Assembly (NCBI GenBank): GCA_963971425.1
Contig: OZ020520.1
Coordinates: 12,213,807 to 12,277,806, forward strand
DNA: 64,000 nt
Source: Bryoerythrophyllum caledonicum
Lineage: Eukaryota > Streptophyta > Bryopsida > Pottiales > Pottiaceae
Reading direction: 5' to 3'
The notes below the pieces were generated by a model. That model had not been told where the DNA came from and ran no database searches. It worked only from the letters and a program-made list of their open reading frames with translations. The position numbers and the translations under genes are program-made. How positions within the stretch are numbered: position 1 is the stretch's first letter; each line of letters opens with the position of its first letter. Below, in pieces: positions 1-64,000 of this stretch.

Positions 1-19
1 ATATCACGGCAACGCGAGT

Positions 20-1134
20 TTGGCTCAGGCGTTTGCTGAGGTCGAAGCGCTTGATAGAGCGTTGGGTGTGTCTGAGGCCACAGACTTGGTCACGTCATTG
101 ATGGACGCACCCAAGTCCAAGAAGCTTGCTACTGCGACGAGTAGCTTGGCGGAGGCACAATCTGAAACAGTTGTGCATTGTTGGGCTTGTGGAGAACTCG
201 TTCACACCAAAGGGGATCCGAACTGTTCCAAGAAGAAGGGGGCAGAGAAGGGGAAGGTGAAGCCCAAGACCAAGGCAGCCAAGTTTGGTGACAAGGTTGC
301 GGGCAAGGGGAAGAAGCTCGTTAATTGTTCTCACTGTGGCAGGTCCGACCATAGCGATGAGAACAACTTTGTTCTCCACCCGGAGAAGCGGCCAGGGTCA
401 TTACGGGAGAAAGACTTGGAGGCCCAAGTGGCGGAGTTGGAGAAGAAGTTGAGTGCAAATGCTTCTTTGGGACAAATGGTGAACGCACGGGCTCCGGTGA
501 AGAGTCGTGGTTCGTCTTCAGCCATGGATGCCTATTTGTATGGCGCTTCCGGAGAGGTTGTGGCTGCACTTGCCACTCGTGCTCAGACCACTGCTCAGGC
601 AGTGCCACCTTCATCCAGTGTACCGGATACCAGTGGTCGTCTACGCCACGTGGGGTTACCGGACCACATTGGTCACTCACGGCTACCACTGTCGATTGGC
701 ATTGCCGATGCAGCTGCTACTGGTGTTGCTCCTCCTTTGACTACCGTACCACCAGTTTCTTCCACTCATGTGGATGCCGTACATTCCTTGGCGTACAAGG
801 TGTTGCGGTTGCCGGTGTTTGCTGGCATAGACTTCTTGACACCGAATTTTCAACCATCCGGTGTATTCATTTGGCGGGTAGTATGTTGGAGGGCAAGGTG
901 CCCCTGCCATCGTTGGAGGTATCGCAGGCAATGACGGCTCCATCCACCGATGAGAATTTGGTGGCAATGCGGGCCAAGTTGGCGGCGGAGGCTATTTCCG
1001 CGTTTGAGGCCAATGCCACTTCCACACTTATAGAACAGTCCTTCGGGGATCAGTCCTTGATCTCTGCAGTGGCTTATTTGTCTGACGTTGCGGCCCGGTC
1101 AGCACGGTGTCGTGTAGAGAGGGGAGCGCCTTGA
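20..1134 (+). mobile_element. Ty3/gypsy-like gag fossil (nucleocapsid part)
   Basis: The reading frame carries two zinc-knuckle-like clusters, CWACGELVH and CSHCGRSDH (CX2CX4H spacing), in a lysine-rich basic stretch, followed by a short coiled coil (LEAQVAELEKKL). This matches the C-terminal nucleocapsid portion of a retrotransposon Gag. The window starts inside the element, so its upstream part is not visible, and no protease or reverse transcriptase follows. It is a broken old copy with at least one break. It may belong to the same family as the gypsy fossil at 37036-43613, but the two gag pieces do not overlap enough to prove it. Confidence 0.55.
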
Positions 1135-1137
1135 GAA

Positions 1138-2549
1138 TTCGCAAGGAATCTGGCTGCGACTGGAGATTGTTTGCTCGGGAATCCAATCGTATCTTCAAAT
1201 CTTCAGGTCTTCAATTATCCGGTCTTCTAAATCTTCAAGTCTTCAATCTGCTCCCCGTTGGCCTATCTTGTGATGGCTCTGACATGTTTAAAGGTAAAGG
1301 TAAGGTAATAAGAACCCACGGCTTCGGACGGGTAAAACGGGACGGCCAGACCACGAGCTGAACCGTCCGGAGATTGGCTCCTAAATTTCAAACCCACGGT
1401 GACCAGCAATCGTGCCTCACCAGTGGGAACAACATAAATACGACCGGGTGGGCCATTAACCCCACTTCGCCGCAACAAAGTTTACAAAATAGAATTGAAA
1501 ACAACTAGCCTCCAAAACCGGCTGGGAATAACAAAATAAAGACATCGAGCCACAAGCCACAACACACGAGTCTTCATGTCTTCTTATCTTTAAGTCTCCA
1601 AATCTTCTTGTCTTCAAATCTTGAAGTGTTCAAAAACACAAAGAAACTCAAAGAAGTGTTAAAAAACACAATGGAAAAACTTCCACCAAGGCTGTGACCT
1701 TCAAACAGGTGCCACAAATGGCTTAAATCTCCAAATGTTAAGTGCAATAGCTCTTTGGCAAGCTATTGCAACAAAATAACACTCTTCTAATTTTCAAGTC
1801 ATTCTAAATTACTGTCTAAAAGTTATGGACGTTCAAAGTTCTGCCCTTCAAGTAAAATTCAGTCCTCAATAACTTCGTCTTCAAAACTCTAAATCTCAAC
1901 TATAATAAGTTTTTGGAGAGCTATTGTAGTGATGCATACACCTTCCAAAATTCAAACCATTCTAAACTACTGTCCAAAAGTTATAGCTTGTTGAAACCTC
2001 TGCTCTCTCAATGGACGGCCTTGGATTTTCACAATTTCAAACCTTCATTACTTTTGCAATACATCTCCAAATTCAACTTGTGAACACAATTTAGAAAGCT
2101 CTTGACACAAAAAACAACATCCCAAAGTTTCAATTCAAAAGAGTTCGTGCATAATGAGCTACATTCAATCGAATTTTGCTTCAAAACCCTTGCTCTCTCA
2201 CCCGCACACACACACACACAGGAATCTCTTTTCCAACTTTTCCACCTCAAGTGGACGTGGGCACTCCAGCCCATGTCACCCTACCCAAAGTACCCTACAA
2301 GGTACTTCATTACTTTCTTATTCTTTCCACTTTCAACCACTTAAAATCCCGTAGTCTCTTGTTTATTGGAAGACTAAAAACTTAGACCTTCCAACCAATA
2401 AGATAAGTAAAATAAAAAAAATAACTAAATAATAAAAACTTATCCTAAGATAGCTGATGGTACGGACGTATAAAGGTGTTGATTCGCACAACCTGATCGC
2501 CAAGTCGTGGACTTGGTTGGCTGGAAATGTCGTGGTTAGTGGCTGCCGC
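1138..2549. other. Non-coding repeat-derived stretch
   Basis: I see no gene here. Two patches of imperfect TCTTCAA repeats (about 1185-1250 and 1570-1640) flank a possible SINE. Around 1745-1990 there are two imperfect units with a short inverted repeat of the TAGCT...AGCTA kind, resembling the repeats at 38990-39720. A CA microsatellite lies at about 2203-2220. The rest is AT-rich with no recognisable signal. Confidence 0.5.
1284..1480 (-). repeat. Possible SINE-like element
   Basis: Read on the minus strand, a GC-richer block of about 200 bp ends in a simple TTACC/TTTACC tail and holds GGGTTTGAAAT, a weak match to a polymerase III B box. It stands out from AT-rich flanks. No clear A box or target duplication is seen, so this is only a suggestion. 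Confidence 0.25.
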
Positions 2550-3174
2550 CAGGGTTGTTCGGCCGTCCGTCCGTCCGGCAGTGTCCGTCCGGTAGAGGCT
2601 GCTGTCCGTCCGATAAGGGTCAACCCTAGTTTGACCATGACTCGAGGTAAATCAATTTACCCACTGCCACGAAGGCGATTACGTGGCTGACACGTCGTCA
2701 ACAGGGTCGCGCGCGTGCAGACAGTGGGGCGGGCGCGTGAAGGGAGCGGGCGCNNNNNNNNNNNNNNNNNNNNNNNNNNNNNNNNNNNNNNNNNNNNNNN
2801 NNNNNNNNNNNNNNNNNNNNNNNNNNNNNNNNNNNNNNNNNNNNNNNNNNNNNNNNNNNNNNNNNNNNNNNNNNNNNNNNNNNNNNNNNNNNNNNNNNNN
2901 NNNNNNNNNNNNNNNNNNNNNNNNNNNNNNNNNNNNNNNNNNNNNNNNNNNNNCGACCGATTCGATATGCGTCCAACCCATTCACGCGCCCGCGGCCCCG
3001 TCCCTCTGTCTGCACGCGCGCGACCCTGTTGACAACGTGTCAGCCACGTAGTCGCCTTCGTGGCCGTGGGTAAATTGATTTATCTCGAGTCATGGTCAAA
3101 CTAGGGTTGACCCTTATCGGATGGACAACAGCCTCTACCGGACGGACATTCGGACGGACGGCCGAACAACTTTG
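2550..3174. mobile_element. Inverted-repeat (foldback/MITE-like) element around an assembly gap
   Basis: The left arm (2550-2753) and right arm (2954-3174) are long inverted repeats of each other, sharing the CCGTCCG clusters, the TAGGGTTGACC segment, the GGTAAATcAATTTAcCC segment and the GCGCGCG stretch beside the gap. The left end reads CAGGGTTGTTCGG and the right end, inverted, CAAAGTTGTTCGG. This resembles the CAGGGTTGTCATA ends and GGACGG subterminal motifs of the giant hAT in this window, so a non-autonomous hAT relative is likely. I found no convincing 8-bp target duplication. ORFs drawn across the gap are artefacts. Confidence 0.6.
2754..2953. other. Assembly gap (200 N)
   Basis: A run of exactly 200 N lies at the centre of the inverted repeat. 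The round length suggests a scaffolding placeholder, so the true loop may be longer or shorter. Confidence 0.99.
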
Positions 3175-3882
3175 CTAGGGCACGGAGTAGTCCGTATGAA
3201 CCCGGACTCCGGTCAAAAGCTGGAGTTTACCTCCACGATAGAAATAGCCTGCTATGTGAGTCTAGAAGGAGTCCTTCCAAGTAAACTATATCACTTTCTT
3301 CGGAGGGCTACAAAAGTGCTACCGAAACGTCGTTGTAGTCCGGACGTACCTTTGTGTGACCGCATCCGGAAGGCCTTCCGGATGTCGTGAGAGTTAAGTC
3401 TAGGATCAACACCATATCACCGGTTAGAAGAGAAGGGAGAGTGATTGCCCGGTCACTATAGATTCCGGGGTAGTGGGTGTCTAGCCACTTAAAGTCACAA
3501 GGCAATGGGAAATCCAGCCACTTACACAAAATAGGATTAGTGGCCTTCCGGTCACTCGTTTAAACCTTCCGGAAGCCACTCTGAGGAGGAACAGAGGTAA
3601 ATCAAACTACCCTCCTGATTTCCGGAAATCAATTCCGGAAACCACTGTATGTACCTTCCGGAAACTAGTTCCGGTACGTTCTGGGTCAGTTCCGGAATCC
3701 GGAAGGAACCGGACCCTTTACGGAATAGATCAACTAACCTAGATGATCAATAGCTTAGTGGTTTTTGATAATCTGAAAGGATAAAAAAGATCTCTGTGGG
3801 AACGAAACCGGAGTGGTTCACTTTGGAAGCACTTAATAACGATTGAATGCATTCCGGAGGACTACTGACTTTGCCAACTACG
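3175..3882. repeat. TTCCGGAA-rich non-coding stretch
   Basis: No gene is recognised. From about 3360 to 3850 the palindrome TTCCGGAA and one-base variants occur roughly ten times. The stretch ends abruptly where homology to the gypsy copy at 42577 begins. Confidence 0.5.
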
Positions 3883-4182
3883 ATAGCTACTATGTTGTTT
3901 TGTGACCATTGCCAGCGTGGTTGGCATATGGCTTGCTTGACGCCGCCTCTTTCTACTCTACCGTCCAGGGGTTCGACTTGCCCTCGTTGTCGAAGGTCTT
4001 CGAGCCACGTTTCACCCCATGAAACGGCTTGAATTCCTCGTGGACTTGTCACTGTGTGGTGCGTTGCGATCCAGTTGGAGTTTCTAGTTTCAATTCAGGG
4101 ATAGGCAACGTAGAGATTGGCCAAGGGATTGGCAACAAAGTTGCCTGAGGCGATTAAAGATGGGGCTCACATTGCACCCGAC
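3883..4182 (+). mobile_element. Ty3/gypsy fossil, left half (PHD-finger part), split by the outer hAT
   Basis: The sequence aligns continuously with 42577-42881 of the second gypsy copy. It includes a short PHD-finger-like stretch (CDHCQRGWHMACLTPP). The fragment is cut at its right by the outer hAT and resumes at 32425. It is a broken old copy lacking everything upstream of the PHD-like segment. Confidence 0.7.
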
Positions 4183-4203
4183 CAGGGTTGTCATACTGGA
4201 CGG
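4183..4203 (+). repeat. Terminal inverted repeat, outer hAT, kinase end
   Basis: Starts CAGGGTTGTCATA and continues into GGACGG. It matches the transposase end in all but two of the first 21 positions. Confidence 0.9.
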
Positions 4204-4263
4204 ACGTCCGGTACGCCCGTCCGTCCGAATCGCCCGTCCGTTAGAGCTCTCGCCCGTCCGGGT

Positions 4264-4346
4264 AAGTCAACTAAGGGTTGACTTATCCGCTAGGAAAAAA
4301 CAGGCCACGTGGCAGCCATGTTGGCACCACATAGCTGCCACGTAGG
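4264..4346. promoter_or_regulatory. Subterminal hairpins with a G-box, kinase end of outer hAT
   Basis: Two inverted repeats follow the terminus. AAGTCAAC pairs with GTTGACTT (4264-4284), and CCACGTGGCAG pairs with CTGCCACGT (4305-4346). The second contains CACGTGGC, a plant G-box/ABRE core. The same two hairpins are conserved in the inner copy (21769-21853), which argues for a role in transposase recognition or transcription. Confidence 0.5.
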
Positions 4347-4394
4347 AGAGGGTCATGTTTGAGTAGGATTGGGGACTAATGGCAAGAGGGAGGT

Positions 4395-4509
4395 GGGGCG
4401 GAGACGTCCCCGCCCCATACGGGCAGGGCCGAGACGTCTTCGCCCCTGTCCAGGTTGGGCGGGGACGTCTTTGCCCTCACACGGGCAAAAGCGGAAACGT
4501 CCCCGCCCC
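4395..4509. repeat. GACGTC palindrome array A
   Basis: About four palindromic units with half-site GGGGCGGRGAC mirrored around the centre of GACGTC, between the terminus and the 3' end of the kinase-like gene. Confidence 0.85.
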
Positions 4510-4922
4510 TTCATGAGTTAGTTAATAGTGTTTAACTATTGACACTATGTTGGTAAACAAAAATTTATGTTTACTGTAATATACACTAAATGTGAACCCA
4601 TACACCAATTGCAAATGAGGCACTTAATGTAGTGACATAACCGGACACTAAATGCCATTTACTACACTATGTATCATTTTTTGTAGAAATAATAAATTTA
4701 TTTCTTTCACTTGTGCACATTTAGTGTATCAATAGTGTATCAATAATTATTTGTGCTTGAACAAATGCAAATCTCAGATTTAGAATTTAAGATTTGGACG
4801 TATCCAATATTGATTAAAATATAACGTATGGCAATTGCCAAGTACACATATTCTTCTACGAAGATGCCGTATTGCCTATTTAACCACCACATGCGAAACT
4901 AATGCAGCTAATTAACAAAAAA
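4510..4922. other. Non-coding AT-rich 3' flank of kinase-like gene (outer)
   Basis: No gene. Short motifs of the TGATACACTA kind recur, and the block is conserved in inverse order at 21160-21572 of the inner copy. Confidence 0.6.
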
Positions 4923-6502
4923 CTATTGTCGGTAACAACATAGAGGCATAGTCCAGTTGTGGGGGGGTTTCATTAATGTGTCTAAAACATCTGGTACAGA
5001 AGACCGTTCTTCGAGCAGTTGTTTCTGCAACGCTGTAAGTTTTAGCTTCAGGTTTACATATTGCTCCGTGTTTTTGCTGGTGAAATACGAAGTGTCCCAA
5101 TCTTCTTTCAAAAAAAATTCACAAATCCAACCCACCGCAAATGCATCTGCTGCCTTAGAGTAGATGTGTGACCGTTGCATGACTTCAAGCGAGTTGGTGG
5201 AGTCCCGCGGCCCAAAATTAAAGAGCAGTTCTGGTGCCACAAACTGTCGCCGCTCTCTCTCTTATTGAAGCTCCTCCTTGAATTGATAACCATACCTTCA
5301 TGGCTCATTTTCCACAACCCGACTAGAAAGCCCCCAATCGCAAATTCCGATGTACACCGTATCCGGTTTCCACTCATCAAAGTGGAGCAAAACATTCGAT
5401 GGAGAGATGTCATTGTGTATATAATTTGCGTCGTGGCATTTTCCCACAATGACAAGCAATGATAGCGCGAGGTTCACTCGATTTTGGCGGTAAGTTTTTT
5501 CCACCGAAGCTCTTGGATTGACAACCCGGTATTCGGATGCATCTCAATCTGTTCAAATGGAAATGCTTCGTCCACTTTCGAGTCAAACTTGGACCAAAAA
5601 GAAGCCAGAGATCCCCCATTCCACCAGAGCGTGTACCCTTCCATAGTTTTTGAGTGGATGTACGCAAGTCTAATGATCCCTAGATGCACTACCGGACACC
5701 CTCCAGCCTCGTTGATGATGTTTTGGCGCTTCTCCCTCTCGTTGGTGTTGGTCAGAGTCATTCCAGCAAAGTAAATCCAACTTGGAATGTTTTCCAATTT
5801 AGTTATCATCACCTTCCGTACAGCCCCATAGCCACCCACCGCGCTCAGCCCTGGCATTGGAATCACTTTAGCGCAACTTTCAAGCCACTTGAAAGTTCCA
5901 CCAACGCAGTGAGCCAAAATTTGTTCCTCAATAGTCGCTTTCCAAGGAGCTAGTTTCTTCTTACGGGAAGAAGAGTACTGTTGAACGAAGCCCTGGATCA
6001 TCCTCATCTTCGCCACTAGTGCGCGCTCCTCGAAGTTCCAGGTGCTCTCATCCTCCTTATTCCCCGTGACGTAACACCAGTTCGCAACGATATTGGTGGT
6101 CAGTGCGGTCACTTGGGTGTCCAACCACTCCGAATGCAACCAATAAACTGAGAAATTATTAAATTTCTTAGATTTATCAAGGTTTGACATTAATTCGTGT
6201 CGCATGTCAACCGTCAACTTGTGGTATCCCTCTTTGTTGTGGTTCAGATAGATCGCCATCAATACCTGTCTCGTTCGGCGGTTGTAAAACTCAACGGCAA
6301 TCCCTTTACATTCAACCATGTATTCGTGCGGAGGCATGTCCGGATTTGGTGACTTCTTCCGCCTCTTTCCGCTCGATGACGACGGATTCAATGATCCCGA
6401 AGTCAACTCCGTGTTGGTGGACGGAAGAACCGTCTCATCAACATCATCCAAGTCCATAAATATTGGGCGCTTCTCCATTGACCTACTTCCTTCTCCCGCC
6501 AT
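4923..6502 (-). pseudogene. Kinase-like gene, broken copy of the outer hAT
   Basis: This aligns end to end with the intact 526-residue gene at 19579-21159. It begins with the same MAGEGSRSMEKRP and keeps the catalytic-loop motif HNDISPSN and the CDWGLSS motif. Compared with the intact copy it has a frameshift near 5510, ending the first frame at 5474, and two in-frame stops around 5265-5300, both readable as C-to-T or single-base changes. It therefore encodes only a 342-residue N-terminal piece. It lies head to head with the RING gene starting at 6774. The palindrome array that separates the two genes in the inner copy is reduced here to a remnant around 6650-6690. Confidence 0.85.
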
Positions 6503-6773
6503 ATGTGATTGTCAACTCCCTACCGTGGTCGAAATTCCAAGTTGATGGTTTTAAAAAAAACCGCAAAGAGTCTGGGTACAATAAATGAGCCAAGCCCGAT
6601 CACCCACCAAACTCACTTTCAGACCGCAAAGCGAACTGACACGTGAGGCCTAGAGACAAGACGTCCTCGCCCCATACTCCTTCTTCATCCACCTCTTAAT
6701 TGAGTTGGTTGTAGGCGTCGTGTGAGGACTTCATCCATTCGCATCACATACAATATTCAGATTTTCCCCACCC
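6503..6773. promoter_or_regulatory. Divergent intergenic region, outer hAT (array lost)
   Basis: This is the shared upstream region of the kinase-like and RING genes. Compared with 19021-19578 it lacks most of the palindrome array and the TATA boxes, with a partial GACGTC motif left near 6660. The deletion would remove the putative promoter of both genes. Confidence 0.6.
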
Positions 6774-7910
6774 ATGGCCACGCCAGTAAAAATGAATAAA
6801 GAAGAACGAGACAAGAGTCGACTACGATTGGGAAACAAACAGCAGAAGAGGTTGCATGTGCTTCGGAATCCTGTTAAATTGGCTTTTAAAGGTTGGAAAG
6901 AAGTTCTGGAGCCATGGAGTTTTGAGGATTGCGCAAACTTCATCGAGTGGTGCCATATCGACAAGGCTTTCCCGGAGGAGCGACACAATTATCACCGATG
7001 CTTTCACAAGGCAAATTTATGGAAGTGCACCGACGATGCGTTCAAAAATCGATGCATTGAAGTATACGAGGTCTTGTACGACATCCCTTGTATCAAACGC
7101 AATGAAGTAAATCTCTTCCTTGTGCGAGGTGTCCATGCGGAGGTAAAGTTGGGCAAGAGGGTGGATTGGTCCACCTTGAAAGCCATGGGAGATAGCATAA
7201 GAGTTCCTTTTCCGGCGAATGGATTGATTCCAATGGGGACAGGGAGGTATCCGGAAGGCGGATTGGGCAAATTGATGGCGAAGACTGAACCGGTCGACAC
7301 GTACGAGACCGATCCCTCAAACACGGATACAGACTCTGACGGATCCCACGTTCCAATCACAAGGAGCCAAAGGACACAAGCGCGCACCAAACGAAGGAGG
7401 GCGGAACAAACGGTTAACGTAGTCGTTAACAATACCGTTAATGAAGTTGGGGCTCAGGTACAATCCCCCGCGGTTGTTGATCGAACGTTAGAAGCCACTA
7501 CTGGTGCTATTTTTGCCAACACTATCCAAACCTTGCTGAACCAATTGAAAGGGAAGACAACAGAACTATTGTCATTGCGCAATGAGGTTCTCATGTTGAG
7601 AGTTGAAGTCAATGATAAAAATATTGTTATTGACCAGCAACGACGTGATATAGAGGAGCTCCGACTTGCCCTTCAAACTAGTACAATGACCACAGAAGAT
7701 CGAAATCCACGACGGGAGGAGGAAGGGCTTGTACACGTGTCAACCCAAGACGATTCATTGTCGTTTGATGAGGCCCCTACCAACGCAGACAAAGCTATGG
7801 TCAACAAAGAAGAGGGTGCGGCGAGTGATGGCGGCAAAGAGCTCGCTAAAGCGCTTGAGGAGAATTCAAGACTACAAAGTCGCTTGGATGTGTTGGTAGT
7901 ACATTACTAT
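6774..7910 (+). pseudogene. RING-H2 gene, 5' part, interrupted by the inner hAT
   Basis: The frame opens at ATG (MATPVKMNKEERDKSR) and runs without a stop to codon 379 (VVHYYQ), where the inner hAT begins at 7911. Everything to the right in this frame is transposon DNA. It encodes the conserved N-terminal domain (residues about 1-160, including GVHAEVKLGKRVDWSTLKA), a basic stretch with RTKRRR, and a coiled coil (about 250-305). The remainder resumes after the duplication at 21935. Confidence 0.9.
7903..7910. repeat. Left target-site duplication of inner hAT
   Basis: ATTACTAT here is repeated exactly at 21935-21942 on the other side of the inner element. Confidence 0.93.
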
Positions 7911-7931
7911 CAGGGTTGTCATAACGGACGG
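7911..7931 (+). repeat. Terminal inverted repeat, inner hAT, transposase end
   Basis: CAGGGTTGTCATA followed by ACGGACGG. It equals the inverse of the outer element's right end at 32404-32424. Confidence 0.9.
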
Positions 7932-8092
7932 GTTGAGGTGATCGGACGGGACAACCGGACGGGCGGTCCGGACGGCACGGACGGACGGTTCAGATGGATT
8001 GCCCGAAGTGCGCCCAGTAATTTTTGGCAAGTAAGAAATTTTTACTGTGATCGCCACGTCACATACGGACGTATCATGCCACTGTGGCACTA

Positions 8093-8268
8093 GGGCGGGG
8101 ACGTCTCCATGAGGGGCGGGGACGTCACAATGAGGGGCGGAGACGTCACAATGAAGGGCGGAGACGTCTCCGCCCCAGGGGCGGGGACGTCTACGCCCAA
8201 GGGGCAGGGACGTCTACGCCCCTGGGGCGGGGACGTCTACGCCCCTCATGTAGGCGTCCACGCCCCTG
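8093..8268. repeat. GACGTC palindrome array B
   Basis: About six units between the transposase end of the inner hAT and the 3' end of its transposase gene. Several units are reduced to GGGGCGGGGACGTC half-forms. Confidence 0.85.
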
Positions 8269-11200
8269 CATCATTGAGTGGATAGGCCTTAATGTCTGGA
8301 AGCAAAATCTGTTTATTACATTAAAAAGTAAACGACCCGATTTGCGCACTCCTTCGGTGGACGGGCCACCCATAACCGCATCTCGAAGGACGATATCATC
8401 ATCATCTGGTGCCTCATCGCAATCTGGACGGTTGTCATCATCAGCTCCTTCACCGCTCTCATTTGAGAATTCTCCATTGCTATTATCCGTAGTCCAAAAG
8501 CCCTCTATTTCAGAGTTGTCATTGCGAAGCTCGACGACTATTTCACCATCGCAACGCGAGCGTCTGAATCTCTTTTGTCGATGTACGTGAGGATCATCGC
8601 CGTCGGAATTTATGGTTGGGCCGCTGGTTGGACGAATTTCTCGATTCGGAACAACAAACGCCGGAGTTGTTGAAGAGTGTCCTGGAACATACGTGTCCAA
8701 AAATGGTTGTACAACCACGTTCGGATCTCATGCCCCTATTCCAAGGAGGGCACGTCTACGATGCCTTGAGGAGGATGCTTTGCCGTTGTTTCTTCCTTCA
8801 CGGCCTCTAGCCGCTCCACGGCCTCTAGACCCTCCACGAGCATTAGTCCTTGCACTCGGTCGTATATATTGACCCATTGGATGAAGAGGCGTCCTTGTAG
8901 TGGCCAAAGGGGGTCTACCAATTCTGGTAGTAGTAGCGGAAGTGTTTAGACCCATCCCTTCAACGCCTACACTTCGTTGAAAAGGTCCATACATGGCATT
9001 TGCCGTTCTAGGAGAAGAGAAATCCCGGGAAGGCGGCGTTGGTACATTCTGGTCATTGATAACCGTAGGCAACACCACAACCGGAGATGGTTGTGGCTCA
9101 AGGTCCTCTGTGAATGCAAAAGCATCATCGGGGTCTACATATTCCGGGTCAAAACGCTTTCGTTGATTAACAATCCTTTCATTTCTTCGAGTCGTCCCTA
9201 CAATTGTTGTGTTTACAACATTTGCGTTAGAGTCTCCTTGAACGACTCCAGTGCTATGAAATGATGCACCCATTCCAATAGGGCTCTCTTGGCCATACCG
9301 GTTTTCAACCGATGCTTGGTTGTTTCGAGTCGCAATATTTACTGCGTTCTCTCCCGCTCCGTTGTTGTCGCCATCTCCATTTCCACCACCATAGTCTGAT
9401 GGGGAATTGTCCTCGTCGCAAACATTCCCGACATTGCCTCCCCCCCGTTTCAGGCTCTTCAAGGTTAGTCACATTTGGGATGTCGCTCTCTGAGGAAGTA
9501 GACAAAGGTTGCACTTCATGAATGCCCTCATTTTCATGAAAATGAGGCGAAGGACTACGACGAGGACTTTGATTCCAAGGTCCCCAACGACCTTGAGCCA
9601 ATTCTTCTTCCACATCGTCATCATCTCCGTAACAGTTTCTCGTTTCCTCAAGATGATCGGCGCCTTCCGCCCAAAGATTAGGGTGTCCACGGTACTCCAG
9701 CGGAGTACAGGCAGCTGCCATATTGTGCTCCTCCTCTTCCTCGGCTATCAACACATCAAATTCACGATTAGGTTCATCCACCGGGACCGGCCCTAGGGCA
9801 TCTAGATCAAAATCCTCCGAGTGAATATTCGCATCGTACCATCGAACAGGATCGGCCCCCGGTCTTTGTTGAAAGCATCGGCTATTGGTATAAATATACA
9901 CCAATGACGCAGCCTTTTCTGCCGCTAATCAATTTCGGCTCTTGTTGTGGACAAACAAGTACATACTCCAATTTCGTTCGCAAGAGCTAGCTGAACACGT
10001 AAGGGCGAGAATACGAACAGCTATTATAGACAATGCCTTGTCTGCGATCCTGGCCCACCATTGGTGGAGTTGAAGCTTTGTCTGGCGGATGTCAGATGCC
10101 TCGGTAGGGCCATATGGTTCTGTGCCCTCCTCGTACTGTGTTAACTCATATTGGACGTCCTCATATGAGACTTCCAATACCCCCATCATTTTGCGAACAA
10201 CCTGATTCAATGCTCTTTGTGCGATTCCGTCAGCCCTAAGCGCCACATTATCCTTGAGGTACTGATTCAAAAGAGCCCCGGCGTAGTGAACATCGATAAA
10301 AACCATTTGCCACCGGGCATCAAAAGATTGCTCAAGAGTGGATGCTATGTCAGCTCGTAGAGTAAAGGGTGACTCTCTCAAAGAATACACGTGTTCTCGC
10401 AAATTATGCATCACGAGCCACGCACGACCGATGGCTGGTTCGCGGCCATCAAACACACGCAATGCCTTCAAAACATCCCCAGTCATGTGCACGTAATTCT
10501 GACATCGTTGCCAAAAGGCCACATCTTCGATGGTGAGCACCACATTACGCGCTGCGGTTGCTGCTTGCTCTCCATTTTGTTTGTTCCGTAGGGTTGCAAA
10601 GTAGTTTACAACACGGGGGTGGTCTTTCAACTACTCCAACACTCCTTTGAGTCGCACCAATCGATCCAACATAAGGAAATTACAAGCAAAGCGGGTTTCA
10701 GTGGGCACTACAATATGCAGGTTTGGACTCAACTCACGAAGTGTTCCCATTGTCGAATGGTGGTTTCTAATATATTTGCACAATTTCTTTGCCCTCTCTA
10801 TTAAATCTTTAAATTCTTGGACCTTCGCCCAATCTTCCAACATGAGATCCAATGCATGTGCCATGCACCCCTGCTTGTGAATGTGCGGGTATGTGAAAAT
10901 AATATCATCCATCGCTCCAAGCATGTTGGGGGCATTGTCTGTACAAATCTGTGTCACATTCTTGGAACCCACCTTCTCAATGTAAACTTTCACTTGGTCC
11001 GCTATATACCGCATGGACTTCTTCTCACCACTGGTGTCTATGCTCCCCAAGATTACGTCACCAGTGATCATTAAATTCATGAGAGGCCTCCGATGGACAT
11101 CATCCCAACCATCCGTGCATATCGACACCCCATAATTCTTGATTGCAAAACCAACTTTGGCTTCAATCTCTTTCTCAATTTGCAACCTCTTAGGTTCAAT

Positions 11201-11845
11201 CAATCTAGTCCTCAACTGGTGATATGTAGGAGGAGTGTACTCAAACTTTGCCACAGATGTCGCCCTCACTGCATCGATGAACGCTTGATTTTGCGCCACA
11301 TTGAAAGGCACATTCGCTTGATAGAAAAAAGTTGCCCGCTTCTCATCAAGTTCCTTCCTCTTTGCAATGTTAAAAGCATCAAGCATCCGTTGTTGATGTA
11401 GTTGCCCAGATCTAGTGGAATTCGAGGCGGTAAGACCACCCGACACATGTTTGCGGTCGTTTCCTTCCGAGAAATTAGGCACTCCTTCCTGAGGCCCACT
11501 TGTTACCCCACCCGCCACATTATTTTGAGCGTCGGATTGGCTTGAAGTGTCAATAGTTGGTGCCCTCGATGGACCACCCGGGCCTGAATCTCCGCCATAC
11601 ATGTCCCCGCCCGTCATTCGTTGCGGAACAATGTTTCCACAATTGGCAAATCGACTTCGCACATAGGGAGGTAGGCTACGACAAATCGACCTCTCTGACT
11701 TAGCGCCGTATCCAAAGTGAGCGAACGCAGGCTCACGTTTGTAGCTAAAAGTGTAGTTACAGAAAACACAACTCACTTTGCCCCCGTTGTCACCAAAATT
11801 GTACCAAGGTTCCCATTCTTTTGTTTGCTTCCTTTGACTTCCCAT
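8191..11845 (-). pseudogene. hAT transposase, broken copy of the inner element
   Basis: The start is the ATG at 11845 (MGSQRKQTKEWEPWYNFG). It has a BED-type zinc finger (CVFCNYTFSYKR, about residues 20-60), a DUF659/RNase H-like core (ICTDGWDD, QICTDNAPN, CMAHALDLML) and a C-terminal hAT dimerisation region (CSASSCERNWS near 9960-9990). An acidic, low-complexity tail of about 400 residues follows, which most hAT transposases lack. In-frame stops at 10631, 9929 and 8728 correspond to CAG or CGA codons in the outer copy, so they are C-to-T changes. A G-run near 9441 also shifts the frame. No functional transposase can come from this copy. Confidence 0.88.
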
Positions 11846-12100
11846 TGCATTCACGGCTTATGCCAAATAATGTGCAAGTCCGGTCTAAGCCAAAATCCGG
11901 AGCTAGTTATAGTATAGAATCACGTGAAAATGTGAGGTCTGAAAGCGCTGGTCCAATGCTTGAACCAATTTTTACATCACCTCAGCCGCACACAAGTGCC
12001 ACCTGCCACCCAAGTAGACTCGCAAGGAGCTCAAATTGAATTGAGGTCCAAGGGATAGAGGCCAAGGTGACAAGCGTGAGGACAATCGGCCCTCCCCGAA

Positions 12101-12109
12101 CCTTTTATA
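12101..12109 (-). promoter_or_regulatory. TATA box, inner transposase gene
   Basis: TATAAAAGG on the minus strand, about 256 bp upstream of the ATG at 11845 and just inside array C. The same box and spacing occur in the outer copy at 28119. Confidence 0.65.
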
Positions 12110-12144
12110 CACGAGCCAAGAACGGGTGGGACCTGAAGTGCCAA

Positions 12145-12423
12145 GGGCGTCCTGCCTTGCCCTGGTGGGACATCTCCGCCCTGCCCTGTTGTGAGGAGAC
12201 GTCCCCGCCCCTGCCGGGTGAGGGCAGGGACGTCTCCGCCCCTCCCGGGTAACGGCGGGGACGTCTCCACCCTCCCCAGGTAAGGGCGGGGACGTCTCCG
12301 CCCCTGCCCGGGTAAAGGCAGGGACGTCCCCGCCCCTGCACGGGTAAGGGCGGGGACGTCTCTGCCCCACCAGGGCAGGGCGGAGATGTCCCCGGCCTTA
12401 CTTGGGCACGGGCTGGGACGTCT
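12145..12423. repeat. GACGTC palindrome array C
   Basis: The longest array, with about eight units separated by CCCGGGTAAG-like spacers, directly upstream of the inner transposase TATA box. Confidence 0.88.
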
Positions 12424-12660
12424 TTCCAACCCAGGAGAAGGAGGCCTTTGGGGCATTTTGGGTGCTTAGGCACTCCTCCTCTCCATGAGGACGGTGGAGG
12501 TTTTAATATAGGGTACCTTATTTTTGGTTCCGACAAGATTACGACGCACTTAAAATTAGATGCAGGTTATGTCTACGAAGGAAGGCTTTCAGGAAAGTAC
12601 TACTTTTGTCCTTTGACCGCATGCTCTCCAATAATGAACACCTTTATTAGCTCCCTAATA

Positions 12661-13250
12661 AACCAAGTAGTGGATAGCATGGGAGCTATGCAAGTCCCCA
12701 TCCATAACGGGTAGTGTAAGCCTCTAGTAGAATGTAATGTGCAAGTTCTCTAAATATATAATTTAAACACAATTGCCCCACAAAAGATTAGGAATGTACC
12801 ACATACCATGAAAGCAAAAAAATAAACCAAGTAGTGGATAGCATGGGAGCTATGCAAGTCCCCATCCATAACGGGTAGTGTAAGCCTCTAGTAGAATGTA
12901 ATGTGCAAGTTCTCTAAATATATAATTTAAACACAATTGCCCCACAAAAGATTAGGAATGTACCACATACCATGAAAGCAAAAAAATAAACCAAGTAGTG
13001 GATAGCATGGGAGCTATGCAAGTCCCCATCCATAACGGGTAGTGTAAGCCTCTAGTAGAATGTAATGTGCAAGTTCTCTAAATATATAATTTAAACACAA
13101 TTGCCCCACAAAAGATTAGGAATGTACCACATACCATGAAAGCAAAAAAATAAACCAAGTAGTGGATAGCATGGGAGCTATGCAAGTTCCCATCCATAAC
13201 GGGTAGTGTAAGCCTCTAGTAGAATGTAATGTGCAAGTTCTCTAAATAAA
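12661..13250. repeat. 164-bp tandem repeat, inner hAT (about 3.6 copies)
   Basis: The start of the unit (AACCAAGTAGTGGATAGC) recurs at 12661, 12825, 12989 and 13153, exactly 164 bp apart. Units are almost identical, so expansion was recent. It lies downstream of the short paralogue. The outer copy has one unit fewer (25243-25665). Confidence 0.95.
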
Positions 13251-13357
13251 TTGTACCATTACAAACAAAAAGGATATTTAAAACCATATAATGTTTAGAG
13301 CAAAAGTATTGTTCACAAAATTGATTTGCTACGTCCTAAACCTTTAAATACTCCTAC

Positions 13358-14013
13358 TCAATAGTAACGTTGGTGAAGGGCTCGTTTGGTCCTCCTCAGC
13401 CTACCACGTGCTTGTGCCTTTTCGCTCGCGACTTGGACGTGGGTTCCGTCGGAGTCATCATCTGAACTTGACGTGTTAGTATCATAGCTAGGTGTGTCGT
13501 CCATCACAGTCATGAACTTGCCCAATCCACCTTCCGGATACTTGCGCCATCCCATTGGAATTATTCCATTTTCAGGGCGAGGAATTTTTACCTTCCCCGG
13601 CATCGACTTCAAAGTGGACCAATCCACTATCTTGCCCAACTTCACCTCCGCATGAACACCCCGTGCAATGAAGAGATTTACTTCGTTGCGTTTGACAAAT
13701 GGGACGTCATACAACACCTAGTAAACTTCGATGCATCGGTTTTTAAACGCCTCGTCGATGCAATGTTTCAAGTTTGCCTTGTGGAAGCGCCGGTGATAGT
13801 TGTGTCGCGCCTCTGGGAAAGCCTTGTCGAAGTGGCACCACTCGATGTAATTCGCGCAATCATCAAAACTCCATGGCTCCACTACGTCCTCCCAACCTCG
13901 AAAGCCAACTTCTCGGGATTTCGAAGAACGTGCAACCGCTTCCGATGGGCGTTCCCCGCTCTTGCACGGGTCTTGTCACGCTCCTCCTTGGCCAATTGTC
14001 CGGATGAAGACAT
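13358..14013 (-). pseudogene. Short RING-less paralogue, broken copy (inner hAT)
   Basis: Homologous to the open 218-residue gene at 24471-25127. The frame starts at ATG 14013 with the same MSSSGQLAKEERDK. Relative to the outer copy it has a one-base deletion near 13910 and a CAA/CAG-to-TAG stop near 13720, so only the last 119 codons stay open (GVHAEVKLGKIVDWSTLKSM onward). Confidence 0.85.
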
Positions 14014-14161
14014 GGTGTGCACGTGTGAATGCAAAATTCTGGCGTGGATGGATGAATGAGACCTCGTACAACGCCCACATCCAGCTCAATGAAGAGATAG
14101 TGGATAGGAGTATGCGAGGTGGGGACAAATGAGGTCCCCCTCCATTAAAACAGTAATCCGG

Positions 14162-14225
14162 TGGGGGCAGAGACGTCCCCGCCCCTGCCGGGTATGGGGC
14201 GGAGACGTCTCCGCCCCTGCCCGGG
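14162..14225. repeat. GACGTC palindrome array D
   Basis: Two palindromic units upstream of the inner short paralogue. Array D is separated from array E only by the solo LTR, and the two formed one array before that insertion. Confidence 0.85.
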
Positions 14226-15488
14226 TGTGAGAGCAAAATATTGCTCTCTTGTTTTGTTATTGTTCATTTGTTACTTTTATGAATGTAATGTTAACAAGCA
14301 ATGTCATCTTGAGGTAATTTGACGAAATTTAAGTTAATTAAGTCGTGAATGCAATATGCATGTTAGAGGATAGTTGTTGCAAGGCCTTGGGTAGGATGTT
14401 TGGCACTAATTTAAGCTTTAGGTTTGATTTAGTGGAGAAGGACTAGAGGAGGGAAGATCCCCCCTAGTGAATCCTAAAATTAGGAATAGGGTTAGTTGCT
14501 TAATTTAGAGGTGAGTGTTTTACCGTGGGCCTTGCGCAATTAGCTTGTAATGTTCATGGTTGTGTTTATGGCTTGATTGTCTTGGTTTTGTTCATTTAAC
14601 TTCGTGGTGGTGTTTGTGAGTTACATTCATTCGTGGAGGTTTGCCAAGAATGGAGCTCCATGGAGGTTGGGAGCAACATTCATCCGTGGAGGCCTTAGGG
14701 TTAGGGCCTTAGGGTTAGGGTGAGCCGCCTCTTTGGCGGCTCCTTCTTTTGTACTTAAGAGCTTGTTTTCAAGCTATTCTCAAGCCCTCAAGTTCTCAAT
14801 CAATCCCTCTTTTTGTATCTTGATTCATCTTGTGTCTCTCCCTCTTTCTTTTGTTATGCTTAGTTGTTGAGAGAAGGAAGGCCATGGGCCTCCTTCTCTC
14901 TAATATTGATCCCCTCTTCCATTGTGTTTGTACTTGCATTGTACTCAAGTATAGTGTGGTGTTTTTGCTCATTTCCATGGAGTGTCTCTCAGTCAATTGC
15001 TCATCAGTCCTTCAATTGTTGTCCAAACAGATCAAGATTTAAGATGGTAGTAGATCTCTTCAGTAGCTTTCCGTTGGTATATGGCGCGTCCAATTCGGAG
15101 TTATAGGGAGTGAGATACACCCCTCCAAAGTTACGGGTGTAGTAAGGGCTTTCCCCGCTGGCAGTAGAAAAGTAGGCCCTAGTCTTTTAGCAATCAGTCC
15201 TAGGGTTTTGGTCCTATGCTTCTAAGATTTTAGGGGTGGATGCACAATTGGCTTAGCTTTCCAAAAAGCTATGGCACGCCCCAATCGGAGCTAGGACAAA
15301 GAAATGGCAAGCAAAAAGCTAGAGGTCACTTCCAAGGTGATCCGGCGGAGCAGTTTCCTACTCAACCCCTTCTTGTTTTTCATCCTCTTCTTGTCTCCTC
15401 TTCTTCCTTGATCCTCTCTTCTTGTGATTTCTTTCAATTAAACCCTTGTGACCAAAGACCACCTCCATGGTGGTTTTTTGGGCTCACA
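14226..15488 (+). mobile_element. Solo LTR (1,263 bp) inside the inner hAT
   Basis: The segment starts TGTGAG and ends CTCACA (TG...CA with a short inverted repeat). It is flanked by a perfect 5-bp duplication, CCGGG, at 14221-14225 and 15489-15493. No coding capacity is seen, so this is an LTR left after recombination. The family is unknown. Near 15050-15290 it holds AGCTTT...AAGCTATGGC motifs shared with repeats at 38990-39720. Confidence 0.88.
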
Positions 15489-15541
15489 CCGGGTATGGGG
15501 CGGAGACGTCTCCGCCCCACCAGGGCAGGGCGGGGACGTTT
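15489..15541. repeat. GACGTC palindrome array E
   Basis: The continuation of array D on the far side of the solo LTR, one full unit plus a partial one. Confidence 0.8.
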
Positions 15542-16734
15542 GCTTGTAAATTGGGGGGGGGTTTGTCCCCACAAAACTTTCCAAGGAGGCGTTTGAGGCC
15601 ACTCTTGCTTGGCCGAGGCACTCCTCATCTCCATGAGGCGGGTGCACAATTAAATATGGGGTGATTTATTTTTGGTTCCGACAAGATCCTAATGCACTTA
15701 AAATAACATGCAGATTATGTCTCTCCCTAGTTCTAGGGAGGAAGGCGAAATGGAATGTACAACTCTTGTACTTTGACGGCATGCTCTCTAATAAGGAACA
15801 CCTTTATTAGCTCCCTATTAGTTTTGGAGCAAACATAAGAGTGTAGAAAATTAGTTCCTTCCAAATTAAAAAAAAAATTCCTTATCTTTAGTGGAAAATA
15901 ACGCTTCAACTCAAGTCAAAGATTTTCACATATTGCCAAAAATATAACGGGCAAGGTACCAAATACAAAAACGTCTTACCACATAAAACTTAGAGATTTT
16001 AACTTTTTATACTTTTGATTTTTTCCACAACAATATGTGGTGTAGACCTTCATATTGACCATAAATATACATCAATCTAAAACATATCAAGTATCTAAAA
16101 ACTAAAACGTTACTTGCCCATTTTTTAGCTTCCACTACTAGCATAGTTGACTTGAATAAGGTACACCCTTTTTCTACCTCTATCATTTGGTGTATAAGGA
16201 ACTAACATCATCTTAAACTACCATTAGTAATGGATTTAGGCCTTATGTTGTGCAAAAATTTGATACCAAGCAGTGAATAGCATGGGAGCTATGCAAGCCT
16301 TTCAATCCGTGTGGTTAAAATTTATGAAATTTTGTGGGGACATTAACAAAGAAGTATTTATTGTGATCCTACGGTTAGATGTAGAAATAAAAAGGTTTTG
16401 TCTCCCTTATTAGGCATTATACTATAGCCGGGCAATTTTGAAGTGTTTTTGGTGCAAAAATGCCTTGGTCCTTTAGGGATTAAAAATGTTTGGAGGTTTA
16501 AAACTTGTTCTCACCATTTTTTTTAATACAAACGCACAAATCCTTATGAGGCTTAAGCACATCCATAATCACACAGATTAACACCACTATTATCAAGTAG
16601 AATGTAGACAGTACTATTCATATTTTTTTTTAGTATCCATAATGTAATACGAAAATGGGAAAATACATTAAACGCTAAAAGATGAAGCATTGTAAGAAAA
16701 TTGTCTCTTGACACCGCAAAAATAAAAAATACAC
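15542..16734. other. Non-coding 3' flank of the RING gene (inner)
   Basis: No gene. It is collinear with 23091-24278 of the outer copy. It contains GCATGGGAGCTATGCAAG, also the core of the 164-bp repeat, and a distal segment shared with the flank of the short paralogue (GAGCTAATAAAGGTGTTC in inverse, CTTGTCGGAACC). This shows that the two gene modules are duplicates. Confidence 0.65.
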
Positions 16735-19020
16735 CTAGTCAATATTCATCGGGCTATTAGTAGTGCCACTCGCCCCTGCCTCGTTGTCGTGTGCCCCTAC
16801 GTGCATAGGGAGGTCTTCATCTGAGCCCAATACAAGTCTACGAGACGCCGATCGTGTTCTCCTCGCTGGTCCATCTTCATCCAACACGGCCCTTAGTATT
16901 TGGGATTGCATGAGCTGGTCGAGCGCTTGCCGTGTCCCTGGACTGTGCACATCGAGCAAGAAGTCAATTCCGTCATTTCGGAAAATTTCTTTCCACTCTG
17001 ATTCCGATAATTGTCTTAGTTCTTGCGGGTCTGGTTGGTCAACGTCGTGAGAAATGCGATCCCCGTTGTCGTCTGTGATGCGAACTCCGTCAACGGCCCA
17101 CAACCATTGCGGTGGATGAGGTCCGAAACGAAATTGCTCCCCGTTCTCGTCCCAATGGCCATTAAAGCATTGGTAGAAGAAATTTCGTTTTCCTTGACCG
17201 TATTTGTCCTTTAACGGGATCAAATTCTTGCACACCCGAACAATCTGCTCCGGGTCCCTTTTCCAACCCCACTCGTTTGAGAGGTGCATCTTATCCAACG
17301 AGTGCATCTTCAGTTTCCAGCTCCACACCAAATCTTTTCCCCACATATGTGATTGATCATGAGCGTTCGTCACATTGAACTCCCAATGCGGGGGCATGTA
17401 TGGAACTAATCCAAAAAGTTCGTACAATCGCTCGTGAAAAGGGGCCTTGCACAATGAGCACCGCCGGCGTACGACCATCAAGCTAATCAAACAAAATGGA
17501 TGGTACAAGTGCTCAGAAGTGCCTAGATGCATCCCACCTTCTGGACCAAATGGGTTTAGACAAATTGAGCAAGTCGTAGCGTCGGATACGAAGCTCGAAG
17601 GTTGTGGCCACAATAACATGGGTTTGCCCCGATGATCGAGGGTAGATGAAACCTCATTTTTGAAATCCCATTTGTAACGGGACCAATCGATGGTTGTTTG
17701 CCCACCAGCGGTTTTCACCATCGCCATTTCATCCATCTTGAAAAGATCATCTACGAAGGCCCACGATGTCAAACCAAACACCCTCTCTTGGTTGTATACG
17801 GTATAGTTGTTGTCGATCTTTTGGAATTCCGCCACCAATTGTCGGGACCGATCGACCGTGAATACGCATGCCAACTTCCATTGATAGTAATGTTCTACCA
17901 ACACATCCAAGCGACTTTGTAGTCTTGAATTCTCCTCAAGCGCTTTAGCGAGCTCTTTGCCGCCGTCACCCTCCACAGCCTTTTCTTTGTTGACCATAGC
18001 TTTGTCTACGTTTGTAAGGGCCTCATCAAACGACAATGAATCGTCTTGGGTTGACACGTGTACAAGCACTTCTTCCTCCCGTCGTGGATTCCGATCTTCT
18101 GTGGTCATTGTACTAGTTTGAAGGGCAAGTCGGAGCTCCTCCATATCACGTCGTTGCTGGTCAATAACAATGTTTTTATCATTGACATCAACTCTCAACT
18201 TGCAAACCTCATTGCGTAATGACAATAGTTCTGTTGTCTTCCCTTCCAATTGGTTCAGCAAGGTTTGGATAGTGTTGGCAAAAATAGCACCAGTAGTGGC
18301 TTCTAACGTTCGATCAACAACCGCGGGGGATTGTACCTGAGCCCCAACTTCATTAACGGTATTGTTAACGACTACGTTAACCGTTTGTTCCGCCCTCCTT
18401 CGTTTGGTGCGCGCTTGTGTCCTTTGGCTCCTTGTGATTGGAACGTGGGATCCGTCAGAGTCTGTATCCGTGTTTGAAGGATCGGTCTCGTACGTGTCGA
18501 CCGGTTCAGTCTTCGCCATCAATTTGCCCAATCCGCCTTCTGGATACCTCCGTGTCCCCATTGGAATCAATCCATTCGCCGGAGAAGGAACTCTTATGCT
18601 ATCTCCCATGGCTTTCAAGGTGGACCAATCCACCCTCTTGCCCAACTTTACCTCCGCATGGACACCTCGCGCAAGGAAGAGATTTACTTCGTTGCGTTTG
18701 ATATAAAGGATGTCGTACAAGACCTGGTATACTTCAATGCACCGAATTTTGAACGCATCGTCGGTGCACTTCCATAAATTTGCCTTGTGAAAGCGTCGGT
18801 GATAATTGTGTCGCTCCTCCGGGAAAGCCTTGTCGATATGGCACCACTTGATGAAGTTTGCGCAATCCTCGAAACTCCATGGCTCCGGAACTTCATCCCA
18901 ACCTTTGAAAGCCAATTTAACAGGATTCCGAAGCACATGCGACCTCTTCCGCTGCTTGTTTCCCGATCGTAGTCGGCTCTTGTCTCGTTCTTCTATTTTC
19001 ATTTTTACCGGCGTGGCCAT
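16735..19020 (-). CDS. Coiled-coil RING-H2-like protein, hAT cargo (open, one zinc ligand changed)
   Basis: An open frame of 761 residues starting MATPVKMKIEERDKSR. Residues about 1-160 form a conserved domain of unknown function shared with the short paralogue (WSFEDCANFIKWCHIDKAF, GVHAEVKLGKRVDWSTLKA). Then come a basic RTKRRR stretch, a coiled coil (about 250-305) and a RING-H2-like finger: C484, C487, H504, H507, C510, C521, C524. The third ligand is serine (S502), where the outer copy has cysteine (GTCEH). RING-H2 fingers usually mark E3 ubiquitin ligases, so the family role would be ubiquitin transfer, but this copy may be impaired. It diverges from the kinase-like gene across array F. 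The C-terminal 230 residues match nothing I recognise. Confidence 0.85.
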   Translation of the reverse strand: MATPVKMKIEERDKSRLRSGNKQRKRSHVLRNPVKLAFKGWDEVPEPWSFEDCANFIKWCHIDKAFPEERHNYHRRFHKANLWKCTDDAFKIRCIEVYQVLYDILYIKRNEVNLFLARGVHAEVKLGKRVDWSTLKAMGDSIRVPSPANGLIPMGTRRYPEGGLGKLMAKTEPVDTYETDPSNTDTDSDGSHVPITRSQRTQARTKRRRAEQTVNVVVNNTVNEVGAQVQSPAVVDRTLEATTGAIFANTIQTLLNQLEGKTTELLSLRNEVCKLRVDVNDKNIVIDQQRRDMEELRLALQTSTMTTEDRNPRREEEVLVHVSTQDDSLSFDEALTNVDKAMVNKEKAVEGDGGKELAKALEENSRLQSRLDVLVEHYYQWKLACVFTVDRSRQLVAEFQKIDNNYTVYNQERVFGLTSWAFVDDLFKMDEMAMVKTAGGQTTIDWSRYKWDFKNEVSSTLDHRGKPMLLWPQPSSFVSDATTCSICLNPFGPEGGMHLGTSEHLYHPFCLISLMVVRRRCSLCKAPFHERLYELFGLVPYMPPHWEFNVTNAHDQSHMWGKDLVWSWKLKMHSLDKMHLSNEWGWKRDPEQIVRVCKNLIPLKDKYGQGKRNFFYQCFNGHWDENGEQFRFGPHPPQWLWAVDGVRITDDNGDRISHDVDQPDPQELRQLSESEWKEIFRNDGIDFLLDVHSPGTRQALDQLMQSQILRAVLDEDGPARRTRSASRRLVLGSDEDLPMHVGAHDNEAGASGTTNSPMNID

Positions 19021-19152
19021 GGGTGGGGAAAATCTGAATAATATATGTGATGCGAATGGATGAAGTCCTCACACGACGCCCACAACCAACTCAATTAAGA
19101 GGTGGATGAAGAGGGAGTATGTGAGGCGGGGACAATTAGGGGTGTGCACGAT

Positions 19153-19160
19153 ATTATATA
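19153..19160 (-). promoter_or_regulatory. Putative TATA box of the RING gene (inner)
   Basis: TATATAAT on the minus strand, about 135 bp upstream of the ATG at 19020 and about 30 bp from the edge of array F. Confidence 0.45.
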
Positions 19161-19189
19161 GCCGATAGATGAAGCACTGGTCTAGGGTC

Positions 19190-19366
19190 CCCGGGCAGGG
19201 GCGGGGACGTCTCCGCGGCATGGGCGGGGACGTCTCCGCCCCTGCCCGTATGGGGCGGGGACGTCTCCACCCCTTACCGGGCAGGGGCGGAGATGTCTCC
19301 GCCCCCTACTAGGCAGGGGCGGAGACGTCCCCGCCCTGCCCAGGTGGGGCGGGGACGTCTTCGCAA
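19190..19366. repeat. GACGTC palindrome array F, bidirectional
   Basis: About five palindromic units between the two divergent cargo genes, with a TATA box on each outward side (19153 minus, 19382 plus). It looks like a shared upstream element. Confidence 0.85.
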
Positions 19367-19381
19367 AAGGACCCTACACCA

Positions 19382-19389
19382 TATAAATA
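19382..19389 (+). promoter_or_regulatory. TATA box of the kinase-like gene (inner)
   Basis: TATAAATA just downstream of array F and about 190 bp before the ATG at 19579. Confidence 0.6.
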
Positions 19390-19578
19390 GGGGACTTTTT
19401 GTCCTTATTCTCTACCAAGTCCACTCCCTAGGCCTCACGTGTCAGTTCGCTTTGCGGTCTGAAAGTGGGTTAGGTGGGTGATCGGGCTTGGCTCATTTAT
19501 TGTACCCAGACTCTTTGCGGTTTTTTTTAAAACCATCAACTTGGAATTTCGACCACGGTAGGGAGTTGACAATCACAT

Positions 19579-21159
19579 ATGGCGGGAGAAGGAAGTAGGT
19601 CGATGGAGAAGCGCCCAGTATTTATGGACTTGGATGATGTTGATGAGACGGTTCTTCCGTCCACCAACACGGAGTTGACTTCGGGATCATTGAATCCGTC
19701 GTCATTGAGTGGGAAGAGGCGGAAGAAGTCACCAAATCTGGATATGCCTCCGCACGAATACATGGTTGAATGTAGAGGGATTGCCGTCGAGTTTTACAAG
19801 CGTCAGACGACAGGGGCGTTGACGAGGAGCTATTTGACCCACAACAAAGAGGGATACCACAAGTTGACGGTTGACATGCGACACGAATTAATATCAAACC
19901 TTGATAAATCTGAGAAATTTAATAATTTCTCAGTTTATTGGTTGCATTCGGAGTGGTTGGACACACAAGTGACCGCACTGACCACCAATATCGTTGCGAA
20001 CTTGTGTTACGTCACAGGGAAGAAGGAGGATGAGAGCACCTGGAACCTCGAGGAGCGCACACTAGTGGCGAAGATGAGGATGATCCAGGGCTTCGTTCAA
20101 CAGTACTCTTCTTCCCGTAAGAAGAAACTAGCTCCTTGGAAAGCGACTATTGAGGAACAAATTTTGGCTCACTACGTTGGTGGAACTTTCAAGTGGCTTG
20201 AAAGTTGCGCTAAAGTGATTCCAATGCCAGGGCAGAGCGTGGTGGGTGGCTATGGGGCTGTACGGAAGGTGATGATAATCAAATTGGAAAACATTCCAAG
20301 TTGGATTTACTTCACCGGAAAGACTCTGACCAACACCAACGAGAGGGAGAAGCGCCGAAACATCATCAACGAGGCTGGAGGGTGTCCGGTAGTGCATCTA
20401 GGGATCATTAGACTTGCGTACATCTACCCGAAAACTATGGAAGGGTACACGCTCTGGTGGAATGGGGGATCTCTGGCTTCTTTTTTGTCGAAGTTTGACT
20501 CGAAAGTAGACGAAGCGTTGCCATTTGAACGGATTGAGATGCATCCGAATACCGGGTTGTCAATCCAAGAGCTTCGGTGGGTAAAAACTTACTGCCAAAA
20601 TCGAGTGAACCTCGCGCTATCATTGCTTGTCATTGTGGGAAAATGCCACGACGCAAATTATATACACAATGACATCTCTCCATCAAATGTTTTGCTACAC
20701 TTTGATGAGTGGAAACCCGATACGGTGTACATCGGAATTTGCGATTGGGGGCTTTCTAGTCGGGTTGTGGAGAATGAGCCATCAAGGTATGGTTATCAAT
20801 TCAAGGAGGAGCTTCAACAAGAGAGAGAGCGGCGACGGTTTGTGGCACCAGAACTGTTCTTTAATTTCGGGCCGCAAGACTCCACCAACTCGCTTGAAGT
20901 CATGCAACGGTCACACCTCTACTCCAAGGCAGCAGATGCATTTGCGGTGGGTTGGATTTGTGAGAAAATTTGGAAAGAAGATTGGGACACTTCGTATTTC
21001 ACCAGCAAAAACACGGAGCAATATGTAAACTTGAAGCTAAAACTTACAGCGCTGCAAAAACAACTGCTCGAAGAACGGTCTTCTATACCAGATGTTTTAG
21101 ACACATTAATGAAACCCCCCCACAACTGGACTATGCCTCTATGTTGTTACCGACAATAG
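19579..21159 (+). CDS. Protein-kinase-like protein, hAT cargo (intact)
   Basis: An open frame of 526 residues starting MAGEGSRSMEKRP. Residues 1-200 are an N-terminal region of unknown function. The rest carries kinase landmarks in order: a glycine-loop-like GGYGAV (223-228), a candidate lysine in YFTGKTL, a catalytic loop HNDISPSN (H363, D365, N370), CDWGLSS in place of DFG (D389) and an APE motif (423-425). The HND and DWG variants make it atypical (non-RD), yet the catalytic Asp, Asn and metal-binding Asp are all present. Activity is plausible but unproven. The outer copy is broken, which supports a gene that was once maintained. It lies at the end of the element and is transcribed toward the terminus. 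Confidence 0.85.
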   Translation: MAGEGSRSMEKRPVFMDLDDVDETVLPSTNTELTSGSLNPSSLSGKRRKKSPNLDMPPHEYMVECRGIAVEFYKRQTTGALTRSYLTHNKEGYHKLTVDMRHELISNLDKSEKFNNFSVYWLHSEWLDTQVTALTTNIVANLCYVTGKKEDESTWNLEERTLVAKMRMIQGFVQQYSSSRKKKLAPWKATIEEQILAHYVGGTFKWLESCAKVIPMPGQSVVGGYGAVRKVMIIKLENIPSWIYFTGKTLTNTNEREKRRNIINEAGGCPVVHLGIIRLAYIYPKTMEGYTLWWNGGSLASFLSKFDSKVDEALPFERIEMHPNTGLSIQELRWVKTYCQNRVNLALSLLVIVGKCHDANYIHNDISPSNVLLHFDEWKPDTVYIGICDWGLSSRVVENEPSRYGYQFKEELQQERERRRFVAPELFFNFGPQDSTNSLEVMQRSHLYSKAADAFAVGWICEKIWKEDWDTSYFTSKNTEQYVNLKLKLTALQKQLLEERSSIPDVLDTLMKPPHNWTMPLCCYRQ

Positions 21160-21572
21160 TTTTTTGTTAATTAGCTGCATTAGTTTCGCATGTGGTGGTT
21201 AAATAGGCAATACGGCATCTTCGTAGAAGAATATGTGTAATTGGCAATTGCCATACGTTATATTTTAATCAAAATTGGATACGTCCAAATCTTAAATTCT
21301 AAATCTGAGATTTGCATTTTTTCAAGCACAAATAACAATTGATACACTATTGATACACTAAATGTGCACAAGTGAAAGAAATAAATTTATTATTTCTACA
21401 AAAAATGATACATAGTGTAGTAAATGGCATTTAGTGTCCGGTTATGTCACTACACTAAGTGCCTCATTTGCAATTGGTGTATGGGTTCACATTTAGTGTA
21501 TACTACAGTCAACATAAATTTTAGTTTACCAACATATGGTCAATAGTTAAACACTATTAACTAACTCATGAA
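21160..21572. other. Non-coding 3' flank of the kinase-like gene (inner)
   Basis: AT-rich with repeated TGATACACTA motifs and collinear with 4510-4922 in inverse order. No gene. Confidence 0.6.
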
Positions 21573-21721
21573 AGGGCGGAGACATCCCCGCCCCTGCACT
21601 AGTAGAGGCGGAGACGTCCCCGCCCCTTTATGGGCAGGGGCGGGGACGTCCCCGCCCCACACGGGCAGGGGCGGAGACGTCCCCACCCGTGCCCATGTGG
21701 AGGCGGGGACGTCTCCGCCCG
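21573..21721. repeat. GACGTC palindrome array G
   Basis: About four units between the kinase-like gene and the right end of the inner element, the counterpart of array A. Confidence 0.85.
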
Positions 21722-21768
21722 ACCTCCCTCTTGCCTTTAGTCCCCGATCCTACTCAAACATGACCCTC

Positions 21769-21853
21769 TCCTACGTGGCAGGTATGTGGTGCCAACATGG
21801 CTGCCACGTGGCCTGTTTTTTACCTAGTGGATAAGTCAACCCTCAGTTGACTT
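21769..21853. promoter_or_regulatory. Subterminal hairpins with a G-box, kinase end of inner hAT
   Basis: The conserved counterpart of 4264-4346. The G-box arm is CTGCCACGTGG and the AAGTCAAC / GTTGACTT pair surrounds a short loop. Confidence 0.5.
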
Positions 21854-21913
21854 ACCTGGACGGGCGAGAGCTCTACCAGACGGGCGAATCGGACGGACGG
21901 GCGTACCGGATGT

Positions 21914-21934
21914 CCGTCCAGTATGACAACCCTG
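21914..21934 (-). repeat. Terminal inverted repeat, inner hAT, kinase end
   Basis: Ends TATGACAACCCTG, the inverse of the outer kinase end at 4183. Confidence 0.9.
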
Positions 21935-23090
21935 ATTACTATCAATGGAAGTTGGCTTGCGTCTTCACGGTCGATCGGTCCCGACAATTGGTGGCGGAAT
22001 TCCAAAAAATCGACAACAACTATACCGTATACAACCAAGAGAGGGTGTTTGGTTTGACATCGTGGGCCCTCGTAGATGATCTTTTCAAGATGGATGAAAT
22101 GGGGATGGTGAAAACCGCCGGTGGGCAAACAACCATCGATTGGTCCCGTTACAAATGGATTTCAAAAAGGAGGTTTCATCTACCCTCGATCATCAGGGCA
22201 AACCCATGTTATTGTAGCCACAACCTTCAAGCTTCCTATCCGACGCTACGACTTGCTCAATTTGTCTAAACCCATTTGGTCCAGAAGGTGGGATGCATCT
22301 AGGCACTTGTGAGCACTTGTACCATCCATTTTGCCTGATTAGCTTGATGGTCGTACGCCGGCGGTGCTCATTGTGCAAGGCCCCTTTTCACGAGCGATTG
22401 TACGAACTTTTTGGATTAGTTCCATACATGCCCCCGCATTGGGAGTTCAATGTGACGAACGCTCATGATCAATCACATATGTGGGGAAAAGATTTGGTGT
22501 GGAGCTGGAAACTGAAGATGCACTCGTTGGATAAGATGCACCTCTCAAACGAGTGGGGTTGGGAAAGGGACCCGGAGCAGATTGTTCGGGTGTGCAAGAA
22601 TTTGATCCCGTTAAAGGACAAATACGGTCAAGGAAAACGAAATTTCTTCTACCAATGCTTTAATGGCCATTGGGACGAGAACGGGGAGCAATTTCGTTTT
22701 GGACCTCATCCACCGCAATGGTTGTGGGCCGTTGACGGAGTTCGCATCACAGACGACAACGGGGATCGCATTTCTCACGACGTTGACCAACCGGACCCGC
22801 AAGAACTAAGACAATTATCGGAATCAGAGTGGAAAGAAATTTTCCGAAATGACGGAATCGACTTCTTGCTCGATGTGCACAGTCCAGGGACACGGCAAGC
22901 GCTCGACCAGCTCATGCAATCCCAAATCCTGAGGGCCGTGTTGGATGAAGATGGACCAGCGAGGAGAACACGGTCAGCGTCTCGTAGACTTGTATTGGGC
23001 TCAGATGAAGACCTCCCTATGCACGTAGGGGCACACGACAACGAGGCAGGGGCGAGTGGCACTACTAATAGCCCGATGAATATTGACTAG
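21935..23090 (+). pseudogene. RING-H2 gene, 3' part, after the inner hAT (frameshifted)
   Basis: Starting with the target duplication, the frame resumes at YYQWKLACVFTVDRSRQ and follows the inner copy's protein until a one-base loss near 22153 (GGGATTTC in the inner copy, GGATTTC here). It then runs to a stop at 22267. The correct frame is open again from before 22293 to the natural stop at 23088-23090 and holds the complete RING-H2 finger, including the cysteine (GTCEHLYHPFC) that is serine in the inner copy. The gene is doubly disabled, by insertion and by frameshift. Confidence 0.88.
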
Positions 23091-24278
23091 GTGTATTTTT
23101 TGTTTTTGCGGTGCCAAGAGATAATTTTTGTACAATGCTTCATCTTTTAGCGTTTAATGTATTTTCCCATTTTCGTATTACATTATGGATACTAAAAAAA
23201 ATATGAATAGTACTGTCTACATTCTACTTGATAATAGTGGTGTGAGTCCGTGTGATTATATATGGACTTAAGCCTCATAAGGATTTGTGCGTTTGTATTA
23301 AAAAAATGGTGTGGATCAAGTTTTAAACCTCCAAACATTTTTAATCCCTAAAGGACCAAGGCATTTTTGCACCAAAAACACTTCAAAACTGCGAGGCTAT
23401 GGTATAATGCCTAAGAATGGAGACAAAACCTTTTTATTTCTACATCTAACCGTAGGATCACAATAAATACTTCTTTGTTAATGTCCCCACAAAATTTCAT
23501 AAATTTTAACCACATGGATTGAAAGGCTTGCATAGCTCCCATGCTATTCACTACTTGGTATCAAATTTTTGCACTACATAAGGCCTAAATCCATTACTAA
23601 TGGTAGTTTAAGATGATGTTAGTTCCTTATACACCAATTGTTAGAGGTAGAAAAAGGGTGTACCTTATTCAAGTCAACTATGCTAGTAGTGGAAGCTAAA
23701 AAATGGGCAAGTAACATTTTAGTTTTTAGATACTTGATATGTTTTAGATTGATGTATATTTATGGTCAATATGAAGGTCTACACCACATATTGTTGTGGA
23801 AAAAATCAAAAGTATAAAAAGTTAAAATCTCTAAGTTTTATGTGGTAAGACGTTTTTGTTTTTGGTACCTTGCCCGTTATATTTTTGGCAATATGTGAAA
23901 ATCTTTGACTTGAGTTGAAGCGTTATTTTCCACTAAAGACAAGGATTTTTTTTTTAAATTTGGAAGGAAATCATTTTCTACACTCTTATGTTTGCTCCAA
24001 AACTAATAGGGAGCTAATAAAGGTGTTCCTTATTAGAGAGCATGCCGTCAAAGTACAAAAGTTGTACTTTCCATTTTGCCTTCCTCCCTAGAACTAGGGA
24101 AAGACATAATCTGCATGTTATTTTAAGTGCATTAGGATCTTGTCGGAACCCAAAATAAATCACCCCATATTCAATTGTGCACCCGCCTCATGGAGATGAG
24201 GAGTGCCTCGGCCAAACAAGAGTGGCCTCCTTGGAAAGTTTTGTGGGGATGAATCCCCCCCCCAATTTACAAGCAAAC
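23091..24278. other. Non-coding 3' flank of the RING gene (outer)
   Basis: Collinear with 15542-16734. No gene. The segment 24005-24240 recurs in diverged form after the short paralogue (25670-25880). Confidence 0.65.
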
Positions 24279-24320
24279 ATCCCCGCCCCTGTCCTAGTGG
24301 GGCGGAGACGTCTCCGCCCC
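24279..24320. repeat. GACGTC palindrome array H
   Basis: One complete unit and one partial unit, about 150 bp upstream of the outer short paralogue. No TATA box is evident between them. Confidence 0.8.
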
Positions 24321-24470
24321 CACCGGATTACTATTTTAATGGTGGGGGACCTCATTTGTCCCCGCCTCGCATACTCCTATCCACCATCTCTTCATTGAGC
24401 TAGATGTGGGCGTTGTGCGAGGTCTCATTCATCCATCCACGCCAGAATTTTGCATTCACACGTGCACACC

Positions 24471-25127
24471 ATGTCTTCATCCGGACAATTGGCCAAGGAG
24501 GAGCGAGACAAGACCCGTGCAAGAGCGGGGAACGCCCATCGGAAGCGGTTGCACGTTCTTCGTAATCCCGAGAAGTTGGTTTTTCGAGGTTGGCAGGACG
24601 TAGTGGAGCCATGGAGTTTTGATGATTGCGCGAACTACATCGAGTGGTGCCACATCGACAAGGCTTTCACAGAGGCGCGACACAACTATCACCGGCGCTT
24701 CCACAAGGCAAACTTGAAACATTGCATCGACGAGGCGTTTAAAAACCGATGCATCGAAGTTTACCAAGTGTTGTATAACGTCCCATTCGTCAAACACAGC
24801 AAAGAAAATCTCTTCATTGCGCGGGGTGTTCATGCGGAGGTGAAGTTGGGCAAGATAGTGGATTGGTCCACTTTGAAGTCGATGCCGGGGAAGGTAAAAA
24901 TTCCTCGCCCGGAAAATGGAATAATTCCAATGGGATGGCGCAAGTATCCGGAAGGTGGATTGGGCAAGTTCATGATTGTGATGGACGACACACCTAGCTA
25001 CGATACTAACACGTCAAGTTCAGATGATGACTCCGACGGAACCCACGTCCAAGTCGCGATCGAAGAGGCACAAGCACGTGGTAGGCTGAGGAGGACCGAA
25101 CGAGCCCTTCACCAACGTTACTATTGA
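24471..25127 (+). CDS. Short RING-less paralogue of the cargo RING protein (intact)
   Basis: An open frame of 218 residues from ATG 24471 (MSSSGQLAKEERDKTR). An upstream in-frame extension has no ATG. It matches the first ~210 residues of the 761-residue RING protein (HVLRNPEKLVFRGW, CANYIEWCHIDKAF, GVHAEVKLGKIVDWSTLKSM, YPEGGLGKF) but stops after an acidic DTNTSSSDDDSDG and a basic RGRLRRTERAL tail. It lacks the coiled coil and RING finger. It is probably a truncated duplicate whose product could bind the same partner without ubiquitin-ligase function. That role is inference. The inner copy of this gene is broken. Confidence 0.75.
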   Translation: MSSSGQLAKEERDKTRARAGNAHRKRLHVLRNPEKLVFRGWQDVVEPWSFDDCANYIEWCHIDKAFTEARHNYHRRFHKANLKHCIDEAFKNRCIEVYQVLYNVPFVKHSKENLFIARGVHAEVKLGKIVDWSTLKSMPGKVKIPRPENGIIPMGWRKYPEGGLGKFMIVMDDTPSYDTNTSSSDDDSDGTHVQVAIEEAQARGRLRRTERALHQRYY

Positions 25128-25242
25128 CTAGGAGTATTTAAAGGTTTAGGACGTAGCAAATCAATTTTGTGAACAATACTTTTGCTCTAAACATTATATG
25201 GTTTTAAATATCCTATTTATTTGTAATGGTACAATTTATTTA

Positions 25243-25665
25243 GAGAACTTGCACATTACATTCTACTAGAGGCTTATACTACCCGTTATGGATGGGGACT
25301 TGCATAGCTCCCATGCTATTCACTACTTGGTTTATTTTTTTGCTTTAATGGTATGTGGTACATTCCTAATCTTTTGTGGGGCAATTGTGTTTAAATTATT
25401 TATTTAGAGAACATGCACATTACATTCTACTAGAGGCTTATACTACCCGTTATGGATGGGGACTTGCATAGCTCCCATGCTATCCACTACTTGGTTTATT
25501 TTTTTGCTTTCATGGTATGTGGTACATTCCTAATCTTTTGTGGGGCAATTGTGTTTAAATTATTTATTTAGAGAACTTGCACATTACATTCTACTAGAGG
25601 CTTATACTACCCGTTATGGATGGGGACTTGCATAGCTCCCATGCTATTCACTACTTGATCTAAAA
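25243..25665. repeat. 164-bp tandem repeat, outer hAT (about 2.6 copies)
   Basis: GAGAAC(T/A)TGCACATTAC recurs at 25243, 25407 and 25571, 164 bp apart, in inverse orientation to 12661-13250 and in the same place relative to the short paralogue. Confidence 0.95.
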
Positions 25666-25894
25666 GGGAGCTAATAAAGGTGTTCATTATTGGAGAGAAT
25701 GCGGTCAAAGGACAAAAGTAGTACTTTCCCGAAAGCCTTCCTTCGTAGACATAATGTGCTTCTTATTTTAAGTGCGTCGCAATCTTGTCGGAACCAAAAA
25801 AAAAGTACTTTATATTAAAACCTTCACCCTCCTCATGGAGAGAAGGAGTGCCTAAGCACCCAAAATGCCCCAAAGGCCTCCTTCTCTTGGGTTG

Positions 25895-26001
25895 AGGAGA
25901 CGTCCTAGCCCCTGCCCAAGTAAGGGCGGGGACGTCTCTGCCTTGCCCTGGTGGGGCGGAGACGTCCCCGCCCTTACCCGGGCAAAGGCGGGGACGTCTC
26001 C
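25895..26001. repeat. GACGTC palindrome array I
   Basis: Three or more units, continuing as array J beyond the solo LTR. Together they are the counterpart of array C, upstream of the transposase gene. Confidence 0.85.
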
Positions 26002-27991
26002 TGTAGAGTGGTTTATCACCACTCTAATAAAACACCCAATTGTACCCACACCTCATAGGATTCGTTACGGGAATGATCATACGCCTAGTTTTAAGTAATT
26101 GGAGATTAATTGTGTCGTTAAAGCTATCTTTTTGGTTAATTCTTAAGGTTATCTATCTATTTTTAGGAAATTAGGGCTGTTAGCATCACTCTTAAGGGAT
26201 CCACAAACAAAGTCTAAACCCCAAGGATCTCTCGTGCCTTAAGACGGAACATTAGTCCTTTTAAGATTGTGCTTATGCCACTAATCCTTAATCACTTGCC
26301 ACACTGGGCTAATGGAAGTTTCCATTAAGTCTCATTGCATTGGTTCTTTAATTACAATCCTTAAGAATTCAAATTCTTACCTCATGCAAAAACGCTCCAC
26401 TTTTCACGTCCGTCCACTCAGTCCACGTGATCACGTTCTTAAGACAATGGTTAGTCTGAAAAATCCCATACACAAGTTAACTTAAGTCTTAAAGAGTTCA
26501 CCTCTTAAGTCTCCACTTAAGTTCACTTACCCACAATTATCCCTTAAAGACCACGGTGTTCCACACTTACTCGTACCACTTAGTCTTTAAGATGTCTGAA
26601 TTTTACTTAAGACTTCTCTCTCGGCCGGGTCCATGTTCTTAAGAACACAGTTTCTGTCCTTGAGTTCTTAAGCACTCACTTTCTCACTTAGGACTGATTC
26701 TTAAGAACCTGCACTGTCTAGACCAATTCGGTCCTACAGTGTTCTTAAGTTTCTGTATTTAAGACTTCCAGAACCGGGAATGCATCTCACTGAATGCAAA
26801 TGTTGTCCCGTATTCTCACTCATACGAACCTTTAAGTCCAAGCTCTTAAACTTAAGGGTCTCATGGTACTTAAGGTCTCACTCTTCATAAGCTTATGTAT
26901 CCAAACTTGGACTTAAGATTCTTAAGTTTCTATGTTTTCTTCTTAAGCCTTTCTTTGGGATTTGTTCCTTATTTTCTCTCTTATGATAGATTCTTAAATA
27001 CTCACAACTTTGTCTACCTTAGAGAATCCCTTCTATTAAGGTTAGACTTAATGCCAATTTTTTGTATGCATAATATGACACTCTTGCCATGCATCAAGGT
27101 ATGCCACTCTTGATGTTTATTGCATAAATTGCATTAACATGAATAAGAACTCCACTCTTATTCTTATGATACTCAAGTTATGCTCACTCACACTCGAGAT
27201 CTTATTAAGTACTTATGCATTACACATCTCATGCACTAAGTCACTTAATTTCACATTATCTCCATTAATCTTCACACTCATGATTAATGCTCCAACACAC
27301 ACACACAAGGTCACACCCATGACCTTAGTAGTTAGGGTATTTCCCTATCTTATTTCCATGAAGAATAAATATACAATGCATTCATGCATAAGAATTTTAT
27401 CCACAATTAATACCTAATGCATGCAATTGCATTTACAACACACAATGTCAAATTTATGCAATGAAGTTCACATATTATTGCAATTATACATATGACTCAA
27501 GTCACACACAAGACTCTACATATGCAAATTCAATAGTAATTATATATTCATATATAAAATTAAATATTCTTACAACATTAAGAGTCATCAACTAGCTCTT
27601 TCACCTAAAGCTAGGGCTCACTCCAATCTTCCTCCAAGGAATTTCTATGGTAATGGCCAAGAATGCTAAAAATTCAAGCTAGTCATTCTACTCAACACGC
27701 AAGAGGTACAACTCTTGGAAAGAGGTTTTCCCTAGTATTAACCATTAAGATTAATTCCACAAAATCTTCACATCCCTTCATATCCATTCATGAAAAGGTA
27801 CAACCTATCCAAAGGGTGCGAGTTCAACATTTTTCCCATTATTTCCTTATTCTTGGATATGAATAGGTACTTTCCAATTAATTAAGTACTTAGTGTAAAC
27901 TTAATCATTATTTTTTAATTTTCCATATATCTACAACCCTTTTTACACTTAATTTTTGGAAAAAATCTATTTTTGTAATTTTGGCTCTACA
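26002..27991 (+). mobile_element. Solo LTR (1,990 bp) inside the outer hAT
   Basis: Starts TGTAGAG and ends CTCTACA. The 5-bp duplication TCTCC lies at 25997-26001 and 27992-27996. An AGAGTGGT / ACCACTCT hairpin sits just inside the left end. No coding capacity is seen. The left half is crowded with CTTAAG and TTAAG motifs. The family is unknown, and the inner hAT has no LTR at this position, so it inserted after the two copies separated. Confidence 0.9.
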
Positions 27992-28004
27992 TCTCCCCAC
28001 AACA

Positions 28005-28084
28005 AGGCAGGGCGAAGACGTCCCCGCCCCTCCCTGGGTAAGGGCGGGGATGTCTCCGCCTCTGCACGGAGACGTCCCCGCCCT
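28005..28084. repeat. GACGTC palindrome array J
   Basis: Two units, ending about 35 bp upstream of the transposase TATA box. Confidence 0.85.
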
Positions 28085-28118
28085 TGGCACGTCAGGTCCC
28101 ACCCGTTCTTGGCTCGTG

Positions 28119-28127
28119 TATAAAAGG
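28119..28127 (+). promoter_or_regulatory. TATA box, outer transposase gene
   Basis: TATAAAAGG between array J and the ATG at 28383, conserved in position with 12101-12109. Confidence 0.65.
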
Positions 28128-28382
28128 TTCGGGGAGGGCCAATTGTCCTCACGCTTGTCACCTTGGCCTCTATCCCTTGGACCTCAATTTAGTTTGAGCT
28201 CCTTCCGAGTCTACTTGGGTGGCAGGCGGCACTGGTGTGCAGCTGAGGTGATGTAAAAATTGGTTCAAGCAGTGCACCAACGCTATCAGACCTCACATTT
28301 TCACCTCATTCTATACTATAACTAGCCCCGTATTTTGGCTTAGATAGGACTTGCACATTATTTGGCATAAGCCGTGAATGCA

Positions 28383-31300
28383 ATGGGAAGTCAAAGGAAG
28401 CAAACAAAAGAATGGGAACCTTGGTACAATTTTGGTGACAACGGGGGCAAAGTAAGATGTGTTTTCTGTAAGTATACTTTTAGCTACAAACGTGAGCAAG
28501 CGTTCGCTCATTTTGGATACGGCGCCAAGTCAGAGAGGTCGATTTGTCATAGCCTACCTCCCTATGTGCGAAGTCGATTTGCCAATTGTGGAAACATTGT
28601 TCCGCAACGAATGACGGGCGGGGACATGTATGGCGGAGATTCAGGCCCGGGTGGTCCATCGAGGGCACCAACTATTGACACTTCAAGCCAATCCGACGCT
28701 CAAAATAATGTGGCGGGTGGGGTAACAAGTGGGCTTCAGGAAGGAGTGCCTAATCTCTCTGAAGGAAACGACCGCGAACATGTGTCGGGTGGTCTTACCG
28801 CCTCGAATTCCACTAGATCTGGGCAACTACATCAACAACGGATGCTTGATGCTTGATGCTTTTAACATTGCAAAGAAGAAGGAACTTGATGAGAAGTGGG
28901 CGACTTTTTTCTATCAAGCAAATGTGCCTTTTAATGTGGCGCGAAATCAAGCGTTCATCGATGCAGTGAGGGCGACATCTGTGGCAAAGTTTGAGTACAC
29001 TCCTCCTACATATCACCAGTTGAGGACTAGATTGATTGAACCTAAGAGGTTGCAAATTGAGAAAGAGATTGAAGCCAAAGTTGGTTTTGCAATCAAGAAT
29101 TATGGGATGTCGATATGCACGGATGGTTGGGATGATGTCCATCCGAGGCCCCTCATGAATTTAATGATGTCGTGCCCCACTGGTGACGTATTCTTGGGGA
29201 GCATAGACACTAGTGGTGAGAAGAAGTCCATGCGGTACATAGCGGACCAAGTGAAAGTTTACATTGAGAAGGTGGGTTCCAAGAATGTGACACAGATTTG
29301 TACAGACAATGCTCCCAACATGCTTGGAGCGATGGATGATATTATTTTCACATACGCGCACATTCACAAGCAGGGGTGTATGGCACATGCATTGGATCTC
29401 ATGTTGGAAGATTGGGCGAAGGTCCAAGAATTTAAAGATTTAATAGAGAGGGCAAAGAAATTGTGTTAATACATTAGAAACCATCATTTGACAATGGGGA
29501 CACTTCGTGGGTTGAGTCCAAACCTGCGTATTGTAGTGCCCACTGAAACCCGCTTTGCTTGTAATTTCCTTATGTTGGATCGATTGGTGCAACTCAAAGG
29601 AGTGTTGGAGCAGTTGAAAGACCACCCCCGTGTTGTAAACTACTTTGCAACCCTACGGAACAAACAAAATGGAGAGCAAGCAGCAACCGCAGCGCGTAAT
29701 GTGGTGCTCACCATCGAAGATGTGGCCTTTTGGCAACGATGTCAAAATCACGTGCACATGACTGGGGATGTTTTGAAAGCATTGCGTGTGTTTGATGGCC
29801 GCGAACCAGCCATCGGTCGTGCGTGGCTCATGATGCATAATTTGCGAGAACACATGTACTCTTTGAGAGAGTCACCCTTTACTCTACGAGCTGACATAGC
29901 ATCCACTCTTGAGCAATCTTTTGATGCCCGGTGGCAAATGGTTTTTATCGATGTTCACTACGCCGGGGCTCTTTTCAATCCGTACCTCAAGGATAATGTG
30001 GCGCTTAGGGCTGACGGAATCGCACAAAGAGCATTGAATCAGGTTGTTCGCAAAATGATGGAGGTATTGGAAGTCTCATATGAGGACGTCCAATATGAGT
30101 TAACACAGTACGAGGAGGGCATAGGACCATATGGCCCTACCGAGGCATCTGACATCCGCCAGACAAATCTTCAACTCCACCAATGGTGGGCCAGGATCGC
30201 AGACAAGGCATTGTCTAAAATAGCTATTCGTATTCTAGCCTTTACGTGTTCAGCTAGCTCTTGCGAACAAAATTGGAGTATATACTCGTTTGTCCACAAC
30301 AAGAGCCGAAATCGATTAGCGGCAGAAAAGGTTGTGTCATTGGTGTATATTTATACCAATAGCCGATGCCTTCAACAAAGACCAGGGGCCGATCCTGTTC
30401 GATGGTACGATGCAAATATTCACTCGGAGGATTCCGACCCAGATGCCCTGGGGCTGGTCCCGGTGGATGAACCTAATCGTGAATTTGATGTGTTGATAGC
30501 CGAGGAAGAGGAAGAGCACAATATGGCAGCTGCCTGTACTCCGCTGGAGTATCGTGGACACCCTAATCTTTGGGCGGAAGGCGCCGATCATCTTGAGGAA
30601 ACGAGAAACTATTACGGAGATGATGACGATGTGGAAGAAGAATTGGCTCAAGGTCGTTGGGGACCTTGGAATCAAAGTCCTCATCGCAGTCCTTCGCCTC
30701 ATCTTCCTCAAAATGAGGGCATTCATGAAGTGCAACCTTTGTCTACTTCCTCAGAGAGCGACATCCCAAATGTGACTAACCTTGAAGAGCTTGAAACGGG
30801 GGGGGCAATGTCGAGAGTGTTTGCGACGAGGACAATTCCCCATCAGACTATGGTGGTGGAAATGGAGATGGCGACAACAACGGAGCGGGAGAGAACGCAG
30901 TAAATACTGCGACTCGAAACAACCAAGCATTGGTTGAAAGCCGGTATGGCCAGAAGAGCCCTATTGGAATGGGTGCATCATTTCATAGCACTGGAGTCGT
31001 TCAAGGAGACTCTAACGCAAATGTTGTAAACACAACAATTGTAGGGACGACTCGAAGAAATGAAAGGGTTGTTAATCAACGAAAGCGTTTTGACCCGGAA
31101 TATGTAGACCCCGATGATGCTTTTGCATTCACAGAGGACCTTGAGCCACAACCATCTCCGATTGTGGTGTTGCCTACGGTTATCAATGACCAGAATGTAC
31201 CAACGCCGCCTTCCCGGGATTTCTCTTCTCCTAGAACGGCAAATGCCATGTATGGACCTTTTCAACGAAGTGTAGGCGTTGAAGGGATGGGTCTAAACAC

Positions 31301-31859
31301 TTCCGCTACTACTACCAGAATTGGCAGACCCCCTTTGGCCACTACAAGGACGCCTCTTCATCCAATGGGTCAATATATACGACCGAGTGCAAGGACTAAT
31401 GCTCGTAGAGGGTCTAGAGGCCGTGGAGCGGCTAGAGGCCGTGAAGGAAGAAACAACGGCGAAGCATCCTCCTCAAGGCATCGTAGACGTGCCCTCCTTG
31501 GAATAGGGGCACGAGATCCGAACGTGGTTGTACAACCATTTTTGGACACGTATGTTCCAGGACGCTCTTCAACAACTCCGGCGTTTGTTGTTCTGAATCG
31601 AGAAATTCGTCCTACCAGCGGCCCAACCATAAATTCCGACGGCGATGATCCTCACGCACATCGACAAAAGAGATTCATACGCTCGCGTTGCGATGGTGAA
31701 ATAGTCGTAGAGCTTCGCAGTGACAACTCTAAAATAGAGGGCTTTTGGACTATGGATGGTAACAATGGAGAATTCTCAAATGAGAGCGGTGAAGGAGCTG
31801 ATGATGACAACCGTCCAGATTGCGATGAGGCACCAGATGATGATGATATCGTCCTTTGA
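28383..31859 (+). pseudogene. hAT transposase, broken copy of the outer element
   Basis: The first ATG in frame is 28383 (MGSQRKQTKEWEPWYNFG). Domains follow the inner copy: BED finger, DUF659 core (ICTDGWDD and ICTDNAPN around 29120-29320), CMAHALDLML near 29380, and the dimerisation motif CSASSCEQNWS near 30250-30285. A long acidic, proline- and glycine-rich tail follows. Relative to the inner copy it has a 7-bp duplication (GATGCTT) near 28850 that shifts the frame, a TAA at 29467-29469 where the inner copy reads CAA, and a different G-run length near 30799. The closing TGA at 31857 is CGA in the inner copy, so the ancestral end is uncertain. Confidence 0.88.
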
Positions 31860-32138
31860 GATGCGGTTATGGGTGGCCCGTCCACCGAAGGAGTGTGCAG
31901 ATCGAGCCGTTTGAATAATTACAGGACAAGAAAAGTAACTACATATATGTATGCGAAATCAAGAGAGTTGTGATAATTCATAGAAGAAGCTAGGAGAGAA
32001 AAAGGTTTCTTAGATAACTACAAGATATTACTTCGTTTGGAAGTATGAGATTAGGGAATTCTTGTTTTATCGTGAAACTTTTTAATGTAATAAACATATT
32101 TTGCTTCCAGACATTAAGGCCTCTCCGCTCAATGATGC
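31860..32138. other. Non-coding 3' end of the outer hAT
   Basis: About 160 bp here (roughly 31905-32075) have no counterpart in the inner copy, so this is either an insertion here or a deletion there. No gene. Confidence 0.5.
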
Positions 32139-32245
32139 AAGGGCGTGGACGCCTACATGAGGGGCGTAGACGTCCCCGCCCTAGGGGAGGCGTCTCCGCC
32201 CCTCATGGTGACGTCCTCGCCCCTCATTGAGATGTCCCCGCCCTA
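32139..32245. repeat. GACGTC palindrome array K
   Basis: About four degraded units close to the transposase end, the counterpart of array B but shorter. Confidence 0.8.
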
Positions 32246-32403
32246 GTGCCACGATGGCGTGACACGTCCGTATGTGACGTGGCGATCACAGTAAAAATTT
32301 CTTACTTGCAAAAAATTATTGGGCGCTCTTTGGGCAATCCGTCTGAACCTTTCGTTTGTGCCATCCGGACCGCCCGTCCGGTTGTCCCGTCCGATCACTC
32401 AAA

Positions 32404-32424
32404 CCCGTCCGTTATGACAACCCT
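32404..32424 (-). repeat. Terminal inverted repeat, outer hAT, transposase end
   Basis: Ends TATGACAACCCTG, directly followed by the target duplication CACCCGGC (32425-32432). Confidence 0.9.
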
Positions 32425-33166
32425 GCACCCGGCCTACTCTCTCTTTGTTACTTCTCCATATGCTTATTGATTTGGCGATGGGCGACATCTTCGACTGGAT
32501 GCGTATAGTTGTTGCAGGGACATCACCGTGGGTTCAGTCTTGTTAGTGCTGTATGGTCCTAGCTGGATAGAAGGTCTCTTTATCCGCTAGGGGGCACTTG
32601 AGGGTATATTACGTATACTTGTTTTAGTGTATGTTTTTCGTTTATTTGATGTTGGTTAGGACTCTCGATCTGTTGTGGTTATCGATCTTTCTTTACACGA
32701 CAGCTGTCACAGGACATGGCATCGAGGGCCTCTCCGTATCGTAGTTTTAGCGTAGATTAGTTTGTTACTAATCTACGTGTGTTTAGGGACATATGGCGGC
32801 GCACTCCATTCATTCGTGGATGACTTTCATCCAATTAGGGTTGCGCGTGTGTGCGTATAGCGCCGCACTTGTCCTTGACTCGACGTCTTTGTCAAGTCAA
32901 GCTTTGTGAGTGAAAGTGGAGAGTAGTATTTGAGAGTTGCTTGTAAGTGGCGGTTTAAGTCATTAGTAAAGTCTCATGCTTTCCATTTGTTCTTCACACT
33001 CGGTGATTCACCCATTGTGGTGTGCGTGACGCTTGACTACTCTTGTGATATGCAACACATTCCTTGAGGGTGTATTACGTGTACTTGTTTTAGTGTATGT
33101 TTTTTGTTTATTTGATGTTGGTGAGGACTCTCGATCTGTTGTGGTTATCGATCTTTCTTTACACCA
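32425..33166 (+). mobile_element. Ty3/gypsy fossil, right half with 3' LTR
   Basis: This continues the fragment at 3883-4182 and aligns with 42874-43613 of the second copy. A roughly 105-bp segment ending TTTACACGACA occurs on both sides of a roughly 360-bp segment starting TGTCAC. The 360-bp segment plus the second 105-bp copy (about 32707-33166) has TG...CA ends and is the best LTR candidate. A broken old element. Confidence 0.65.
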
Positions 33167-34609
33167 CAAGTATGATGAGTAGATGTATTGCGACTTCGGG
33201 GTGTGAGAGGACCGTCTGTATCTGGTTGGGCTCACTTTGTGCATCCTGGTAGAATCTTTGTATGGAAGTTATTGAAGTATGTGGCATTTGATGTTTCTCA
33301 TGAAGACTATAATGGAATGTAGAGAGTGTATAATGGCATGCCATGGAATTTGTGATAGTGGATGTTTGTTGGCAAAGAAGAGAAATTGAAGCATGATGAT
33401 TGGGTTGAGTTTTTTTTTATATCAACTAGAGTAGATTCTGTGATAAGTATGTGCTCGTGTATAATTCCGTAGCTTGTGAGAATTTCACAAAAAAGAGAGC
33501 CGTGCTGTATAATTTGAAGTCACGAAAATGGAAGAAAGTGGACTTGCCCGACTTTGTCAATACTTTTTATTGAGGTATGTTGTAGCTTGTTGGCTCGAAC
33601 CTTGCCTGAAGGATTGTTAGTTATGGATAGTCTTGCCCTATTTTATTACTTTATTTTAGCCATTCATAAAGCATAGGCAAGAATTTTTAGCAATCAAACA
33701 TTGGAGGGATGCAATGCATAGGTGTAAAAATTCATATTTGAAGGTTTGTAGGACTAGTGTAATACAATCATCATATTAATGACTTAGTGGCTAGTTAATT
33801 AATGTCATGTATTAGCAAAGTATAAAATTATGTTGTGAAGTGATGTGAAAACAATACAGTTATTAGCTTCTTTTAAAGAATTTTGTATAACTTGCTAATC
33901 AACCACATCTTTGGTTCAAACTATTGTGTGTAGGGATCCCTATCTGAATTCAACCTTGAAAGTATGTTGGAAACATACCAATCAAGCTACAAATGAGTAC
34001 CTGGAAAGAGCACAGAGACTTAGAAGCACAACATATATAGGTCAGTTTTTAAAAGAGTTGTTATTACTAAGTGAGCCTTTTAAGTTGCTCTTGAATCTTC
34101 AAATGGTGTTAGTTGCATAAGGCCTTGAAGCTCAAATCAATGTCATTGTCTTTTTCAATTTTATAATGATTTTTGGTGTGTATTTTTTTTCTTTAGCATA
34201 ATAAGCGGCACAAGCCCAACAACAAACCCACCAATTAGCCCCTTAAAAATATCTTGCATAAGTAGTAGGCGACAATGGACATGGTGTTGTCTCATTCTCA
34301 GCGTTGGGTGAGTGTGTGTTTGTAGAATATGTTTTAATTTTCTAGAAACCATGAATTCAATTTACCAATCAAAAGTGGTTCAAGATAAAACATACAAGAA
34401 TGCCCAACTTTATATGGTTGAGAGTGCAACTCATCCATTGGTTTCTTGAAGTTAGTGATATAGTACCTAGAATTAGAGAGAGATTGGTAGCAGCGACCAA
34501 GTATGGCAACCGATGTGGCAAGCAGCGAAATAGCTGCACACACATTGCGCATACGGAATACTACCTCATTGTTACAAGACACTCAACACACCAAAGAGAT
34601 AGAGATCTC
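33167..34609. other. Stretch with no recognised gene
   Basis: AT-rich sequence with short frames only. It probably includes the unrecognised 5' end of the copia element that follows. I see no LTR, repeat or gene I can support. Confidence 0.4.
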
Positions 34610-37035
34610 ATATCCTTAATTGAGTAGACTCGATGGAATGAGCAACTATCAAGTATAGGCATTTCAACTTAAACGCATCCTAGAGAGGAACCTAGTATGG
34701 AGCTATTGTATCACACCAAGGTCTAGATCTGCTCGCGAGACATAGAAAAAAGGAAGGAGGATCGCATTGCAAGCACAAATATATTCAGTAAGAGACTCCA
34801 TTATTTCGGTCGTATTGATTGAGGATCTATATTTCTTGTAGACAGCACCAAGAGATCGATATCAATTGAAGTCAGGGACGCATTGTCTGATGTTACTTAC
34901 AAAATTAGTGCCCCTTTGCAAGGAAGAGGCCACAATACTAGAACTATATATTAATGACGTCAAGGAAACAATGGATTAGTTATAGGAAATGGACGTTGGC
35001 ATACCTGAGGACTTGTGTACAGTGCTATTGTTGAGCTCACTTCTAGCAGGATACAAACTCTTTTGCAAAACTCAAAGAAGCATAGAAAAACTTCCATCAT
35101 TCTTGGAGATTGAAGTGTGGCTGCAAGATGAAAAGATGCAGTTATAATTAGACGCAGAGCAGGAGGGAGAAGCCCAAACATTGTATCTCATAACAAAGCG
35201 AGCACCAGGATTGAAGTCGACCCACAAAACCTACAATGATGAAGACCATCAACAATCATTCAACAATCTACACCAAGGAGGCAAAGTCCCGAGGAGGACC
35301 GCTGGGCAACCAAAGGAGGAGGAGCCAACAATTGCACATGCGAAGGAGTAGAGATAGGCCAACTATCAAGTGGAGATAGGCCAATGGTCAAGCCAACACA
35401 AAAACATACGAGTGATCGGGTGGATGTGGTAACATGCCCTTCAACGAGAAAGACCGTCAAAGACAATCTGGAAGCTACAGCCGCAAGCGATACTATTGAA
35501 GAAGATTGGGTATAGGAGACAACAACTCCAGGTCCCACAATGAAAAAACCATGTGTTATTTCTATGGAAAACCAAGGCATTATGCCCAAAATTGCCAACT
35601 CAAGAAGGCAATCGACCATGTTAAAGCTCTAGAAGGAAGGCTTAGCAACTAGCAACTCAACCACAAGCTCCAAACTCACTTCATAATCAAAGTTAAGGAA
35701 TGCCGCCATAACTCCAATGATGGTAGTAGTAGTCACAATGAAAGTGCGGGAAGCATGTTATAAAATTATTTATGTGAGATGAATATTTGTGAGGTAGAGG
35801 CAAATATTGTTGAGGTACAAACAAAACCCACATGGTTCTAGACTCGGGTGCCATACATCATGTCATGGGGGACAAGACTTTATTCCATGACGTGCAAGCA
35901 TGCACTAGGTTTAGCCCTATAGTAGCTGCGGGCCGTGAATTGCATAGAGTGGCAGAAAAGGGCAACGTAAATGTCACCCTCTCTAGAGGAAAGTTAAAGC
36001 AATTCAAATATGTTCTTTGTGTGCTTGGTATCCAAAGGGATTTAATTGTTAGTAGGCCGCATTACAAACAATGGTTTTTTTGTCAAGTTCCATAGCAAAG
36101 GGGTTTTTATCCAGGACAAACTTACAATTAGAATTATTGCGCATGGAAGAAGGTTACAAGGCAATGTTTCATATCAGCTTGTGACCGCAACAAGGTATGG
36201 GGCATATGCATAAGAAGTAAATGATAAGTTACTCAAGGCAAAGACTATTCTTTGGCACAAACTTGGGTCATATCAAGTTCCACACATCGCATTTTATATC
36301 CAAATCAGGATTCATTAAGAGATTGCCAAAATTACCCGACCTTGATATTGTATGTGACATATGCCAACAAGGCAAGAAAACACAACAATCCCTTACCTCA
36401 AGTATGTAGAAACCACCAATGTCCTCTAAATCATACATAGTGATGTATAAGGCCTGTTCAAATGGCCGTCTTATAATAGGGGAAAATATTTTGTCACTTT
36501 TATTGATAACTATAACCGAAGACTATGGGTTTCAATTATCAACACCAAAGACCAAGTTATGCACAAATTTAAGAAATTCAATAATTGGGTAGAAAATATA
36601 ACAGACACGACAATTTTTACTTTACAAACAAACAATGGGATAGAGTATACATCAACCGCATTTGACAAATTACTCTTCAATTTTGGTATACACCATAAAA
36701 TCATCCAAACGTATACACCGCAAAGTAATGGCACTATAGAATATAAATATAGAACTATTGTAGAAATGGCAAGATGTCTCTATTTTCAACACTTCATTCC
36801 CTCGCAAATATGGTCCGAAGCAATCAAAACCACTATAAATATTATTAACAAACCCCCCACTTAATCCCAATTGGACATAACATCCGAAGAAGCATTTTTT
36901 TTATCACAAACCCAACATGTCACAATTAAGGATTTTTGGGTCACAGGTATTTGTGCACATCCTCAAAAAAAACAATACAAGTTCTCATCTGAGACAAATA
37001 GTTGCATATTACTTAGACACAATGAATCTATCTAT
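34610..37035 (+). mobile_element. Ty1/copia fossil, left part (gag, protease, integrase)
   Basis: In order: a Gag region (about 34610-35650) with a zinc-knuckle-like CYFYGKPRHYAQNC near 35550, a protease-like DSGAIHHV near 35836, a GAG-pre-integrase segment (CDICQQGKKTQQ near 36350) and an integrase core with QTNNGIEYTS and TPQSNGTIEYKYRT (36600-36770). This order (integrase before reverse transcriptase) defines copia. It is heavily broken (many breaks) and old, and is interrupted at 37036 by a gypsy fossil. Confidence 0.8.
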
Positions 37036-37399
37036 TGTCACGGGACGTGGAGTCGAAGGCCTCTCCGCATTGTAGTATTTTAGCGTAGATTAGTTTGTTA
37101 CTAATCTACGAGTTTAGGGACATACAACGGTACACCACATTCATCTGTGGATGTTTTCCATCCACTTAGGGTTGTGTGTGTGTGTGTATAGCGTCGCACA
37201 CGTCTTTGACTTGACGTCTTTGTCAAGTCAAGCTTTGTGAGTGAGTTAGAGAGTGTTTAGCGATTACCTTTGCTTGTAAGTGATTGTTTATCATTAGTAA
37301 AGGCTCTGCATTATCTTGCACTACTTGCACTTGTTGATTCTCTTTCTGTGGAATGCAAGACACTTGACTACCCTAGTGATTCACTAGTTATTCACTTGA

Positions 37400-38439
37400 C
37401 AAGGATCCACCCACATTCTACTCGTTAGTTCTAAAATTTAAGCTTGGAAGAGCTTGTAAAAATGATAAGTGCTTAAATTGATGTTGTAGAGCGCGTCAAG
37501 ATGGAGCCAACGCATGAAAGGGCGCTTGAATCGGACAATTTTTAAGGATGATGTGAGCCGAGCAAAAATTGGAAGAAAAAGAACAGCTGCTGGACCTGAA
37601 CTACATTTTTCATACATTCTCGTGAATTCATCCACTGCGGGCAGTTTTCATCCACTATTGATGAAACTGAATTTGGTAGAATTCATTAACTGTGAGTTAA
37701 TATCTCCTAGATTATTCAAATTTTTTCAATTCCGACTTCGGATTTGAGCTCCCCATAGGGATGTCTATCAAAAAGGGACGCAAAAATTTAGTGGAATTTT
37801 TTTTTCCAAAATCACATTTTTGTGGGTTGTTAAAAAAAAAGATTAGTGTTTAAACTTTAGAGGTATGTAACTAAGGCAATTTAACTCGGTTTTGAGTGAA
37901 ATTTGTGCCTATATTTAGAGCATTTCATCGTTAATTCAATTTTGTTATTGGATATGTATTGAGCGCGTTTGTCACCCAATGTGTGATTTTCATTGGGGGG
38001 ACATGTGTTTGTAAACACCGGAACCGCATTAGCTTTGCTACCTTTCTAGTTATAGATTTCAAGAAAGACACCTTTAAGTGTTTCCCTTGTGTTCTTGTAG
38101 ATTTTGCAACTAGTGACCATCCACTACAAGTGTGTGCAAGTGGCTCTAGTCATTTTCATTACCGCTTTTATGTTGTTGGTGGAGAGGATCAAATTTTGAT
38201 TTCTAAATTCTTGTACGGTACCTCCCCCATCATCCATGTCGGGGACTTGTTGCCGGTGTTTTCCAGTGGTCCCATTTTTTCTTCTCCTAAATTGTGATGA
38301 AGTACCCTTCTCGTGATGCAATACAGTTCATGATATAAAAAATAAGATTGAGAAGAAAAATGGGGAATTTAGCTGGTTAAAGTAATTGTGGAGAATAAAC
38401 GGTTTTTTCCTCAATTACCCTACCAGGCCAGAAGCTTAT
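37400..38439. other. Non-coding stretch inside the gypsy fossil
   Basis: A frame at 37959-38297 (112 codons) resembles nothing I know and has no clear upstream or downstream signal. Otherwise AT-rich. I support no gene here. Confidence 0.35.
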
Positions 38440-38645
38440 CTTAGAGGATCTTTACTGCATCTTGTCACTAGCTCAGGGCTTAGGAGCGTCCACCAGCTGG
38501 ATTTGCTGCTGATTCCGGCAGTCTCCCGACTACGTGAGCGCCAGCCGCTCTAACAAGCCAAGGAATCGAACCCGGACCGGCGAGGTGCAACGAAAAGCTT
38601 AGCCAGCCGAACGAAGCCACGGTCCATGGCAGTACGTGGGCTCTA
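38440..38645 (-). repeat. tRNA-derived SINE (putative)
   Basis: On the minus strand there is a B box GGTTCGATTCC (38562-38572) and, about 38 bp upstream, an A-box-like GGCTGGCTAAGC (38597-38608), the spacing found in tRNA genes. The block is GC-rich within AT-rich DNA. Ends and target duplication are not resolved. Confidence 0.55.
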
Positions 38646-38989
38646 ATGATATTTAAGCTATTTTCTAACTCTTCTGAGATCAAAAAGCTTAAACAGAGTG
38701 TTATGGTATTATAGTTTGTAGTAGAAATAAAAAATGTTTAGTTTGGAGATTAGTTTAGAGGGAGAAATATAGTGCCAACTTGTAGTAGAGTTATAGGTTA
38801 GAAAATAAAAGTCAAGCTAGGCTTATGTGGGAAGATTTAGATAAGATTTGGAGGTAAATGGACTTTGGCGTCCAAGGGTGAGTCAGAAGGAAGGCTAGAG
38901 AGGCATGGGCTGATTTAAGCCCTTGACTTTCCTTCCCTCCTCCCTCGGCCAAAGCCTCCTCCATTTAGTATAAAAGACGCTCGGATTTT

Positions 38990-39720
38990 CTTGTATGAGA
39001 GGTACAGTTTTGTGAAATTTGATGTCAGCTTTTATAGTGATGTAGAACTTGTTAATAGCTTTCTAACAAGCTATCACACGCTCCAATTGGAGTTATGTAG
39101 AAGCTGAGGTGTGGATTTGAATAAAAGAGGGTACTGCTGCCATAAATTTTTGAGAGCAGTAACTTTGATTCCATGTAGAAACTTGTATAGAAAGAGTGAG
39201 ATAGTGAATCTTTATGCGTATAGTGGTGATTGTATTAGCTTTCTAATGAGCTATCACAAGCTCAAATCCGAGTTGTTATGGAGCCATGGCACTTGATCTA
39301 TTAAAGGGGTATTCTCAAAGGAGCGGTTTTCATTCCACAAGTTTAAAACAGAGACTTTGAGTAACCATAGTTCATTATGATTAGAGCTAGTAGAGTTGAA
39401 ACTTTTGTCACTTATTCATCTTGTTGTTAGCTTTTCAAAAAGCTATTACATGTTTATTTCTAAGCTATAGTGCAAGAGTTATGCTAGTTTGAATGGGAAG
39501 AGGTCGGCTGCCTTCATTAATTTAGAGCAGTAACTTTGATTTTTCATAGAAATAATTGTAAAGATATTTTTGTGTTGAAACTTTGGATATAGAAACCTTA
39601 TTGTATTAGATTTTCAAAAAGCTATTGCATGTATTTATATAGTTTGTTTAGAAGTAAAAGAGCCCGATTTAGTGGGAATGGGTTCAGCTGTCCATGTTTA
39701 TACAACTTCATGTTTGACTA
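38990..39720. repeat. Imperfect ~180-bp tandem repeat with small hairpins
   Basis: TAGCTTTCTAACAAGCTATC and variants recur at about 39057, 39236, 39426 and 39607, spaced 179-190 bp, each forming a TAGCTT...AAGCTA inverted repeat. Similar units lie at 1745-1990 and inside the solo LTR at 15050-15290. Probably retrotransposon leader or LTR sequence. Confidence 0.6.
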
Positions 39721-42700
39721 CTTGTAAGGGTTTGTCAAGATGAACCAAAAACTCGGCTTTCTATGTAGATCAAGACTTTAGTCATCATTGTAGATTAATG
39801 GAATTCATATTTGTGGCATCTTCCTTTTCTTTTTACTGAAATTGGTAGCAGCCAAGAACCCAGCGTTTTCCCAAGGCAAATTCTCTCTCCATGATACGGT
39901 AGCGTCAAAGCCAGGTTTAAGGCCATCAAGACCTTTCTATGTGAGGGGCTTTGGTTGGACCTGTGCTAGCTTTAGCTGATGACCCGTGAACCACAAAGCT
40001 TGATGGTTTTGCAAGTGTAAGTTGCCCATTTGTACCCTTACCCTTTAGATAGTACCTATAGATAGGTCCTGAAGTGATTTTTGGTTATAGTGAGTACTTG
40101 AAGTCGGTATTACCGCTCCTTTTCACCAAACCACACGGAGAGTGCTACCACCGCAAACTTTGGACCAAGGTCAAATACCGAAGAGGCCTTTGCGCCTATT
40201 TCGGCGTTAGATACCGAATATAGGCTTTGGGTCTCGAGCGTTGCTACATATGATGACATGGAGGACAATCTCTGTCATGTCGTGCGAGATAGGTTCTCGA
40301 AACGAGTTGAGGGCATCTCCATGCCCAGTTGGCAGCTCCGATTCCAAACCAAGATGAAGGAGAAGCGCCAACAAACGCCGTTGTTTCACGACTGGTATGT
40401 GTTCGAGCTCTTGCCTCAAAATTTGGAGTTGCAGGCTCTTCAGCTATATGGGACGTGGACCATGCAGCACGATGCATAGTTGCGTCCCGTAGAGGAGTAC
40501 ATGCGCCAATGTATGAATTTGGTGAATACACTCAAAGAGAGTGTGGTTGCCAACTTTCGACTTCCACCAAGGAGCTCAAGGTGGAAGAAGATTTTCTCGG
40601 TGAATTTTCCATGGGCAAGGGCGTTGCCATTATGGCCAAACAATCTCGCATGGGGGCCATGTCACGTTTGGCCGTGGCAACACATGCGGCATTGATGGCA
40701 ATTCGCGATCCGCTATCCTTTAATCCTTTGGCGTAGTTCGTGGCACACTTGGAAGTGGAGTATGGGGGGTTCAAGCGCGATCAGATGCAGCTCATTCAAG
40801 ATTTCCGCCGGGAGGAAGATATTCCACGGACTATGTATACCCGGATGGCACGGTTGTCTGCAGAGGACGGTGATGTATTCACGGAACGCCAGCTCGTGAA
40901 GATCTTCATCTCCAAGTTGTATAAGCGGATGGTGAAGTTTTTGTTTATTTGAATAGGCAGCATTTAACATTGGTGACTCTGGAGTGGTTTATGGAGTCAG
41001 ACACGCCTACTAGCAAGCTCGCCATGTGGACTTTGTTGCTTCAAGAGTATGCCTTTGAGGATGTACATTGGGCTAACATCACGAACGAGGATGCAAATGG
41101 TCTATCCCGCAATCCAAGCCCTTTGGAGGAGGATTTGATTGGTGCTAGGTGGCATAAAGAGTGTGACAAGGAGTTGGTCCCGGGGTGGCATGCAGAGGCT
41201 TACCTCACGTTGATGTCTAGCCGCGCATCGACAATGCATGATTTGGCAACAGATGGGGAACCGGATAGGGCCCAAGTTATCAGCGATGTATAGGAAGAAG
41301 GTCTAGTCTTGCACAAGCTACAACATGGGACACTTTCTCCAGCTCTTTCTACGATGGAGCGTGATAGAGATGAGCACCAAATAGCAAGTTCTATTGGAAG
41401 AATGACCTTCTAATTTGGATGTGGCCAGATGGGACTAGGCGCATAGTTTCCAAGCTAAATCAGAGGTCTTCGTTGGTACGGCAAGTAGACGAAGACCTAG
41501 GACATTTTGGTGTGCGATGAACTCATTCAATGTTGCGCAGCCAGTACTAGTGGACCAACATGTATCATCAGGTCACCACGTATGTTTCTTGATGTGAAGT
41601 ATGTGATCGAATTAGATCCAACTTCAACACCTAATCATCGCAACTGCAGTTTTTGCCCATTATGGAGCTAGGATAGTGATGGTCTTTGGACTTTGCTGGT
41701 CCACTTGTCGTGACTCCACGCAAAGCCAAGTATGACATGGTGATGATAGAACATTTCAGCAAATAGATTGAGCTTGTGGCTCTTCCGTGGAACTCTTCAG
41801 AGTTGGTAGTCATGGCATTCCTTGACTGGATGTTGGCTTGTTTTGGAGCCCCAGCTAAGGTTTTGACGGACCAAGGGCATGAGTTCTTTGGGGCTTTTAA
41901 AGCTTTTTGTACCAAGGCTTTGATTGACCATTGTACCACTTCTCGAGATCACTCAGAAACGGATGGTTTAGCAGAGCGTGTAGTTCAAACCGTAAAGCGG
42001 GGCCTAGAGAAGTATGGATTACTTTAGGGTGGCCACCATGATTGGGATCTGATGATACCATGGATTGCCATGGGATATCAGTTTAGCCGGTAGGCTTCAC
42101 TGGATGTTACAGTCCGTATCAGTTGTTGCATGGGTGGGAGCCAATTTTACGGGGTTCCGTTCGGGAAAGGTTGGCTCAGGTTTTGGATTTGGACGATCTA
42201 GAGGTATGGGCCTAGTGTTTGCAAGATTGAGCGGAATTCTTCAAGCGGGCTATGCCCATGGCCATGGAGAACTTGTCCATCGCTCAGCACCATGACATCT
42301 TACGGTACGCTTGTGTTTGTAGTCGTGCCTACCAACCTTAGCTGCAACGTTTGTCCACGAAGGATTACGTTTATCTACAGCGTGAGGCGCCTACGACATT
42401 GGACGTCAAGGGATGGCGCACTATTCTATGCACGAAGGATGTGTTGCCTAGTGGCATCTTGTTGGCGGAGTTGGCGGTTGGCCACTAGGCAACACATCCT
42501 TCAATAGTGGCCAAGTACCCAACTCCGGAGTTGGCGGTTGTGCCCGACGGCCTTCCGTGTTTCGTGTGTGATGAGAAGAAGAACGCGGCTACTATATTGT
42601 TTTGTGACCATTGTAAGCTAGTTGGCATATAGCTTGCTTGACGCCGCCTCTTTCTACTCTATCGTTCGGGGATCGGATTTACCTACGTTGTTGGAGGTCT

Positions 42701-43613
42701 TCGAGCCACGTTTCACTCGATGAAACAACTTGAACTCCTCGTGGACTTGTCATTTATGATGCGTTGCCATCCAGTTGAAGTTCCTCGTTTTGATTCAGGG
42801 ATAGGCAACGTAGAGATTGACCAAGGAATTAGCAATAAAGTTGCATATGGCGATTAAAGAAGGGCTCACATTGCACCCGGCCTACCCTCTTCGTTACTTC
42901 TTCATATGCTTATTGATTCGGCAACGGGTGATATCTTCAACTGGATGCGTACAATTATTGCAGCGACATCACCATGGTGTTTAGTCTTATTAATGATATT
43001 TGGTCCTAGCTGGATAGAGGGTCTCTTTATCCGCTACGGGAGGCACTTGAGGATGTACTACGTATACTTCTTTTAGTATATGTTTTTCGTTTATTTGATG
43101 TTGGTTAGCACTCTCGATCTGTTATAGTTATTGATTTTTTTTTACACAACAACTATCACCGTACGTGGCGTCAAGGGCCTCTTCGCATTGTAGTGTTTTA
43201 GTGTAGATTAGTTTGTTTCTAATCTGCGGGTTTAGGGATGTACGGTGGGGCATCACATTCATCCATGGATATTTTCCATCGACTTCGGGTTGTGTGTGTC
43301 TTTGTATAGCGCCGCACACGTCCTTGACTTGACGTCTTTGTCTAGTCAAGCTTTGTGAGTGAGTTAGAGAGTGTTTAGTAATTACCTTTGCTTGTAAGTG
43401 ATTGTTTATCCTAGTAAAGGCTCCGCATTCTCTTATACTACTTGCACTCGTTGATTCTTCCTTTGTAGAATGCGAGACGCTTGACTATCCTAGTGATTTA
43501 CTAATTATTCCTTGAGGGTGTACTATGTATACTTGTTTTAGTGTATGTTTTTTGTTTATTTGTTGTTGGTTAGGACTCTCAATTTATTGTAGTTAATGAT
43601 CTTTCGTTACACG

Positions 43614-45790
43614 ACACAATGGATATTGCCCAAAGACCCACAACATCATTATTTCTAGAGATGTAAAAGCCAATGAGAACCACCCAAGTAATTTTATCAC
43701 TGATACAACATCATTATGGACCATCATCCATAATCAATTCCGGTTGACACTTCCCACATTTCACACTATACAGGGTAGCTACATTGAGCCTTCATTTGTA
43801 CTCCCACAATAGGCAACTCCATCAAGACAATCTCTATGTCATCACCACAATACTTCCCCGTCGCCTAGATCCAGCATAAAAGTAGACACTGGACTCCAAC
43901 TGGAAACCACACAAGAATATTATCCACCCAAAAACCAACCTATTCAACCACGCCGATCCAACCTCATTAAATGGCCCTTAACTGGTCTTGAAGCTTTGTT
44001 GGTACAATTGAGGATTCCAACCTGAATTACAAAGACGCCATCGACAGTCCACATTGAGTTCACGCCATAAAGGAAGAGATTGATAGCCTACACGCCAATA
44101 ATACTTGGACGTTAACCTCCCTTCCACCAGGGCATGAGACAATATCCTCCAAATGGGTTTTTAAGCTTAAATCCCTACAAGGCACAACTTCCAAACAATA
44201 CAAAGCTCGTCTTGTAGCCCACGGTTTCCATCAATGCAAAGGTATTGATTATTATTATACTTTTGACTTTGCCGCCAAACATAATACTACTAAGATCATC
44301 ACCTCACTCGCTGAAACATTTGGTTGGGAAATGCATCATTTAGACGTAAAGACAACTCATTTTAATAGTCATCTTAAAGAAAATGTATACATGCAAGAGC
44401 CCCCCGATTATATAAAAAAGACAAAAGAACACCTCGTCTGCAAACTTTATTGTTCTCTGTACAATCTTAAACAATCTGCTTAGGGCTCTGGAAATCAATT
44501 AATGGCTCTGGAAACAAGGCCAACAATCACACGTTCATAACAACCTTTATTTCTTATGCAAAGGCACATTGATTGTTATTCTCATTTTTTATGTTGATAG
44601 CATCATTTTCACTAGGAACTTGACAACCAAAATTGCATGGCTTTGTTGCAAGTAACTTGCTCAATTTAAAATGTCTTATCTCGGTTTTCTATCTAAGTAT
44701 CTCGACATTGAGTTTGATTTTACCAAGACCGGCATCTTCATCCACCATGCCACATACTCATAGATTTTGGCATGTAGAATTGTAACCCTACACAAATTCC
44801 TCTTCCAACTTGTTTTACATCTTTGAGTCAAACCGGCACTCTCGACTTTGACCCGACAACATATTGTTCCCTTGTCGGAAAATTATCTTTTCTCACCACC
44901 ACTCAACCCGATAATACATTTGCTGTGAAACTTCTATCTGGCTACAATTTGGCTCTTCAACTCGCCCACTTCCAGCCGCAAAGCAAGTCCTACACTGCCT
45001 CTGCAAAACCACCTCTCAAGGCCTTTTTAACTTTTGATCAAACAATTCAAATCTTATTGGGTACAACGACGCTGACTGGGGTGGGGATCTTGACCAACAC
45101 AAATCTAGCTAGGCTTACATACTTGCTTTAAATAACAACCCCGTTACTTGAAGCACAAAAAACAGACGTGCCTTGCTCTCTTGTCCGCCAAATTTGAATT
45201 CCGATCCCTAGTGGAAACCACAAAAGAAGCCATGTGGATTTGCAATCTACTTCAAGAACTGAGATTGCTAAATAAAAACCAATTACAATCAAAGGTGACA
45301 ATCAAAGCACATCAATATTTTAGAAAATCCCCAATTTCATTCCAAGGCAAAACATTAGGAGATACATCTCAATTATGTGCAAGACATGGCAGAGGGAAAT
45401 GTGAACATCATGTTTACACCTACTGATAAACAACCTAGGGATTTCTTGACCAAGGCTACAGGCTGCATTAAATTCAATTGTTGTTAAAACCTTTTACAAT
45501 TTGGTGAATATTCACACCCTTCAGACTTTAGGGAGGGTGTTGTAAACTAGGTTAATTAGGAAACCCTTCACTAGTTTACTGTACACATCAATTAGACTTT
45601 AGTTAGGGTAAATTAGGTTTTCACTCACAGCTGCTGAGCACACGGCTCCTCTCTTGTATTTAAGAGTATATGCTCCTCTTTCAATTTATCTTCTCTACTT
45701 TGAAATTCAATAGCTACAGACATAGAATATTTGGAGAGGGTCATCAACTTCTTCATCAATTTTGTATCACTGCCATAAACTGAGATCTAC
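43614..45790 (+). mobile_element. Ty1/copia fossil, right part (reverse transcriptase, RNase H, 3' LTR)
   Basis: Starts with the pre-RT segment (CPKTHNIIISRDVKANEN), then RT motifs (KWVFKLKSLQGT, YKARLVAHGF, HHLDVKTT around 44150-44360) and an RNase H end (about 45150-45420). A purine tract AGGGAGGG at 45530 precedes TGTTGTAAAC at 45538, where the 3' LTR begins. A TATA-like TATTTAAGAG lies near 45657. The LTR end near 45790 is estimated. Many breaks; old. Confidence 0.75.
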
Positions 45791-46703
45791 AATGAAATGA
45801 TTTGCAATGTGTTGGAGCTCTTTCAGAATGTATTTTGAATCAGTCTTGACGTCCAAGTAGGTTTTGTATATTGTAGTAGATTTTGCATTTTGCATTAGGT
45901 TTCGCATTTTGTTTAGTACAGTATTTGAGCAGGATTTCTAGACTTGGAGAGATTATTTTACATTACAAGACGGCGACGATGTGTTTGAAGAACCGATCGG
46001 ATTGCTGCTTGATTGTGTGTTCGGGTTTGAGAAGCCACATTTGAGTTGCAACATGATGTTTTTTGTGTAAGAATAGATGTATACAATGGTTACAAAAATT
46101 TGAATTTGTGTTGAACCCGATTCAATGATACATGACATTTCAATTTAAATCACTATTGCACCTACGACATGTTCCAAAAGTTGCAAAATGGTCATGTATT
46201 CTACATGTATGGTGTTGTATTTGAAGATGAAAAGGTTAAGATGTTGAAGAATGTTAGTTGAAGAATCTTCAATTTAAAGGTGTATATCGTGCTAAGTTTA
46301 AAACATATTTTGCATTTTGAGAGTAAAATACGTAATCCATAGTCCTTGAGGTATCTTGCAAACCTAAATAACGCCTGCTCTTGCCCTGTTGGAGACAACG
46401 GGTCAGCACACTAGTCCTTTATAAATGTACAAAACATGTAAAAACTATTCACTTAGTTCACGGTAAGAAGATTCCGAAGCCATCACCTCAAGAATGTAGT
46501 GCACAAATGCATTCGAGAGTACTAACTAAAGTAGGTAGAAACATTCTTTGTACACTTGAGAACGGTTAGCTAATAATGTATGCTATTATTGCAGATAATA
46601 GCAGATAAATATTATCATGATATATACTTGTATGCAGATAATCCTAAACATAGCAATATCTATCATATTTAGCAACGTACCTCTGGCATCGTGTCTGAGA
46701 TTA
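45791..46703. other. Intergenic region downstream of the TMEM128 gene
   Basis: No gene. Holds one member of a dispersed repeat pair (46196-46325) and probably the 3' untranslated part of the TMEM128 transcript at its right edge. Confidence 0.5.
46196..46325. repeat. Dispersed repeat, copy 1
   Basis: TCTACATGTATGGTGT followed by about 110 bp aligns with 47628-47760 inside intron 1 of the neighbouring gene, in the same orientation and diverged. Confidence 0.65.
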
Positions 46704-48271
46704 CTAGTCCGAGCGCAGGGAGTCTCCATATCCATAAGGCGGAAGATACGGAGAAATCACAACAAACGCCATGAACAAAGTGAACTGCAAGCACACAAAG
46801 ATGGCCGGAATCAGGAAAAGTTTCATGGGGAGGAAAATAAACTGAAAGACGTCTGATGGTTCTCACCAGCAGTGGAAGCGTCAAGAAGCCCCAAATTGGC
46901 CAAAGCGCGATTGAAAATCTGTGACCAACCAAAAGCATTACAGCACATTGTTAAATACTCAGTCAGAAAGGCCAGCTTAGAACAAAGGCAATTCCTTTTC
47001 ACTAATTATCTCCTTAGACTTGCTTAGAAGATTCATGTTACGCAGTAGTACTCTGGCTCTAGATGTTTACAGCAACCACACCATAGCCACCACATCATTG
47101 ATATGGGCACACCCTCACAAGTCTACATGTTGAGACATTCATAAACATGCTTAATTTCCCCACAAGGGCATCGTCATCCTTACTTATTATGAACTTCAAG
47201 TTAAGTTAGTGCCATGAAGATCTCATTAGTATCAAGAAGAGTCACAATTCCATCACTGGAATGCAGTAGTTCCTGCAGTACTACTTACAGCAGCGATGAT
47301 GTGAGTCCCAAGAGGGTGGCAGTCGGGATTGCGGCAGGTGCAATCAACTCCCATTTGTCCTCTGATTTGAGAATGTGTCGCAAATAAACTGCTAAGTAGG
47401 CAAAGATGACTGCATTTATTGCGAGACATAGCAAGCCCAGCAGAAATGGAAGCCTGCAGCATTTATTGAACACACATTCAGACTATCACATGCTGGAGAA
47501 AGTAGTCATACCCTCTCAAACAAAAACAATTCTCTAGTGAGACTCCTTTCAGATTATTTCCAACTCTCAAAGCTCTACGTCCCCAAGAGCCTATCAATTG
47601 TCAGAAGGTGCCACTGGTGGCCATAATATTCTACATGTATGGTGTCATATTGAACATGATAAGGTTTAGGCTCCACATGAAAGATGTTAGTTAAAGAATC
47701 TTAATCTAAAGGTGTAAGGTGCTTGCTAAATTTTAATACATTTATTGTGTTCTACAGAGTAAAGAAATGACTGTATATACGATTACAGACTGAGGTTTAA
47801 GGGTTAGCCTCAACCAACCAGTACAAAACCTCCTCCCATGAACACACCAACCTCAATCCATATCAATTCACGATTAGCAAGTCCAACCCAACAACCACCA
47901 GGATCCCCAAAAAAATCAGAGTCTTAAAACCAATGCCTTACAGAATTCACCAGGCTCAAAAGGGCAACTGGAGATAGGTCAAAGAAAAAGTCAAAACTGC
48001 GTGTGTAAACCAATGATCACCTGCGGATGCGCGGGTCGTAGAGCAAGACATGGAAGAGATGGTGGTGGGAGTCGCCGAAGTAGATTGCGAACGTTGCAGC
48101 AGCTAGCCACAAGAGATTCTCAGCCGTTCGCTGCAAAGGGGCAGGCTCAGAGCTTGGAGCAGGCAACGCCGGCGACGGTCCACATAAGCCCAACTCCCCT
48201 CCATAGTCTGGCGAGAAGCTGTACCTCTTTCTCACATTCGCCAGCAATCGACCTCGGTTGCCAGAGGACAT
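46704..48271 (-). CDS. TMEM128: TMEM128-family four-pass membrane protein, host gene, four exons
   Basis: Four coding exons on the minus strand join in phase: 48271-48021, 47453-47289, 46918-46867 and 46784-46704. All introns have GT...AG borders (GTGATC, GTAAGT, GTGAGA donors). The product is 182 residues. Four hydrophobic segments lie near 51-66, 85-107, 125-144 and 145-167, with the family hallmark FSIALWPIWGFLTLPLL in the last pair and EDKWEL before it. TMEM128 homologues occur in animals and plants at similar size (human about 165 residues) and are membrane proteins of unclear role. The start chosen is the first ATG in frame, since the longer frame begins with TTG. This looks like an intact, selected host gene. 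Confidence 0.88.
47628..47760. repeat. Dispersed repeat, copy 2 (in TMEM128 intron 1)
   Basis: The diverged partner of 46196-46325. Ends not resolved. Confidence 0.65.
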
Positions 48272-50000
48272 CACACCCAACGTTCTTCCTTTTACCCACC
48301 AACAACAAGCTCACTCTTCCCAAATTTGCTTCCAAATGGCGGCTTCAGCCTCAATCCCACTGGAACTTTCAGCACTACCCGTACAACGAGTCAACCCTTA
48401 AACGCCGGAGCAGCCAAAAAGTGGTTGCTTGGATAACATTTTGAGGATGATCGTTGCTGTAAACGGTCGTTTTTCATCCCAATCTTTTTTTGGAGAGTTC
48501 ATTGAATGTGTAAGTATTAGATGCTGATGAAACTTGCCTCATTGAGGTAATCATGTTGTATCTAAAGCAGAAAAAGTTTGTGACATGGATCTCAATGTAG
48601 TGTATTTTTGAAATTTCTTGCTCTAGCTCTAAATCTGAATTTGAGTCATTAAAACAATATTTTATTATTTTGAGTCCAACTAATGAAATGAGGTTTATGA
48701 GGTCTAGTTTCCATTCGAGTTTGAAGTTTTGAAAAATACTTAAAATTGGATAAGTTATTGCAATTCAAACTTTGGACCTACAACCAATTTTTTAATTTTA
48801 TCTCAACACGGAAGTTTCATTTACACCACAAGTTTTGTCCCTACAATGTACACCTTGGGTGATCTCACCCCTGGAAAAAAAATTAAATTCCACTTATACT
48901 TGATGAAAAATTACAACACATAGTAGAATCGAAATTGAAATTGATTTCACGGTAGTGGGCAACGTCCTTTTAGGGTTTAACGCTGGATCCACGGCCATGG
49001 ATTCCTCACAATCATAGGGACTCTTTTAGATCCAAGGAGGACGTCACTTGCCATTGCAGATCACTTACCAACATTTGCCGTCACTTGTTAGAGTCAATCT
49101 TCAAAATGGCGGTCACTCTGGATGCAGGGCTTTGAGGCGGGTTGCAAAATCACATCAACATGTCGTCGCTCATCTTTGCTAAGTTGTCGTTGGACGCATT
49201 CTTCTACCTACGCCTAGTGGAACCGCTTGACCTACGAAGGCACATTCTTGGCGTACCATTCCTCGTCGCTGACATGTGCTCTTTTACTCCTCTGCTACAA
49301 CTTTGCAGTGCCGGTTGAACGTGGGCGCCTCTCCCGCCCGTGAAGTGGAATCGTCGGGGTTGCTCAATAGGAACCGCGTCTTTGACTTGCAGATGAGGAT
49401 GGTGCATGTCTTGTCGGATGTGGTGTAGATGCATGTAGAGGAGATGGCAAAGTACGAGGAGCCGGTCATGGGGATGATAGTCGATGCCATTGTGGAATCC
49501 TAAGTGTTTCACATCGTTCTTAGCAATAAAGTAATGAGGATGAGGATTTATGACTCCATGAGCGGGTTGTGGACGCAAGAAGACTCTATATAAGGGAAAC
49601 ATTTGCTTGAAACATGGCCGGGCTACACCATTTTGGCGTTTTATGATGACGGCTTGTTATTACAACTCCGGGCTTATTTAATTTGCATTGGTACAATGAG
49701 TGGCATGATGAATGGAGTATTGAGTTCCTCTCCGGATATGAGCACGTTGAAATCTTGAGAAGAAGAAGAAGAAGAACCCCGGTCTTTGATGGAGACCGGA
49801 GTGAATAAAGTATGTTTGTTCCACCACTAAGACCATGTTCACCAAACATAGGTTTAGAAGTATGGAAATACTCTCCCTTCTTGTGGGTAGACACTATGTG
49901 ATAGTAACCAGTAACCAGTGGTGAAAGACCAACCAGAGCCAGAGGGCTCAATTTCAAGAGTTTAACTTGTAAGGATAAGCACGTGTTTTAGGGAGGTTTT
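48272..50000. other. Upstream flank of TMEM128 and unannotated stretch
   Basis: The first 150 bp probably contain the TMEM128 promoter and 5' leader. A degraded reading around 49150-49500 (plus strand, ending EEMAKYEEPVMGM...) is short, interrupted and unrecognised. No gene supported. Confidence 0.4.
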
Positions 50001-52384
50001 TAAGGGGTGTCATATAATTCTGGAAGAGGTTGTTTATTCTTGAGTTTTCGTTTGTGTAGAAGTATGGACATTGCATATTGGATAGTAATGGTGTTGATTT
50101 TTGTGAATGTCTTTTGAATTGTATTCATAGGGATATTAAATGTTTCTTTGAGACTTTTCGTAGGGAGGATAAAGGTAGTAGCTCTAGCTCTAGCGGCAAT
50201 GACAATGAGAGGGTCAATTTTCCATCGAAGAATTGCAATTTCATTAATAAATGGTTGGTATTTATTGGTTTTGTTTTCAATTGTTTCTAGAAAAAATCTA
50301 TCATTATAATATTTGAATTTGATAAATTGGATAAAAATATTTGTATTTATGTGGTTTGGTGGAGGTTCTTTGTATAGTAGTCATTTGATGCATAGTATGT
50401 CTCGTTTAAATCTAGCATTACAATGACATCTTTGGATTCGACATGTGCATGGAAATAGCCGTGGGGAGACCGTGTTTTTTTGTGAGTTGTTGTTGAAGGT
50501 TCCGGCATTCATAAGTATAAAGCATATGGATTTGTTTGAGGATACAATTATTTTTTGGATTTCCCATACCGCTTTATTGTGCCTTTTGATGATTAGGGAG
50601 TATATGTAATGGTTTTGGCATTTGAGAAGTACGTGTAGCCATGTGTCCGGATCCGTGGAGGTGCATATTGGGCATGTTATGGATGGAAATTTTTCAATTC
50701 CAAAGAAGAGGTGTTTGCAAGCATTTCCCATGTATTGTCCAGTACGGAATTTGATACGGCATGTTTTTTGTGAGTCTACATTTGTGGGATTTTTCCAAAA
50801 TTTTGTAGAGAATTCATTATCAATGTTATTGTTGTTTGTCAATTTGTCTATATTAGGGAAGTTTTCCGATATTACATCGAGATGATTAATTAGATCGTGT
50901 TTTTTTAGATATATACTTAGAAATCTTTTGGGGCCTTTATCCGGTGTCTTCCATTGAAGACCAACTTTCTCTTTGGAAGTAGTATGAGGTAGTCTGCACA
51001 TGTTCATGTGGATGTTTGGCATTTCCATAGGATTTACCTAGCCCTTCTTTAGCTAATTTTTCCGCTCATTTGTTTCCTTCTATATTGGCATGTGCTCAAA
51101 CTTTATAGAGATTTGTAATTTGTGTGCAATTTTGAAGCATTTAAACCATAGATGTTAGTATGGCCTGGTTGGAGTAGCTATTGTGCAAGGCAAGATGTGT
51201 TCTTTGTGTGTTTAATAGATAAAATACGTGTATACAATCTGTAAAGATATGTGTAGCTTCATTAGTATTTGTGTGTTAGTAATTTAGAGGGTTTTATGGA
51301 GGGCCATCATTTTTGCTCTGGGGAAATTTTGAAGTCCATCTAGTCTTTTGGATATTTTTATTTCTTTGGTTGAGTTGTATATGCCATATCCAGCTTTTTC
51401 TCTATGCCAATGTCCCGGGCTATTTTCTCTTGGTTCTTTGAAGGAACCATCTGTGTAGGAGCAGTATGCGGGGTTGAATTTTAATGGGATATGGTTTGAG
51501 TATGTGGGTAGAAGAGGCGGTGGGATAATGTGGTTTTGTGTTTTGTTTACACATTTAAGTTTTGACCATTTTTTGTTGTGGTTTAGTGAAGTTAAGGAAG
51601 GTGTAGGTGGAGCTATTTTTGTATATAATTGATGTATGTTTAGATTGTTTGTTATAGAGGTGAGTGTGGCAAGTTGTTCCGTGCTTCGAATATTATTATT
51701 TTGGTGGTGTATATATAGTATTTGTATCGTGGATGGCTCAAGTCTTGGTTTATTTCTTAGTTCAAGTAGTAGTGTGGGTTCTTCGTATGATACTGAGTCT
51801 ACTTCAGATATTACGATGATTTGAGAGTCAATGGATGGACCTGAATGTAGGTTGAAGTTTTGATACCAGTTATTGTCTGGTGAGATGATAAGAGTGAAAG
51901 TATATTTTGGATCATGTTTGGGTGCAAGTCTTGCCCAATGTATTGCTTGTTGTGTTTCTTCTATATTGTGGGGGTGCGCAATACCATTCAATCCATTTGT
52001 GGTCACAAGCTTTTTTTAGTGAACCAAATATTTTGTCTCTTTCAAAGGGTGAGTGGAATTTAGTGAGTTGGATGGGGCATGTGACGGGGATGAAAAATGC
52101 AAGTGTTGGATGTTGAATGATGAGATTAGTGAGTCTATGATGGTCGTGGATAAAGTGTATTGTGCGAGTTTGAGGGGGTCAGTTTTTGAGATGCGGTATT
52201 CATATCTTCGATGTAGCAAAACTATTTCACTTCTGAATGGTTGGGTTGTCGGTTCTATGATTGTTGGAGTTTGTAACTTGTTATGGTATTGATTCCATAG
52301 CCATTAGAGTGTAGTGACAAAAATAGTGATTAGATGCCTCTTGTTGTCTATGTATATATGTGCGTGGTTTTTATTAATTTTAAA
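50001..52384 (-). mobile_element. Older LINE, 3' part, split by the younger LINE
   Basis: It aligns over its whole length with the C-terminal ORF2 region of the younger LINE. It includes an RNase H start (SYTDGSF near 51430), a zinc cluster CPICTSTDPDTWLHVLLKC near 50660, and a terminal segment ending in TAA near 50003. The frame is broken at several points. The sequence continues beyond the younger LINE at 63893-64000, so the younger element inserted into it. Confidence 0.85.
52371..52384. repeat. Target-site duplication of the younger LINE (3' side)
   Basis: TTATTAATTTTAAA here is repeated exactly at 63893-63906. Confidence 0.93.
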
Positions 52385-52420
52385 GAAGAAGAAGAAGAAG
52401 AAGAAGAAGAAGAAGAAGAA
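52385..52420. repeat. (AAG)n microsatellite = (TTC)n tail of the LINE
   Basis: Twelve AAG units on the plus strand, exactly at the 3' end of the LINE and next to the target duplication, replacing the usual poly(A). Confidence 0.9.
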
Positions 52421-52423
52421 GAT

Positions 52424-55400
52424 TTATGGTGGTTGTACGCCTGTTGGTAGTGGCTCTCCGCTTTCTATTTTTCTTTTGTGTAATATTATGGACATGGCAT
52501 GGTGTATAGCAATTGTATTTATTTCTCTAAATGTATTTTTTATAAGTTTCTTTGGTATTTTGAGTTTGGTTTTTAGGATTTTCATAGGAGGGATGTATGT
52601 AGATGCTCTGGCACCTACTGTAATTACTATTAGTGGTTCAACTATCCAACCTTTGTTGATAATATTGTTGATGAGAGGTTGGTATTTTTCTATCTTTCTC
52701 TCAATGGTATCTGGTGAGAATCTGCCATTACAGTATGTGAATTCTATAAATTGTACCTTTAAATTGATGTTGGGAGATGTAGGGGGGTTTGATTGGTAGG
52801 GTAGTCCTTTTATGCATAGTAGGTCTGGTTTTAGTCGTGCATTACATTGGCATCTTTGTTGTACGCATGTACATGGTAATAGCCATGGAGGGATTGTATT
52901 CTCTGGTGGTTTATCATTACATGTGCCCGCATTCATGAGGGTATAACATCTTAAATTTTTTGATGAGACTAGTAGTTTTTTAATTTCCCAAACTGCTTTA
53001 TTGTGTCTTTTTGTTCTAAGCCCATGTATATGGTGTTGCTTGCATTTTAGCAGTACATGTAACCATGTGTCTGGATCTTGGGAGTCGCATATTGAGCATG
53101 TGATTGATAGATATAACTCTCTGCCAAAAAATAGTTGTTTTCTAGCATTGCCCATATATTGACCATGTCTTAGTTTTAGGAGGCATTTTTTGGGGAGTCT
53201 GTTACCTATTTATTAGTCCAAAATTCATTGGATAGTTTATCGTCAATGTCACTGTTACTTATCCATTTATTTTTACTGGGGAAATTGTTGCAATGTCTGT
53301 TAAGTTATGTTCTTTGTCATATTTAATAATATGCTTTTCAAGGAATCTTATAGGGCCTTTATCTAGGGTTTCGTCCATAGAATGCCACCAGTCTCTCTGA
53401 AAGTAATACGGTGTAGAATGTGCAAATTCATGTGGTAGGGCTGCATTGTGGTAATCTTTGTCTCTACCTTGTTTGGCTAGTTTGTCAGCTTTTTTGTTGC
53501 CATCTATATTTGCGTGAGCTCGTACTTTGTACAATGATGTAGGTTGTGTTCTTTGTTGCAAAAGTGTTACTATATCTTGTAGAATGGTTTTGTCCGCGTG
53601 GTTATTGTGTTGGATGGGGTGTTTGAGTTGTGTTTGGATATTGTACTGGCCATTTAAACAGTCTGTGAAAATGTGTGCAGGTTCATTAGGGTATTTGGAG
53701 GTAATAATTTGTAGGGTTGTGTGTATTGCCATTATTTCAGCTCTAAATATGTTTTGTAAACCTAGGAGTCTTATGGCTAGTTCTATATTTTTGGATTGAT
53801 TGTATATTCCATATCCTGCAGTTTACGAGTCCAATGATCGCCCATATCTTGTGGTGGGAGAAATGAGCCATCAGTACAGTAGCAGTATTGTGATAAGAAT
53901 TTGGGTTGTTTATCATTTATGAAGTTAGGAATTGTTGTTGTATTGTAGTTTGTGACTAAGTTGTCTGTTGGATATGTGAGTGTGTTCCATTCCTTGCTTT
54001 TGTTAACTTGTGTATTTAGTTGTGTTGGCGGGGCAATTTGTACGTATGGTTGAGGGATTTGGAGTTTGTTAAAAATTGTGGTTAGGGTGGTGATTTGTTC
54101 ATTATTTCCAACACTGGTGCTTTTATGGTGTACACATAATATGTGAAGAGCAGAAGGTTCTATTCGTGTTTTAGTAAATTCGGGTGGTTTTGTTGGTTCT
54201 TCATATGTTATTGTATCTGTTGGTATATATGTAACAACATGTGTGTCTGGATAGGGGCCTTTATGTGGTGTTAGGTTATGGTACCAGTTGTTGTCGGGAG
54301 TAGTTATTATGGTAATGGTGTTTGGATTGTTTTCTGTTGCAAGTCTAGCCCAGTGTATAGCTTTCTGGGTATCCGTTTTGTTATGTGGGTGAGCATAGCC
54401 TATTCCTTTCCATTTGTAAGAAAATGCTTGTCCCATAGAACCAAAAATTTTGTCTCTTTTAAATGGTGGGTACAACTTATCTATTTGAGTGGAGCAAGTT
54501 ACTGGTGAGGAAAAATACGTGTGAGTTATATTGAAAGATGTTATGATGTGGTCAAGTAATATTTTTGGAAAAGAGTAATGTGCAAGTTTAAGTGGGTAGG
54601 TTTTTAAAATTCTATATTTGTATCTTTGGTATAGCTATATTATTTCTGTTTCAAATGGTTGTGTAGAAGGTGTTAATCCGTGTGGTGAATCTTTTGCTTT
54701 GGAGTATTGGTTCCATAGCCATTTTAGTCTGGTTATAGGTATAGTCATGAGGTGCTTGCCTGTTTCATTGTAAAGGTGTGTCGTTTCATCTTTTATTTGT
54801 ATGGTGTTTTGGTTGGTGTTGATATCTTTTGAGGAATTGCATTCATTTACATTGGTATGTATAAGGGGGAGGGGCATGGTCGGAAGTATGTATCTTGTAT
54901 CTCGGGTTTGTTCTTCTACAAAATGGGTATTTATTAAATTTCTCTAATGTGTTTGTTGTTTTGTGGTGTAATATTGAGCAAGCAAGGAGGTGTTGAGTTG
55001 TATAGTTATTGGTATGTTTGGTGGGAAGAGGTCACTTTGTGGTATCCATTTATTGTATGTAATATCGTTTGGTAATTTCCATTGGCATAGGTAGGTGTGG
55101 TATGTTTTTGGAATTTTGAATTTGTCTTTTGTTTTGTTTTCTTTGTGGTCTAATATTGAATGTATGGGAAATGTAGTTGGGTTATTGGTGATTTTAATTG
55201 GTGGTTTCAAATAAGGGGGATGTGGTGGTGGTGGGGGGTGTATAGGATTTGTACCAAGGTTGGGTAAAATATGATGGTCGTGTGTTCTATATTCATGTTT
55301 TTAGAGTTCGTGGTGTAGGGTGCTCAATGCATGGGTTTTGGCATTGTGGATTGCATATAGGGTAGCAGAAAAGTTGTTCAGCTATGTTAAGGGCTTGTTT

Positions 55401-58400
55401 GATTACTTTAGTTGGTGTACTGTAGTATATTTTGAATTCATCATGTGACATTAGATTTAGACCATTTGGGAGTGTTAAATGTTTTATCTCATGTATGTTT
55501 TGAAGTAATAATTTGTTGAGAAGTTTGTGATTTTGCTGAGGGGTGAAGTGTGGTAATATTTTTGATGATAGGTTGAGCCACATTTGTTCAAGAGGTGTGG
55601 CTTCAAGTGGAAAGTTTCTTGTTGTACTTCTCAAGTGAGCGCCTCCACATCGTTTGATAAGATAGAGTGTTCTTGTTGTAGGTGATCTTAAACAATCGTA
55701 TTGTTTAATTTTCGGAATCTCTTGTGCTCCGTTGTATTTAGCAAGTATAAAATGTATAAGACTTCTATAAATTATTCCCAATTTTCCTGTGTCATTAAGA
55801 GCATTGCGTAGTTGTTCACCTATGCACCTTAGGTATGCGTTCTTTAATGAGAATGCTTCTATCCCAAACATATCATGTGGCAATTGGGTAATTACGTTGG
55901 GAGTGCAATTCGGTAGCCCACAAATTTTCTTTTGTATTGCTATAATTTTTTTGTCTAGGTTTTTAATAGTAGGTAGTGAGTATGGTACCGCGTAAAAACT
56001 ATATGCAATGCCTGCTCTTATAACTATGTCTACCATGCTCACTTTTTGTTTAATAGTAGTTGGACAATTTACTAATTGGTTGCATTGTTTAATTAGTTTG
56101 GTGGTTGTTGTGTGTGTTTGTATTTTCCAATTCAATGATGGAACTAGTTGTATTCCTAGATATACATATGGCTCATTTTGATGTAGTATGGGAATCAGTT
56201 GGTTTCTGTATGATATATTTGCAGCTTGTATTAGTGCTTTGAAGACTATTTGATTTGTTTTGGATTTGTTTGGGCATCCACTAATTGCACATTTCGGAAT
56301 TCCTAGGTCTATTCCAGCCCATTTGCAGAATTTGTCCATTTTATTAAGTTGATTTTTTATTGAGGGAAGTTTGTTTGTTATGATTGCAAGATCATCTGCG
56401 TATGCTGCTGTATTTATTGTTGTTTTTGAAGTTCCCAAGGTATAGCCGTATTTTCCTCTTTGTAACCATCGTAAAAGTGGTTCTAGAAAAATAAGAAAGA
56501 GATATGGGCTAAGTGTATCTCCTTGTATTGTGCCTCTTTGTATGGATATTTTTTGGGTTTGGCCAAAGTATTCACGAGTAAAAATGGTGTTAGACTGTGA
56601 GTAGATATCTCCTACTAGTATTACCGCGTCCTCAGGGTATCCTAAATCTTTCATAATGGCTAGTAGACGGGCGTGGTCAATCGAGCCAAATGCATTTTTG
56701 AAATCTATATAGAGTAAATATATATCTTGCGTTGTTAGTTGTGCATCTTCTAAAGCCGCTATTAGTAATTGAAATTGTCTAGATGTGCATCTTTCGACAC
56801 GGAACCCTTCTTGGCTGTCATGTAGAATTTGGTGTTTTTCTCCGTATGTTGAGAGTATTGATGTTAGTGTACTTGTAAAAAATTTGTATATAGTGTTGGC
56901 CAGCGCTATAGGTCTGTGATTTGGTAGTTGAGATGGGTCGCCCTTTTTGTATAGTAGTATTGTGAGGTTATTTTCCATGATGCCGGAATTTGTTTTTGTT
57001 TATAGCAATGTTTAAAGAATAGGAATAATATGCGGTGGAAGTTTGTAGGCATGTTCTTCACGATAGAGTTGGATATTTTGTCCGGTCATGGGGTTTTGTT
57101 GTTTGCAACGTTTTTTAGGCATAAGTCAAAAGTTTCTTGATCAAAGTATATATGCAGCGGAGTTTCTGGATGACCTCTTTTATCTATTACAAAGCCTTCT
57201 AGGTCATGCCATGGGTATTGTCTAACTCCGCATGTGCATTCAGGAGGGTGGTATGGTAAGTAATAACATGTTGGAACAGTGGGTTTATTAATAATTGATT
57301 GTTGTATGTAAATTTCATTGGCAATGTCTTGCCGGCTCATTAGTATGTTATTATTGCGATCTGTGATGCAGTCTAATGGTGGTGTTTCTTGGTTTTTGAA
57401 TACTTTATTGTTTATCTTTTTTGGGCTTATTTCGTGTAATTGTCTGTATTTGGATATAGCCTTTTTTATACATTCTTTTGTGTATTTTGACATGATTTTT
57501 CTTGCTTTTTTGTTTGCGGCCTTGGCTAGTGTAGCTAGATCATTTATCCATGGTTCAATAAGTAAGCCGTCATTTGGGGGTCGTGGGATCTTGACATGGG
57601 TGTGTTTGTTTAATTCATTGATAATTGGATGTGATCGCCATTGTGGTGTGTTTTTTGTGATATATATTGCTTTTCTAATTAGGTGGTATGTTGCAACATG
57701 TTTTTTCCATGTTTTTTGGGTTTTGCGTGGTAAGTATCCTCCTTGTTTTGAGATTCTATCATTGAGTGTAGGTATGGGTGGTGCGCTACACGTATTTTCT
57801 ATAGCTTCTGATATTTTTTGAGTGATTTCGTCCATATGGGAGCATGCTAGTTTCCATTGATCGGGATTTAGATGTTCGTATGATAATATGGTGTCTAGGT
57901 CATTTAATTGTAAAGCGTTGTTTTCATAAAAGTTTGTGTTGAATTTATCCAAATTATCTTGCGGTATAGGGTTGAGTATTCTAATTGGTCTCGAGGTAGG
58001 TGGTGTGGGGTGGCGTGCAATAAGTTTGTTTTGGGGTATGTGTAGTGAAATGGGTGCATGGTCAGAGTTAAGATTGACTTCTGTAATTGTGGTACATGTG
58101 TATAGATTGTGATTTTGTGTTTTGATATAAAATCCGTCTATTAGACTTGTATGTGTATAGTTGTATCCACCTTGTCTAGAGTAGTTTGTATTTGTTGGGA
58201 CATATGTTAGTGCTAAGCTATCAATATATGTTTTCCATGCAAAATCTTCTTCTTGTGGTGGTGTGGTATTATGTTCATTTTGTCGTCCTATTAAAGCTAT
58301 GTCTCTATTGAAGTCTCCACATAGTATGAGAGTGTGGTTAGGATATGTGTTAATTTGTGTTGTAATAGTTTGTTGTATTATTGGGATTAGTTCAATATCT

Positions 58401-59412
58401 TCATGATGTGAGGGCATATATAGGTGTATTAATAGCATGGTTGTAGTGGATGGTTTTTTATGTGTATAATTTGTAAGTAGGGTGAGATTTTTAGAGGGGT
58501 TGCTATTTTGGTAATATTTCCTCGGTATGCATATTTGTGATTTATTAGTGTAAGTAGTCCTCCTCTAGCGGGTGTGTAAGGGATCCGTTGTTGAATGCAT
58601 CTAGTTAGTGCGTGAGTATTGTTAAATATTAGTTTATAATCTGGGAATAAATTTTGTATGTACTTTATTGACTTGGTGGCAATTAGTTTAGTTTCTTGGA
58701 TGGTGATAATGGCCGGGTTTGTATGTAAGGCAAGTTCTTCTAAACTAGGTAATGCAGTATTTAGTGTAGCTGCATTCCATGTAACAATATTAGTTTGATG
58801 GCTATTGTTATGCGTATTGGATTGAAATGGTGATGAGATATGGGTCAATGGAGGGGGGTGTGTGTACTCCTCTAGGGGTTCATAAATTCTTAGTGTTTCT
58901 TCGAGAAGATTGTTTGGTAGAAAAGGAAATTTAATTTTTAGCATTTGTATCGATGGTGCATTTTGTGTTTGGTGTATGAAATCATATAATTCTTTGTGTA
59001 TACTAGATGGAGGGTTTATTATTTTTTGATTATTTGTAATATATTGTGTATATGGGTGTTCGATGTGAATATGCCTTTTGGGTGGGTTTGGTAGTGTAGA
59101 CATCTTGTTTAATAGCTTGGCGGTCCAATCCGGTTCGGGAAAATTTATTAGTTGGTGTTCACATGAATTTATGTTAGGGCTGATGGTTGTTATTAGTGCA
59201 AACAATATTTGTGCTAAAGGGTAATTTCTTATTCGGTTGAGATATGTGTTTAAGTGTGGGAAGTCTCTAATAGTAATTTGGTGGTATTGGTGATCTTGTT
59301 TTACGATGGGGGAGAAATTTTTTGCAAGGTGTTGATACTGAGGTTGGAGTTTGATTGTACAAGTATGTTTTGTATCTACGTTTATGAGCTGATGGGTGGG
59401 TTTTAAACACAT
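52424..59412 (-). pseudogene. LINE ORF2: endonuclease, reverse transcriptase, RNase H, zinc cluster
   Basis: APE-type endonuclease: NIVTWNAATLN and IQETKL near 58780-58690, LCGDFNRD near 58320. Reverse transcriptase (about 56978-55900): NHRPIALANT, DFKNAFGSIDH, QGDTLSPYLF, and YADD at 56391-56402. RNase H: CTDGSF near 53870, FTDCLNG, and VRAHANIDGNKKADKLAKQG near 53530-53470. A zinc cluster CSICDSQDPDTWLHVLLKC (CX2CX8HX4C form) lies near 53100. The coding region is broken by several frameshifts and stops (frame ends at 58429, 57086, 55293, 54944, 54635, 53783, 53259), so this copy is not an intact source. The longest open piece, 55293-56978, holds most of the RT domain. Confidence 0.88.
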
Positions 59413-61248
59413 CTAGCATAGGGCCAGGGTTGGTTTCAATATCCCCACATTTGATTAGATGATGTATATCATTATATTTGTAATAATATGTATTTATGGT
59501 TGTCTTGGATACATATATTGAGGTAGTGTTAAAAATAGATTTTTATAACATTTTGTTTTGGTCAAAAAGTAAGTAGGTTGAAATAATGAGTTTTCTAAAA
59601 GATTTGTTTCTAAAAACATTTTGTCTAAAAACATGATTTCTAAAAACAGATTGATATTTATTTCAAAAAGATTCATATAAATTCTTACTTTCATTAGAAT
59701 TTCTATTTTTAGTAAGTCTATTTTTGGTGCCTCCGGCGTGCAGCGGGCCGACCAAGCAGACATCCCCGCTTGAATTTTTTTTCTTCTACACATTCTCAAC
59801 AAATTTCTATTCTTTAATCGCAAACTCTTCTCATCTTTATATAATTCAAGTTTAATTTTACTATTAACTTTCCTTTTATCCCTATAATTTGTATTCCAAC
59901 TTCTATTTTTAGTATGTTTTGTTTTGTTTTCAGTATCTTTTCTGCTTATTTTTAATCTAGAATTTGTGTTTCTCATTACTAATTTGGTTAATTTTCCATC
60001 CCTTATTTTTTATTTTCTTGGGAAGCATATTCTATTTTTAGTACTGTTGTTTGTTGCTATGTTCTTATTATTTGTATTCTTATGATAATGGTTTCCTACC
60101 TTACCCTTTATTTTCTTCTTACATATCCTCTCCAGTTTTGTTCTTTTATTTTTAATATTACTTGCTCTATTTGAAACCTTTGAAATTTTATAAGTATCTA
60201 TCTTCTTCCTATTTAATTTATTATATCTCTTTTTACTCTCCTTGATTTTCCTATTTTTATCCATTTTAATATTCCTTGTCTTTTGATGGTTTTTGGGTTT
60301 AAATTCCCTTCTACCCTTATGTATCTTTATTACAAAATTTCCATTATTTTTTTTATTATTATTGTTTCCTTTTTTGTTATATGTAGTTATGATACTAATT
60401 TTCTCTTTCCTTTTATTATTTATTCTAATTCCATCTTTTCTCTTATTCCTTTTATTTTTTATTTTGGTTTTGATACTTTTGTTTTTTGTTTGTATATTTA
60501 ATCTATTCCTTTGATTAATTTTATCCTTTTCATTTTATTTTTTTTTGTTTTTATTTTATCACCTTTTTTTATTTTTGTTTTATTTACTTTCTTTGTTTTA
60601 TTTCCTTTCTTTAGTTTTATTTTGTTTCCTTTAAATATTTGTTTTCTTTATCTTGTAGTTTTTCTTTGTTTTTTAATATTCTTCTTAGTATTTATTTGTT
60701 TTGAATCATTTCTAATCTTTGTTTTCCATATGTATTTCATGTAAGTTCTAAATTTTTTATTTCTCTTTGCATTTTTTACTTCTTTACTAGGTTTAAAAAA
60801 TTTCTTACTTTTTGTGTTTGTCCTTTCTTTTATTTTGTGATTTTGCAGTTTGTTGCTTGATTTTTGATTTTGAGTATATTTGTTTTTGATGATATACCTT
60901 TTGGATGTATTTTGTTTAACAATTGAACTTATTATTTTCTTCATCTGAGTCAGATTTTTGCCATTTTCTTTGTATTTTTTGTCACTGTTTTTGTCACTTT
61001 CATTGTATTTTTTGTCACTGTTTTTATCACTTTCTTTGTATTTTTTGGTAATCTTTTGTATAATATCGTTGGTAATCTGTATTACTTTTTTATTACATAT
61101 CTTTTTTGTTTTTTGCCTATATATTGTCCTCCTCCTATATACTCTATCCTCTACATCTCCCTTCAGCCATATTCAGCTAACAATGCCTCTGCATCTCTTG
61201 AAATTCTCCTCAAGCCTATTACTTAGTAATTTGTCTATATTTTGTAAC
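59413..61248 (-). other. A-rich spacer between LINE ORF1 and ORF2
   Basis: The minus strand is extremely A-rich, and its frames are lysine/asparagine-rich low-complexity peptides that I do not count as genes. A small GC-rich island (about 59730-59770) interrupts it. A 33-bp tandem repeat (about 2.5 units with TTTTTTGTCACTG) lies at 60966-61050. Confidence 0.6.
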
Positions 61249-63107
61249 TTAAAATCGCCATCTTCCCTGTTGCCGTCTCTTTTCCTGCCTGCTATGATTT
61301 GTTTCCTGCACAAACTCAGAATTTCCTTGTAACATGTCTACAGGATGTTTTGCCATGTCAGTTTTCCAACCATGGTTGAGGTAGTGCACAAAAAAGTCAA
61401 CTGCTGAAATGCAAGCTCTAAGTTGTTTCTTCACTTCCTCCATCTGCATTTGCATCGCATTTTGCAACTCGTTTGTCAGTTTCTGTGCGTGGATGTTGGC
61501 CTCCTTCACAATCTCCTCCTTGAAGACTCCCAGCTCCTCATGCATCTCTTCTTTCAGTTTCTCGTTCCCCTTGTTCACTACTTTCTCCACCAAATCTGCA
61601 ATTTTACCGTGTATGATGCTGCCCCTCTTCTCCTTTGGTGCGTTCTGTGTAGCCTCCAACGTACTCACAATAGCTGTTGCAATGTCACAAAATCCAAATT
61701 TTTCCTGCTCTTCTCTGGTTGGTCGTAGTACACCTTCTGGGCTACGAGGATGAGGTGTGAAACTTACGTGTTTCCCCAGAATCTCCTTCGTCTTGCCTAT
61801 CCATTGTCGATAGACCATGGGGTTCAAACATTAGACGTTTGTTGCTCCCTTGTGCAGATCTCCAACTTGTCCCGGAAAGAAGAACGTCAGAATGTTCTTC
61901 TCTCCCATTGTTGCCTCAATAGACAGCTTTGTCTCTTCCACTTTCTTCATCTTGTGTAACCCGTATAGGCACAACATTGTTGCATTCTTCTTCTTCAACT
62001 CTTCCTCCGGAAGTCCTTCTCCTCGAGCGCCTCGTTCAGCCTTTGCGGTTTGTGGTGTAATCACGTGTAACAGCTCGTTTTCGTACGGTACCATATACTG
62101 GATTATCTTGTCAGCCTGTGATGGAGTTGTAGCAACCAGCCAACCCCAGGTCTCCCCTTTGCTCTTCTGCACGCTAGCAATCTGATAATCGTGTCCTCTT
62201 CTTAAGCTCTCCCTTAGGACTTCTCTTTGAAGTTCAGCTATGGTTACTCCCTCCAGCTTCGTATTCTCTATCTTTGCAGATAGTAGAGAATTCCTTGCGA
62301 TTGAGTCCCAACTTTTGCATACCTTCCCCACAATTGCCAGATCATGATCCAAATCCAAAATAAACAGTCTCATATCTTTCAGGAGGGCAATTCCGTCGAT
62401 TCTCGGGTGTTTCAAGTGGAGTTTGATCGTTCCTATCCAAAACTTCTGCTTACTGCCTTTCACCTTCTCTTTGTATGGGATGTAGATTGGTTCTGCCATG
62501 TTCTCCCCGACTTCTATCTCCATCTTTTTCAATCGTTCCCTGGTCCTGGTGAGTATTTCACCGTGTGTGAAATCGGTGGCTGGTTTTACAAAGAAAACAA
62601 CAACTTGATAATCCAGCGATAGTCCCCTATCATTGTCCACCTCTGTCTCGATAGGTAGTTGTGTCAGATTGTAGTGTTGTCCTCCTCTGGCGTCCGGTCG
62701 CTCCAACGGGTACAGTTTCTGTGGCACATGGGGAATGCCACTTTCGCAGCATTGTGAACTTGTTCTGCTTCCGCCCTTGAAAATCCCTGCTTCACTTTCT
62801 CAGCCACGCTTTTACTCCTCACTCCATCTCCTTCAATTCCTCCTTCTTTCATTGCCAACTGCTCCATTGCTACAAACCCCAGCTAGAATGCTTTCGGTGT
62901 TTCCTGGATTGCTGCAATGTTCTTCTTCCTTTTGCTGCCACTGCCTCCGCTACCTTCCTGGATTCGCTTTGTGTGTTGAGTCTCCAACAGCGTCATCCTG
63001 CAATCTTCACCATCAGCATCAGCATCCACCATGTTGGTATCCATTGTCTTCCCGAGTGTGATTTCGGTCATGATTGCGTTGTGCACTGCTTTGCCCCTGT
63101 TCGCCAT
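61249..63107 (-). pseudogene. LINE ORF1 (putative RNA-binding/chaperone protein)
   Basis: A probable start is ATG 63107 (MANRGKAVHNAIMTEITLG). The middle part (62727-61831) is open for 298 codons with a segment FWIGTIKLHLKHPRIDG. The last part (61827-61249) has coiled-coil character (EEMHEELGVFKEEIVKEAN) and VYRQWIGKTKEILGKHVSF. Breaks: a TAG at 62883, a frame change near 62730, and a stop at 61831 directly before the final part. Position between the 5' leader and ORF2 and the coiled coil argue for ORF1. I see no CCHC knuckle. Confidence 0.6.
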
Positions 63108-63203
63108 CTGGATAACGGTTTTCTTGTATATCTTTTCTGTGTTTCTTTTGGAAAACCTGATGTTCAAACTGCTAACTAATTTTTGCTTCCAATCTGTTCC
63201 CTT

Positions 63204-63364
63204 CTGCGCGTGTATAGGGGTTGTACACAGATTGTTGGCTCTTCTTATCTTACTTAATCTTGATCTATTTAGGAAGTTTGACCTAATTTTTGTATCTTCG
63301 ATTATTGCTATTATCTTCTTTTCGAATGTAATGAGCAAAAATGAAATTAGGGTTAGATACTTAC
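63204..63364 (-). other. Intron-like segment in the LINE 5' leader
   Basis: On the minus strand CACAG|GTAAGT (63364) is followed 161 bp later by a pyrimidine-containing ...CACGCGCAG (63204). It would splice an upstream frame starting near 63512 (MGDLLWALQERRATL) toward ORF1. A retrotransposed copy that kept an intron would mean the genomic RNA was unspliced. Could be chance. Confidence 0.25.
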
Positions 63365-63892
63365 CTGTGTAGTGTTGTTGGAAAATCTCTTCTCTCAAGA
63401 TGCTCGAACTGTTCTTCGCGATTTCCAGATTCCCACCAGTGCTTGATTTAGTGTCCTTCGGTGTACTCAACGTCGCTCTTCTCTCCTGCAAAGCCCATAA
63501 CAAATCGCCCAAGTCGCCGGCGGCGACTACAAAATTCCGGAATTCAGATCTACAACTGTTTTGCGTCTAGGGTTTCAGATCTGGACTGCAGCGCTTTCAG
63601 CAATCAAAATCTTCAGCTACATATAGTTTCTAGTCCTTCAATGTTGGATCTGAGCTCTATTACCCAGCCCGCTCTATCAGATCTACAAGATTCAGCTCCA
63701 ACTACTTAGATCCTCATTCCACCACCATCAACTATCTTCACTACAATGTGTGCATTCGTGATGCGGTTTGATCACTCCTAACACTATTACACACACAGAT
63801 TACAATCACAGCATCGCTACCACACCAGATCTGATCCCTATCCGCGCCTTACTCCTCTCTCTCCATCCCCACTACTACATTACTAACAACAA

Positions 63893-64000
63893 TTATTAAT
63901 TTTAAATATATTGCTTGATGTGAGAATGTCTTTTTTGGAGTTGCATTTGGTTGTATAGATGTTGAGGAGGGTAATTGTTATGGGTGGAGTAACGTATCTA
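63893..64000 (-). mobile_element. Older LINE, continuation beyond the younger LINE
   Basis: After the repeated 14-bp target site, the minus-strand reading NIYTTKCNSKKDI matches LIHTNVNECNSSKDI in the younger LINE's ORF2 just upstream of where the older copy resumes at 52384. The older LINE therefore runs off the right edge of the window. Confidence 0.8.

What the first reader, a model, noticed from the sequence alone, without database searches (positions are those of the whole stretch)
4183..32424. A giant hAT transposon carrying kinase-like and RING-H2 cargo genes
Seen: matching CAGGGTTGTCATA ends, an 8-bp duplication (CACCCGAC/CACCCGGC), an unoccupied relative of the target at 42874-42881, and four gene types inside. 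Known: hAT elements are usually 2.5-5 kb with only a transposase. Inferred: a cargo-bearing hAT family of about 12-13 kb, present twice here with the same gene order, which argues that the cargo travels as part of the element. I know of no described hAT with this gene set.
Basis: partly seen in the sequence, partly recalled or inferred. Interest (0 to 1): 0.92.

Follow-up and report, generated by a model that had tools for sequence, protein, structure and literature searches.

The report
hAT transposon with conserved extra genes
A photosynthetic organism's genome carries many copies of a large jumping gene of the hAT kind; nearly all the full copies examined hold, besides the transposase, a protein kinase, a RING-finger protein and a short relative of it, which suggests that the jumping gene makes its own helper proteins.

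Summary
Without later solo-LTR-like inserts they are about 12.2 and 12.8 kb. The source genome (437 Mb) holds the end motif 798 times, the reversed control 2. Of 20 convergent pairs among the first 100 listed ends, 17 have an 8-bp duplication with at most 2 mismatches. Of 13 such pairs read whole, 12 carry kinase, RING, RING-N and transposase in one order; the other is a 3.7 kb deletion derivative. Median omega is alike for kinase, RING and transposase (0.45, 0.49, 0.54). GACGTC palindrome arrays lie in the elements' non-coding parts and nowhere else in the window. So the extra genes belong to the element. I propose accessory proteins that manage its expression or silencing, by analogy with VANC of VANDAL elements; this is inferred. 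Ten paper searches listed no hAT with this gene set; ToxhAT (14 kb, fungi) has other cargo. New variant of a known kind.

The parts
4183..32425 (-). Outer hAT element (28,243 bp including the inner element and a solo-LTR-like insert; about 12.2 kb without them); strand given as that of its kinase gene, kinase-side end at 4183
   Evidence: Ends and TSD
7911..21934 (+). Inner hAT element (14,024 bp; about 12.8 kb without its solo-LTR-like insert), opposite orientation, inserted in the RING gene of the outer copy; kinase-side end at 21934
   Evidence: Ends, exact TSD, 95.5% identity over 12,121 aligned columns
4175..4182 (.). Outer TSD, left (CACCCGAC)
32426..32433 (.). Outer TSD, right (CACCCGGC)
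7903..7910 (.). Inner TSD, left (ATTACTAT)
21935..21942 (.). Inner TSD, right (ATTACTAT)
4183..4195 (+). Terminal inverted repeat, outer kinase-side end
32413..32425 (-). Terminal inverted repeat, outer transposase-side end
7911..7923 (+). Terminal inverted repeat, inner transposase-side end
21922..21934 (-). Terminal inverted repeat, inner kinase-side end
19579..21159 (+). Inner kinase gene, 526 aa, open
   Evidence: ORF; Pfam; catalytic residues; model pLDDT 84
4925..6502 (-). Outer kinase gene, broken by one 1-bp deletion and two nonsense codons (3' limit of the gene, the low coordinate, approximate)
16735..19020 (-). Inner RING-H2 gene, 761 aa, open, but the third zinc ligand is Ser where the other 11 aligned sequences have Cys
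6774..7910 (+). Outer RING gene, 5' part, cut by the inner element
21943..23090 (+). Outer RING gene, 3' part; the outer gene also has a 1-bp deletion and a nonsense codon
24471..25127 (+). Outer RING-N gene: 218-aa protein like the N-terminal domain of the RING protein (61% identity), no RING finger
13357..14013 (-). Inner RING-N gene, broken by a 1-bp deletion and a nonsense codon (coordinates by alignment to the outer copy)
8330..11845 (-). Inner hAT transposase gene (DUF659, Dimer_Tnp_hAT, long C-terminal tail), nonsense codons at 10631 and 9929; 3' limit approximate
28383..31859 (+). Outer hAT transposase gene, frameshifts and one nonsense codon
4391..4508 (.). GACGTC palindrome array, outer kinase-side subterminal
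6653..6672 (.). Single GACGTC palindrome unit in the divergent kinase/RING interval, outer
8093..8245 (.). GACGTC palindrome array, inner transposase-side subterminal
12162..12423 (.). GACGTC palindrome array between RING-N and transposase, inner
14164..14226 (.). GACGTC palindrome units upstream of RING-N, inner (one more unit at 15498 after the insert)
19187..19366 (.). GACGTC palindrome array in the divergent kinase/RING interval, inner
21574..21720 (.). GACGTC palindrome array, inner kinase-side subterminal
24300..24319 (.). Single GACGTC palindrome unit upstream of RING-N, outer
25892..26001 (.). GACGTC palindrome array between RING-N and transposase, outer (goes on at 28010-28083 after the insert)
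32162..32243 (.). GACGTC palindrome units, outer transposase-side subterminal
26002..27991 (.). Later solo-LTR-like insert in the outer copy (TGTAGAG...CTCTACA, 5-bp TSD TCTCC)
   Evidence: read directly
14226..15488 (.). Later solo-LTR-like insert in the inner copy (TGTGAG...CTCACA, 5-bp TSD CCGGG)
   Evidence: read directly

Best explanation
This is a multi-copy family of hAT cut-and-paste transposons, 10.5-14.0 kb in the full copies read, in a photosynthetic host (probably a streptophyte). A full element codes for four proteins in fixed order: a kinase read toward one end, and a RING-H2 protein, a RING-less copy of that protein's N-terminal domain, and a hAT transposase of roughly 1,100-1,200 aa (length judged from relatives) read toward the other. 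SHOWN: ends, 8-bp duplications, fixed gene order in 12 full copies besides the window's two, signs of purifying selection on kinase and RING genes similar to that on the transposase, and GACGTC palindrome arrays in the non-coding intervals. INFERRED: the transposase cuts and pastes the element by its ends and subterminal repeats; the arrays put the genes under one control (a host or element-encoded DNA-binding protein); the kinase and the RING ubiquitin-ligase-like protein are accessory proteins serving the element, most likely by countering host silencing or by controlling transposase level and activity; RING-N may act as a RING-less competitor of the RING protein.
For: End motif 798 times against 2 for the reversed control. 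All 20 adjacent convergent end pairs up to 36 kb apart among the first 100 listed ends: TSD exact in 9, one mismatch in 6, two in 2, none in 3. Of 15 pairs read whole, 13 have a TSD with at most 2 mismatches; 12 of these 13 carry all four genes in one order, with twelve different TSDs. 34 of 59 scored RING matches have a divergent kinase match 411-568 bp upstream. Matches without a stop: RING 18 of 59, kinase 27 of 82, transposase 9 of 53. Median pairwise omega over 55 pairs of 11 copies: kinase 0.45, RING 0.49, transposase 0.54, RING-N 0.43. For the window pair, neutral simulation without CpG bias reached the observed omega in 3, 1 and 0 of 1000 runs for kinase, RING and transposase. Relatives in the protein database: 16 RING, 47 kinase, 23 transposase; key residues are largely kept in the subsets aligned: 11 of 16, 16 of 47 and 13 of 23. 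Array units: 42 of 42 in element non-coding DNA in the window; 225 of 226 in the 12 full copies, the last in a span merged wrongly by the script.
Against: No activity, expression or recent transposition is shown. In the window both transposase copies are broken, the inner RING lacks one zinc ligand, and most scored matches of each gene contain stops. With a tenfold CpG bias the neutral simulation reaches the observed kinase omega in 37 of 1000 runs and RING in 14; its mean omega for kinase, RING and transposase is itself only 0.66-0.85, and the 11-copy medians were not simulated. One shifted frame of the transposase gives 0.54, so that frame control is weak. RING-N is not significant (Fisher p 0.15; 124-202 of 1000 runs). 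That kinase and RING serve the element is inference. Linkage of the genes in the metagenomic relatives could not be tested. Only the first 100 of 798 ends were surveyed, and 60 of these had no partner within 36 kb.
Confidence: 0.85

Rival explanations
1. Passenger capture: the element once picked up host kinase and RING genes that ride along (Pack-type) and do nothing for transposition.
For: Plant class II elements often capture gene fragments (review passages); kinases and RING proteins are abundant in plants (recalled).
Against: Genes are nearly full length and in the same order in 12 of 12 full copies (coverage kinase 1.00, RING 0.84-1.00, RING-N 0.81-1.00, transposase 0.75-1.00 of the 850 aa used), show omega like the transposase, and their closest relatives are metagenomic proteins: the only one of 47 kinase matches named as a plant is a moss protein at 27% identity, and no RING match bears an organism name (most matches have no name).
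Confidence: 0.1
2. Host-benefit cargo: the kinase and RING genes give the host a trait (for example defence signalling), and the element spreads partly by that benefit, as Starships or ToxhAT may in fungi.
For: Signs of purifying selection; a 14 kb hAT carrying a host-relevant gene exists in fungi.
Against: Many copies of 90-96% identity in one genome, most of them with stops, fit selection for transposition better than for a host trait. But the scored lists hold only the best matches, so a diverged domesticated host copy would have been missed.
Confidence: 0.08
3. Composite of unrelated nested elements whose genes share the interval by chance.
For: The window does hold nested elements and two solo-LTR-like inserts.
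Against: Twelve full copies with different target duplications have the same four genes in the same order.
Confidence: 0.01

Closest known systems
hAT superfamily (Ac/Ds, hobo, Tam3 and plant hAT elements)
   Same: CAGGG-type inverted ends, 8-bp target duplications, transposase with DUF659 and C-terminal dimerisation domain and conserved D, D, E positions
   Different: 10.5-14.0 kb with four genes; several transposase relatives of about 1,000-1,200 aa with a long tail; that hAT elements of 2.5-5 kb with one gene are the rule is recalled
ToxhAT of wheat-pathogenic fungi (PMC6737239, passages seen)
   Same: About 14 kb, inverted ends, hAT-like transposase plus several other genes
   Different: Fungal; other genes include ToxA, patatin-like and MFS genes and a nested second transposase; 74-bp ends; no kinase/RING pair in the passages seen
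VANDAL elements with VANC anti-silencing proteins (PMC5735166, abstract and section 9 seen)
   Same: Several proteins per element; short motifs in tandem repeats in non-coding regions whose number changes between copies
   Different: MULE-type elements (recalled); the Pfam scan here shows no VANC domain; no proof here that any protein binds the arrays
Giant EnSpm/KDZ/Sola elements with accessory genes in algae (PMC12477816 and PMC6431247, passages)
   Same: Enlarged DNA transposons with accessory genes, frequent nested inserts, frequently pseudogenised transposases
   Different: Other transposase superfamilies; accessory genes mostly of unknown function, one DNA methyltransferase-like; the word kinase occurs in neither main text

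Membership tests
hAT superfamily | 8-bp target site duplication | tested here: met
   17 of 20 end pairs with at most 2 mismatches, 9 exact; both window copies
hAT superfamily | Target duplication of the form nTnnnnAn (recalled) | tested here: inconclusive
   T at position 2 in 10 of 15 and A at position 7 in 8 of 15 8-mers, which include both versions of three imperfect pairs
hAT superfamily | Short terminal inverted repeats of the CAGGG type | tested here: met
   13-bp perfect inverted ends in both window copies
hAT superfamily | Transposase with hAT dimerisation region and DUF659, D/D/E positions kept | tested here: met
   Pfam; D249, D307, E627 invariant in 14 aligned sequences; that these are the catalytic residues is recalled
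hAT superfamily | N-terminal BED zinc finger | tested here: inconclusive
   A CxxC...H...C arrangement is visible in the alignment but no Pfam BED match at E up to 1
hAT superfamily | Cut-and-paste mobility | not testable with these tools
   Only past insertions seen
Eukaryotic protein kinase | Kinase fold with Lys, alpha-C Glu, HxD, Asn and D(F/W)G residues | tested here: met
RING-H2 E3 ligase | C3H2C3 zinc ligands | tested here: met
   In alignment A1 (12 sequences) C500 C503 H523 C526 C537 C540 are invariant; C518 is Ser in the inner window copy only; H520 is replaced in P0005. The outer window copy keeps C518. Pfam 25.0 bits against cut-off 27.3 for the outer copy
RING-H2 E3 ligase | Ubiquitin ligase activity | not testable with these tools
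   -
VANDAL/VANC anti-silencing system | VANC protein domain (DUF1985) and MULE transposase | tested here: not met
   No DUF1985 match at E up to 1 in the nine proteins scanned; transposase is hAT
VANDAL/VANC anti-silencing system | Tandem-repeat motifs in non-coding regions of the element | tested here: met
   42 of 42 units in the window; 225 of 226 units in 12 full copies, the last in a span that the script merged wrongly
VANDAL/VANC anti-silencing system | Loss of DNA methylation caused by an element protein | not testable with these tools
   -
Pack-type element | Captured host gene fragments without an own transposase | tested here: not met
   Own transposase (often broken) in 12 of 12 full copies; other genes nearly full length
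ToxhAT | Carries ToxA between its 74-bp ends | not tested
   ToxA was not searched for; the ends here share 13 bp

The most novel reading that the evidence does not exclude
The element carries a self-encoded regulatory kit: a kinase and a RING ubiquitin-ligase-like protein, tuned by a RING-less competitor, act on proteins bound to the element's own GACGTC arrays (host silencers, a bZIP-type factor or the transposase) to lift silencing or license transposition. This would be a post-translational counterpart of VANC anti-silencing, in the hAT superfamily.
Probability: 0.3. Interest if true: 0.88.

Novelty: new variant of a known kind. Interest (0 to 1): 0.73.

Why it matters
hAT elements are the textbook minimal cut-and-paste transposons (recalled). 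A family that keeps a kinase and a RING gene under selection much like that on its transposase, over many copies and with relatives in environmental sequence, points to a transposon that steers host signalling or protein turnover for its own spread. It would make the question of how large DNA transposons escape silencing in plants directly testable, because the arrays and the proteins are defined and matches without stops exist for each of kinase, RING and transposase in the genome.

Tried and rejected
One giant 28 kb element: rejected, since an inner pair of ends with its own exact 8-bp duplication cuts the outer RING gene.

Relatives in IMG/VR and GTDB contigs: kinase, RING and transposase alignments in viral contigs, kinase and transposase in genome contigs, no confirmed match. 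Rfam (gathering threshold) and tRNA scans of the window: nothing. Viral structure library: the kinase model matches many viral kinases (146 matches with E up to 0.001), none standing out. Foldseek on the PDB gave many kinases with low TM-scores and large rmsd; the VIA-align second look was used. RING model: mean pLDDT 57, not used for fold search.

Host identity: the genome has 58 matches to the light-harvesting family PF00504. Named relatives are Ceratodon (moss; kinase, 27% identity) and Chara (stonewort; transposase, 25% over 45% of the query) (lineages). A third named match, a kinase of 66% identity labelled Bacilli bacterium MAG, I take for a eukaryotic contaminant. The species is unknown. 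A 2018 survey of plant hAT elements found none in Physcomitrella (PMC6027215, passages).

A search for divergent sister families in the same genome with P0028 did not complete (first try, last try), nor was the PF01698 search.

Papers: in ten searches none of the titles and abstract starts listed describes a hAT with a kinase and a RING gene. The listings held 1-20 rows where up to 492 papers held the terms, and the library holds open-licence PMC papers only.


Full report
WHAT IS THERE. The motif CAGGGTTGTCATA lies exactly at four places in the window: 4183 (+), 7911 (+), 21922-21934 (-) and 32413-32425 (-). They form two nested pairs. The outer pair, 4183-32425, is flanked by CACCCGAC and CACCCGGC; the inner pair, 7911-21934, is flanked by ATTACTAT on both sides. 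The inner element lies in opposite orientation inside the RING gene of the outer one: the outer sequence with the inner element and one duplication left out runs in register with the inner copy's own RING gene. The two copies are 95.5% identical over 12,121 aligned columns. Each also holds a later solo-LTR-like insert with a 5-bp duplication, read directly: 26002-27991 in the outer copy and 14226-15488 in the inner copy. The unoccupied relative at 42874-42881 is a diverged repeat copy of the target (86% left, 81.5% right).

THE GENOME TEST. The genome that holds the window (437 Mb, 894 contigs) has 381 + 417 exact end motifs against 1 + 1 for the reversed motif. The tool lists the first 100, all on contig C1. 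I took all 20 adjacent convergent pairs up to 36 kb apart; the next distance is over 50 kb. The other 60 listed ends had no such partner and were not examined as pairs. TSDs: 9 exact, 6 with one mismatch, 2 with two, 3 none. Fifteen pairs were read whole; five longer ones (17-35 kb) were read at the ends only, two of which contain scored matches of two of the genes. Thirteen of the fifteen have a TSD with at most 2 mismatches. Twelve of these, 10.5-14.0 kb long, carry kinase, RING, RING-N and transposase in one order and orientation, mostly with broken frames. The thirteenth, 3,667 bp with an exact TSD, keeps both ends and non-coding parts but no gene beyond a RING-N remnant: a deletion derivative. 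The other two of the fifteen have no TSD and none of the genes. By gene, the scored matches are the best of larger, loosely chosen candidate sets: RING 59 of 3,716, kinase 82 of 2,329, transposase 53 of 3,179. Of the 59 RING matches 34 have a divergent kinase match 411-568 bp upstream, one more at 8,062 bp, and 24 have none in the truncated kinase list. Matches without a stop: RING 18 of 59, kinase 27 of 82, transposase 9 of 53 (the first two include the window's own inner copy, and some small contigs may be redundant). One transposase match without a stop lies in a frame given as 1,175 aa, like the 1,131-1,206 aa of some relatives.

SELECTION. Between the two window copies omega is 0.40 (kinase), 0.36 (RING), 0.36 (transposase) and 0.46 (RING-N). 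Shifted frames give 0.85-1.16 for kinase and RING; one shifted frame of the transposase gives 0.54 and one of RING-N 0.45, so the frame control is clean for only two of the four. Neutral simulation with the observed transition ratio has a mean omega of 0.84-1.10 without CpG bias and reached the observed value in 3, 1, 0 and 124 of 1000 runs for kinase, RING, transposase and RING-N; with a tenfold CpG bias in 37, 14, 3 and 198. Over 55 pairs of 11 copies the median omega is 0.45, 0.49, 0.54 and 0.43; these were not simulated. So kinase and RING appear to be held by selection about as strongly as the transposase. For RING-N the evidence is weaker: 5 of 14 copies keep the whole 218-aa frame.

ARRAYS. 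A palindromic unit, core GGGCGGGGACGTCTCCGCCC, mostly spaced 23-32 bp, occurs 42 times in the window with up to 5 mismatches: 42 in non-coding parts of the elements, 0 in their genes and 0 in the other 35.8 kb. All 5 non-coding intervals of both copies have it, with unit numbers that differ between copies (1 against 6 in the kinase/RING interval); base-shuffled non-coding sequence gives 0.04 on average, at most 1 (50 shuffles). In the 12 full copies on C1: 225 units outside the matched gene spans, 1 in a span that the script merged wrongly, 0 in the 100-bp flanks; 11 of 12 have units in all five intervals, the twelfth being the wrongly merged one. The transposase tail was not masked there. The unit holds GACGTC, the core of plant bZIP C-boxes (recalled). 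VANC targets in VANDAL elements likewise form tandem repeats in non-coding regions that change number between copies (PMC5735166, abstract and section 9 seen).

RELATIVES ELSEWHERE. The protein database gave 16 RING, 47 kinase and 23 transposase relatives, mostly without a name, with top identities of 66%, 67% and 67%. Those named with an organism: a Ceratodon kinase (27%), a Chara DUF659 protein (25%) and a kinase labelled Bacilli bacterium, which I take for a contaminant. Whether the genes are linked there is unknown, because that tool gives no context. The host is photosynthetic (58 PF00504 matches); that it is a streptophyte is inferred from these relatives.

HOW IT PROBABLY WORKS. Shown: a hAT family with four intrinsic genes. 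Inferred: the transposase binds the ends and subterminal repeats and moves the element; the arrays couple the genes to one regulator; kinase and RING protein act on silencing factors, on the regulator or on the transposase. Passenger capture fits less well because the genes are nearly full length, co-linear and constrained.

KNOWN OR NEW. It meets the hAT features tested with a clear answer; the BED finger and the finer target preference are inconclusive. The nearest known case by size is ToxhAT (passages); by logic, VANDAL/VANC. Giant EnSpm, KDZ and Sola elements with accessory genes are known from algae (passages). None of the titles and abstract starts listed in ten searches describes a hAT with a kinase and a RING gene. 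I rate it a new variant of a known kind.

Noticed in passing
window 50381-59412: Minus-strand non-LTR retrotransposon: endonuclease PF14529 at 57089-58564 and reverse transcriptase PF00078 at 55296-56999; the frames at 50381-54634 look by eye like repeated pieces of its 3' part.
   Followed up: partly
window 12657-13248 and 25234-25657: A 164-bp tandem repeat downstream of RING-N in both copies, 3.6 and 2.6 copies.
   Followed up: no
window about 9305-9468 and 30795-30903: Both transposase copies change frame near the start of the C-terminal tail, by different amounts, where a relative (P0064) has one open frame; slippage, sequencing error or a small intron are possible.
   Followed up: partly
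G000:C1:35536290-35546362 (L053, L054): A 9.9 kb pair of ends without TSD and without any of the four genes but with 43 array units, the most of the 15 pairs read whole.
   Followed up: partly
G000:C1:6840653-6847122 (L013): A 6.3 kb stretch with two kinase-side ends facing each other, no TSD and no genes; only the outer few hundred bases resemble the element.
   Followed up: partly
G000:C1:30557495 and C1:30697570: Two elements about 140 kb apart share the target duplication GTTTCCGG (one version of an imperfect pair in the first): a repeated target or a local duplication.
   Followed up: no
window 1-934 and 61249-63566: Open frames that look by eye like retroelement gag or zinc-knuckle proteins.
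   Followed up: no
window 2754-2953: A 200-base run of N (assembly gap) between similar sequences in opposite orientation (2567-2733 and 2997-3161).
   Followed up: no
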